Below, piece by piece: positions 1 to 33,653 of a stretch of 33,653 bases of DNA. Source of the stretch: a virus; IMG/VR virus record IMGVR_UViG_3300046001_009045, positions 1-33,653 of that record, one strand, 5' to 3'. Both the position numbers and the translations under genes were made by a program. How positions within the stretch are numbered: position 1 is the stretch's first letter; each line of letters begins with the position of its first letter. The notes beneath the pieces are model-generated. The model was not told the origin of the DNA. It was given only the letters and a program-made list of their open reading frames with translations, and ran no database searches.

Positions 1-495
1 GAATCTACCCAGAAAGGAAGTAAATCTGCATCTAAAACTAAAATGACTCAAGTTACAGATACTGGAGGGGATAAGGGCTCGGTTGAAATAATAGGTAGTA
101 GTGAAGTAGCTGGGGAGGCAGCTAGTACCCCGGCTGAAGCTGCTGTTGCGCAATCTGATACAAGTACTGCTACTATTAGTATGCCGACTACTACTTTGAA
201 CTTAAATGCAATACAACCTGAAACTATGCAAGCAGTAGCTAATACTATAGCTGCTACGATGGTAAACACTACAACCAACTTACCGACCCTCCCTTCAATT
301 ACATATACTACTGGTACTGGCTTTTCTTCTGATGGAGTGACTGCTACGTATACTCTAGAGAAAAACGGTAGCGTTATTAAATATGTAACTAAAGCTAATA
401 CTAACGCTACGCTAAATGTAACCACCAAGGACGGTAGTCAATCAATACCTCTTAACTTCGGCGGGAAGAGTACTATAACTATAATTCAAAAATGA
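1..495 (+). CDS. Unidentified Thr/Ala-rich protein, 5' end outside window
   Basis: I do not recognise this protein. The frame is open from base 1. An ATG at 43 has no Shine-Dalgarno-like sequence before it and the upstream codons read as a normal Lys/Ser-rich coding stretch, so the gene probably begins left of the window. The visible part has a low-complexity Ala/Thr/Ser-rich middle and a C-terminal region of alternating Thr and hydrophobic residues that suggests beta structure. There is no transmembrane segment. Its stop overlaps the start of the CHASE2 cyclase gene (ATGA at 492-495), so the two are probably co-transcribed and translationally coupled. In bacteria CHASE2 cyclases often sit beside FecR-like partners; I see no clear FecR signature here, so a partner role is only a guess. 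Confidence 0.75.
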   Translation, partial: ESTQKGSKSASKTKMTQVTDTGGDKGSVEIIGSSEVAGEAASTPAEAAVAQSDTSTATISMPTTTLNLNAIQPETMQAVANTIAATMVNTTTNLPTLPSITYTTGTGFSSDGVTATYTLEKNGSVIKYVTKANTNATLNVTTKDGSQSIPLNFGGKSTITIIQK

Positions 496-2555
496 AGCAC
501 CACTATAAAACTATTGCAGTAGGTTTAATTCTATTAGTATCTTTAGTGGTACTAAGAGTTTGGGATCCGTACCCTATTGAAGTGCTCCGATTAAAGGGAC
601 TTGATTATTACCAACGTAAGCAAGAAAAGGTAAGAAGCGACAATATAGTTGTAGTAGAAATAGATGAATCCGCGCTTGAGAAGAACGGGCAATGGCCATG
701 GAATAGAGAAGTATTAGCGGAGGGAATAAAGAAGGCATTTGAAGGAGAGGCGGCGGTTGTAGTGTTACCTATTATATATGCTGAGCCAGATAGGCTAGGC
801 GGGGATCAAATATTTATTGACACATTACAAAAGGTCCCGGTCATAACATCTCAATCTGCTTCTACTAAAGGCAAGGGGGTACCCGTACCTAGAGGGGTAG
901 CTACTATTGGTAACGGCATTGAAGACTGGTTATATGATTACCCGGCAGCTATTGGACCAATTAAAGAAATTGGAGAGGCTTCAGCAGGGGTGGGTATGTT
1001 ATTAACTGCCCCGGAATTAGATGGCGTGGTAAGACGTTTACCTTTACTAATACAGATCAATAAAGAACAATACCCTACCCTACCTTTGGAAGTATTAAGA
1101 GTAGCAGGTAATGAGCCTAGCTATCAAGTAAAGATGTCTGAAGCTGGGGTACAAGCTGTAAGAGTGAAAGGCACCCCTGCTATCAAGACCGATGCTAATG
1201 CTAGAGTTTGGCTCAATTTTAAATATAAGTTTGATTCTATTCCTTACACTAAAGAGCAATGGGATGTAAAAGATAAGATAGTGGTAATAGCTTTAACAGC
1301 TGAAGGATTAGCTAATACCGTTGCAACCCCAGTAGGGGTTAACTACGGATATGAATTGAACTTACAAGCCTTACAAATGCTTATAGATGGCAATAGATTA
1401 GAGCGTCCAGCTGAGTTTGATCTATATGAAATGGCTATTGGTTTAGGTATCGGTATTATTCTAATAGCTTCCATAGCTTTCTTTAGTTATATCCCAAATG
1501 TTATAATATACCTAGTAGCTATTATATCTCCGGTATTAATCGGATTTAACATGTTTAACTCTAAAGGATATCTAGGGGACTATACTTGGATAGTATTAGC
1601 AGCTAGTATTACCTGGATGGGTGCATTATTTATGCGCTTTGTGCAAGAGTTTAAACTAAAGAATCAAATTAAAAAACAATTCGGCTCTTACGTAAACCCA
1701 ACTATAGTAGAACGTTTACAGAAAGATCCAAGCTTAATTAAGTTAGGAGGAGAGCGTAAAGAGCTATCTATTGTTATGACTGATTTGAGAGGTTTTACCA
1801 CTCTAGGGGAATCGTTTGGGGATGACGTAGAAGGTTTAACTCAGATTATGAACGATTATATGACTGCTCTAAGTATTCCAGTATTAAAAAACGATGGTAC
1901 CTTAATTAAGTTTATTGGAGATGCCTCGTTACATGTGCACGGTGCGCCTCTAGACGATCCTGACCATGCAGTCACTGCCGTGCTTACTGCTCAGCAAATG
2001 ATTAAAGCAATTGAAGGGTTTAATAAAGAGCTTACCGCTAAAGGACGTCCTCCAGTAGGTATGGGTGCAGGCGTTAATACCGGCGAGACTCTAATAGGTA
2101 ATATTGGTGCTAAGAGTAAATTCGGGTACGACGTGTTAGGTGACTCCGTCAGTACAGCAGCTCGTCTAGAAGGACAGACTAAGAGCTATGGTGTATTATG
2201 TATTATTGGACCAAAGACTAATGAGCTAGTTAAAGACAGAATCTTTACCCTAGAGCTAGATAATATAGCAGTTAAAGGCAAAACTGTTGGCTTACGTATC
2301 TATACACCTTTATTTGTATCTGATGCACATGCTGCAGCCGAATACTTGGCCGGCCAGGAATATCATAACGATATGTTAAAAGCCTATCGCGCTCAAAAGT
2401 TCGACCAGGCAATTGAGATGTGTCGAGAACTAGTAGGCGAGTTCGACGGACAAATGGATCACAGCTACGAGTTATGGATCGAACGCTGTGAAGATATGAA
2501 GAGTATAAAGCTCCCTAAAGATTGGGACGGGATCCATAGAGCTACTTCAAAGTAA
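492..2555 (+). CDS. CHASE2-domain class III adenylate/guanylate cyclase
   Basis: A membrane sensor cyclase of 687 aa that should convert ATP (or GTP) to a cyclic nucleotide in the cytoplasm. The order is canonical: TM1 at about 8-24, an extracytoplasmic CHASE2 sensor at about 30-305 (hallmarks VVVEIDESALEKNGQWPW, DGVVRRLPL, ATPVG), three TMs at about 314-334, 337-355 and 364-381, the catalytic domain at about 425-605, and the usual tail ending in a DWDG-type motif. Metal-binding Asp431 (MTDLRGFT) and Asp477 (KFIGDA) are present. Lys473 and Asp547 (YDVLGD) form the base-selecting pair expected for ATP. The transition-state Arg558 is kept, but the usual Asn is Ser554 (VSTAARLE), which could lower or change activity. 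The gene overlaps the preceding one by ATGA and the halogenase gene tail-to-tail by 14 bases. The family call is firm; product identity and the activating signal are inference. Such cyclases are common in bacteria and unexpected in a phage. Confidence 0.95.
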   Translation: MKHHYKTIAVGLILLVSLVVLRVWDPYPIEVLRLKGLDYYQRKQEKVRSDNIVVVEIDESALEKNGQWPWNREVLAEGIKKAFEGEAAVVVLPIIYAEPDRLGGDQIFIDTLQKVPVITSQSASTKGKGVPVPRGVATIGNGIEDWLYDYPAAIGPIKEIGEASAGVGMLLTAPELDGVVRRLPLLIQINKEQYPTLPLEVLRVAGNEPSYQVKMSEAGVQAVRVKGTPAIKTDANARVWLNFKYKFDSIPYTKEQWDVKDKIVVIALTAEGLANTVATPVGVNYGYELNLQALQMLIDGNRLERPAEFDLYEMAIGLGIGIILIASIAFFSYIPNVIIYLVAIISPVLIGFNMFNSKGYLGDYTWIVLAASITWMGALFMRFVQEFKLKNQIKKQFGSYVNPTIVERLQKDPSLIKLGGERKELSIVMTDLRGFTTLGESFGDDVEGLTQIMNDYMTALSIPVLKNDGTLIKFIGDASLHVHGAPLDDPDHAVTAVLTAQQMIKAIEGFNKELTAKGRPPVGMGAGVNTGETLIGNIGAKSKFGYDVLGDSVSTAARLEGQTKSYGVLCIIGPKTNELVKDRIFTLELDNIAVKGKTVGLRIYTPLFVSDAHAAAEYLAGQEYHNDMLKAYRAQKFDQAIEMCRELVGEFDGQMDHSYELWIERCEDMKSIKLPKDWDGIHRATSK

Positions 2556-4068
2556 CTGCGTTATGTACAACTGGGTAATGGTTTACTTTCCAATCTAAAG
2601 ATATAGTATTGGTAAATATATTTGTAGGAATAAGAGGGTCGTGTGCACCGTCTTTAAGTAATAGATTGTAATTATCTTCAGGGAGGGCAGCGAGTTCTTC
2701 TACTCTACGTGGGTAGAAACTCTTATTTAATATACCTTGACCTTCCATGAGCATTAACCAGCTCGGTAAACCGATATTAGTCATTGACGAGTTAAGGTAG
2801 CTATCTTCTTCTAAAGGTATATATTTGTTACGATGTATTACATCTGCTACAGTATCAACTATAGTGTTTTTAGTTCTAAACTCTTTCCAGAACGGAGAGT
2901 CGTTTCTGTTAACGTAGTAATGTAATTGAAGCCCGGCGAGTATATTATTATTAATTTTACTAAAATAGTAATTGAAGTTGTCTCTGGCTTCTTGACTGTC
3001 TTTATATAGTTCTGATAAATGACTAGTTAGTCTATCTATCATTATTACTTGTATCCATACAGAAGTAGCTTCAATTGGTTCAGTAAACCCAGCTGCAAGT
3101 CCGATAGCCATACAATTTTTAATACAAATTTTTTCATAATAACCAGCACTAAAGTTTAATATACGGGGCGAGGTTACTTCATGTCCTAATAGCGCCTCTA
3201 CTTCCTGCTTTGCTTGATCAGCGTTTATATAATCTGAATCATATACATAACCACAACCGTATCGATTACGGAGCGGTATCTTCCACATCCATCCATACTT
3301 TAACGCTATAGCATCTGTACAGTTATTAAAGTTATCTGGATCTATTTTAAGCTGAAACGGTAAAGCCTGTTTAACTGGTAAGTGCTTTGCATAACTAACC
3401 CAAGGAGATTTAAAATGCTTACCGATTATTAACCGTTTGAAACCGGTACAGTCAAATACAAAACTACAGGGTACTTGTTGCCCGCTTTCAAGACCTATAC
3501 TAGTTATATAGCCACGCTCATCATCAACAATAGAAGTAACCTTACCTTCAATTCTAGTCACCCCACGTTTAATGGCTTGCTCTCTTAAGAACTCAGCTAA
3601 TAAGTGTGCATCGAAGTGTAGAGCATAAGGTAACATCTTGTCGTGCTCTTTAGTAACGTTATTATAGGCAAAAGGGCTATTGCGTAAGTTATCATAAAAC
3701 TCGCAATTATTAATAAACGGTGTATTATTGTTTAAGTTCTGAAGTAACTTTTTAGACTGCGGGCCGCAACAGAAAGAATGAAAGTAATTTTTATCGTCTC
3801 CGTTCCAGTTTACAAAATTTATTCCTAATTTAAACGTGACGTTACATTTTTTATAAAACTCAGCAAACGGTATTTTTAGTACGTCAATTAAAAAATTCAC
3901 TAGAGCTGGAGTCGAGCCTTCACCTGCGCCTAATATACCTATCTCCTCGCTTTCTATAACTATTACTTTTTGAAGAGGCTGCGCTATTCTTCTTACATTT
4001 AACGCAGTTAGCCAGCCAGCAGCACCGCCGCCGACAATAACCAGGTCTTTACTCTTTTGTATCTCCAC
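2542..4068 (-). CDS. Flavin-dependent halogenase (tryptophan halogenase family)
   Basis: A 508-residue FAD enzyme that should use FADH2, O2 and halide to halogenate an electron-rich substrate. The dinucleotide fold GGGAAG is at 13-18 and GEGSTP at 49-54. The hypohalous-acid Lys is Lys80 (TFKLGINF). The family signature WxWxIP is at 260-265 (GWMWKIP). The catalytic Glu is most likely Glu333 (EPIEATS). All hallmarks are intact, and length fits the family (about 500-540). The start is GTG at 4068, since no ATG precedes the FAD fold, with TAAGTATT just upstream. Homologues are known in marine cyanophages, and one, VirX1, has been shown to halogenate small aromatics in vitro. The natural substrate is unknown, so calling it a tryptophan halogenase would go too far. 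Its neighbours are modification enzymes (2OG oxygenase, glycosyltransferase, carbamoyltransferase, sulfotransferase). Confidence 0.93.
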   Translation of the reverse strand: MEIQKSKDLVIVGGGAAGWLTALNVRRIAQPLQKVIVIESEEIGILGAGEGSTPALVNFLIDVLKIPFAEFYKKCNVTFKLGINFVNWNGDDKNYFHSFCCGPQSKKLLQNLNNNTPFINNCEFYDNLRNSPFAYNNVTKEHDKMLPYALHFDAHLLAEFLREQAIKRGVTRIEGKVTSIVDDERGYITSIGLESGQQVPCSFVFDCTGFKRLIIGKHFKSPWVSYAKHLPVKQALPFQLKIDPDNFNNCTDAIALKYGWMWKIPLRNRYGCGYVYDSDYINADQAKQEVEALLGHEVTSPRILNFSAGYYEKICIKNCMAIGLAAGFTEPIEATSVWIQVIMIDRLTSHLSELYKDSQEARDNFNYYFSKINNNILAGLQLHYYVNRNDSPFWKEFRTKNTIVDTVADVIHRNKYIPLEEDSYLNSSMTNIGLPSWLMLMEGQGILNKSFYPRRVEELAALPEDNYNLLLKDGAHDPLIPTNIFTNTISLDWKVNHYPVVHNAVTLK

Positions 4069-4071
4069 CTT

Positions 4072-4079
4072 AATACTTA
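4072..4079 (-). promoter_or_regulatory. TAAGTATT motif upstream of the halogenase gene
   Basis: Reads TAAGTATT on the minus strand. The TAAGTA core ends five bases before the GTG start, which itself has no strong Shine-Dalgarno. It is one of a set of such motifs in the window and could be a late-promoter -10 element or a translation signal. Confidence 0.4.
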
Positions 4080-4097
4080 AAGGAAGAGTCTATAAAC

Positions 4098-4535
4098 TCA
4101 ACCTTGATCGTAGTATTGTTTTGTCCCAGCGCAGCCGTATACAAAATAACCTTGGAGGTAATAAAGAGATGTAAACTCGTAACCTGCATTTGCAGCAGCT
4201 ACTTTAGCATCATGAACAATTTCGCTATTTGAAACTGCATTGCCGATATAGGTCCAGCCAAGGGTAATGCATTCGTTTTTGTTCAAAGGTTGGCCTTGGA
4301 GGGAATTAACTTCAGCGATTAAAGCTATTCTATCAGACTCTAATACTAGTGCCCCACCGTTACCTAGAATGTTAGTAACTTCTATTGCAATACCTTCAGC
4401 GCCAACTGTGCGGGTGAAGGTAACATTAAATGTGTCACCATCCGCTTCATCTGAGCGTAAGGAATTATATTGGAAAGTGGTTCCACCTTGATAGTGATAA
4501 GCTTCTAACAAGTTATGTGAGTGTGCAGGAATCAT
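4098..4535 (-). CDS. Unidentified protein, possibly virion-associated
   Basis: 145 residues, not recognised. It lacks a signal peptide or TM. It starts with a His-containing segment, then shows alternating polar/hydrophobic strands rich in Thr, Val and Gly, which suggests a beta-rich fold. A Tyr-rich C-terminus (about 123-142) carries a single Cys. The ATG at 4535 follows a doubled TAAGTAAGTA motif seven to eleven bases upstream. It lies between the halogenase gene and the divergent 2OG-oxygenase gene. That placement and the composition are compatible with a small structural or decoration protein, but nothing in the sequence proves this. Confidence 0.75.
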   Translation of the reverse strand: MIPAHSHNLLEAYHYQGGTTFQYNSLRSDEADGDTFNVTFTRTVGAEGIAIEVTNILGNGGALVLESDRIALIAEVNSLQGQPLNKNECITLGWTYIGNAVSNSEIVHDAKVAAANAGYEFTSLYYLQGYFVYGCAGTKQYYDQG

Positions 4536-4540
4536 ATGTT

Positions 4541-4552
4541 ATTACTTACTTA
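4541..4552 (-). promoter_or_regulatory. Doubled TAAGTAAGTAAT motif
   Basis: Minus-strand TAAGTAAGTAAT five bases before the ATG at 4535. It contains two overlapping copies of the core that recurs upstream of other starts. Promoter or translation role is unresolved. Confidence 0.35.
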
Positions 4553-4592
4553 TCTCGAGTTGAATAAAATACAATAAGAGTAAATAAAAAAA

Positions 4593-5237
4593 ATGGAAAT
4601 AATAAATTACAAAGGTATTATCACTATAGACAATTTTATTACCCCAGAAGAAAATAAAGTTATTACATCCACGTTTGATCCAGTTGTAGCTGATTCTATG
4701 TCTTACTATTGGCGTTTACTTATTAATGGTAATCTAGTAACCCCTTTAAGCTTAACTAGTAACAAAGGATTCTATCAACAAATTTCTACTATACCAGTTG
4801 TGGCCGTTAACTTAGCATTGTCTGACATTATTACAAGAATTACAGATATAGTTTCTGCCCCTAAGCTTAAAGTAGAAGCTTGTGGTATTGAGAAGCATAT
4901 CGAACCAATTCCTTATTATTCAGATAGTGAATGGCCTGCGTTAAAAGAGAATCAGTTTTTAGGGGTACCACTCTCCGGTACAGACAATAGCGCGTATGTA
5001 AATTATAATGATAAGTGGGTATCTAACTATGTAGGCACTCGCCTGTATAGTAGTCATATTTTCTTAAACGATGACTTTGAAGGCGGTAATATTACTTTCC
5101 CGCAACACGAATTTGATGTAGCTTCAAAAGCTAATCGCTTAGTACTTTTCCCGAGCAACCATAACTACGTTCATGGAAGCCGTCCAATGAGCAGTTCAAG
5201 ACGTATGCTTACTACTTGGTTTGAAAAGTATGCTTGA
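4593..5237 (+). CDS. 2OG-Fe(II) oxygenase-like protein with a degenerate HxD motif
   Basis: 214 residues with the prolyl-4-hydroxylase-like double-stranded beta-helix of small phage oxygenases. The C-terminal core is clear: SSHIFLNDDFEGGNITF at 153-169, then LVLFPSNHNYVHG with distal iron-ligand candidate His194, and 2OG-binding Arg204 ten residues later. The expected proximal HxD, about 15 residues before FLND, is not seen. That position reads NYND (137-140), so Asp140 may remain while His appears replaced by Tyr138. If so, iron binding is altered or lost; the gene could also be a rapidly diverged active enzyme. It is a lone plus-strand gene, and its 3' end overlaps the glycosyltransferase gene antisense by 42 bases. 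Pairing of such oxygenases with halogenases is seen in marine T4-like phages. Substrate unknown; proline or sugar hydroxylation is conceivable. Confidence 0.82.
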   Translation: MEIINYKGIITIDNFITPEENKVITSTFDPVVADSMSYYWRLLINGNLVTPLSLTSNKGFYQQISTIPVVAVNLALSDIITRITDIVSAPKLKVEACGIEKHIEPIPYYSDSEWPALKENQFLGVPLSGTDNSAYVNYNDKWVSNYVGTRLYSSHIFLNDDFEGGNITFPQHEFDVASKANRLVLFPSNHNYVHGSRPMSSSRRMLTTWFEKYA

Positions 5238-6338
5238 GTAGTCAGGCTTTTCTCGTAACGCTAAATGCAAGTCGTCGGTGTTTTTAGTAAAGTGACCTAC
5301 AACAGTGTCACTCTTAACTACATAACCGTTTGTAATAAACTGCACCCCGCCTAGGGAAATTGTAGAGTTGATCCAAAACGATATTTGCTTTTCGGTAATA
5401 GTGGGGTAATAGCGTTCTATTTGTAAAGGGTTAGTGACAAACATTATACCGCCTGACACTAAGACTTCATACGCTTTTTTCATATAGACCGCTGGGTCGT
5501 ATAGTTTATACAAATCAGTTATCATTACAAAACCAGCCGAGTTAGGAGCTAGTTTAAATATGTCTTCATTAGCTGCAACACTATAACCTTTTATCTTGCT
5601 CCAATTAAGAGCCATCTTCATCAAGTACTCATCGTGCATCGTTACGCTGTAATCTATTATCCATTTACGTAGCACTGGATCTCCAGAAGTGTTCTCTGGG
5701 TGTAGGTAGTAAATGTATAATACTTCATTAATATGATGAATGTCACCATGAATCATACTCCGGCACATTAAGTCTCCATCATCGCAGGCTTTTAAAGTAA
5801 TATCATGTCCGCCTATACTTCGGTAAAAGTCTTTACGCCACACTCTAATATGATTTGGTGCCCACCACTGCCAACTAAAGTTGCCAGGGTATGGAGGATA
5901 AGCTATATTAATAGCACAATCTTTACCCTTGTAGTTAAAAGTACTGCACCTCCACCCGTAATCTGGGCCCCAGGTGTAGGGTTCGTTATTATATAATACT
6001 AAATTATTAGAATATATAAAATCTCCTTTATCTTTATTTTCTATTAACTTTTCAACACAATTAGGTAGTAGCTCGTCATCATGGTCGACTTCTGCAAGCA
6101 GTTCGCCTTTGCCTTGCATAAACCCAAAGTTCTTAAGGGCACCGATGTTAAAGTTAGAATCAGTGTAAGGTACTATTCTTATCCACTCTTGCTGTGGTAT
6201 GACGGATATATCCGCGTCATTGTTAGGTATAATAACCCATTCGAAACGTTTATCAGTTTGTGCTGCTATGGACTCATATAAACGAAGTAATTTCGTGGTT
6301 TTATGAGTAGGAGTTATTAAGGATACTATAGGTTCCAT
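5196..6338 (-). CDS. GT2-family glycosyltransferase with C-terminal extension
   Basis: A GT-A-fold glycosyltransferase. The N-terminus shows the family strand and turn (VSLITPTHKTTKLLRLYESI), followed by the sugar-nucleotide and metal-binding acidic motif EVDHDDELLP at about residues 83-92. Such enzymes move a sugar from a nucleotide donor to a glycan, lipid or protein. The open frame reaches a TTG at 6362, but family alignment favours ATG 6338 (MEPIVSL) or ATG 6347, which overlap the preceding gene; an AGGA lies about 11 bases before 6338. The last 150 residues are not typical GT2. The stretch DPAVYMKKAYEVLVSGGIMFV resembles the second half of a class I SAM methyltransferase, but no glycine-rich motif I is seen. 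Donor and acceptor are unknown. The neighbours suggest surface or virion decoration. Confidence 0.9.
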   Translation of the reverse strand: MEPIVSLITPTHKTTKLLRLYESIAAQTDKRFEWVIIPNNDADISVIPQQEWIRIVPYTDSNFNIGALKNFGFMQGKGELLAEVDHDDELLPNCVEKLIENKDKGDFIYSNNLVLYNNEPYTWGPDYGWRCSTFNYKGKDCAINIAYPPYPGNFSWQWWAPNHIRVWRKDFYRSIGGHDITLKACDDGDLMCRSMIHGDIHHINEVLYIYYLHPENTSGDPVLRKWIIDYSVTMHDEYLMKMALNWSKIKGYSVAANEDIFKLAPNSAGFVMITDLYKLYDPAVYMKKAYEVLVSGGIMFVTNPLQIERYYPTITEKQISFWINSTISLGGVQFITNGYVVKSDTVVGHFTKNTDDLHLALREKPDYSSILFKPSSKHTS

Positions 6339-6340
6339 TG

Positions 6341-6640
6341 TTACCATTTTCCTACTGGGCAATGAGCAGCTGCAATACGGACTTTAGTCTTCATAGCGCA
6401 TCCGCATTTACTACAAACGCATTCTCTTTTAATATCTTTGACATTAGCCTCCTTAAGAAAGAACTCACAATCCCAGCACAGATCCCAGCGAGTCTTAATA
6501 ACATCTTCTGGAGCTAATATCTGACCTCTAGCAACTGCTAATTGAAACATATCTTTAGCAGTACCAACTAAATTAAAAGCCATTTCCTTAAGAGATGGAA
6601 GCTCGAGAGAAGCAGAAAGCGGTTCCGTATTAGTGCTCAT
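6341..6640 (-). CDS. Cys-rich putative zinc-binding small protein
   Basis: 99 residues with seven cysteines in the C-terminal half: C55xxC58 (LCWDCEF), then C74xC76xxC79xC81 (CVCSKCGC) and C94 in a terminal HCPVGKW. The spacing suggests one or two zinc knuckles. The N-terminal 50 residues are helical and lack cysteine. I recognise the general look of a small phage protein with a terminal CPxGKW, but know of no assigned function. It lies between the carbamoyltransferase and GT2 genes and overlaps the latter's start region, so it probably belongs to the same transcript. A nucleic-acid-binding or adaptor role is only a guess. Confidence 0.85.
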   Translation of the reverse strand: MSTNTEPLSASLELPSLKEMAFNLVGTAKDMFQLAVARGQILAPEDVIKTRWDLCWDCEFFLKEANVKDIKRECVCSKCGCAMKTKVRIAAAHCPVGKW

Positions 6641-6643
6641 GCA

Positions 6644-8284
6644 TTAAAACTTTTTAACAAGTTCTAAACAGTAGTATTCGTCTGTAACTCTGTTTTTAGT
6701 AATAAAATGCTTCTCAATAACTGCTCCATCCAGTTGAGTGTTCTTTAATATATTGAACACGTCTTTTACGGTAGTAAGAATTGGCTTACCGTTAACATTA
6801 AACGACGTATTGAGTAGTACGCCTACCCCGGTTCGCACTTCCATCTCAGTTAACAGATCATATATATAAGGATTTTGTTCTCGAGTAACAGTCTGCACCC
6901 GTGCAGTATTATCAATATGAGTAATTGCTGGTAGCTTCTCTCTCCATTCTTCTCTTACCACTGGTGCAAATGTCATCCACCGAGACTCATCTTCCCATTC
7001 AAAGTATTTAGATACATCTTGAAGACGTACAATAGGTGCAAACGGACGATACCACTCTCTATTCTTGACTTTTTTATTTAAGATATCTTTCATATCTTTT
7101 ATCATCGGGTTACATATAATACTTCTATTGCCAAGACCTCTAGGGCCAACTTCTGATTGACCCCGAGCGATACCTATAATTTTCCCTGCTGCAATCTCTT
7201 TCACTACAGTATAAACATCAGTAGAGTTTACGTAGTAGTTACTCGTATTAATATATTCTGGTAGCATACTAATATCTAGCAATGGAAGACCGGCATAAGT
7301 CACATCGACTGGCTCAATTGGTTTAATATGATTTAATAGCATACCCACTGCAAGACCAGAGTCATTAGGTACCGGACCGACAAACACTCTCTTATCTAAC
7401 TCTTTTTTAATGCGTGTGTTAAGTAAGATATTTAAAGCGCAGCCACCAGTTAAGCAAATAGGTAAATGTTTGTATATATCTATGTTAACTTTAGTTGATA
7501 CTATATTTAAAAATACATTCTCCCAAGCGCACTGCAAAGTAGCAGCAACGTCGTAAGCAATTTGACCGCTTAATCTCTGGGTATTATTTAAAAACGGTAT
7601 ACCGGTAGCATCTTGTAATAACTGAACAATAGGGGTATGATTATAATGACCATGCATGTTACACGCCCATACAAACTTTTCAAACATAGGTAACCATTTT
7701 ATATTAACCGTACCATAAGAAACTAGTCCCATCACTTTACCTGGATAAACTAAATGTCCTTCTTGAAGAGCCTGAAGCTTTATATCTTCTAAGTAGTGCC
7801 CTATAATCATATAAGGAAAGCCAAAATCTAAATTAAAGTTAAACACCTGTTCAAGACCTCGACTCCGTTCTCCGTGATATACATTGAACGTACCGTCATT
7901 ACCACCGCCGTCAAAAGATATTATTAACGCTTCTTCGTACGGAGATTGATAAAAGCTACCGCCTGCGTGACTTAAATGATGCTTAGTTGTTATATAGTTA
8001 TCAGCTTCAATTAAACAATTAATATCATAAGGTACCCCGTTGATGTTAATCCGAGTATCGCCAATACTAATACAGTTTTCAAATTTAGAAAAACCAGTGT
8101 AGCTCTTTATGTAGTCAAGTACTTGTTCTAGTACGAAGAAAGGGTAACGCGGTACTTTGTATTGAGTTAGCCCGCTATTTTTATAGCCTAGAAAACGCTC
8201 TACTTCTAGTACTAGTAGTATTTTTCCTTTATGCTCGACTGCAAAAGTGCTATTGTGCGAACCAGTAAATGCGATGTTTGCCAT
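6644..8284 (-). CDS. O-carbamoyltransferase (NodU/CmcH/TobZ family)
   Basis: 546 residues, the usual length for enzymes that transfer a carbamoyl group from carbamoyl phosphate, via carbamoyl-adenylate, onto a sugar hydroxyl. The N-terminal Kae1-like domain has the metal-binding His pair in HHLSHAGGSFY (His102/103 and His106), Asp125 in ISFDGGGNDG and LTGGCALNILLN (279-290). The C-terminal YrdC-like region has GQSEVGPRGLGNRSI (375-389), REWYRPFAPIV (409-419) and LLNTSFNVNGKPI. All family landmarks are intact. Known members act on Nod factors and antibiotics; homologues occur in marine T4-like phages without a proven substrate. It is followed closely by the Cys-rich and GT2 genes and preceded by the sulfotransferase gene, all on one strand, which fits a shared role in modifying a glycan. 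Confidence 0.93.
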   Translation of the reverse strand: MANIAFTGSHNSTFAVEHKGKILLVLEVERFLGYKNSGLTQYKVPRYPFFVLEQVLDYIKSYTGFSKFENCISIGDTRININGVPYDINCLIEADNYITTKHHLSHAGGSFYQSPYEEALIISFDGGGNDGTFNVYHGERSRGLEQVFNFNLDFGFPYMIIGHYLEDIKLQALQEGHLVYPGKVMGLVSYGTVNIKWLPMFEKFVWACNMHGHYNHTPIVQLLQDATGIPFLNNTQRLSGQIAYDVAATLQCAWENVFLNIVSTKVNIDIYKHLPICLTGGCALNILLNTRIKKELDKRVFVGPVPNDSGLAVGMLLNHIKPIEPVDVTYAGLPLLDISMLPEYINTSNYYVNSTDVYTVVKEIAAGKIIGIARGQSEVGPRGLGNRSIICNPMIKDMKDILNKKVKNREWYRPFAPIVRLQDVSKYFEWEDESRWMTFAPVVREEWREKLPAITHIDNTARVQTVTREQNPYIYDLLTEMEVRTGVGVLLNTSFNVNGKPILTTVKDVFNILKNTQLDGAVIEKHFITKNRVTDEYYCLELVKKF

Positions 8285-8287
8285 AAA

Positions 8288-8971
8288 TTAATATCCAGCT
8301 ATTTTTAAACACTTATTATAAAGTTCGTAATCTTCTCTATTAAGTTCGATTAATTTTTGTCTCAAGTCAGACGGTATTTCATACTTTTCTTGATAGTTAG
8401 TTTTAGTAGGGTTCACATTGTGATTATTGTAAGTTTTAAAAACAGACATATTTGTGCCCATAATTGAATCATAACGCGCTATTTCTTTATTGAAATGCTC
8501 TGATATGCCTATAAACTTAAAATTATCTAGCGGTATGTTTAACTGATCCGACATAATATTGCTGCTGTATGGCCTTGTAGCAAAATATTCTAAACTTACT
8601 GAGTCATATTTTCTATGTACTTTTGCTATGTTACCATAACGACTTGGGTCTGTGAGTAGGTAATAGTAATAAGATGAAATTAACCTTTCAATAGGATCTC
8701 TTATCCATGTTATATATGCCGCGTCTGGGTAAATCGGTTTAAACTTATCCGCTTTGAAATGCCCCGTAATAAGCTTTGCAGTGGGGTTTGGCTTCAAGGG
8801 AACAACACCAGGCAACCCTGGTCGTTCATTAATAAACTTACGATCGGAATGATTATTCCAACCATGAGATTCAACCACTATAACTTCTTCTTGTTTTAGC
8901 TTTAACTCTGGTATTAATAAGTTTTTAAACGTAGTACCAGCAGTCTTAGGTATATGTACAAAGATAAGCAC
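8288..8971 (-). CDS. PAPS-dependent sulfotransferase
   Basis: 227 residues of the Sulfotransfer_2 type, which moves sulfate from 3'-phosphoadenosine-5'-phosphosulfate to a carbohydrate hydroxyl. The 5'-phosphosulfate loop is HIPKTAGTTF (residues 6-15) with Lys9. The 3'-phosphate motif is WIRDPIERLISSYYYYL (89-105) with Arg91 and a Ser near 99/100. A GHF at 70-72 supplies the likely catalytic His71. The start is GTG at 8971, with an AGGT about 12 bases upstream; no in-frame ATG precedes the PAPS loop. It lies three bases before the carbamoyltransferase gene on the same strand. A possible PAPS-making enzyme is at 14385-15155. The acceptor is unknown; a glycan made by the local glycosyltransferases is an attractive but unproven candidate. 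Confidence 0.9.
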   Translation of the reverse strand: MLIFVHIPKTAGTTFKNLLIPELKLKQEEVIVVESHGWNNHSDRKFINERPGLPGVVPLKPNPTAKLITGHFKADKFKPIYPDAAYITWIRDPIERLISSYYYYLLTDPSRYGNIAKVHRKYDSVSLEYFATRPYSSNIMSDQLNIPLDNFKFIGISEHFNKEIARYDSIMGTNMSVFKTYNNHNVNPTKTNYQEKYEIPSDLRQKLIELNREDYELYNKCLKIAGY

Positions 8972-9005
8972 GTTAACACTTACCTATCTTAAACTAAACT
9001 GCTAC

Positions 9006-9335
9006 TTACGAGCCGAGTTTAAACTGCTGACCGCCCGCAGCACTTACTGCAACATATTGCGAGAAAGGAGCAATTACGGTTGTATATACAAATCCAGGAA
9101 CTGGGGTTCCACCTGCAGAAGCAAAGCCGGTATAAGTAATAACAGAACCAGTAGTTGCAATAACTACCCCGCCGCCGCCAACAACATACCCAGGGCTACC
9201 TTCAGTGGTGTAAAACGCACCAGATGCACCGCCTGTAGCAGTGATCGTTATGGGTGTATTATCACCGCAAAGGTTATAAGTCGCGGAGAGTGCTCCGCCA
9301 GCGCCATAACGAAATTGATATCTTGAGCATGCCAT
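9006..9335 (-). CDS. Unidentified Gly/Thr/Ala-rich small protein, possibly virion-associated
   Basis: 109 residues, not recognised. Composition is heavy in Gly, Ala, Thr and Val with very few charged residues. Repeated short beta-like stretches (ITITATGGASG, VVGGGGVVIATTG) resemble small beta-rich virion or fibre-tip proteins. Two Cys are in the first 25 residues. There is no signal peptide. The ATG at 9335 is preceded by TAAGTATA and, further up, ATAAATA. It is the first gene upstream of the sulfotransferase-to-GT2 run. The virion assignment rests only on composition and the late-type upstream motif. Confidence 0.75.
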   Translation of the reverse strand: MACSRYQFRYGAGGALSATYNLCGDNTPITITATGGASGAFYTTEGSPGYVVGGGGVVIATTGSVITYTGFASAGGTPVPGFVYTTVIAPFSQYVAVSAAGGQQFKLGS

Positions 9336-9342
9336 AATATAG

Positions 9343-9358
9343 TATACTTACTATTTAT
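9343..9358 (-). promoter_or_regulatory. TAAGTATA plus ATAAATA motifs
   Basis: On the minus strand ATAAATA (9352-9358) is followed by TAAGTATA (9343-9350), whose core ends nine bases before the ATG at 9335. ATAAATA matches the core of T4 late promoters (TATAAATA). This is one of the better late-promoter candidates in the window. Confidence 0.45.
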
Positions 9359-9362
9359 GGTC

Positions 9363-9641
9363 TTATTTATTGAAAGATTGCCCACCGACTCTCCATACTG
9401 CTGAACCTATTCCGTTCTGGGAGTTTAGCTCAGAGTTTGGATGGTAGCGTTTAATGGTAGCGCTAATATTTTCGAAGATCTTCTCATTGTTACCCCATAT
9501 TTCTAGACCTTGATTGCGCTTTGGTTTAATAGCTTCATTGTAATCAACATGAAGAAGCATATGTTCCTTACCAGAAGCCTTATAAGCAACCTTGCATTTA
9601 TGGCCATTCAATATCTTTACTAAATCCGGATGTGGTTTCAT
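9363..9641 (-). CDS. Unidentified small protein
   Basis: 92 residues, not recognised. It is basic and rich in Asn, Lys and His, with no TM, signal or cysteine cluster (one Cys at 16). It starts at ATG 9641, with AGTAAAT about 12 bases upstream. It is the last gene of the run that includes the AbrB-like, QueD-like and HAD genes. The first residues (MKPHPDLVKILNG) resemble in style the start of the basic protein at 11767-12069 (RIHPELLKILNS), so the two may share an N-terminal element. That is a visual impression only. Confidence 0.7.
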   Translation of the reverse strand: MKPHPDLVKILNGHKCKVAYKASGKEHMLLHVDYNEAIKPKRNQGLEIWGNNEKIFENISATIKRYHPNSELNSQNGIGSAVWRVGGQSFNK

Positions 9642-9683
9642 TACATTGATTTACTAACCAAATCATACTTTTCAACTAATACC

Positions 9684-9893
9684 TCATTCCTTTTTATTGA
9701 TCTTAGTTAAGATCCAGCCATCTCCTTCTGGGGTCCAGAGTATAGTATCTCCAGCTTTCCACTTTATAGAATCCATTAGGTCGTCAGGAAAGGTAATAGA
9801 GATATCATCAGTACCTGCAACGGATTCAATACTAAGAAGCCAATGCTTTGTAGCTTCTTTCTTTTTAGTTTTTTTCTTAGTCATAATAGCCAT
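9684..9893 (-). CDS. AbrB/SpoVT-like small DNA-binding protein
   Basis: 69 residues. After a Lys-rich leader (residues 4-14) comes a swapped-hairpin AbrB-like pattern: DDISITFPDDLMDSIKWKAG, then DTILWTPEGDGWILTK. Proteins of this type are transcription factors or antitoxins, and short versions are common in marine phages, where their role is unknown. No toxin partner is visible next to it. Either Met1 (9893) or Met4 (9884) could be the start. It lies 11 bases downstream of the QueD-like gene on the same strand. Confidence 0.7.
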   Translation of the reverse strand: MAIMTKKKTKKKEATKHWLLSIESVAGTDDISITFPDDLMDSIKWKAGDTILWTPEGDGWILTKINKKE

Positions 9894-9904
9894 AAAAAGA
9901 TTTA

Positions 9905-10468
9905 TTAACCGAGTAGTGTACTATAAAACGCTTTAAACTCTGGAGACCACTCTTCAGTAATACTGTTAGAAAAGTTTATAGAGCTAAGATTGGCTTTAGG
10001 AAACTGACACACTCCTTCATCACACATCTTATACTGTGCGTATCCGGTATCAGTTTCGTGTACAATAGCTGAGAACATTTCTGCTCCTGTATTAACAATT
10101 CCTTCTCTTTTAAGTTGTGCAAGAGCAGCTCTACCGTATGTAAAGAACATCTTAGCTTGCATCTCAGCAGTAGATGAAAATGGTGCTATGATCCAACGAG
10201 CATTAGTCTTTGTAATATAATCAACCTCGCCTGCTCGTTCTTTACAGTCCCAAACCATATGAGCATGATCGAATGCATCTACAAAAGGATGGAAATACTT
10301 TTTAACAACCCCGAAGTCAAGTACCATTTGTGCTTGATCAGGGGTGTTACCAATAAACAATAGCTCTAACTTATAGCTATGTCCATGAATGTTTTGAGAG
10401 CAGCGCCTAGTGTAAGCGTTAACCACTCTGTGACTCATTTCGTATTTGAATAGTTTTCTAATGATCAT
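9905..10468 (-). CDS. queD: QueD / 6-pyruvoyl-tetrahydropterin synthase family protein
   Basis: 187 residues of the T-fold PTPS family. QueD turns 7,8-dihydroneopterin triphosphate into 6-carboxytetrahydropterin on the route to preQ0. Visible landmarks are zinc ligands His13 (YEMSHRV), His28 and His30 (NIHGH), nucleophile Cys23 (RRCSQNIHGH), the AFDHAHMV segment with Asp67/His68/His70, and pterin-anchoring Glu139 (HETDTGYAQY). It is longer than typical QueD (about 120-150) because of inserts around 75-95. Phage queD genes usually serve 7-deazaguanine DNA modification or feed host tRNA queuosine. No queC, queE, folE or DNA-inserting transglycosylase is in this window, so which applies cannot be seen. 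It follows the HAD phosphatase gene by 12 bases. Confidence 0.88.
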   Translation of the reverse strand: MIIRKLFKYEMSHRVVNAYTRRCSQNIHGHSYKLELLFIGNTPDQAQMVLDFGVVKKYFHPFVDAFDHAHMVWDCKERAGEVDYITKTNARWIIAPFSSTAEMQAKMFFTYGRAALAQLKREGIVNTGAEMFSAIVHETDTGYAQYKMCDEGVCQFPKANLSSINFSNSITEEWSPEFKAFYSTLLG

Positions 10469-10480
10469 AAATTATTTCTT

Positions 10481-11023
10481 CTAGGGTTTAATACCTTCAC
10501 TACCTTTAGAAGTGGTATTGGTAATTTGGTCTACAATTCTAGATATTCTAGATATATCAGCATGAGTAAAACCTTCCTCGATGTGACCCCAAAACGGTAC
10601 AACTTTAATATACTGCACTGGTCCAAGCTTTCTAAGGAGAGCAATTTTTTCGTAATTGTCATGGTAGTCTAGATCGTCAATAAGATAGTTCTGACCTTGA
10701 GGTATATCAAGATCAATCTTAGTTTTACGCCACTCTCTTACGTGAATACGAGAGTAAATACGCTCTGTCGAAAAACCAAAACCGAGCGCTTTATTCATTG
10801 CAAATGCATAACCCTGAGTAGCCCGGGTAAGAGCGTAAACTTCTCCAATAGCTCTCAGTTTAAACAAGAGATCTATAGCGCCCGGGCGCAAGGCGACTTT
10901 ATATAGTTCATCTGGGTCATGAGTCATTACATCTACTGTTTCAATCTCAGGATTATGAGATTCCATATCAGCATGCATTAGAGTCTCATCTATATCGACA
11001 AATATATTTTTACGTGTGCTCAT
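10481..11023 (-). CDS. HAD-superfamily phosphatase, FCP1/NIF-like
   Basis: 180 residues with all four HAD motifs. Motif I is VDIDETL with nucleophile Asp10 and Asp12, motif II is ALTRAT with Thr66, motif III is a Lys near 100-102 (WRKTK), and motif IV is LIDDLDY with Asp116/Asp117. DxDxT, LRPG at 46-49 and IDDLDYH match the FCP1/NLI-interacting-factor branch, which dephosphorylates proteins or small molecules. The ATG at 11023 overlaps the stop of a 53-residue gene (ATGA). The neighbouring QueD-like gene suggests a nucleotide or pterin substrate, but that is only context. The C-terminal 20 residues are Ser/Thr/Gly-rich and probably disordered. Confidence 0.85.
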   Translation of the reverse strand: MSTRKNIFVDIDETLMHADMESHNPEIETVDVMTHDPDELYKVALRPGAIDLLFKLRAIGEVYALTRATQGYAFAMNKALGFGFSTERIYSRIHVREWRKTKIDLDIPQGQNYLIDDLDYHDNYEKIALLRKLGPVQYIKVVPFWGHIEEGFTHADISRISRIVDQITNTTSKGSEGIKP

Positions 11024-11181
11024 TTGCTGGTCTCCTGTTCTTCAATACAAGTGGTATAATACTCCGCGGCTTTTAGAATTGCGACTAAAGTAGCTTGATC
11101 GGATAAACCGCGTATCTTTTGCTCATCTCTAGCTGCTTGCAAGATTGCTTCCTCTACGGAATCGGGGTGATGATAGCTCAT
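11020..11181 (-). CDS. Unidentified 53-residue protein bridging two genes
   Basis: A small gene that fills an otherwise empty 155-base gap. The ATG at 11181 overlaps the stop of the upstream gene (ATGA), and its own TGA overlaps the ATG of the HAD gene (ATGA). Such double coupling is strong evidence that it is real. The protein starts MSYHHPDSVEEAILQAARDE and is acidic and predicted all-helical, with one Cys near residue 45. I know no family for it. A GGAG-like stretch near its 3' end (CAGGAGACC) may serve as ribosome site for the HAD gene. Confidence 0.72.
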   Translation of the reverse strand: MSYHHPDSVEEAILQAARDEQKIRGLSDQATLVAILKAAEYYTTCIEEQETSK

Positions 11182-11735
11182 TTCTTTTTGTATTTAATTG
11201 GGCATTGGCATTGTTCGTAATACGAACAATTGTAACATTCATCCTCTAGGTAGATGTCTGGACGTAAACAAGTATCTCTAGTTATTTCGCTAATGTTTAA
11301 TGTAACTGGTGTAGTTTTAAAGTAACCGGTAGGGTCTACTGACCACGGATAAGTTACTACCTTCTCTTGCGTGCCGTCTTCATTAGTAATAATTTTAGTC
11401 GAATTGACGTGAGTTGATAGTCGCCTACGACGTTCTTTCTTAGGTGCGTTAGGATCTTTCTTAGGCTTTTTATTAAGCTTAGGAAGCTTGCCGTTCTTAC
11501 TATTAGATGCTTGTTCTTTAATTTGCTCTGGAGTCCAACCCTCTTTTAAATACTTTTTGGTTTCACGGGTAACATACTCTTTAACGAATCGTTCGATACT
11601 ACCACCGTATTTAGTTTCAACGTTCTTCTTAAAATAGTCGATTGGCGCAAATGTCTTTGCACCTGAAATCGAGTCTACAGGATAAACGTATTTGCCGCAT
11701 TTAGATACGGCAATAAGGTTAGGATCTATATTCAT
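11178..11735 (-). CDS. Unidentified basic protein with C-terminal Cys cluster
   Basis: 185 residues, not recognised. An N-terminal region of about 75 residues is followed by a very basic linker (about 83-106, with KKPKK and KKERRRR), then a beta-like part. A terminal cysteine cluster comprises C156, C167, C170, C176 and C178 (ECYNCSYYEQCQCP). CxxC and CxC pairs this close could bind zinc or an iron-sulfur cluster, and the basic linker suggests nucleic-acid contact. The ATG at 11735 is used. It overlaps the 53-residue gene by four bases and heads the HAD/QueD-like gene run. Confidence 0.8.
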   Translation of the reverse strand: MNIDPNLIAVSKCGKYVYPVDSISGAKTFAPIDYFKKNVETKYGGSIERFVKEYVTRETKKYLKEGWTPEQIKEQASNSKNGKLPKLNKKPKKDPNAPKKERRRRLSTHVNSTKIITNEDGTQEKVVTYPWSVDPTGYFKTTPVTLNISEITRDTCLRPDIYLEDECYNCSYYEQCQCPIKYKKK

Positions 11736-11766
11736 AGGCAGAGTATAGTGCCCGTTACGTAGCTAG

Positions 11767-12069
11767 TCAAGCTTGTTCTGCAGCTTTACTCTCGTCTCTA
11801 GCAATCTTGCGTTCATAATTGTGCTCTGAAGATTGAGCAAAGTAATGAGCAGTACTACGGTCAGGACGGCCTGCGCACATTTTAGCATGGCGTTCTTTTT
11901 CCTTATCTGTTGCGCTAGCTTTAAGCTTATGAGGACGACCTGGAAGTTTGTTCAATCCGCGGAGATTCTTAATACTCTCAACAACTCTCTTGACCTTTTT
12001 ACGGTAGGTAGAAGAATTGAGGATCTTTAGAAGCTCAGGATGAATACGTGTTTTATCGTTATTAGACAT
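11767..12069 (-). CDS. Unidentified basic helical protein
   Basis: 100 residues, not recognised. It is strongly basic (Lys/Arg-rich at 20-60) and predicted mostly helical, with no TM or signal and one Cys. GRPHK and AGRPDR could act as AT-hook-like minor-groove contacts (GRP core), so DNA binding is possible. The first 20 residues resemble those of the 92-residue protein at 9363-9641 (HPxLLKILN pattern). It follows the 145-residue gene at 12087-12524 by 17 bases. Confidence 0.75.
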   Translation of the reverse strand: MSNNDKTRIHPELLKILNSSTYRKKVKRVVESIKNLRGLNKLPGRPHKLKASATDKEKERHAKMCAGRPDRSTAHYFAQSSEHNYERKIARDESKAAEQA

Positions 12070-12086
12070 AGCGAGTGTATTATATA

Positions 12087-12524
12087 TTAGTTCTCAACAT
12101 CATCAACAGGTTTTTTATTACGAAGTTTGTCCATTTTTAACGGATCTAGTTTATGAGTAAGAAAGTATCCGAATATATCTGCGTTGCTTTGAGAGACTGG
12201 CATTAAAGCGCCGAACACCTTACCTTCTTTGTCGATGTATTCTTCTTCATAACCTTCACTTAACATTGCCCGGGATAGACCGATATTATACGTAGTAGCA
12301 CTAGCTGATTTCTTTTTAAAATCTGGAAATACTATGACTACACCGAGTTCTGATACAATATTTGCCGAGTTGGCTGCTTTCTTCCCGGCTTTATCAGTAG
12401 CTTCATTATAATCAACATCAATATCAATTTCAAATTTATAGTTCTTAGCAGCCGCAATAATTAACTCTACGTAAGTTTTAACAGCTGTATCAGTTACATC
12501 ATCAAACTTTAAATTGGATTCCAT
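12087..12524 (-). CDS. Unidentified acidic protein
   Basis: 145 residues, not recognised. The N-terminal half is acidic with an alternating strand FEIDIDVDYNEA. The middle has a beta stretch (LGVVIVFPDF), and the C-terminus is charged and probably disordered (LRNKKPVDDVEN). There is no membrane segment or motif I can name. It is the first gene of a leftward run and lies divergent from the glycine-zipper gene across a 104-base intergenic region with TAAGTATT facing each way. Confidence 0.78.
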   Translation of the reverse strand: MESNLKFDDVTDTAVKTYVELIIAAAKNYKFEIDIDVDYNEATDKAGKKAANSANIVSELGVVIVFPDFKKKSASATTYNIGLSRAMLSEGYEEEYIDKEGKVFGALMPVSQSNADIFGYFLTHKLDPLKMDKLRNKKPVDDVEN

Positions 12525-12549
12525 ATGCGTATTATTATCGGACGTTAAA

Positions 12550-12557
12550 AATACTTA
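12550..12557 (-). promoter_or_regulatory. TAAGTATT motif, leftward
   Basis: Minus-strand TAAGTATT 25 bases before the ATG at 12524, in the divergent intergenic region 12525-12628. This spacing leaves room for a short leader, so a promoter role is more natural here than a translation role. Confidence 0.45.
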
Positions 12558-12607
12558 TCAAGCTTTAAAGCTAAAAACATTACAACAAATTACTTGCTTA
12601 ATTTAGC

Positions 12608-12615
12608 TAAGTATT
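12608..12615 (+). promoter_or_regulatory. TAAGTATT motif, rightward
   Basis: Plus-strand TAAGTATT 13 bases before the ATG at 12629 in the same divergent region. With the terminator at 13060-13085 it defines a one-gene transcription unit. Confidence 0.45.
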
Positions 12616-12628
12616 AATAATACGTTAT

Positions 12629-13051
12629 ATGAAAAACAAACTAGCTAGTCTGTTAATTGCGTTAGCTTTAATTGTTCCTGTTAAAGCACAACAATCAAAT
12701 AATAATACTGCTGGTGGTGCAATACTCGGTGGTATCGTCGGTGCAGTAATCGGCAATCAAATGCATCATAACGGAGCTGCTGGTGCTGTAATCGGTATTG
12801 TTACTGGCGCTATTGCTGGTAATGCTATTGATAATGCAAGACAACCGCAGTCTGTCATAATTTACCGGCAACCGGCGCCGCCTGCTAACGTTATCTATGT
12901 TGAAAACATTCGTCCAGATTGGACACCAGTCATTGTTCAATACAGGGTTTGGGACCGTGGTCACTACCGCGTCATACATGATCGTGGTTATAGAGACCGT
13001 CACGGCCGAATTTACTCTAGACCAAGTTATAGACCGGGCTCTAGACATTAA
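12629..13051 (+). CDS. Periplasmic glycine-zipper protein
   Basis: 140 residues. A signal peptide is clear (MKNK, hydrophobic 5-18, likely cleavage VKA|QQ after 20). It is followed by a glycine-zipper 2TM-like segment at about 28-66, with small residues every four positions (AGGAILGGIVGAVIGN, GAAGAVIGIVTGAIAGN). The C-terminal 55 residues are rich in Arg, His and Tyr (YRVWDRGHYRVI, RDRHGRIYSR). Glycine-zipper proteins insert into or associate with membranes; bacterial relatives are envelope proteins of unclear function. In a phage this could alter the host envelope, for example in superinfection exclusion or lysis timing, but no homologue with proven function is recognised. It stands alone on the plus strand with its own upstream motif and terminator, as morons often do. 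Confidence 0.85.
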   Translation: MKNKLASLLIALALIVPVKAQQSNNNTAGGAILGGIVGAVIGNQMHHNGAAGAVIGIVTGAIAGNAIDNARQPQSVIIYRQPAPPANVIYVENIRPDWTPVIVQYRVWDRGHYRVIHDRGYRDRHGRIYSRPSYRPGSRH

Positions 13052-13059
13052 GTAACAAA

Positions 13060-13085
13060 AAACCCGGCACGAAAATGCCGGGTTT
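13060..13085. terminator. Bidirectional rho-independent terminator
   Basis: A perfect 10-bp stem (AAACCCGGCA / TGCCGGGTTT) with a 6-base loop. Rightward it is followed by TTTGTTTTTG, and leftward the stem runs into TTTTTTG. It sits between the converging glycine-zipper (ends 13051) and lipoprotein (ends 13107) genes, so it should stop transcription from both. Confidence 0.92.
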
Positions 13086-13106
13086 GTTTTTGTCTAGAGA
13101 CTAGGT

Positions 13107-13400
13107 TTACTTTGCTGTAGCAGGTGCAATGATATCGGATGTGCCTTTGATAAGGCCACCAGCGAGATCAAGGCCGCCGCCAACTACTTTACCAGCACCG
13201 CTTACAACGGTACCGATAGCATTGCTTGCAACGCCGAGGGTCTTAGATGCATCAGATGCACCGTTACCGACAACATTACCTACGCCGCTAATAGCAGATT
13301 GACCAATACCTTTAGCGCCATTATATCCAGCGTCTACAGTACCGCAACCAGTTAAGGAAAGAGCAGCTAGAGCTGCAACTAATGATAGGGTGTATTTCAT
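13107..13400 (-). CDS. Small outer-membrane lipoprotein
   Basis: 97 residues with a classic lipoprotein signal: MKYT, hydrophobic core, lipobox LTGC at 16-19. Gly at +2 predicts outer-membrane sorting in Gram-negative hosts. The mature 79 residues are Gly/Ala/Ser/Val-rich, with an amphipathic repeat (VGNVVGNGAS, GTVVSGAGKVVGGG) that recalls glycine-zipper helices, and no Cys besides the anchor. It is small enough for a superinfection-blocking lipoprotein or an outer spanin. However, it lacks the proline-rich character of many o-spanins, and no inner-membrane spanin partner is adjacent. It faces the periplasmic glycine-zipper gene across a shared terminator, and TAAGTATT lies just before its start. 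Confidence 0.88.
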   Translation of the reverse strand: MKYTLSLVAALAALSLTGCGTVDAGYNGAKGIGQSAISGVGNVVGNGASDASKTLGVASNAIGTVVSGAGKVVGGGLDLAGGLIKGTSDIIAPATAK

Positions 13401-13405
13401 ACCCT

Positions 13406-13413
13406 AATACTTA
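13406..13413 (-). promoter_or_regulatory. TAAGTATT motif overlapping the preceding stop codon
   Basis: Minus-strand TAAGTATT. Its first three bases are the TAA stop of the glycosyltransferase gene at 13411. The core ends seven bases before the lipoprotein ATG at 13400; an AGGG lies almost against the ATG. Confidence 0.4.
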
Positions 13414-14136
13414 TTTAAACGCAGAGTGTTTCTTATGAAACTTCTCGTATACTGCACTATTACTCTTGGATCCGTTTCCACCTGGTTTCACTGTGTAAAC
13501 AAACGTCGCATTAGGATTTTTTCTAATCTTGTAGCCAGCTTCACTAATCCGGGCCCAATAATCCCAGTCTTCTATAGAGTTTAACTCCTGATCAAAGAAA
13601 CCAACATCAAGACACTTAACTTTATGTACTACCCCGGATACAAAGATGCAGTTACCTTCGAGTAGTTTTTTAATACCAGGGAACTCTGGGTAGTCAGCAA
13701 TACCATAAGGAACCGCTTTAGTGCCATCAACAAACCGGTGATCCGGTGCAGCGTATACCATATCTGCTTCGTTAAAGACTGACCCGAGTAGCGTTAATGC
13801 TTTCACTTGTTGTTCGAGATAATCTGGTGCCCATACATCATCACTATCACAATACGCGACTAGATCATAACTAGGGCCGGTAGGATCTCTTACTATCATA
13901 CTAAGAGCGCAATTGCGAGCTGTACTCACACCGCCATTAGGTTTGTAACAAAAAGTTACTTTTGACATTAACTCTGGGGTCCATTGAACTTCATGTGCAC
14001 GGTTACCTTTAGTAGAACCATCATCTATTAAATAGAGGTGCCAGTTAGTATAAGTCTGGTTTAAAATGGATTGAACCGACGTTACAAGGAGATCTCTCTC
14101 GTTGTAGTATGGCATTACGATTGCGACTTTATTCAC
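13411..14136 (-). CDS. GT2-family glycosyltransferase
   Basis: About 241 residues, a compact canonical GT-A enzyme. VAIVMPYYNERDLLVTSVQS opens the nucleotide-binding fold, then LIDDGS, and the metal-binding YCDSDDVWAPDYL at about residues 100-112. Near the C-terminus SIEDWDYWARI matches the ED-type catalytic-base and acceptor loop of the family. The frame reaches a TTG at 14151, but GTG 14136 (VNKVAIVMPYYN) fits the family start and overlaps the upstream stop (GTGAATAA). ATG 14115 would delete part of the first strand. It should transfer a sugar from a nucleotide donor; donor and acceptor are unknown. It lies downstream of the APS-kinase-like fusion gene and upstream of the lipoprotein gene on the same strand. 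Confidence 0.9.
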   Translation of the reverse strand: MNKVAIVMPYYNERDLLVTSVQSILNQTYTNWHLYLIDDGSTKGNRAHEVQWTPELMSKVTFCYKPNGGVSTARNCALSMIVRDPTGPSYDLVAYCDSDDVWAPDYLEQQVKALTLLGSVFNEADMVYAAPDHRFVDGTKAVPYGIADYPEFPGIKKLLEGNCIFVSGVVHKVKCLDVGFFDQELNSIEDWDYWARISEAGYKIRKNPNATFVYTVKPGGNGSKSNSAVYEKFHKKHSAFK

Positions 14137-14383
14137 TTGGAGCGTGTTCAATTAAAGCTTTACTAAGTGTGAAGCAACCCTCTCTATCCAGTACAATTTG
14201 ATCTCCATAAGGCTTTCCGTGTCTGAGTATTTGCCATATATACCGTAGTTTTTGCTTCCATGATAAGGTGCTGTCCTGTCCATAACCTCGTTCCCATATA
14301 GATAGATACAGACTATCTTCATCTGCTTCTACCATAAGACCTTCAGAGTGACAAGTGCATTTAATAAAGACTGTTTTGTTCAT
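14129..14383 (-). CDS. Unidentified small protein
   Basis: 84 residues from ATG 14383, which follows the upstream stop by one base (TAACATG). The open frame extends further to 14440, but that would overlap the fusion gene by 56 bases. Three Cys are present (KCTCHSEG near the start, GCF near 70). The mid-part, YLSIWERGYG then a Trp-rich helix, suggests a compact mixed fold. I recognise the general style of a small phage protein but no function. It is coupled to the glycosyltransferase gene by an eight-base overlap. Confidence 0.72.
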   Translation of the reverse strand: MNKTVFIKCTCHSEGLMVEADEDSLYLSIWERGYGQDSTLSWKQKLRYIWQILRHGKPYGDQIVLDREGCFTLSKALIEHAPSE

Positions 14384-14384
14384 G

Positions 14385-15155
14385 TTAGATTTTGAGTTCG
14401 TTGCGTATTTTTGTAGCAGAGATATCTCGGGTACTTTCATCTAGTGTAATTTGCTCGATTTTATACCCTACGTCTCTTCCGTAAAATATGTTGGTAATGT
14501 TAGGCACTCTAATTATATTATATTTACCTTCATAATCAATCATTCCTTTACGAATATTCTGTTCTACTTCCTCATACGAAAAAGGATTCTTTTCATCAGT
14601 ACCTTGAGTGTCTCTAATAGCTATACAAGCCTGGCCAACCCGGTTAATAGCCTCTACAATAAGCCTCTTGTGTCCATCATGGAAAGGTTGATAACGACCG
14701 AGCATATAAGCGGTAGGGAACTTAGAGTTAAATGTCGGTATAAGAGTCTTCTTGATTAAGTTAGCCCAGTAAAGTGGAGAGCCTTCATTAGTTACTTCTA
14801 TATTAAATTGCTCTGGAGCAGTAAACATCTTAGTGGTATCTGCAAAGTCTCTACATGGTGTTCTGTTAATCCAAATTACAAAAGCATCTTTTACACCGAA
14901 TGCGTTTCTAGATTCGGGAGTAGGGCATATAAAATCGGCAATAGCGTATTGTTTGGTGCGTACTACAATATTACAAAGCACTCCCATTCGTCGAGCATGC
15001 TCGATTCTATCCTCAGGCTTGAAGCCAAGGTCTTTGTTCACTTCTTTACGGATTTCGTCCGCATTGAAATGAACCGCGTTTAACATTTTGGCCAACTCTA
15101 TAGCAAGAGTTGTTTTACCGGCGCCCGGTAAACCCATAATGAGAATTTTCTTCAT
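14385..15155 (-). CDS. APS-kinase-like / nucleotidyltransferase fusion
   Basis: 256 residues in two domains. The N-terminal P-loop kinase (1-about 140) has Walker A GLPGAGKTT (8-16), and NADEIRKEVNKDLGFKPEDR at 31-50 closely follows the adenylylsulfate-kinase signature (DGDN..R..LN.DLGF..EDR). Such kinases make PAPS from APS. The C-terminal domain (about 148-256) is an HxGH nucleotidyltransferase, with GRYQPFHDGH at 153-162 and ISATKIR at 245-251, closest in style to NadM/NadR adenylyltransferases. Kinase-first order is the reverse of NadR and the same as in animal PAPS synthases, although those carry a true ATP sulfurylase. PAPS would serve the sulfotransferase at 8288-8971. NAD-salvage or another nucleotide role is equally open. 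ATG 15155 has TAAGTT eight bases upstream. Confidence 0.85.
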   Translation of the reverse strand: MKKILIMGLPGAGKTTLAIELAKMLNAVHFNADEIRKEVNKDLGFKPEDRIEHARRMGVLCNIVVRTKQYAIADFICPTPESRNAFGVKDAFVIWINRTPCRDFADTTKMFTAPEQFNIEVTNEGSPLYWANLIKKTLIPTFNSKFPTAYMLGRYQPFHDGHKRLIVEAINRVGQACIAIRDTQGTDEKNPFSYEEVEQNIRKGMIDYEGKYNIIRVPNITNIFYGRDVGYKIEQITLDESTRDISATKIRNELKI

Positions 15156-15181
15156 TAAGTAACTTACACTGAGCTAACAGC

Positions 15182-15391
15182 TTATCTATGATGCTTCTTT
15201 TTACCTCTACGCATATTAGCTTGCCAATGAGCTAATTGCTTCTTACGCTTACTAGCAGTCTTGCTATGTACTACCTTATCTAATTTAGATAAACTGGTAC
15301 CTTTTTTAATACCATGACGTTTACTATCACCAGGACGTCCAGGTCCTTTGTGATCCATAAAGTTTTCGAAAAATACTTTAAAGCTTTCCAT
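15182..15391 (-). CDS. Unidentified small basic protein with capsid-targeting-like start
   Basis: 69 residues, very basic (C-terminal KRKKQLAHWQANMRRGKKKH). The central GRPGDSKRHGIKKG and SKTASKRKKQLAHWQANMRRG are patterns I recall from short proteins in T4-like marine phages, function unknown. The first residues, MESFKVFFENF, resemble the T4 capsid-targeting sequence of internal proteins (MKTYQEFIAEA), so it may be packaged in the head with the DNA. The ATG at 15391 overlaps the 3' end of the upstream gene by 14 bases. Confidence 0.75.
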   Translation of the reverse strand: MESFKVFFENFMDHKGPGRPGDSKRHGIKKGTSLSKLDKVVHSKTASKRKKQLAHWQANMRRGKKKHHR

Positions 15392-16157
15392 CTTTTAAAT
15401 AAAAATGTGCTACGTTATAACCGTCTTCTACACTTTCGCTTAAAGCGTCTCCTACAGAAGTAGTGCCCATCGGTAAGTTACTAGCGGGTACCGACTCTTC
15501 TTCGTCTACTGGTTGACGCTCTTTACCGGCTAAAATTGCTTTAAGATCACTTAAAGCCCCGTTACCACCTTTCCAGGAACTTGGGCCGTATATTAAATAC
15601 TGCTCCTGTTGATCAGGAGAGGCACCAACTGAAGCATCAAAATCGGTTGGCTCAACCCCGGCATCTCTTAAAGTGTTTGCCATTGCTTTAATTAGCTCAT
15701 CATTAAGCGGAGTAGACCAGTTGTGAGTAACTTTAAGATCCTCAAGGTCGTTAATTACATCAGCAACAAGCTCTGATTTATTTTTAATATCACTATCTGC
15801 TAAAGGCTGGGATGACGGAATTGTTTCATCTTGCCCATCTGCAGCATAAGCTTCAGATGTATCGTTTTGATTATCAACTACATTCTGTCCTTGTAAAGTA
15901 TTCATTATATATTCTTTAAATGTCTTAAAGTCCTTTCTATTATAGTCAACTTTACTCTTAAACGGCTTACTTGGTGGTGGCATTAACTTACGTACCCCTT
16001 TCAAGGTATCTTTTTGAGTAATAGTCATTGGTACTTTAGCTTCATGTGCATTAACGCCTAAAGCAGCAAGATATTTCTTAACCGGGCCCGTAGTACAGCC
16101 TATTTTTTTACCAGTATCTTTTTTATAAATACATTTACCTCTTACTTTATATGGCAT
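15378..16157 (-). CDS. Unidentified phage protein with Lys/Cys-rich N-terminal module
   Basis: 259 residues. The N-terminus, MPYKVRGKCIYKKDTGKKIG then CTTG, is a short module seen at the start of various marine phage proteins. FKTFKEYIMNTLQG at 77-90 resembles a capsid-targeting-type helix and may mark a processed or second N-terminus. The rest is acidic and low in aromatic residues, with Gln/Asp/Ser-rich linkers (about 92-125 and 210-235), and is probably disordered in parts. There is no TM. It follows the metallopeptidase gene by one base and overlaps the small basic gene. A head-associated role is suggested only by these N-terminal features. Confidence 0.78.
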   Translation of the reverse strand: MPYKVRGKCIYKKDTGKKIGCTTGPVKKYLAALGVNAHEAKVPMTITQKDTLKGVRKLMPPPSKPFKSKVDYNRKDFKTFKEYIMNTLQGQNVVDNQNDTSEAYAADGQDETIPSSQPLADSDIKNKSELVADVINDLEDLKVTHNWSTPLNDELIKAMANTLRDAGVEPTDFDASVGASPDQQEQYLIYGPSSWKGGNGALSDLKAILAGKERQPVDEEESVPASNLPMGTTSVGDALSESVEDGYNVAHFYLKDGKL

Positions 16158-16158
16158 A

Positions 16159-16668
16159 TTATTCGTAAATTTCAGGATTTTGTTTTCCGTATGTACGAAG
16201 TAAAATACCAGCTACGCTATTAGCTTCGTTTTCATCTTCTGAACCAGTAGTACCGTCAATAGGGGTTCTGCCTATTTCTTTTTGTTTACAATGAACAAGT
16301 TCATGAGCAAGAGAGCGTACAATATCAGCTGCGTTACGCTTACTAGTATATACCCAAATTTTGTTTTCACTTTGCATATAACCAGCCATCGAGCAAAGCT
16401 CATTCACTCGCTGCCTGTCTTCATCAAAAACAACTATAGGCGCTTTTTTTATACCTAGCTTTTTTAATGCATAAGACATAAAGCGCTTAGTAATTTCATC
16501 TAAGGAGCTTTTAACTTTCATAGCTGCTTCCTTAGGAACACAGTTAGGTACTGTTCTACCGGCTTTTTGTTTTGTACCAACAGGCTTATAACCAGTCCAG
16601 CAAAGATTGTCTTTAGGGTTTTTCAGCCCTTCGTACACCGTATCAAACTTTTGGTTAAATAGCTTCAC
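16159..16668 (-). CDS. HExxH zinc metallopeptidase-like protein
   Basis: 169 residues. The zinc site is SLAHELVHCKQ with His122, Glu123 and His126. An acidic helix 20 residues later (SEDENEANSVAG) supplies a likely third ligand Glu, as in gluzincins. Residues 15-45 form a separate module (NLCWTGYKPVGTK, VPNCVP) found on other phage proteins. The start is GTG 16668: the preceding in-frame codon is TGA and no other start is available. Possible roles are processing of virion proteins, a peptidoglycan peptidase or host proteolysis; the sequence does not decide. It is the first gene after the branched terminator and has TAAGTATA five bases upstream. Confidence 0.82.
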   Translation of the reverse strand: MKLFNQKFDTVYEGLKNPKDNLCWTGYKPVGTKQKAGRTVPNCVPKEAAMKVKSSLDEITKRFMSYALKKLGIKKAPIVVFDEDRQRVNELCSMAGYMQSENKIWVYTSKRNAADIVRSLAHELVHCKQKEIGRTPIDGTTGSEDENEANSVAGILLRTYGKQNPEIYE

Positions 16669-16671
16669 TCA

Positions 16672-16679
16672 TATACTTA
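16672..16679 (-). promoter_or_regulatory. TAAGTATA motif before the metallopeptidase gene
   Basis: Minus-strand TAAGTATA whose core ends five bases before the GTG at 16668. The gene has no Shine-Dalgarno. A terminator lies immediately upstream (16702-16770), so a new transcript must begin about here if that terminator works, which favours a promoter reading. Confidence 0.5.
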
Positions 16680-16701
16680 TACCCATTTAACCTAAAAAAG
16701 G

Positions 16702-16770
16702 GGCGTACTTGGAATCGATTTAACAAACACCCATTTGTTAACACCCTATAACTCCAACTCCAAGTACGCC
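16702..16770 (-). terminator. Branched hairpin ending in a T tract
   Basis: On the minus strand, GGCGTACTTGGA (16770-16759) pairs perfectly over 12 bp with TCCAAGTACGCC (16713-16702) and is followed by CCTTTTTT. The 45-base loop holds a second perfect hairpin, TTAACAAA / TTTGTTAA with a 6-base loop (16720-16741), on the same strand. It lies just after the small membrane-protein gene (stop at 16774), so termination of that transcript is the simplest role. The enclosed hairpin and large loop are unusual. Confidence 0.7.
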
Positions 16771-16773
16771 AAA

Positions 16774-16968
16774 TTATTTGCTAACTTTCGCTACTGCACC
16801 ACTACCAAATAACGAAGTAAAGAAAAACGCTGCAATCCAAGTATTAAGCGTGTATGGGATACTTAATACTGGGAATAAGACATTTAATGACCATATGCAA
16901 GCGAGTGGGGTAAGAATAATTACACCAATTGCGAGTACGATAAGTAATGCTACTAGCAGCTCTTTCAT
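16774..16968 (-). CDS. Small two-TM membrane protein
   Basis: 64 residues with two hydrophobic segments: about 4-30 (LLVALLIVLAIGVIILTPLA) and about 40-58 (LNTWIAAFFFTSLFGSGAV). They are joined by a short loop with a Pro, and a short basic tail follows. Size and topology recall small inner-membrane proteins common in T4-like marine phages, and holins, but no lysis gene is adjacent. The ATG at 16968 is preceded by a TATAAT box at 16977-16982. It is divergent from the coiled-coil membrane protein gene. Confidence 0.78.
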   Translation of the reverse strand: MKELLVALLIVLAIGVIILTPLACIWSLNVLFPVLSIPYTLNTWIAAFFFTSLFGSGAVAKVSK

Positions 16969-16976
16969 ACGTATAT

Positions 16977-16982
16977 ATTATA
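16977..16982 (-). promoter_or_regulatory. Possible sigma70-type -10 box (TATAAT)
   Basis: Minus-strand TATAAT eight bases before the ATG at 16968. A TTGACC lies upstream, but the 14-base spacer is shorter than usual, so the promoter call is weak. Confidence 0.3.
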
Positions 16983-17044
16983 AGCAGTTACTCAAAGGTC
17001 AACATAATAACACTGTATTTTTAGTAAATATATTAACAAATTAA

Positions 17045-18574
17045 ATGAGACTTTTAGCATTCCTAGTTCTTATATCCGCCTTTGCAATAGCAGGGTGCGC
17101 AGCATATTTCAGCATAGTGGGTCTCACTTTACTCTTTGTAGGGTCGGGAGTATCCATTGTAGTAATGGGCTCTGCTCTTGAGGCGGGTAAGTTTATAGCC
17201 GTCACGTTTTTAAAGCAAAAATGGGATGAAATTGGATTAGCTCTTAAAGCTTATTTGATAGCGGCAACTTTAGTGCTAATGGTAATCACCTCTATCGGTA
17301 TCTACGGATACTTGAGTGCTGGTTATAATGCTACATCTATAAAGGTACAGGGCTTTGAGCAACAACTTGCAGGTAATTTAAAAAAGATAGATAACCTTAA
17401 GTTTGACAATGCTAAAATAGCTGAAGACCCTCTCAACCAAAGAGAGATCGAGTTAATTAATACAAATAAGAATACCTTTGTGGTACAACAATTGAAGTTA
17501 ATAGAGCAAAAAGAGACTAAAATAAAAGAGATAAGAGACGGCAATACCTCTGATAAAAAATCTTCTGATGATATGGCCGCCGCTAAGGCAGCTCTAGATG
17601 CCGAGAAGGTAACGCTTGATTCTGAAATTAGTAAAGAACTTGATCAGGTAAAACTTTATAACAATAGACTACAAATACTTGATAAAGAAGTTCAAACCTG
17701 GCTCGATCAAGGTACTGGTAGTTTTTTTAAGGAGAACGGTATCGATAAGGCTCGTTTAGTTAAAGGCCAACAAGAAAAAGAACGCACTCAAATTGACACT
17801 CAAATACAAGAGCGTCAAAACAGAATTGAAAGTCTAAGAGCAGAATATAAGCAGCAAGTTGCTAACTATACGTCCCGTATTGCAGGCATCGAGGCTAGGC
17901 TAGCCTCTCAGACCAACACCATTGAACAGACTACTAAGACGTTCGAGAAGGAAATTAACGACATACGTCAAGGTATTGATACTTATAATAAATCTGCTGA
18001 GGTAGCTGTTAGTGAGCAAATTACTAAAAAAGAGCAAATCATAAAAGATAATAAAAATAAGATTGTTGCTAATGAAGAAGCTGTACAAAAATTATTATCA
18101 AATAATAACGAAATTAAAGAGCAGATAAATCACACTGACGTGGGTACGTTTAAGTTCGTAGCTAATAGCTTAGGATTAACTCTAGACAAAACAGTTACCT
18201 ATTTTATTTGGGCAATCATACTAGTGTTCGACCCTCTAGCTGTATGCTTAGTGCTTTGCTTTAACTACCTCATTAAGGATATATCTAGCAAAAAAAAAGC
18301 TAAAGAACCGATACAACCAGAACCGGAAACAATAAGTATATATTCACCCGTAATAACTCCAACTCCAAGTACTCTAATAGAAGTACCGGTAGTTACCCCG
18401 TTAGTACAGGCTCAGGAAATAATCGAAACCCCCATCGTACCTGAGTCTGTACAACCTCGTAAAGAGCATGTAGATCAAGTGACTCGAATAGAGTCTATAC
18501 TTGAAGCCCAACGGAAAGAAAAAACTTTAAGAAAACTTGGTGCTATAGAAGAAGCCTATAACACTGAAAAATAA
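17045..18574 (+). CDS. Membrane-anchored coiled-coil protein
   Basis: 509 residues. Hydrophobic segments lie at about 3-20, 20-43 and 68-92. A long charged Lys/Glu/Gln-rich region (about 105-375) with heptad-like spacing forms a coiled coil, then one TM follows at about 385-409 (YFIWAIILVFDPLAVCLVLC). A Pro/Thr/Glu-rich tail ends in a charged helix. An IAGC at 15-18 resembles a lipobox but is embedded in a continuing TM, so it may be coincidental. Large coil-containing membrane proteins of this design are widespread in T4-like phages, with no proven function. The coiled coil probably faces one compartment as a bundle. AGTAAATA lies about 14 bases upstream. The stop is one base from the tRNA gene on the other strand. 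Confidence 0.85.
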   Translation: MRLLAFLVLISAFAIAGCAAYFSIVGLTLLFVGSGVSIVVMGSALEAGKFIAVTFLKQKWDEIGLALKAYLIAATLVLMVITSIGIYGYLSAGYNATSIKVQGFEQQLAGNLKKIDNLKFDNAKIAEDPLNQREIELINTNKNTFVVQQLKLIEQKETKIKEIRDGNTSDKKSSDDMAAAKAALDAEKVTLDSEISKELDQVKLYNNRLQILDKEVQTWLDQGTGSFFKENGIDKARLVKGQQEKERTQIDTQIQERQNRIESLRAEYKQQVANYTSRIAGIEARLASQTNTIEQTTKTFEKEINDIRQGIDTYNKSAEVAVSEQITKKEQIIKDNKNKIVANEEAVQKLLSNNNEIKEQINHTDVGTFKFVANSLGLTLDKTVTYFIWAIILVFDPLAVCLVLCFNYLIKDISSKKKAKEPIQPEPETISIYSPVITPTPSTLIEVPVVTPLVQAQEIIETPIVPESVQPRKEHVDQVTRIESILEAQRKEKTLRKLGAIEEAYNTEK

Positions 18575-18575
18575 A

Positions 18576-18661
18576 TGGTGCCCAAGGCCGGACTCGAACC
18601 GGCACGTCCTTTCGAACAACAGATTTTAAGTCTGGTGCGTCTACCATTCCGCCACTTGGGC
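18576..18661 (-). tRNA. trnL: tRNA-Leu(UAA), CCA encoded
   Basis: 86 bases with acceptor GCCCAAG/CTTGGGC, discriminator A and an encoded CCA at the 3' end (18578-18576). The T arm is GCCGG-TTCGAGT-CCGGC. The class II variable arm carries a 4-bp stem (GTTC-GAAA-GGAC), as expected for leucine. The anticodon loop CTTAAAA (18630-18624) gives anticodon UAA at 18628-18626. It would read UUA and UUG, common leucine codons in the surrounding genes. It lies tail-to-tail with the membrane coiled-coil gene, and no other tRNA is seen nearby. Confidence 0.96.
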
Positions 18662-18668
18662 CTAAAGC

Positions 18669-18899
18669 TTAACCTCTAAAACCACACTTACGAATACCTG
18701 AGCGATGTCCAGGCTGAGCCATATATTGCTTGGCGTTATTAAAGCTATCTCCAGACATTACTTGACAACTACCTCCCGTCTTATGATCCCAGACCATAAC
18801 CCCAAAACGATTAAGTTCGGTTTCGCGGGGAGCAAAATTAGGGTCTGCCAGAATACCTAGTTCGATAAGCCGCTGAGTCTTTTCGTTAGTAGTATACAT
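18669..18899 (-). CDS. Unidentified small protein
   Basis: 76 residues from ATG 18899, which follows the upstream stop by one base (TAACATG). The frame extends to a TTG at 18911, which is less likely. The C-terminal half has WDHKTGGSCQVMSGDSF and ends in a basic Gly-rich tail (HRSGIRKCGFRG). Not recognised; no TM or signal. It probably shares a transcript with the 81-residue gene before it and the tRNA after it. Confidence 0.68.
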   Translation of the reverse strand: MYTTNEKTQRLIELGILADPNFAPRETELNRFGVMVWDHKTGGSCQVMSGDSFNNAKQYMAQPGHRSGIRKCGFRG

Positions 18900-18900
18900 G

Positions 18901-19146
18901 TTAAATAGCAATTTTGTAGTATAGATCCATTACAGCAGCGACATCAAGCTGCTCAAAGAACTCTTTAATGTATTCTTTAGTATCATCTTCATCCATAGCA
19001 ATATAGTTAATACTATAAGTAAAATCATCATCGTGGTTGAAGGGCACACCAAAATGATCTCTAAGTAGCTCGTATCCGGTTTTATGTAAAGGCTGGCTAC
19101 GAACGTACTCGTTAATATACTCTTTCATCGAGGCAATAGTTTGCAT
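18901..19146 (-). CDS. Unidentified small acidic protein
   Basis: 81 residues, not recognised. It is acidic (HDDDF, AMDEDDTKEY), predicted helical and has no Cys. The ATG at 19146 has TAAGTA 14 bases upstream. It is coupled to the next gene by TAACATG. Small acidic helical proteins in phages often bind host proteins, but nothing specific can be said here. Confidence 0.7.
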   Translation of the reverse strand: MQTIASMKEYINEYVRSQPLHKTGYELLRDHFGVPFNHDDDFTYSINYIAMDEDDTKEYIKEFFEQLDVAAVMDLYYKIAI

Positions 19147-19222
19147 GTATTATTTTATCTTACTTATTTTTAATTTAATTACAGGTATATTATGCGCTTT
19201 ACTCTCAATAAAGCAAGAAAAA

Positions 19223-19250
19223 AATACCCTAAATATTACTTTAGGGTATT
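19223..19250 (-). terminator. Rho-independent terminator
   Basis: A perfect 11-bp stem (AATACCCTAAA / TTTAGGGTATT) with a 6-base loop. On the minus strand it is followed by TTTTTC. It lies 26 bases after the stop of the single-TM gene at 19277-19459 and should end that transcript. The 130-base gap 19147-19276 holds only this and the upstream motif of the next gene. Confidence 0.9.
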
Positions 19251-19276
19251 GAGATTAAGGGTAACTTAACTTTGAG

Positions 19277-19459
19277 TTACTCGTTACCAGGTCCAGGCTG
19301 GGTGCCTTGACGGTTGAGTGGATCAACTGCACCATTGCCAGTAATCGATGGTTCGACTGGAGTGGTAGATTGACTCTGGCTTAAACCAGTTTTCTTAGAC
19401 TTTTTATAAAAGTAGTAGCCGAGGCCACCAACTACGAGGAGGATTAGTATTAGTTTCAT
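19277..19459 (-). CDS. Small single-TM protein with Pro/Gln-rich tail
   Basis: 60 residues. One hydrophobic segment (MKLILILLVVGGLGYYFY, about 2-18) is followed by a basic stop-transfer (KKSKK) and a hydrophilic Ser/Thr/Pro/Gly-rich tail, so N-out, tail-in topology is likely. It is not recognised as a holin or spanin. TAAGTA lies 11 bases before the ATG, overlapping the stop of the gene upstream, and a strong terminator follows. Confidence 0.78.
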   Translation of the reverse strand: MKLILILLVVGGLGYYFYKKSKKTGLSQSQSTTPVEPSITGNGAVDPLNRQGTQPGPGNE

Positions 19460-19469
19460 ACTCGTATAT

Positions 19470-19898
19470 TTACTTAACTACTACTACAGGCCAAACATAT
19501 TCGAGGGTATCAGGTACGTCCGGCCATTGAGGCCTATAATGCTCTGGATATTTCTGTATTAGACGTGATTTGTGTGAGAGGTGTATATCTTCACGTCCTA
19601 CCCAGTCAGGCATAGCGTAGAAAGGAGTATTAGTACTATAAGCATTAATCTTACCGTAACATGTATCCTTATAACCTCGAGATATCCATTCCTTACAAAT
19701 AACAAGTCCGTACTGTACGAGAGCTTGAGGACAATCTCGCCACATCTCTCGACACGGATGATTCTTCCAACCTTTATAATTAGGCTTATAAAGGGAGTTG
19801 AGAAGCTGAAGTACCTCAACTCGCTGCTTGCCCAGACGTTTCATGTCAAGGCTTTTAGCAGATTCAGTAAAACTAGCGTATGGGAGAAACGTTTGCAT
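19470..19898 (-). CDS. Pyrimidine-dimer DNA glycosylase-like protein (MSMEG_6728 type)
   Basis: 142 residues. The start MQTFLPYASFTESAKSLDMK, RLGKQRVEVLQLLN, GWKNHPCREMW, EWISRGYKDT and HLSHKSRLIQKYPEHYRPQW follow in order the pattern of a conserved family related to T4 endonuclease V (Pyr_excise), a UV-damage glycosylase/AP lyase. The N-terminal amine is the nucleophile in T4 DenV; here residue 2 is Gln, not Thr, so activity is not assured. DNA repair during infection is the natural guess. Its start overlaps the stop of the next upstream gene (TAATG). Confidence 0.68.
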   Translation of the reverse strand: MQTFLPYASFTESAKSLDMKRLGKQRVEVLQLLNSLYKPNYKGWKNHPCREMWRDCPQALVQYGLVICKEWISRGYKDTCYGKINAYSTNTPFYAMPDWVGREDIHLSHKSRLIQKYPEHYRPQWPDVPDTLEYVWPVVVVK

Positions 19899-20182
19899 TA
19901 CTTAATAAAATGCATTATTACTGCAACAACTGCAAGCACAAACCAGCAGGCATTAAACAAAATAATAGTCGGCAAGGTCTTAACTGTAGATGACCACACT
20001 AGACCAGCGCTAGTAATTGCTGCAATAATATATAGCCACCACCATTGAATACCGAATAACAAGCCTGGGATAATAATAACAAGCTTATTCATAAAGCAAA
20101 CAAACTCTACCGTATTAGCAGAGTCCCAATACTCTTTAGTAAAGAGCCGTTTGAGCGCGATTATTGATGGATGATTATTCAT
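19898..20182 (-). CDS. Small multi-TM membrane protein
   Basis: 94 residues. A charged N-terminal part (1-28) is followed by two or three hydrophobic segments at about 32-48 (NKLVIIIPGLLFGIQWW), 49-62 and 72-92 (IILFNACWFVLAVVAVIMHF). It is probably an inner-membrane protein. Not recognised; the cluster WWWLYIIAAITSAGLVW is distinctive. It overlaps the 114-residue gene upstream (ATGA) and the glycosylase-like gene downstream (TAATG), so it is translated as part of a run of three. Confidence 0.78.
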   Translation of the reverse strand: MNNHPSIIALKRLFTKEYWDSANTVEFVCFMNKLVIIIPGLLFGIQWWWLYIIAAITSAGLVWSSTVKTLPTIILFNACWFVLAVVAVIMHFIK

Positions 20183-20523
20183 TTAGGAAACACACTAGGG
20201 TTCATACGATGTAACCGATTATGGAGATCAAGTATAAATTGTTTATCTCGAAAATCTCGAACGTAATCAACATAATTATAGAGGTGCTGTTCTGCTTCCT
20301 TAAAGGTATCAAAAGCAAAGTAACCGCATTCCGGTAAAGGCATATCTGGGTAGCTAGTATCTGATGTTGCACCGAGAAGCGCTTTAAACTTACCGTCATT
20401 TAGTCGGCGGATAGTAAGGTAGCAGCAGCGGTACTGACCGCGCTCCCATACTCCATGCACATCATTACCGAGCCATTTATTAGGCTGCTCAACAATAGGG
20501 AGACGAGCAATACTACGTTTCAT
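20179..20523 (-). CDS. Unidentified protein
   Basis: 114 residues, not recognised. It has a mixed alpha/beta pattern with GVWERGQYRCCYLTIRRL and CGYFAFDTFKEAEQHLYNYV, suggesting a small globular fold with paired Cys at about 33-34. It has a basic N-terminus and no signal or TM. It is the first gene of a leftward run, 28 bases from the divergent glycosyltransferase gene at 20552. Confidence 0.72.
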   Translation of the reverse strand: MKRSIARLPIVEQPNKWLGNDVHGVWERGQYRCCYLTIRRLNDGKFKALLGATSDTSYPDMPLPECGYFAFDTFKEAEQHLYNYVDYVRDFRDKQFILDLHNRLHRMNPSVFPK

Positions 20524-20539
20524 ATTTTAAGTTAAGTGA

Positions 20540-20547
20540 TAAGTACT
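20540..20547 (+). promoter_or_regulatory. TAAGTACT motif before the DUF616-like glycosyltransferase gene
   Basis: Plus-strand TAAGTACT whose core ends six bases before the ATG at 20552. The preceding TTAAGTGATAAGTA holds a near-copy. The 28-base divergent spacer leaves little room for a separate leader. Confidence 0.4.
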
Positions 20548-20551
20548 AATA

Positions 20552-21424
20552 ATGAGTAAAGTTGCGTTTATAACAGCTATATTGGGTAATTATGACACGA
20601 TGTGCCAGCCTTTTATTAAACAAACGGTTGATACTGATTTCATTTGTTTTACAGATGATCCTAACATAAAGTGTAATGGCTGGATAATTGATACAAATCC
20701 TTATTGGAAGACCCATCCAAGTAAAGTGGATACAGGTGTTTATATTAACTCTACTAATAAAGTACCAGCTTTAACTCAGAACTCAGTTGCGCAAGAGCTT
20801 CAAGGCAACCAACATACATTTAACCTTGCAAAGTATTATAAACAATCGTGGATTAATATCCCTCGTTTAGCAGAGTATGACGTAGTTGTTTGGATTGATG
20901 GCACTATTGAAATTATAGCTCCCAATGTATCTGAGTATATGTTAGAGCTATGTGCAAAGTATCATATTGTAAGTTGGCATCACGAGTACAGAGGGGGTAA
21001 TTTAAAATGGGAAGTAGAAGCTAGTAATTTACCTCGCTATCATAACAATCACCATTTAGGTCAGTTTCAACCTTATCAATGCGTTTACCGTCAATACCAC
21101 GATTATATTGCTCAAGGGTACGATGAGTCTTTTTGGTCCCGGGTAGAAAGAAAAGAAGGTCGAGGCCGTGGAGACCATTTTGGTATGTGGTTAACTTGCT
21201 TCGTAGCGTGTAGTAATAAAGCAGAAAGAGTGAAAGACTTTTTAGATCTCTGGTACTTGCAAACACTTAAGTACTCTACTCAAGACCAAGTAGGCTTCCC
21301 TAAAGTAGTACAGGATACAAAGCTGATACCTTATACTTTACCAGATAAAATGCTTCCAGGGGATGAGCCACATGAACGCTGCTCAGCATTTATTAAACAC
21401 CGGCACCGGGACCCTACTCTCTAG
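20552..21424 (+). CDS. DUF616-like (TOD1/MUCI70-type) glycosyltransferase
   Basis: 290 residues. The opening VAFITAILGNYD and DFICFTDDP, then VVWIDGTIEI with Asp116, are the markers of the DUF616 hexosyltransferase group, a GT-A-like fold. WHHEYRGG and GRGDHFGMW fall where acceptor and catalytic residues sit in that group. The reaction is inferred: sugar transfer from a nucleotide donor to an unknown acceptor. It is the third glycosyltransferase of the window and stands alone on the plus strand. Its stop (TAG, 21422-21424) directly touches the stop of the opposite-strand gene at 21425. There is no signal peptide. Confidence 0.78.
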   Translation: MSKVAFITAILGNYDTMCQPFIKQTVDTDFICFTDDPNIKCNGWIIDTNPYWKTHPSKVDTGVYINSTNKVPALTQNSVAQELQGNQHTFNLAKYYKQSWINIPRLAEYDVVVWIDGTIEIIAPNVSEYMLELCAKYHIVSWHHEYRGGNLKWEVEASNLPRYHNNHHLGQFQPYQCVYRQYHDYIAQGYDESFWSRVERKEGRGRGDHFGMWLTCFVACSNKAERVKDFLDLWYLQTLKYSTQDQVGFPKVVQDTKLIPYTLPDKMLPGDEPHERCSAFIKHRHRDPTL

Positions 21425-21676
21425 TTATGCTGAAGCAGATCCGAATGCTATACGCTTACCTCTAAAGTTTGTAATAATCCAAGAAATATTAGCTGCTGCA
21501 GATAATGTCCGTAATGCTGGTGTTCCGGGGGCTATATCTCTTCCACTTTGAGTAAATTGCTCGGCATCAGCAACTAGATAATAAATTCCAGTGTGGATGT
21601 CAGCTCCGTCTGTATAAAGAGCTTTTTGCTCATTGGCAGTAAGCTCGTTCACGTTACCAATCAAGGTTAGGTTCAT
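21425..21676 (-). CDS. Unidentified small protein, possibly structural
   Basis: 83 residues, not recognised. It opens MNLTLIGNVNELTANEQKAL, then a Thr/Ala/Ser-rich middle. The LSAA tripeptide resembles the style of the large virion proteins nearby, and it has no Cys or TM. It follows the 86-residue gene by one base, and both probably come from one transcript. It abuts the glycosyltransferase gene tail-to-tail with no spacer. Confidence 0.68.
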   Translation of the reverse strand: MNLTLIGNVNELTANEQKALYTDGADIHTGIYYLVADAEQFTQSGRDIAPGTPALRTLSAAANISWIITNFRGKRIAFGSASA

Positions 21677-21677
21677 A

Positions 21678-21938
21678 TCAAATTTCTATTAAATCCCAAT
21701 CGTCAAATTTAACTTTATCATTAGGTGTAGAGCGAGGCTCGAAAATAATATTTACACTTTCTCCGTACGTAGAAACATGTTTTGTAAACTCTACCGGTAA
21801 AAATTTTATTGAACTGAGAAGCCAAGCCGGCACTTTTTGCGATCCTTTATCAAATATTGAAAGAGTGGAGTAAATCTCTTCAATTTGTAAGCTACTATAC
21901 TTTAATTCAAAAGCGATAGCACTAAAAGAAATATCCAT
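21678..21938 (-). CDS. Unidentified small protein
   Basis: 86 residues, not recognised. It is a mixed fold with a hydrophobic mid-part (VPAWLLSSIKFLPVEF) and an acidic C-terminus (KVKFDDWDLIEI). It has no Cys, TM or signal. The start is ATG 21938, immediately downstream (minus strand) of a strong terminator, so its transcript must start between 21938 and that hairpin or come from readthrough. Confidence 0.68.
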   Translation of the reverse strand: MDISFSAIAFELKYSSLQIEEIYSTLSIFDKGSQKVPAWLLSSIKFLPVEFTKHVSTYGESVNIIFEPRSTPNDKVKFDDWDLIEI

Positions 21939-21949
21939 AAAATAAAAAA

Positions 21950-21986
21950 AAGGGGCTTAATATATAAACGGAATATTAAGCCCCTT
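21950..21986 (-). terminator. Rho-independent terminator
   Basis: A perfect 14-bp stem (AAGGGGCTTAATAT / ATATTAAGCCCCTT) with a 9-base loop. On the minus strand it is followed by TTTTTTTATTTTAT. It sits five bases after the stop of the 21992-22216 gene and is one of the strongest terminators in the window. Confidence 0.93.
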
Positions 21987-21991
21987 GAGGA

Positions 21992-22216
21992 TTAGCGGGT
22001 TTCGCGAATCTTAGCCCAGCGACCCTTAGAGTCACGTACGTTATAGAAACGTGGCTCGAGGACTACTTGACTGGTACGATTAATAAAACCGAGTACATTG
22101 TACTTGGTAGAATTAAAACGACGACGAACAGCTGACATACGTTGCTCGACGCTTTCGTCACCCAAAGTACGGGTAGTAATATCCCGTACGATTACATTTT
22201 CTGATATTGTGGTCAT
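21992..22216 (-). CDS. Unidentified small basic protein
   Basis: 74 residues from ATG 22216. This start has an AGGT six bases ahead and a TATAAT box just before that. The frame also allows ATG 22279, which would run through the promoter-like sequence and is less likely. The protein is basic (RRRFNSTKYN, DSKGRWAKIRETR) and not recognised. With a sigma70-like promoter and a strong terminator it is a tight one-gene unit, which suggests early, host-polymerase expression, perhaps of a host-takeover factor. Confidence 0.7.
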   Translation of the reverse strand: MTTISENVIVRDITTRTLGDESVEQRMSAVRRRFNSTKYNVLGFINRTSQVVLEPRFYNVRDSKGRWAKIRETR

Positions 22217-22228
22217 AATTACCTGCAC

Positions 22229-22256
22229 ATTATAGGATAAATTAAAATAATTTCCA
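22229..22256 (-). promoter_or_regulatory. Likely sigma70-type promoter
   Basis: On the minus strand the -10 box is a perfect TATAAT (22234-22229) and the -35 is TGGAAA (22256-22251, four of six matches) with a 16-base spacer. Initiation would fall about ten bases before the AGGT ribosome site of the 22216 start. Confidence 0.5.
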
Positions 22257-22276
22257 CTTGCTTTAACGAGATAATA

Positions 22277-22284
22277 CATAAATA
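22277..22284 (+). promoter_or_regulatory. CATAAATA late-promoter-like motif
   Basis: Plus-strand CATAAATA, seven of eight matches to the T4 late promoter TATAAATA, 22 bases before the ATG at 22307. A second TTAAATAAA follows at 22291. Confidence 0.4.
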
Positions 22285-22306
22285 TTTGTATTAAATAAAT
22301 CCCATT

Positions 22307-22522
22307 ATGAATAACTTCATTGCTATTATAGGTTTATATGACGAGAATACTACAGAGCAAATAGCTTTGAAAGAAATCGGTATCCAGGCTAGAGATGAGT
22401 ATGAAGCCCATAAAAAAGCGATTTATAAATGCGACTTACGTGATAATCAAATAGTACTAAAGATATTTGAAGCTACTGGCCGTAAACTTAAGTTCGACTT
22501 CCAAAAAGGCTTTAACTCTTAA
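22307..22522 (+). CDS. Unidentified small protein
   Basis: 71 residues, not recognised. The N-terminal strand ([10 protein letters not shown]) and the charged helix [15 protein letters not shown] suggest a small alpha/beta fold. There is no signal or TM. It is another lone plus-strand gene, whose last four bases overlap the end of the large virion gene on the other strand. Confidence 0.7.
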
Positions 22523-25500
22523 AGGTCGTTATTTGGTTGCGGCAGTGTTCTGTTGATTCGAGGAGACACTAATTGTAGCATGTCTAGCTGGGTATTATAT
22601 AACTTAGTTAGCACTCTATTAATTACTGAAGATGTTACAAGCTCGTTGCTATGAATATAGCTATCTTGAGATACGCTAAACGATTTTACGAGATCGGTAC
22701 CGCTTAGACCGGTAATAGTAAAGCTAGAAGCACCGCCATTAGTATTGATTAAGTTGCCATAACGGTCAAGATTAATCTTATATTTGTACTTTATTGCTTT
22801 ATAAAGTACTTCATGATTCTGTAATAAGCGCATAATGCTCTTATTATAAACCCAGTCTTGTACAAATTCTTCTTTATTAATACCTACAGACGATAACGGT
22901 AATACTAAGCTGTTTACAGTATCTGAGTCGAACAGATCTAGTGTATCAGGTATATCTACGTATTTAAATATTCTCTTATTAGTCACTACATAGAAGTTAA
23001 GTCTGTCATCAATAAAGCCCGTGGTGATATCTTCTACGCTACCAAGACTAGACTTACTTGGATCTGTTAAACGATTAAGTGCAGCGCCGTTAGTAAGGTA
23101 CTTATAAACATTACTACTTGTAAGAAAATATAAAAACGCTCCTGTAGGATCAATTACCATTTTCTTTATAACGGTAGTTGATTGAATGTTTTGACTTGCA
23201 TCAACATGCTCTAAATTATTAGGAACATCAAAGGAATTAACTAATTCGCTATTAGAGTTAATTTCAAATACTTTATATGGACTCTCTAAGTAGTAGTTGG
23301 TTGGGGTGGGTAAATTATTAGAGAGATCTGAATTGAAGCCGTTGTTACCTAGGGCTTGAAGCTTAAAATCAGTATATTTTGCACCAGAAGCAGCGAGGTA
23401 GGTTACTGTTAGAGGTGCACTATACACAGCACTTAACATTACTGCGCTAGTTAATTGAGAATAACTTTGCCCGCCTGAAAGTAAGCCGTAAAGTGCAAAA
23501 GCAGAAAGTACGTTAGTAGTATTATTTTTTAGTCTTAACCCGTCATGGTCAAAAATAATACGATACACTGTAGTGTTTCCGCCTACTACCCCAAGCGCAC
23601 TTAAGGATGTTATAACCGGGGCTACGGGTGCAAACGTTTTTGCGAGTACAAACGTATTTTCGTTAGCTTTATTAATTTCAATACGCTCTGTACTATATGC
23701 ACTTAAAGCATCAACATATAAAGTCTTAACCCAGCTTAATGCAGTATTATACACTTTAACGCAACTATTAAGACTGTCGCAAACGTATACTAAATCGTTG
23801 TATGCTTTAATCTCGGTAGGTACATTGAAACCAGTATTAAAAGTACGGGTACCAGATACTCCCCCTACTTGACTAATAGTTAGTAATTTAGAATTTATTA
23901 CACTATTATCATTCCCTTGTGGGGGCGGTAGAATAGAAATTCCAGCTCTATATACTGTATCGTTATCTAGTATATAGAGCTGATTATTAAGTACATCAAT
24001 TGCACTAATACAATTAAAATTAGGTATATTATCTCCAAGACTAGTTGCGCTCAATACAAGTGTATGACGCCAATCGTTTGTACGAATTTGTATATGGTCT
24101 GGTACACTAGCTGATAAACTATAAGCAATATAGTTATAATAATCTGGAGCAGTCTTACTAGTGAAACGATAGGACTTAAAATCTTTAATATTACCATCTG
24201 CAATACCCACTGCACTTATAGATTGAAAAGAATTATCCCAATTTAAACCATCGATATCGGTTTTCCATGCAAATGCAGAGGCATTAACGGTACCTACTGA
24301 AGTATTAGCGCATAATTGCGCACACCACTCTATTAATGAAAGTTCATTATTAAGCTTAAGAACTTGAGAGATATTTTTAAGGTAATTAAAATTGTCGTTT
24401 AATTTACTAAAAGAACTATTAATAACATCACTTACTACCCACTCATTTGAACCTACAAGCACATCGCTTAAACTATACGGTAAGATTGGAGTTTGAGTAA
24501 CTGGGTCAAAGTAACTATCTATATCATATGTAGGTATAGTATCTTTTACGTACAATCTATTTGTAAGAGTGCGAGGATCTGCCTTCCCTACAGATTGACT
24601 ACCCACTCTTGCAGATATACTAAAATAAGAAGTGCCGGGTGCTGCTGAAGGGTACGTATAAAGTAAAAAGTTTTCGCCGAACCCGTTTGCAATATAACTT
24701 TGTTGCTGCCAGTCAGCAGATAATGCTCCATTTTTAGCCCAGAAAATATCGTACGCGTTTATAAACTTACTTATTGGGTAGATACTTTCTATCCATACTG
24801 GTGTACCGGTTTGCACTACTACCCAAGGTGTATAAACTGATAGCTGAGCGGGTACCGGGGTCGGTGTTACTGTTGGAGTAGGTGTTATCGTTGGTGTTAC
24901 CGTCGGGGTCGGAGTCGGAGTGACCGTGGGAGTCGGAGTCGGGGTAGTAGTAGGGGTCGGAGTCGGCGTTGCGCCAGGTGGTGGGGTCGTTGTAACCGTG
25001 GGCGTCGGCGTCGGTGTTACGGTAACTGTCGGTGTTACAGTCGGGGTCGCTGTAACCGTTGGGGTCGGTGTCGGGGTCGGGGTCGCTGTAACCGTCGGCG
25101 TCGGAGTCGGGGTAGCAGGGTTTTGTGCAAACATCGCCATCATTTGCACATTACTACTAATCAGTACGCTTGTATTCTGACTATAAATATTTGCTATTGC
25201 TGCACTTCCAGATACTATTCTCCAGTATGAAAATACGTAACCATTTACTGGTACTGCATCTATTGTATAGTTACCAGGGGATACATTATAAATTGGATTA
25301 CCGCTATAATTACCGTTAAACCCGACCTGTAAACCACCAGTACTATTTAGTGCCTGTACAATATAAATTGGTGGTGTGAAAGTCGGGGTCGGAGTCGGGG
25401 TAGGGGTATGAGTAACTGTAGGAGTCGGGGTCGGGGTAGGGGCTTGAGTTACTGATACGTTCCAATATATGTACCCAGACTGCGCCCCATTTGCATCATT

Positions 25501-26436
25501 AGACCAGGCTCTAAATTGTACTGGGTAAGTGTAGTTAAGATTCTGATCAAAAGCGTTTAAAACGTTACAATACTGACTCACCATTGGCCAGCTACCCGTA
25601 CCACGCGGTAAAGCTGCAAAAGGCTGGTAACCAGAATTATTAATATTAACGTCTATATGTACATCTTGTAATCTACCCCAAGTCTCTGTATCAGGATCAG
25701 CCCCGAGCGCATACACGATATAATTTGCACCAGTACCATTGACAACAGTAGCCGTTGGGAACCCGCTATAAGGCTCAAACGATATTGCTGGGATAGCATT
25801 AATGTTTATTGTCTGTATTCCAGTATAAATTTTTTGTCCGTAATTATCTTCGGCCCATGCACGCCATTGTACTGTTGTGTTACTACCGATACTAATGCTT
25901 ACTTTAGGGTTACCACCATTAGTGTGGTTTGTTCCTAGAGAGCCTGAGTCTGCAGCTTGTTCTACCCACGCTGAGCCGTTATAATATTCTATTACAACCG
26001 CTACTAAAGTAGATACCCCACCAGTCGCTGCATTAGCTGAAACGGTATATGCTACCCCTGTGTTTACTGTAGCAGTAGGTAACTGTAGCGCTACAGATGG
26101 TGGCGCTGGATCTTCAGCAGTAATTGTTATTGTAACATTACCGGTCGAGTCATGGTAGCCGTTATTGTATATATCGTACTCTATTGTACCGGTAGCAGTA
26201 AAAATAGTGCTAGTATAATTTGAAGTAGTTTCAGTATTTTGCGGGTTAGAATTATTATTAAAATAATTAGCTAACTCGGATAGAACAGTAAGAGCATTAT
26301 TTTTAGACTGAGTAGATAATGATGAACTATTAATAGCATTAGTTATATCATTAAAGATGGGGGTATAAAAGTACCACTCGTTACTACTAAAGTTATATTC
26401 AATCTGACTAGTAGCTGTTGTATTAAGAGATGCCAT
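22519..26436 (-). CDS. Large fibre-like virion protein with Pro-Thr repeats, InlB-like module and NHL-like region
   Basis: 1305 residues, probably a tail-fibre or adhesin-type structural protein. The N-terminal third (about 80-330) has Ig-like beta stretches ([20 protein letters not shown]). Pro-Thr blocks lie at about 332-353 and 442-530, flanking an InlB B-repeat-like module (about 357-437; [10 protein letters not shown]). Further on, [18 protein letters not shown] and [18 protein letters not shown] look like NHL/beta-propeller strands. The C-terminal 120 residues include helices ([20 protein letters not shown]). The tripeptide LSA/LSG recurs. No enzyme motif is seen. ATG 26436 has AGTAAATA about six bases upstream, overlapping the next gene's stop. 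Virion location is inferred from size, repeats and the run of similar genes. Confidence 0.85.
24850..25112. repeat. Pro-Thr-coding tandem repeat block
   Basis: Short GT-rich units on the plus strand (GGAGTCGGGGTC-like, 6-12 bases) code for TPTPTV-type peptides on the minus strand. The codons vary at third positions, so this is not a simple microsatellite. A smaller block of the same kind is at 25378-25442. Confidence 0.9.
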
Positions 26437-26445
26437 TGGTTATAT

Positions 26446-29400
26446 TTACTCCCAGATAATGGAACGCAATTTAGTATATGCCGGAGCAACACTAGTAGCT
26501 GCGTTTCTTATGTTATTTTCTACAATAGCGCGGACTGCAGGATCTACTATAGCAGAATTTTTAACTTTTACATTGAAGAATGAAGACTTAGAACCAGGCA
26601 TTCTATGTAAAAAGAACCTTTCAATTTCTTCTATATAGCCACGAGTTGGGGCGTTCATAGTCCATGAGAGGTTAGTAAATTGGTTGTACTCGTAATTTTT
26701 AGAAATGGCTCGTATATCAGAATTATTTAATGCAATATTATAAAAACGGATATCCGCTATTTTGCCATTATAGGTATAGACGCCAGGGGTTTGTATCCAT
26801 TCATTTAATATACTGGTTTTAAAGCTACTAGTACCTATAGAGATTTGCGGGTTATTTTTATAGTTATATATACGGTACGAAATAGCAGAAAATGGGGTAT
26901 AAAAAGTAGTTTGGTTGACTAAAGCCCCGTCTACATATAATCTTGCATCATTAACCTCACTATAGGTCAAGGCAAAATGATGCCAACCTACAGCAAGACC
27001 GGATACACTATAATTTAAGGTGTAGTATATAGGGGTCGGGGTACTTAAGGTTGAATCTTTTACAACAAGCTTGCCTTTAATACCTGGCACGCTAGTGATC
27101 GGCTTAATAAACTTTCTCTGGTAATCGAAACCGGTAGAGTCTCCTCCAGGTAATAAACCCGGTACGTAGAGCTTCTTTAATACATTACCATCAGAATCTA
27201 CTTTATAAATATATTGAGTTTTACCATCAAGTATTAAAGTATAATACACCACACTTCCGTCCCCGGTTTCTTGCGCAATAAAATTAATGTTACGAATACT
27301 GTACGGAGTTATAACAGGGTCTCCTATATTAATCTGTTTACTCCAAAGTATCTTGCCGTTAATATCAATCTTAGCTAAAAAGTTAGTATTATATGTTATC
27401 CAGATGTAATCATCTTGATCGCAATTAATACTTTCAGGTTTATTAACTCCTAATATAGGAATATTATCTTTAGCTATTACCCAAGCATTTGCTGAGACGG
27501 CCTGAGTACCGTTACCAGAGAGGGAGAACATTGTATTGCTACTGGTTATACATGCTCCAGTGCCTACCCACTGCTCATAACCGCTCACTGAGGCCGCGCT
27601 AGTGGTGGGTATATTAGTATTATAATACCGCGGAGCACCTGAAAGATCAATAGTAAAATTATTATAAGCAGTAGAAGTTACAGAGGATACTAAGTCAACA
27701 GCAGTGCCTGATAATAAAACAAATTTACTATAGGTGACGCTATTATTTGCTTTATGATTTTTAATTGCAAAATAAGTATAACCATTAGTACTGTCTTTAT
27801 TAAGTAGATATACGTCTACAATTTTAGAAGCTGAAAGTAATGATACGGTAGTAGGAGATATACCCGTAAGCGCGGTTTTTTGAGTTAAAAGATCGTCTGG
27901 ATCAAATGTTGATACAAAGTGTTGGTTTGAGTTATCTATTACATAGTAGCTTTCATCATAGTTGCCTTTTACTACGAAGTTCGGGGTAGCATATGCACTC
28001 AAAACATCAGTGCCTACAGAAGCAAACGTGGTATAGTTTTCGTAATTTAACAATGTAAGATCTGCATTGTATGTACGAACTGAACCTACACTTAAGGTAC
28101 TATCCCAAGCTCCAACAGTAAAAAATGGTGTTAATATAGGGGTATTAATAAATATACCCATACCACCACCGAAGTAGTTACCGAGTATTTGATCTCCCTT
28201 TAAATTACTCCAGTCATCATTATATGCAAAAAATGATAGAGTGTTTCCTTTATTATATGCAAAATCTTGATCATCATTATCTATATAACCGTAAGTGTCG
28301 TTTATAATATAATAAGGTGTCTTTACTGTGCTATCGATTGCAGAATTGCTATTAGTAAATGAAGTAATTTTGCCTGCAGTTAAAGTATCTACTTTATTAA
28401 TTAAATTAGGTCCCCACTCGTCTATATGATACAAGAGACCTGAAAGACTATCTACTATACTTTCGTTATCATTTTCACCAATTCTATGGTAATAATATAA
28501 TACCCCTGGTTCAAATGTTAAATTAGTAGGTATATCCCAAATTATATTAGGGTAGTTATTTATACTATCTGTTAATGAAGCTGAAAGAGTGGCTATTGTA
28601 GATAAATTAATGCCAATTGTATTAATATGTCGTGGATCATAATAACGATCAACCCACACTGGTTTAGTAGTAGAGTTTAAACCGCCCGTAGAAGTAGTTC
28701 CAGCAGATAGCCAAGAACAAAAATACATACCATTTTGCGGGCTATTAGTACTATTACCCCAATTAGTATAGTTTTTATAGTTAGCTACTTTCTTAAAAAT
28801 CTTATCAGAGCGGAACGGTGTGATGTCAGCGCGTGCCCCATAATCAACTAAAGTAGAAGCACTCAGGGATAAAATGTTAGTATTGTTTGGATAATGAAAA
28901 TACGTGCTACCGTCTTTAAAGAAGTCAATTTTAGTAGTAGAAGCGTTATACCCTAAATGCACTTTATCATGTCCTTCTGTCTCGTTTAAACCGGTGTATA
29001 TCTTAGTATAAGAACGTAAGGGGGCATTAAGTATAGTGGTTTGATCGTGTTGCGGAGAGTAATAGTTTTTTAATACTGCTACATTAGCACTAAGACTTTG
29101 AGTGTCTGCTGAAAGAGCTTTAAAAGCAGCAGTAATAAGGTAGTTATATTCTAAGCTACCCGAACTATTATTAATTCCTAAAGAGTTATCTATTTTATTA
29201 TATTTTACTAAATCTGATTGTCCTAATTTCTGTAAATTATAATCAAAGTTTTCATTACTAAATCTAGTAGCTTTAAAAATATTAGCTGTAGGAACTATTA
29301 AGTCGTTAGGTGTTGATGCTGTTAACGTATTGAATGTTAGACCGTCATTTAACCACTTCCCAGACATAAGCGGGTTCAAAGTAATTAAAGATAGAGAAGC

Positions 29401-29919
29401 GGCGCTTAATATATAATAGTAAGTGTAGTAATTTGTATTGAGTCCGGTTATTACGTTGCCTGAAATAGTGTTAGTATTACTATTATTAATTAAGTATAAA
29501 TCAGTCGTACTACCATCGGTATTTTCAATAGTATAAAATATCTGTACTGTATTAGCTGATACAGGGAAGTAAAAATTAAATACCGTGGCGGAATTTAAAT
29601 TAGAAGTTGTAGAAATACTACCACCGGTATTAACTGGATTAGTTACGTAAAAATAGTTACCTGCGCTATCCTGTATTAAAGAACTATATACATACTGCTC
29701 TGGGGATGGTTCAAAAACCGGGTTAAAGCAGTCTTGTAGCTTAACGGTATCTGTTAATATTAATAATTGTTCTCTATTAAGAGTAACATCTTTAGCACTC
29801 ACTAATATAGTACTATTACTAAAGTCTAAGTTATCAAAAGTATAAACCACGCCGCTACTCATAGATATGTTATTATCATATCCGTAATTTAGAGTAATTT
29901 CTGCAGCGCTGAGTATCAT
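26446..29919 (-). CDS. Large virion protein with LamG-like lectin domain
   Basis: 1157 residues, probably a structural or fibre protein. Most of it is Ser/Thr/Asn/Tyr-rich with beta strands. About 800-930 reads like propeller blades (DQDDYIWITYNTNFLAKIDI, YIYKVDSDGNVLKKLYVPG). A LamG/concanavalin-like jelly-roll follows, with GWHHFALTYSEVNDARLYVD at about 976-995 and GKIADIRFYNIALNNSDIRA near 1050. This fold binds sugars in many proteins. A C-terminal helical segment (about 1095-1157) may contact another virion protein. LSA/LSG tripeptides recur about every 60-80 residues. ATG 29919 is preceded by TAAGTATA. Host-surface binding is the likely use of a lectin-type domain but is not shown here. 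Confidence 0.85.
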   Translation of the reverse strand: MILSAAEITLNYGYDNNISMSSGVVYTFDNLDFSNSTILVSAKDVTLNREQLLILTDTVKLQDCFNPVFEPSPEQYVYSSLIQDSAGNYFYVTNPVNTGGSISTTSNLNSATVFNFYFPVSANTVQIFYTIENTDGSTTDLYLINNSNTNTISGNVITGLNTNYYTYYYILSAASLSLITLNPLMSGKWLNDGLTFNTLTASTPNDLIVPTANIFKATRFSNENFDYNLQKLGQSDLVKYNKIDNSLGINNSSGSLEYNYLITAAFKALSADTQSLSANVAVLKNYYSPQHDQTTILNAPLRSYTKIYTGLNETEGHDKVHLGYNASTTKIDFFKDGSTYFHYPNNTNILSLSASTLVDYGARADITPFRSDKIFKKVANYKNYTNWGNSTNSPQNGMYFCSWLSAGTTSTGGLNSTTKPVWVDRYYDPRHINTIGINLSTIATLSASLTDSINNYPNIIWDIPTNLTFEPGVLYYYHRIGENDNESIVDSLSGLLYHIDEWGPNLINKVDTLTAGKITSFTNSNSAIDSTVKTPYYIINDTYGYIDNDDQDFAYNKGNTLSFFAYNDDWSNLKGDQILGNYFGGGMGIFINTPILTPFFTVGAWDSTLSVGSVRTYNADLTLLNYENYTTFASVGTDVLSAYATPNFVVKGNYDESYYVIDNSNQHFVSTFDPDDLLTQKTALTGISPTTVSLLSASKIVDVYLLNKDSTNGYTYFAIKNHKANNSVTYSKFVLLSGTAVDLVSSVTSTAYNNFTIDLSGAPRYYNTNIPTTSAASVSGYEQWVGTGACITSSNTMFSLSGNGTQAVSANAWVIAKDNIPILGVNKPESINCDQDDYIWITYNTNFLAKIDINGKILWSKQINIGDPVITPYSIRNINFIAQETGDGSVVYYTLILDGKTQYIYKVDSDGNVLKKLYVPGLLPGGDSTGFDYQRKFIKPITSVPGIKGKLVVKDSTLSTPTPIYYTLNYSVSGLAVGWHHFALTYSEVNDARLYVDGALVNQTTFYTPFSAISYRIYNYKNNPQISIGTSSFKTSILNEWIQTPGVYTYNGKIADIRFYNIALNNSDIRAISKNYEYNQFTNLSWTMNAPTRGYIEEIERFFLHRMPGSKSSFFNVKVKNSAIVDPAVRAIVENNIRNAATSVAPAYTKLRSIIWE

Positions 29920-29923
29920 ATGT

Positions 29924-29931
29924 TATACTTA
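29924..29931 (-). promoter_or_regulatory. TAAGTATA motif before the LamG-type virion gene
   Basis: Minus-strand TAAGTATA whose core ends six bases before the ATG at 29919. There is no Shine-Dalgarno in this 26-base gap, so initiation must use another signal or a very short leader. Confidence 0.45.
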
Positions 29932-29945
29932 GTAACGTGTCTGTA

Positions 29946-30149
29946 TTATGGTAGAACAGTAAGAGTGTGTTCGCTAGTTACTTGCACGTGAGACTGGGTT
30001 TTATCCACAGGGATAACCCATAATTCTCCAGCCCCAAGAGTGTGTACCCCGGATATAGAGATACTAGATTCTCCTGAGACTAAATGAACTTTGCCGACGT
30101 TTGTACCGACAGCAACAAGTGTGCTTTTTATATTATTGAATGTGAGCAT
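29946..30149 (-). CDS. Unidentified small protein in the virion block
   Basis: 67 residues, not recognised. It is nearly all beta in appearance (GKVHLVSGESSISISGVHTL, GELWVIPVDKTQSHVQVTSE), with no Cys or TM. It lies between two large virion genes on the same strand, so a small structural protein, such as a cap or trimerisation piece, is the reasonable guess. Confidence 0.72.
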   Translation of the reverse strand: MLTFNNIKSTLVAVGTNVGKVHLVSGESSISISGVHTLGAGELWVIPVDKTQSHVQVTSEHTLTVLP

Positions 30150-30168
30150 AAATTGTAATAAAATATTA

Positions 30169-32337
30169 CTAGCAGCCTTCGCCGCCGAGATTTTGGAGGT
30201 TTAATCCTTCTGTTATGTTAACAGAATTAGTTAGCGCGCAGAATTGGTATTGGCCTGGATCAGCGCAGTTAGAGACAGAATTATAATAGTTCTGGCCAAC
30301 ATTATTACAGTCATTATAACTAAAGCTAAGCTCCCAGAAACAACCGGCTGTTTCTTCCCAATCTATACCATAATTAGTACAAGGCGCTAGGGTCATAGTC
30401 GGCGTCGGGGTCGGCGTTGCAGTAGCCTCAGGTTCCGGCGTTAAAGTCGGCGTCGGGGTAGGGGTCGGGGTCGTTGTAGGGGTCGGTGTCGGAGTCGGCG
30501 TCGGAGTAGCTGCTGGTGGAGGCTCGCTGCAAACGCCTATATCCATTAAATTAATACCCACTGTTATATTAACAGTGTTTAATTTTGCACAGAATTGGTA
30601 TTGGCCTGGATCAGGACAGTTAGAAATAGTATTATAATAGCTCTGGCCAACATTATTACAGTCATTATAACTAAAGCTAAGCTCCCAGAAACAACCGGCT
30701 GTTTCTTCCCAATCTATACCATAAGTCTTGCAAGGGGTCGGGGTAATCGTTGGCGTCGGGGTTGGAGTTAAAGTTGGGGTCGGAGTCGGGGTATTTGGCT
30801 CTGGTGTAAATGTGGGGGTCGGAGTCGGCGTTGCAGTAGCTGTTGGAGTCGGGGTCGGCGTTGGAGTTGCAGTAGGTGTTGGCGTCGGATCCTGTTCAAA
30901 TATACCAGTTATTGCACAGTTGTCAGAAACGTACATAGTAGTATTTGGGTTTGTAAAGAAGGTAATACCCGGATTACCAGAATTAATATACCAGTACGCA
31001 AAGTGATAACCGGAAGTAGCTACAGCAGCAATCGCATATGTACCCGCTACTCTGTATATAGGGTTACCACTACCATCTCCATCTACGCTTACGGAGTAAC
31101 CACCGGCGCTATTAGAAGCTTGTATAGAGTATAGTACTGGGGTTGGGGTTGGGGTCGGCGTTAAAGTTGGGGTTGGGGTTGGAGTCGGTGTTAAAGTAGG
31201 AGTAACCGTCGGTGTAGGTGTTAATGTTGGAGTGACTGTTGGGGTTGGCGTAACTGTCGGGGTAACTGTCGGGGTTGGTGTTAAAGTAGGTGTCGGGGTA
31301 GGAGTTGGCGTTAATGTTGGCGTGACCGTCGGTGTGGGGGTTAATGTTGGCGTGACCGTCGGCGTAGGTGTTAATGTCGGGGTAACTGTCGGGGTCGGAG
31401 TTAAAGTAGGTGTCGGGGTAGGAGTCGGCGTTGAAGTAGGGGTAACTGTCGGGGTAGGGGTAACTGTCGGGGTAGGGGTTACAGTTGGTGTGACTGTCGG
31501 AGTAGGTGTAGGAGTCGGCGTACGAGTAGGTGTTACTGTCGGTGTAACTGTAGGCGTGGCGGTAGGAACTAAAGTTAAAGTCGGCGTCGGAGTCGGCGTT
31601 AAAGTCGGTGTCGGAGTCGGCGTCGGGGTAAGTGTAACTGTAGGAGTTGGGGTCGCTGTAACTGTCGGCGTCGGAGTCGGGGTTGCTGTAGGAGTAACGG
31701 TAGGTGTTACAGTTGGCGTCGGCGTCGGAGTCGGCGTTAAAGTCGGTGTCGGAGTCGGCGTCGGGGTCGCGCGATTAGGTTCATCTGGTTTAAGAACAGC
31801 TGCTGAAGCTAAATCAGCACTGTTAAATAATAATATCTGTCCGGAGCTACTTTTACCTTCAGCTACAATAATTTGATCATTATTAGTACCCCATGCTCTA
31901 CTTTTAATTAAATGAACCGCATTAAAAATATAACCATTCCCTGCAACAAAAGGATTTTTAGTTAACCAAGGACTTTGCGTATAAATATCAATAGTGTATG
32001 TTACTATTTCTAAGCTTGGTATAAGAGTAGCAGATATAACTATAGTAGTTGTAGTAGGTCCAAAAGCTGAATTATAAAAAGTTTGATAAAAATTACTTCT
32101 ACTATCAATATAGTCAGGGTGCGATAAAGCTTCTGCTAAAGAGCAGTAAGTATATTTTTTATTATAACTAATCGGCGACACAATACTACCTGATAGTCCG
32201 TAAGTAATATTGCCTATAATATTAGTGCCAACGTCCATCCCGCTAGGCTGAAGTACAAGTGTAAATGGAGTCACACCACTCACGAAAGTACTTGTGTTCT
32301 TCGCACTATTAGGAAATGTAAAAGTTGAAATAGACAT
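30169..32337 (-). CDS. Virion protein with long Pro-Thr tract, InlB-like module and two six-Cys modules
   Basis: 722 residues. A globular N-terminal domain (about 1-188) is followed by about 210 residues of Pro-Thr repeats with a ten-residue period ([10 protein letters not shown]). Next come an InlB-like module (about 402-480; [13 protein letters not shown]), another Pro-Thr linker, a six-Cys module (about 535-605), a third linker and a second six-Cys module (about 650-722). The Cys modules share [20 protein letters not shown]. Beads of small folded modules on mucin-like linkers suggest an extended fibre. Many Thr residues next to Pro could carry sugars. Cysteines imply an oxidising or extracellular setting. 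ATG 32337 overlaps the upstream stop (TAATG). Binding target unknown. Confidence 0.87.
30241..30384. repeat. Direct repeat, copy B of the six-Cys module
   Basis: Matches 30592-30735 at an offset of 351 bases. Bases 30291-30373 are identical to 30642-30724 over 83 bases, including third positions, so the duplication is recent or kept alike by gene conversion. Confidence 0.95.
30393..30513. repeat. Pro-Thr-coding linker repeat
   Basis: Short GT-rich units between the two six-Cys modules, coding TPTPTP with Ala/Glu interruptions. Same unit type as the longer tract at 31137-31769. Confidence 0.85.
30592..30735. repeat. Direct repeat, copy A of the six-Cys module
   Basis: Partner of the copy at 30241-30384. 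The differences cluster toward the C-terminal end of the coded module and at the last few bases. Confidence 0.95.
30735..30893. repeat. Pro-Thr-coding linker repeat
   Basis: Linker between the InlB-like module and the first six-Cys module, coding TPTP-type peptides with Ala, Phe and Glu interruptions. Confidence 0.85.
31137..31769. repeat. Long Pro-Thr-coding tandem repeat tract
   Basis: About 630 bases of imperfect tandem repeat. In places the period is 30 bases ([10 protein letters not shown]), with near-identical units around 31310-31390. It has strong strand asymmetry (G/T-rich plus strand). Copy number is likely to vary between isolates or be mis-assembled. Confidence 0.93.
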
Positions 32338-33653
32338 TAAGCGTTTACTTTATAGTTAATAAGATTTACTTGTTGATTCCAGGCTGAAAACGTAATAAAA
32401 GTAGTTAAATAAAGCTTAGTGTCTTCATTATAGCAAAACACCGGCGCTTCCATATAACTTACAGCAGAAAGTGGGTACACATACTCAGTAAGATTAGATT
32501 CACTTGTAGGGTATATTCTCACACGTTCTTGAGGATTGTTAAGATCTAATCTATATAATACAGGCACGATAAAGCTTGAAAGACCGCTAGTACTAATACT
32601 AGAAGTGCTAGTGCCACTTAAAGTGGTAGAGAGTAGAGTGCATACAGTAATATACTTTTCGTTACCACTATACCAGTTACCACCGTAATAGGTAATGGCT
32701 GTCGGTCCTGGTATACCGTAGTTTACATTTAACGTTTGAGTAGAAAGAGCAGCACTACTAGTTGTACCAATGTTTAGAGGTAAATAGTTTTGTAAAGACT
32801 TTTCAATAGTGTATTGATCGTAGTTAAATGTAATCTTTTCGTACAATACTGTATCGGTTAACTGTATGATTAAGGTATCAAAAAATACTTCAAAGTTAAT
32901 TATAGTGTTATTAATTAACTGACTATAAATTGAACTATAGTTAATGTAGTCTTTATAAATTAAATTTAATGCAGACGGACCAACGTTAGTAGTGCCATCA
33001 ACCGTCTTAACCCATAATAGACCAGTAGCGGTCATGGAATCATATAAAGAACGAGATTGAGAGGGGTAAGTGTCTTTGTATAAAGAGTATTGATTACCGA
33101 ATACGTCTGTGTTCCAAGTATACAATTCCTTACCAGGGGTCCATACTAAGTTTTGTACTCTAGAAGCTAGATCGAAATACTTCTCCGGAGTTAACTTCGT
33201 TGCGCTATTAGACTCCGTCCAAGTTTGTTTTTTAGCACCATGCCAAAATTCAAAATCGTCGCGGGCATTTACAACCCCATTACTATCTGACTTTCTAGAT
33301 TCATATACTGATTGGTAAGGTAAAAACTTCTGAAATGTATCTGTATTAATAACATTACCATCGAAATACTCAGATACATTAACAGCTTTGATCCAGTCTA
33401 TGTTAATGAGGTGATCTATTACGTTCCCTTGGTCCTTTTGGGTTAATCCGCGGCCTTTATTGAATCTCGATGGTTCAATGAAGTGATATACCTCTCCGTT
33501 TTTAATTTGAGTGCTATCAAACGTATAAGTTATGTTTTTAGCTAGATATATAGAAGCACCTAAATTACTCGGAACAAAATATCCGCCTAACTCCCCTCTT
33601 GTTTTTAAATTACTGCTTTCTTCAGAAATGCCTGCGACCGTAGGATAATATCT
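32337..33653 (-). CDS. Virion structural protein, 5' end outside window
   Basis: The frame stays open from the stop at 32337 to the right edge, giving 438 visible residues. A TTG at 33125 lies mid-frame and is not the real start, because coding continues upstream without a stop. The upstream part includes [33 protein letters not shown] and [15 protein letters not shown]. The downstream part is Ser/Thr/Tyr-rich with beta character and LSA/LSS tripeptides like those of the two giant virion proteins. I do not recognise a family; the style suits a baseplate or fibre-base protein. It is coupled to the Pro-Thr/six-Cys gene by TAATG. Confidence 0.82.

Follow-up and report, generated by a model that had tools for sequence, protein, structure and literature searches.

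A CHASE2 class III nucleotide cyclase of an aquatic phage: linkage to a curli-type cassette, a phage-only active-site variant and a sensor/enzyme mosaic

Why does an aquatic phage carry a membrane-bound sensor cyclase of bacterial architecture, and to which signal might such an enzyme respond? The question is raised by a gene near the start of IMG/VR record IMGVR_UViG_3300046001_009045, a linear phage contig of 33,653 bases, which is referred to here as the window. The features of the gene and of its upstream neighbor are as follows:

1–495 (+), C-terminus of a secreted FecR-domain protein, 163–164 amino acids, cut at the contig end; matches the last part of L005:6793-8004 at 100% identity
492–495 (+), ATGA shared by the stop codon of FecR and the start codon of the cyclase gene, CAAAAATGAAG
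492–2555 (+), CHASE2–three transmembrane helices–class III nucleotide cyclase, 687 amino acids (Pfam PF05226 and PF00211, phrog_35576, AlphaFold2 model)
495–563 (+), N-terminal membrane helix, residues 2–24 (AlphaFold2)
537–1448 (+), CHASE2 sensor domain, residues 16–319 (Pfam)
1416–1685 (+), three membrane helices and signaling-helix linker, residues 309–398 (AlphaFold2)
1659–1682 (+), recombination breakpoint region between two phage ancestries, residues ~390–397 (sliding identity, conflicting domain trees, AU tests)
1758–2282 (+), class III cyclase catalytic domain, residues 423–597 (Pfam Guanylate_cyc, CyaB fold match)
1782–1784 (+), metal-binding Asp431, found in all 113 viral and all 80 bacterial relatives
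1908–1922 (+), base-selecting Lys473 and metal-binding Asp477, both invariant
2130–2132 (+), Asp547 at the base-recognition position; 58 viral sequences have Asp, whereas 54 viral and 80 bacterial relatives have Ser/Thr
2151–2153 (+), Ser554 replacing the transition-state Asn; 58 viral sequences have Ser, whereas 54 viral and 80 bacterial relatives have Asn
2163–2165 (+), transition-state Arg558, invariant

An intact sensor cyclase gene in a phage genome

The open reading frame starts with ATG and contains no internal stop. Pfam identified CHASE2 (E = 3e-40, 138.8 bits against a cut-off of 26.3) and Guanylate_cyc (E = 2e-15), and phrog_35576 covers residues 3–654 (E = 4e-181). Since this family spans nearly the whole protein, phage homologues are already present in the PHROG library. 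The AlphaFold2 model (mean pLDDT 86, 22-sequence alignment) contains helices at residues 2–24, 309–330, 333–358, and 364–398, corresponding to a single membrane helix at the N-terminus and three more after the sensor domain. Together with the Pfam positions, this gives the order membrane helix, CHASE2, three membrane helices, cyclase. The C-terminal tail WDG..RATSK is kept in the majority of viral relatives and in many bacterial ones. The architecture given in a preliminary description of this DNA, including the conserved tail, was thus confirmed. Using Foldseek, the model was matched to the catalytic domains of CyaB, Cya2, and CyaC (TM score 0.88 for 3r5g). The structures of CyaB (3r5g), Cya2 (2w01), and CyaC (1wc0) share the catalytic fold, the metal-binding Asp residues, and the Lys with the phage cyclase, but these enzymes have other sensors and an Asn in place of Ser554.

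Because this domain architecture is typical for bacteria, a bacterial gene mis-joined onto a phage contig had to be considered. However, two further contigs cover the cyclase gene with both flanks at 99.81% (L004, 10.5 kb) and 99.95% identity (L005, 9.0 kb) and show identical junctions, by which a mis-join is excluded. The viral homologues also form one clade against all bacterial ones in both domains, and the gene is present in cultured phages. The mis-join reading is refuted by these results and has practically no probability left. The preliminary assignment of a CHASE2 class III cyclase to a phage genome, with both gene ends joined to phage DNA, therefore holds. The dN/dS ratio between relatives is about 0.08, indicating that the gene is under purifying selection.

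The remaining window carries phage-like cargo according to PHROG matches (Nol-like carbamoyltransferase, QueD-like protein, kinase, and tryptophan halogenase). Surface- or metabolite-modifying cargo is encoded on the minus strand by genes for a tryptophan halogenase (2542–4068), a Nol-like carbamoyltransferase (6644–8284), a sulfotransferase (8288–8971), and two glycosyltransferases (5196–6362 and 13411–14151). A QueD-like 6-pyruvoyl-tetrahydropterin synthase (9905–10468, −), a two-domain kinase/nucleotidyltransferase (14385–15155, −), and a tRNA-Leu with the anticodon taa (18576–18661, −) were also found. Two large proteins with long Pro-Thr repeat tracts (30169–32337 and 22519–26436, both −) are probably tail-associated. 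The tail-like genes at 22519–29919 gave no DNA-level match to known phages.

Linkage to a curli-type secretion cassette

Of this cassette, the window contains only the end of the FecR gene and the entire cyclase gene. The nearly identical contig L005 includes the upstream region and contains, in one orientation, csgF (4714–5163, E = 2e-16), csgG (5055–5960, E = 5e-47), a curlin-like gene (5989–6789), the FecR-domain gene (6793–8004, 403 amino acids, Pfam FecR E = 2e-9), and the cyclase gene (8001–10064). L005 thus comprises all elements of a curli (type VIII secretion system, T8SS) module with FecR and cyclase; the curlin-like protein, which has no Pfam match, was named from its position and a weak phmmer similarity. 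The ATGA overlap suggests translational coupling of the FecR and cyclase genes, which are probably translated together, and a 4-nt overlap of this kind was seen in 23 viral loci. Among the 60 viral loci with at least 6.5 kb of upstream sequence, csgG and FecR lie upstream in the same orientation in 51, whereas six others have the two genes on the other strand (57/60 in total); csgG was undetected in three (L136, L189, and L204). The viral loci were collected in two scans seeded with the window cyclase gene, so that they represent a sample of the relatives of this gene rather than of all phages. In L037-L040, L176, L181, and L198, the cassette is a variant in which csgG and FecR are encoded on one strand and the cyclase on the other. 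Three contigs of jumbo-phage size with a T4-like major capsid protein (Gp23) carry the csgG-FecR-CHASE2-cyclase cassette as well (L152, L158, and L169 with 383, 337, and 338 kb, respectively); the papers cited here report the cassette for smaller pelagiphages.

The cassette itself is already described. A phage T8SS module with FecR and adenylate cyclase is known from pelagiphages, where it was reported to be expressed in the ocean and to originate from Alphaproteobacteria, and FecR and cyclase were stated to be absent from bacterial T8SS operons (PMC9599517, mSystems 2022). CHASE2 is not mentioned in that study, and two further papers discuss the curli genes but not the cyclase (PMC7029224, PMC9004378). 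The podophage version of the module has a histidine kinase before csgF (PMC9599517); L005 has no plus-strand gene of such size 5' of csgF, as judged by size only. Annotated homologues are located at the cassette end in four Melnitz isolates (about 46% full-length identity, QZI94387.1) and in HTVC008M (39–40%, AGE60353.1). The statement in the preliminary description that no characterized phage example was known can therefore not be maintained, as the pelagiphage cyclase was described in 2022 (PMC9599517). The gene family and the order csgF-csgG-curlin-FecR-(curlin)-cyclase are shared with these pelagiphages, but in the window virus no second curlin gene separates FecR from the cyclase. In two Acinetobacter phage MD-2021a records (CAKLQH020000011.1 and CAKLQF020000009.1), which are possibly bacterial contigs, a class III cyclase annotated as cyaA has 27.6% identity to the window cyclase domain.

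The best bacterial homologues, sampled mostly from Pseudomonadota, are mainly alphaproteobacterial and show about 30–33% identity over the full length. In a tree against bacterial CHASE2 cyclases, as envisaged in the preliminary description, the viral sequences form one group for the CHASE2 and the cyclase domains alike. Bacterial CHASE2 cyclases such as CyaD1, CyaD2, and CyaK of S. meliloti share CHASE2, the three transmembrane helices, the class III cyclase, and the tail with the phage protein, and they too are often located beside a FecR-domain gene. For 28 of the 80 bacterial CHASE2 cyclases, such a gene was found at a distance of up to 10 kb (one match weak), and the adjacency has been reported for Campylobacterota (PMC9239204). 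None of the 80 loci has csgF or csgG adjoining the cyclase, and CsgF was absent from the 44 genomes searched that encode bacterial CHASE2 cyclases. In the class of the best match (Afipia, an alphaproteobacterium), CsgF exceeded the cut-off in five of 385 genomes, and neither FecR nor cyclase was found within ~9 kb of these five CsgF loci. A bacterial curli operon with FecR and CHASE2 cyclase as donor was thus not found in these loci and genomes; cassette calls relied on HMM profiles built from phage genes, by which distant bacterial csgF, csgG, and FecR may be missed. FecR and CHASE2 cyclase form a bacterial pairing in its own right, since the 28 loci combine them without csgF/csgG, and in this sample the joining to curli genes was seen only in phages.

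The cyclase might also raise cAMP and reprogram host metabolism without dependence on the curli cassette. The three loci without detected csgG would fit this reading, as would the wide distribution of Crp-family cAMP receptors in bacteria (cNMP_binding in 10 of 14 control genomes). The linkage to csgG and FecR in nearly all loci and the translational overlap with FecR argue against it, and we regard it as improbable.

A phage-only active-site variant on a mosaic protein

Of the residues typical of CHASE2 class III nucleotide cyclases, the metal-binding D431 and D477 as well as K473 and R558 are present; K595 and K597 are retained, too. The preliminary description had recognized both metal-binding Asp residues and the Lys/Asp base-selecting pair (K473 and D547), which were found as stated, and its call of an adenylate cyclase with ATP as substrate stands as a prediction. 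It had also called the cyclase complete. This applies to the architecture but overstates the active site, since Ser554 takes the place of the catalytic Asn in the motif GD.VN..(S/A)R; residue 557 is Ala and not Ser. The missing Asn represents a variant rather than an exclusion from the family, because membership rests on whole-length homology, but it lowers the claim of full activity. In class III cyclases, this Asn is implicated in positioning the sugar and in reducing the energy of the transition state (PMC7384201), and Asn and Arg are reported to be essential in a mammalian cyclase (Yan 1997, cited as reference 37 in PMC7384201).

Asp547 and Ser554 are strictly paired. Both occur in 58 of 112 viral homologues and neither in the remaining 54, and Asn554 is found in all other sequences, viral and bacterial. 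Among the 58 Ser-type homologues, 54 have Ala at position 557. The first nine Ser-type sequences group together in a single clade, so the strict pairing may go back to one event in evolution instead of repeated co-variation. The pair was absent from all 109 bacterial relatives checked. These comprised the 80 bacterial CHASE2 cyclase loci and the 29 readable top matches of a search of 299 genomes of the phylum with a Ser-type domain profile, which all had Ser/Thr and Asn, and a degenerate DNA pattern for the site gave no match in 240 genomes. In these searches, a bacterial donor of the Asp/Ser site was not found. The window cyclase is of the Asp/Ser type like that of Melnitz and unlike that of HTVC008M.

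The two halves of the window protein differ in their closest relatives. Over residues 25–310, it shares 71–78% identity with the Asn-type members of its CHASE2 clade (e.g., L007 and L011) but only 32–37% with L026-L031. Over residues 386–600, in contrast, the identity is 53–58% to the CHASE2-clade homologues and 91–93% to L026-L031. The switch occurs near residues 390–397, inside a stretch common to both homologue groups. In AU tests, a single Ser-type clade was rejected for the CHASE2 domain (p-AU 2e-73) and the CHASE2 clade of the window for the cyclase domain (p-AU 1e-5), p values that overstate the case for a mosaic because the groups were defined after inspection of the data. The identity pattern is nevertheless plain and shows a mosaic gene, the sensor and enzyme halves of which are of different phage ancestry. 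By this, the window gene differs from the pelagiphage cyclase. The high identity of the cyclase half next to a divergent CHASE2 half implies that the former is either tightly constrained or recently exchanged.

Of the 112 viral sequences, 58 have Ser for Asn, with Ala for Ser nearby, in the ribose/transition-state helix, as against none of 109 bacterial ones. This substitution would be compatible with a weak or dead cyclase retained as a structural or signaling partner of the curli/FecR cassette. Dead enzymes, however, usually lose catalytic residues such as the metal-binding Asp, the Lys, the Arg, and the KGK lysines, all of which are invariant across the Ser-type homologues, and the cyclase halves are far more similar than the CHASE2 halves in the comparison given above. 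A weak or dead enzyme thus appears unlikely, though it retains some weight. Given the invariant metal, Lys, and Arg residues and the low dN/dS, the Asp547/Ser554 exchange probably alters rate or regulation and does not abolish activity.

Proposed role of the phage cyclase

Cyclic nucleotides are also used in anti-phage defense, and the preliminary description had considered interference with CBASS or Pycsar. Only the shared chemistry speaks for such a counter-defense function. The protein is a membrane sensor, no linkage to defense or anti-defense genes was seen, and no CBASS/Pycsar effector or inhibitor was detected among the neighbors by Pfam and PHROG matches, which covered most, but not all, window ORFs. 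In addition, the signals of CBASS and Pycsar are pyrimidine or oligonucleotide compounds, whereas the K/D pair of a class III cyclase predicts cAMP. As the gene travels with curli-export genes instead, the proposal was set aside as very remote.

On present evidence, we somewhat favor the view that the cyclase is the signaling output of the phage csgF-csgG-curlin-like-FecR-cyclase cassette and makes cAMP. This reading draws on the linkage of csgG and FecR in most loci, the full cassette in L005, the bacterial FecR-CHASE2 pairing, the analogous S. meliloti enzymes, the invariant catalytic residues, and the low dN/dS; it is weakened by the Ser in place of the catalytic Asn, the mostly replaced adjacent Ser, the three loci without detected csgG, and the absence of a cNMP-binding protein from the phage records. 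In S. meliloti, CHASE2 cyclases transduce an outer-membrane beta-barrel signal and respond through the outer-membrane protein NsrA (PMC13001267, PMC7529298), and a CyaD1 construct without CHASE2 produced cAMP constitutively (PMC5498481). Judged from its residues and gene context, the phage protein is most likely an active, cassette-linked cAMP sensor enzyme.

In the proposed mechanism, the FecR-domain protein would, like the exported curlin-like protein, be located in the periplasm or at the pore formed by CsgG, and CHASE2 would read the state of these two proteins or a signal that passes through the pore. From CHASE2, the change might be transmitted via the transmembrane bundle and the signaling helix to a homodimeric cytoplasmic cyclase, which would convert ATP to cAMP. 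Binding of cAMP to a host receptor could then tune host surface or metabolism during infection. A phage-encoded receptor was rejected, and the receptor would be that of the host, because a search of 15 phage records, Melnitz and HTVC008M among them, revealed no cNMP-binding protein.

New here are the phage-only active-site change and the natural sensor/enzyme swap. More tentatively, phages could have evolved an Asp547/Ser554 cyclase subfamily that is still active with altered kinetics, regulation, or product and is swapped between CHASE2 sensors, so that curli-type export reports to the infected cell by a second messenger of phage origin. Curli cassettes are frequent among aquatic phages, and a constrained sensor cyclase with a phage-only active site at the cassette end makes cAMP a direct, testable read-out of what the cassette senses or does. 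If the Asp/Ser enzyme is active, it would also test whether class III cyclases really depend on their conserved Asn.

Follow-up and report, generated by a model that had tools for sequence, protein, structure and literature searches.

The DNA analysed here, called the window below, is a viral stretch of 33,653 nucleotides (IMG/VR record IMGVR_UViG_3300046001_009045, positions 1 to 33,653). Its gene arrangement is no assembly accident, because two further IMG/VR contigs match it at 99.9% identity, over 9 and 15 kb. DNA-level relatives of the window were not found among GenBank phages, and a 32-base pattern from its right end is absent from all viral contigs searched. The features needed for the argument are as follows.

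492-2555, + strand: CHASE2-adenylate/guanylate cyclase (Pfam), convergent boundary of the tailoring region; 47% identical to that of Methylophilales phage Melnitz
2542-4068, - strand: flavin-dependent halogenase, tryptophan-halogenase family (Pfam Trp_halogenase, E 4.9e-101); slot 3
4098-4535, - strand: s4098, a small conserved protein that precedes slot 3 and falls in no Pfam family; present in 12 viral contigs of 6 phage types
4593-5237, + strand: 2OG-Fe(II) oxygenase-like (Pfam, 2.3e-8); slot 2
5196-6362, - strand: family-2 glycosyltransferase (Glycos_transf_2, 1.9e-12), C-terminal part without a family; slot 2
6341-6640, - strand: Cys-rich, DUF6171-like frame gene cys6341 (phrog_13558; its L092 homologue matches PF19668 at 4.4e-7)
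6644-8284, - strand: NodU/TobZ-type O-carbamoyltransferase (Carbam_trans_C 1.4e-61, Carbam_trans_N 2.9e-21); slot 1
8288-8971, - strand: sulfotransferase (Sulfotransfer_2, 7.1e-13); slot 1
9006-9335, - strand: s9006, a small conserved protein that precedes slot 1
9363-9641, - strand: o9363, conserved small frame gene
9905-10468, - strand: PTPS/QueD-like (Pfam, 4.9e-19), missing from the equivalent position in relatives
10481-11023, - strand: HAD (NIF-like) phosphatase (Pfam, 1.2e-7), conserved frame gene
13411-14151, - strand: family-2 glycosyltransferase (Glycos_transf_2, 1.4e-21), adjoining the kinase gene
14385-15155, - strand: APS-kinase-fold kinase fused to an NMNAT-like nucleotidyltransferase, two domains
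20552-21424, + strand: open reading frame with no family match
22519-33653, - strand: four long putative fibre-like ORFs, upstream of the tailoring genes and on the same strand

A sequence-only reading had proposed for this region a possible phage-encoded decoration pathway, and most of the enzymes that it named stand. The halogenase carries, beside the Pfam profile, the motifs GGGAAG, WMWKIP, FKLG and EPIE, which we take to be the FAD, WxWxIP, Lys and Glu motifs; with all of them present, membership of the family is well indicated. Its PDB relatives include tryptophan halogenases and VirX1 (6qgm, E 1.3e-45), presumably the halogenase of a cyanophage; VirX1 belongs to the same family, but the window protein is nearer to the tryptophan 5-/6-halogenases (E 1e-63 to 1e-59). 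The carbamoyltransferase has both of its Pfam domains together with HHLSHA (HHxxHA) and LNTSFN, presumably the catalytic motifs, as expected of a NodU/TobZ-type enzyme. It is 45% identical to a protein of Xanthomonas phage XacN1, and its closest solved structures in the PDB are the TobZ, GdmN and novobiocin carbamoyltransferases. The sulfotransferase has PKTAGTT and RDPIERLISSY, which we assume to bind the 5'- and 3'-phosphates, and is thus a predicted PAPS-type enzyme. Its match in the PDB, heparan sulfate 2-O-sulfotransferase, reaches only E 0.005, and a tblastn search of GenBank phages at E 0.01 finds no sulfotransferase; a portion of PMC10580990 reports sulfotransferases from OM43 phages and S-SRM01.

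Two of the three glycosyltransferases proposed are supported by the profile, at 5196-6362 (with relatives at 57% and 42% identity) and at 13411-14151, while the third, at 20552-21424, has no match in Pfam, NCBIfam, PHROG or PDB sequences and stays unconfirmed. The claim of a 2OG oxygenase survives in part. The protein does match the Pfam profile, but with its C-terminal part only (residues 145-210, profile positions 23-97 of 98), it lies on the strand opposite to the other tailoring genes, and no clear HxD is seen: its sole HxD/E is HIE at 102, and the profile match begins at position 23. The same-strand run is real, for in the window's ORF list the glycosyltransferase at 5196-6362 overlaps 6341-6640 by 22 bp, and gaps of 3 bp each separate the latter from the carbamoyltransferase and this in turn from the sulfotransferase.

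The gene at 14385-15155, described before as APS-kinase-like and as the supplier of PAPS, encodes a two-domain protein of which only the first half is APS-kinase-like. The kinase domain (residues 1-141) has the fold of APS kinase (Z 19.6, rmsd 1.8 over 140 residues; gluconate kinase gives Z 16.5) and keeps all five APS contacts of CysC (D480, R483, F492, R497, F576), as D33, R36, F45 and R50 in 61/61 and as F104 in 59/61. The first Asp of the LDGD motif of APS kinases is Asn31 in 61/61, and we therefore call the protein APS-kinase-like rather than an APS kinase. The second half (about residues 147-256) resembles the NMNAT adenylyltransferases. Set against the HxxH, GRD and SGTxxR loops of ATP sulfurylase, it carries HxGH, YGRD and SATxxR, of which HxGH and S-x-T-xx-R are, by alignment and by what we take to be the motifs of that family, shared with NMNATs; the GRFQPxHxGH-like motif and ISxTxxR are consistent with an NMNAT, with NMN as the putative substrate. 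The ATP-sulfurylase RNP loop QxRN is replaced by GRYQ, its Q and R contacts are missing, and none of the 25 PDB sequences matched up to E 10 is an ATP sulfurylase, so that PAPS supply as originally proposed is plausible at most. The protein thus shares with PAPSS1 and the APS kinases the APS-kinase fold, the APS-contact residues and the order kinase-then-nucleotidyltransferase, but differs from PAPSS1 in its NMNAT-like C-terminal half of about 110 residues, which has no QxRN sulfate loop. A pairing of the fusion with PAPSS1 by alignment (250 residues at rmsd 17) is too poor to count. The fusion occurs in at least 595 viral stretches. Campylobacter Cj1415 is reportedly an APS-kinase homologue that makes a phosphoramidate donor, and a similar role was considered for the fusion.

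Comparing six related phage types (12 viral contigs), we find by synteny a conserved frame, HAD-o9363-s9006-(slot 1)-DUF6171-(slot 2)-s4098-(slot 3)-cyclase, in which the tailoring enzymes occupy the slots. Slot 1 holds sulfotransferase and carbamoyltransferase, sulfotransferase alone, or nothing; slot 2 holds glycosyltransferase and 2OG gene, glycosyltransferase alone, or nothing; slot 3 holds the halogenase, a 2OG-like gene, or nothing. The small protein s4098 was considered as a substrate of the halogenase and rejected, since types C and E keep it while lacking the halogenase; only its synteny is informative, and its AF2 model (pLDDT 60) is too poor for a structure search. The sequence-only reading had named beforehand, as evidence against a co-inherited pathway, gene neighbours that vary independently among relatives, and in the window's lineage they do so across the slots. 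Enzymes exchanged in fixed slots among related phages suggest an interchangeable decoration kit, not one fixed pathway.

More distant genomes show how loosely the set is held. In a 140-kb relative, the tailoring genes are scattered, up to about 50 kb apart, and homologues of the window's fibre-like ORFs lie at 72-87 kb. Its halogenase adjoins a 2OG/DUF6445 gene inside a collagen-like tail-fibre block, with a collagen and Peptidase_S74 protein and a DUF6171 gene beside the pair and a second such collagen protein 3 kb away; its kinase adjoins glycosyltransferases, and a UDP-galactopyranose-mutase-like gene is near. The window's own halogenase is separated by about 18 kb from the fibre-like ORFs, two of which (22519-26436 and 30169-32337) contain Pro-Thr repeats that might conceivably be modified in the manner of mucin or collagen, and another of which (26446-29919) has no match in GenBank phages. 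Collagen- or PT-type fibre repeats occur in only 5 of the 44 halogenase loci. A lineage of WhiB-bearing phages, probably from Actinobacteria hosts, has a sulfotransferase, an Asp/Asn-hydroxylase-like gene, the kinase and a halogenase close together, a recurrence of the grouping that rests on few lineages.

Phages of this kind were already known to carry halogenase, carbamoyltransferase and 2OG genes. Pelagibacter phage HTVC008M and the pelagimyophages share with the window the curli genes followed by the cyclase, and the genome of HTVC008M combines a halogenase with a carbamoyltransferase and several oxygenases of 2OG/phytanoyl type. There, however, the halogenase lies between terminase genes and the carbamoyltransferase before curli, and no sulfotransferase or kinase-NMNAT gene is annotated in 1-46 kb and 46-83 kb. 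A portion of PMC7029224 describes in pelagimyophages a hypervariable host-recognition cluster or island with glycosyltransferases and tail fibres; of its flanks, VrlC and the neck gene gp14, neither is seen in the window, and VrlC and neck proteins have no match in the 140-kb relative. Melnitz has the curli-FecR-cyclase block, but halogenase, sulfotransferase and carbamoyltransferase are not annotated within the 32 kb examined. In T4-like cyanophages (P-SSM2, Syn10 and others), part of PMC3037559 records a sporadic halogenase (PrnA), carbamoyltransferase and 2OG oxygenases; their halogenase is less than 40% identical to the window's, and sulfotransferase, kinase fusion and slot frame are not annotated in the stretches examined.

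The link between sulfotransferase and kinase can be followed by counting. A sulfotransferase is present in 9 of 26 kinase-selected records, and in 8 of these 9 it lies within 5 kb of the kinase where 2.7 are expected, the 5-kb limit having been picked after the distances were seen and the records not being independent. A threshold-free test on the mean log distance gives p 0.003 on the same non-independent records. This proximity in other phages makes it plausible that the kinase supplies a donor to the sulfotransferase; of the link proposed earlier, the proximity is upheld, with both genes grouped in a second lineage, but not the supply itself. The carbamoyltransferase co-occurs weakly over records (10 of 24 halogenase-selected, 9 of 26 kinase-selected) and is not clustered with the kinase, 2 of 9 lying within 5 kb against 1.5 expected.

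Our preferred reading, to which we give a probability of about 0.55, is that a T4-like relative of the pelagimyophages and Melnitz here carries a modular, fast-exchanged tailoring region, whose enzymes act on virion fibres, on a surface glycan, or on both. The region has the long fibre-like genes on one side and the curli/cyclase block on the other, and its enzymes would act at a late stage of infection, on surfaces that the phage makes. Halogenase and oxygenase may modify fibre polypeptides; the glycosyltransferases, carbamoyltransferase and sulfotransferase may assemble a glycan on fibres or host surface and cap it; the sulfotransferase would receive its 3'-phosphoadenosine-type donor, PAPS or an analogue, from the kinase-NMNAT protein; and swapping of enzymes would alter the display of the virion or infected cell. 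The enzyme families and motifs, the varying slots, the arrangements in the 140-kb relative and in the WhiB-bearing lineage, and the published pelagimyophage cluster speak for this reading. Against it stand the distance between halogenase and fibre-like ORFs in the window, the weak co-occurrence over records, the few lineages behind the recurrence, the window's oxygenase with no clear HxD, and the small share of halogenase loci with fibre repeats. Tailoring enzymes and, partly, the sulfotransferase-kinase link are thus what we retain of the earlier interpretation.

The strongest competitor, still a good deal less probable, holds that chance brought unrelated accessory (moron) genes together in a hypervariable region, each with a target in host metabolism or host surface and none in common. 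The independent presence and absence of the enzymes in the six relatives, their dispersal in the 140-kb relative, the unclustered carbamoyltransferase and kinase, and the Stenotrophomonas/Xanthomonas phages, which have the kinase with no annotated sulfotransferase nearby, all speak for it. Chance gathering, however, sits poorly with the sulfotransferase-kinase proximity, with a second lineage combining halogenase, kinase and sulfotransferase, and with the tight spacing of glycosyltransferase, DUF6171, carbamoyltransferase and sulfotransferase in the window.

The glycosyltransferases, carbamoyltransferase and sulfotransferase could instead alter host LPS or capsule and block adsorption of competing phages. 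NodU-type carbamoyltransferases act on sugars, which we count for such superinfection exclusion, as we do the glycosyltransferase and UDP-galactopyranose-mutase-like genes near the kinase of the 140-kb relative; part of PMC7029224 proposes this role for pelagimyophage glycosyltransferases. We consider it improbable, since it does not account for a halogenase and an oxygenase placed next to collagen-like fibre genes and a similar set occurs in the WhiB-bearing phages, whose hosts would have a different envelope. Least credible is that the cluster makes a small molecule, halogenated and sulfated, as a metabolite or signal, in the manner of bacterial natural-product gene clusters. The enzymes are like natural-product tailoring enzymes at the family level (tryptophan halogenases; the carbamoyltransferase structures named above), but no scaffold-building (NRPS, PKS) family is found among the window ORFs scanned, and each enzyme is dispensable in relatives.

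Of the leads, the freshest is the widespread fusion of kinase and NMNAT-like domain, lying as it does near sulfotransferases. It might, as a tentative and rather unlikely proposal, be a compact two-step donor synthase, its nucleotidyltransferase half forming an adenylyl compound and its kinase half then adding the 3'-phosphate, with PAPS or a 3'-phosphoadenosyl analogue feeding phage enzymes of the sulfotransferase fold, which would decorate the fibres of the virion or a glycan built by the phage; one purified protein would suffice to test directly whether it makes PAPS or an analogue. In most accounts, phage halogenases, carbamoyltransferases, 2OG oxygenases and sulfotransferases appear singly, as auxiliary metabolic genes whose purpose is unknown. 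The slots between conserved genes, together with a relative in which halogenase and oxygenase neighbour collagen-like tail-fibre genes, provide a testable alternative to that listing, namely that such tailoring enzymes modify phage surfaces.

The tailoring enzymes of the window are interspersed with a set of frame genes, and both are listed here together with the other ORFs discussed.

492-2555 (+), CHASE2 cyclase, frame gene
2542-4068 (-), halogenase
4098-4535 (-), s4098, frame gene
4593-5237 (+), 2OG-like oxygenase
5196-6362 (-), GT2 glycosyltransferase
6341-6640 (-), DUF6171-like, frame gene
6644-8284 (-), carbamoyltransferase
8288-8971 (-), sulfotransferase
9006-9335 (-), s9006, frame gene
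9363-9641 (-), o9363, frame gene
9905-10468, PTPS/QueD-like enzyme of the tailoring region (Pfam)
10481-11023 (-), HAD, frame gene
13411-14151 (-), GT2 glycosyltransferase
14385-15155 (-), kinase-NMNAT fusion
20552-21424 (+), ORF

The sequence-only reading was mostly right in its observation of tailoring enzymes: the halogenase, the two GT2 enzymes, the carbamoyltransferase and the sulfotransferase have Pfam matches of high significance, and the motifs searched for, which we take to be catalytic, are all present. The nearest solved structures are Trp 5-/6-halogenases for the halogenase (VirX1 scores lower), the novobiocin, GdmN and TobZ carbamoyltransferases and, weakly (E 0.005), heparan sulfate 2-O-sulfotransferase. 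The proposed 2OG oxygenase does have a Pfam match, but it is confined to the C-terminal region, and the sequence has no evident HxD. The ORF at 20552, read as a third glycosyltransferase, gave no such match in any profile or sequence library tried, and that assignment is without support.

A profile search with s4098 returned 12 contigs of six types (the window and types B to F), and s4098 is seen in all six because the types were collected by this search. The order HAD, o9363, s9006, DUF6171-like, s4098, cyclase is kept in 6/6. Slot 1 (s9006 to DUF6171) holds the sulfotransferase and the carbamoyltransferase in the window, a sulfotransferase in F and nothing in B, C, D and E; slot 2 (DUF6171 to s4098) holds a glycosyltransferase and the 2OG gene in the window, a glycosyltransferase in F and nothing in B-E. 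Slot 3 (s4098 to cyclase) carries a halogenase in the window, B, D and F, is empty in E, and in C contains a 2OG-like gene that lies under the Pfam cut-off (E 0.001). The PTPS/QueD-like gene, between HAD and o9363 in the window type alone, marks a further exchange site.

The tailoring enzymes need not travel together, as a 140-kb relative (record G026) shows. Its kinase, 79% identical to that of the window, lies at 43-45 kb with two glycosyltransferases, beside DUF6445, GT2 and UDP-galactopyranose-mutase-like genes; the carbamoyltransferase is at 57 kb, and homologues of the long fibre ORFs are at 72-87 kb. These are followed, at 87-95 kb, by a collagen and Peptidase_S74 protein, a 342-residue ORF, a DUF6171 gene, a second collagen and Peptidase_S74 protein, a 2OG/DUF6445 gene and a halogenase. 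A search for s4098 in this record found none. This layout is the best positional evidence that the halogenase and the oxygenase belong with tail fibres. Long Pro-Thr repeat tracts lie within fibre-like ORFs of the window (22519-26436 and 30169-32337) and are possible O-modification targets.

We turn to the ORF at 14385-15155, which had been taken as an APS-kinase-like source of PAPS. It is a two-domain protein. In the predicted model (pLDDT 89.7), residues 1-141 adopt the APS-kinase fold, with a VIA-align Z of 19.6 and an rmsd of 1.8 over 140 residues, ahead of gluconate kinase (Z 16.5) and shikimate kinase (Z 13.8). When the published APS contacts of M. tuberculosis CysC (PMC4373884) are transferred to the family via HMMER alignments, the equivalents D33, R36, F45 and R50 are each invariant in 61/61 aligned members and F104 is kept in 59/61. 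In the LDGD motif, however, Asn replaces the first Asp in 61/61. The C-terminal 110 residues match NMN adenylyltransferases, and their GRYQPxHxGH, YGRD and ISATxxR motifs are invariant or almost invariant. The QxRN loop, described as an ATP-sulfurylase feature (PMC3779200), is absent from this half. Relatives of the fusion are encoded in at least 595 of 600 pattern-matched viral stretches, from which 80 loci were kept. Stenotrophomonas and Xanthomonas phages encode the fusion as well, and the two neighborhoods inspected there have no annotated sulfotransferase near it.

Sulfotransfer_2 or _3 is matched at E<=0.001 in nine of 26 records selected by the kinase, which were drawn from the 80 loci and are mostly the largest of them, with two short records added. 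In 8/9 the nearest sulfotransferase is no more than 5 kb from the kinase, where 2.7 are expected (p 0.00015; mean-log-distance test, p 0.003). The count becomes 6/6 against an expected 1.8 once a short contig and the two records with weak matches are removed. As a control, the carbamoyltransferase is within 5 kb in 2/9 (expected 1.5), its mean log distance being likewise somewhat low (p 0.04). Among 63 non-redundant kinases, the immediate upstream same-strand neighbor matches Sulfotransfer_3 in 6/60 and Sulfotransfer_1 in 6/60 (matches may overlap); no sulfotransferase is among the 25 of 32 families listed for the downstream neighbors (61 scanned). The link between kinase and sulfotransferase is real and not exclusive. 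At locus L096 (record G030, 17.3-26.6 kb), the region directly upstream of a kinase-NMNAT gene contains five Sulfotransfer_2 matches, spread over four or five ORFs.

Co-occurrence was counted in 50 records (24 halogenase-selected and 26 kinase-selected) out of about 160 loci. Sulfotransfer_2 is found in 13 (8/24 and 5/26, respectively), the carbamoyltransferase in 19 (10/24 and 9/26) and the halogenase in 27 (24/24, by selection, and 3/26). All three occur together in 6/50, two of which (G014 and G015) are apparently one phage; record G045 is a seventh if Sulfotransfer_3 counts. Both G014 and G015 have one internal TAA in the carbamoyltransferase frame. The 44 non-redundant halogenase loci include 15 with the kinase, 11 with a sulfotransferase (detected with lineage-made profiles) and 10 with both. 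Markers of one lineage with a WhiB gene, probably of actinobacterial phages, are present on 20/44, and this lineage accounts for 13/15 kinase loci and 11/11 sulfotransferase loci; co-occurrence therefore mirrors a few lineages. That the set is common to the WhiB-bearing and the curli-bearing lineages is suggestive of a functional link. In the WhiB-bearing lineage (loci L033, L034, L038 and others), the halogenase is directly followed by homologues, at 52-64% identity, of a small membrane-like protein of the window (19898-20182).

The window, 33,653 bases, is a complete IMG/VR virus record but a fragment; two further IMG/VR contigs are 99.9% identical to it over 9.0 and 15.4 kb, and one of them extends it to the left by about 7.4 kb. 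There the cyclase is adjoined by CsgF-like, CsgG-like, curlin-repeat-like and FecR-like ORFs, names assigned from position and likeness to the annotated block of Methylophilales phage Melnitz, for which a curli operon is described (PMC9004378). The window cyclase shares 47% identity with the Melnitz protein and 40% with its counterpart in Pelagibacter phage HTVC008M. Because both phages are Kyanoviridae, and because TerL, tail sheath and tube of the 140-kb relative match HTVC008M, the window phage is most likely a T4-like myophage, judged by these sequence relationships. The left extension also encodes a cyclic-nucleotide-binding protein (Pfam cNMP_binding 3.4e-18), possibly forming with the cyclase a phage-encoded cNMP signaling pair. 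At this site (window 492-2555 and L004 8532-12493), the CHASE2 adenylate/guanylate cyclase follows FecR-like and curli-like genes, with the cyclic-nucleotide-binding protein close by; the 140-kb relative has a comparable ORF in the vicinity of its own curli block, at 45.4 kb.

PrnA halogenase, carbamoyltransferase and 2OG oxygenases are described as sporadic in T4-like cyanophages (PMC3037559); a role proposed for the halogenase in cyanophages was labelled speculative (PMC2984593). Sulfotransferases are reported from OM43 phages with their function given as unclear (PMC10580990), and the pelagimyophage host-recognition cluster is described as hypervariable, with glycosyltransferases and tail fibers (PMC7029224). 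Our literature searches, with subscription journals mostly outside their scope, found no report of the kinase-NMNAT fusion or of slot exchange of tailoring enzymes. The proposal of a single decoration pathway is supported in part, by the proximity of sulfotransferase and kinase, but the slots vary and the enzymes are dispersed in the 140-kb relative. The best reading of the window is a modular tailoring region, and the new points are its slot architecture and a kinase-NMNAT fusion found in the company of sulfotransferases.
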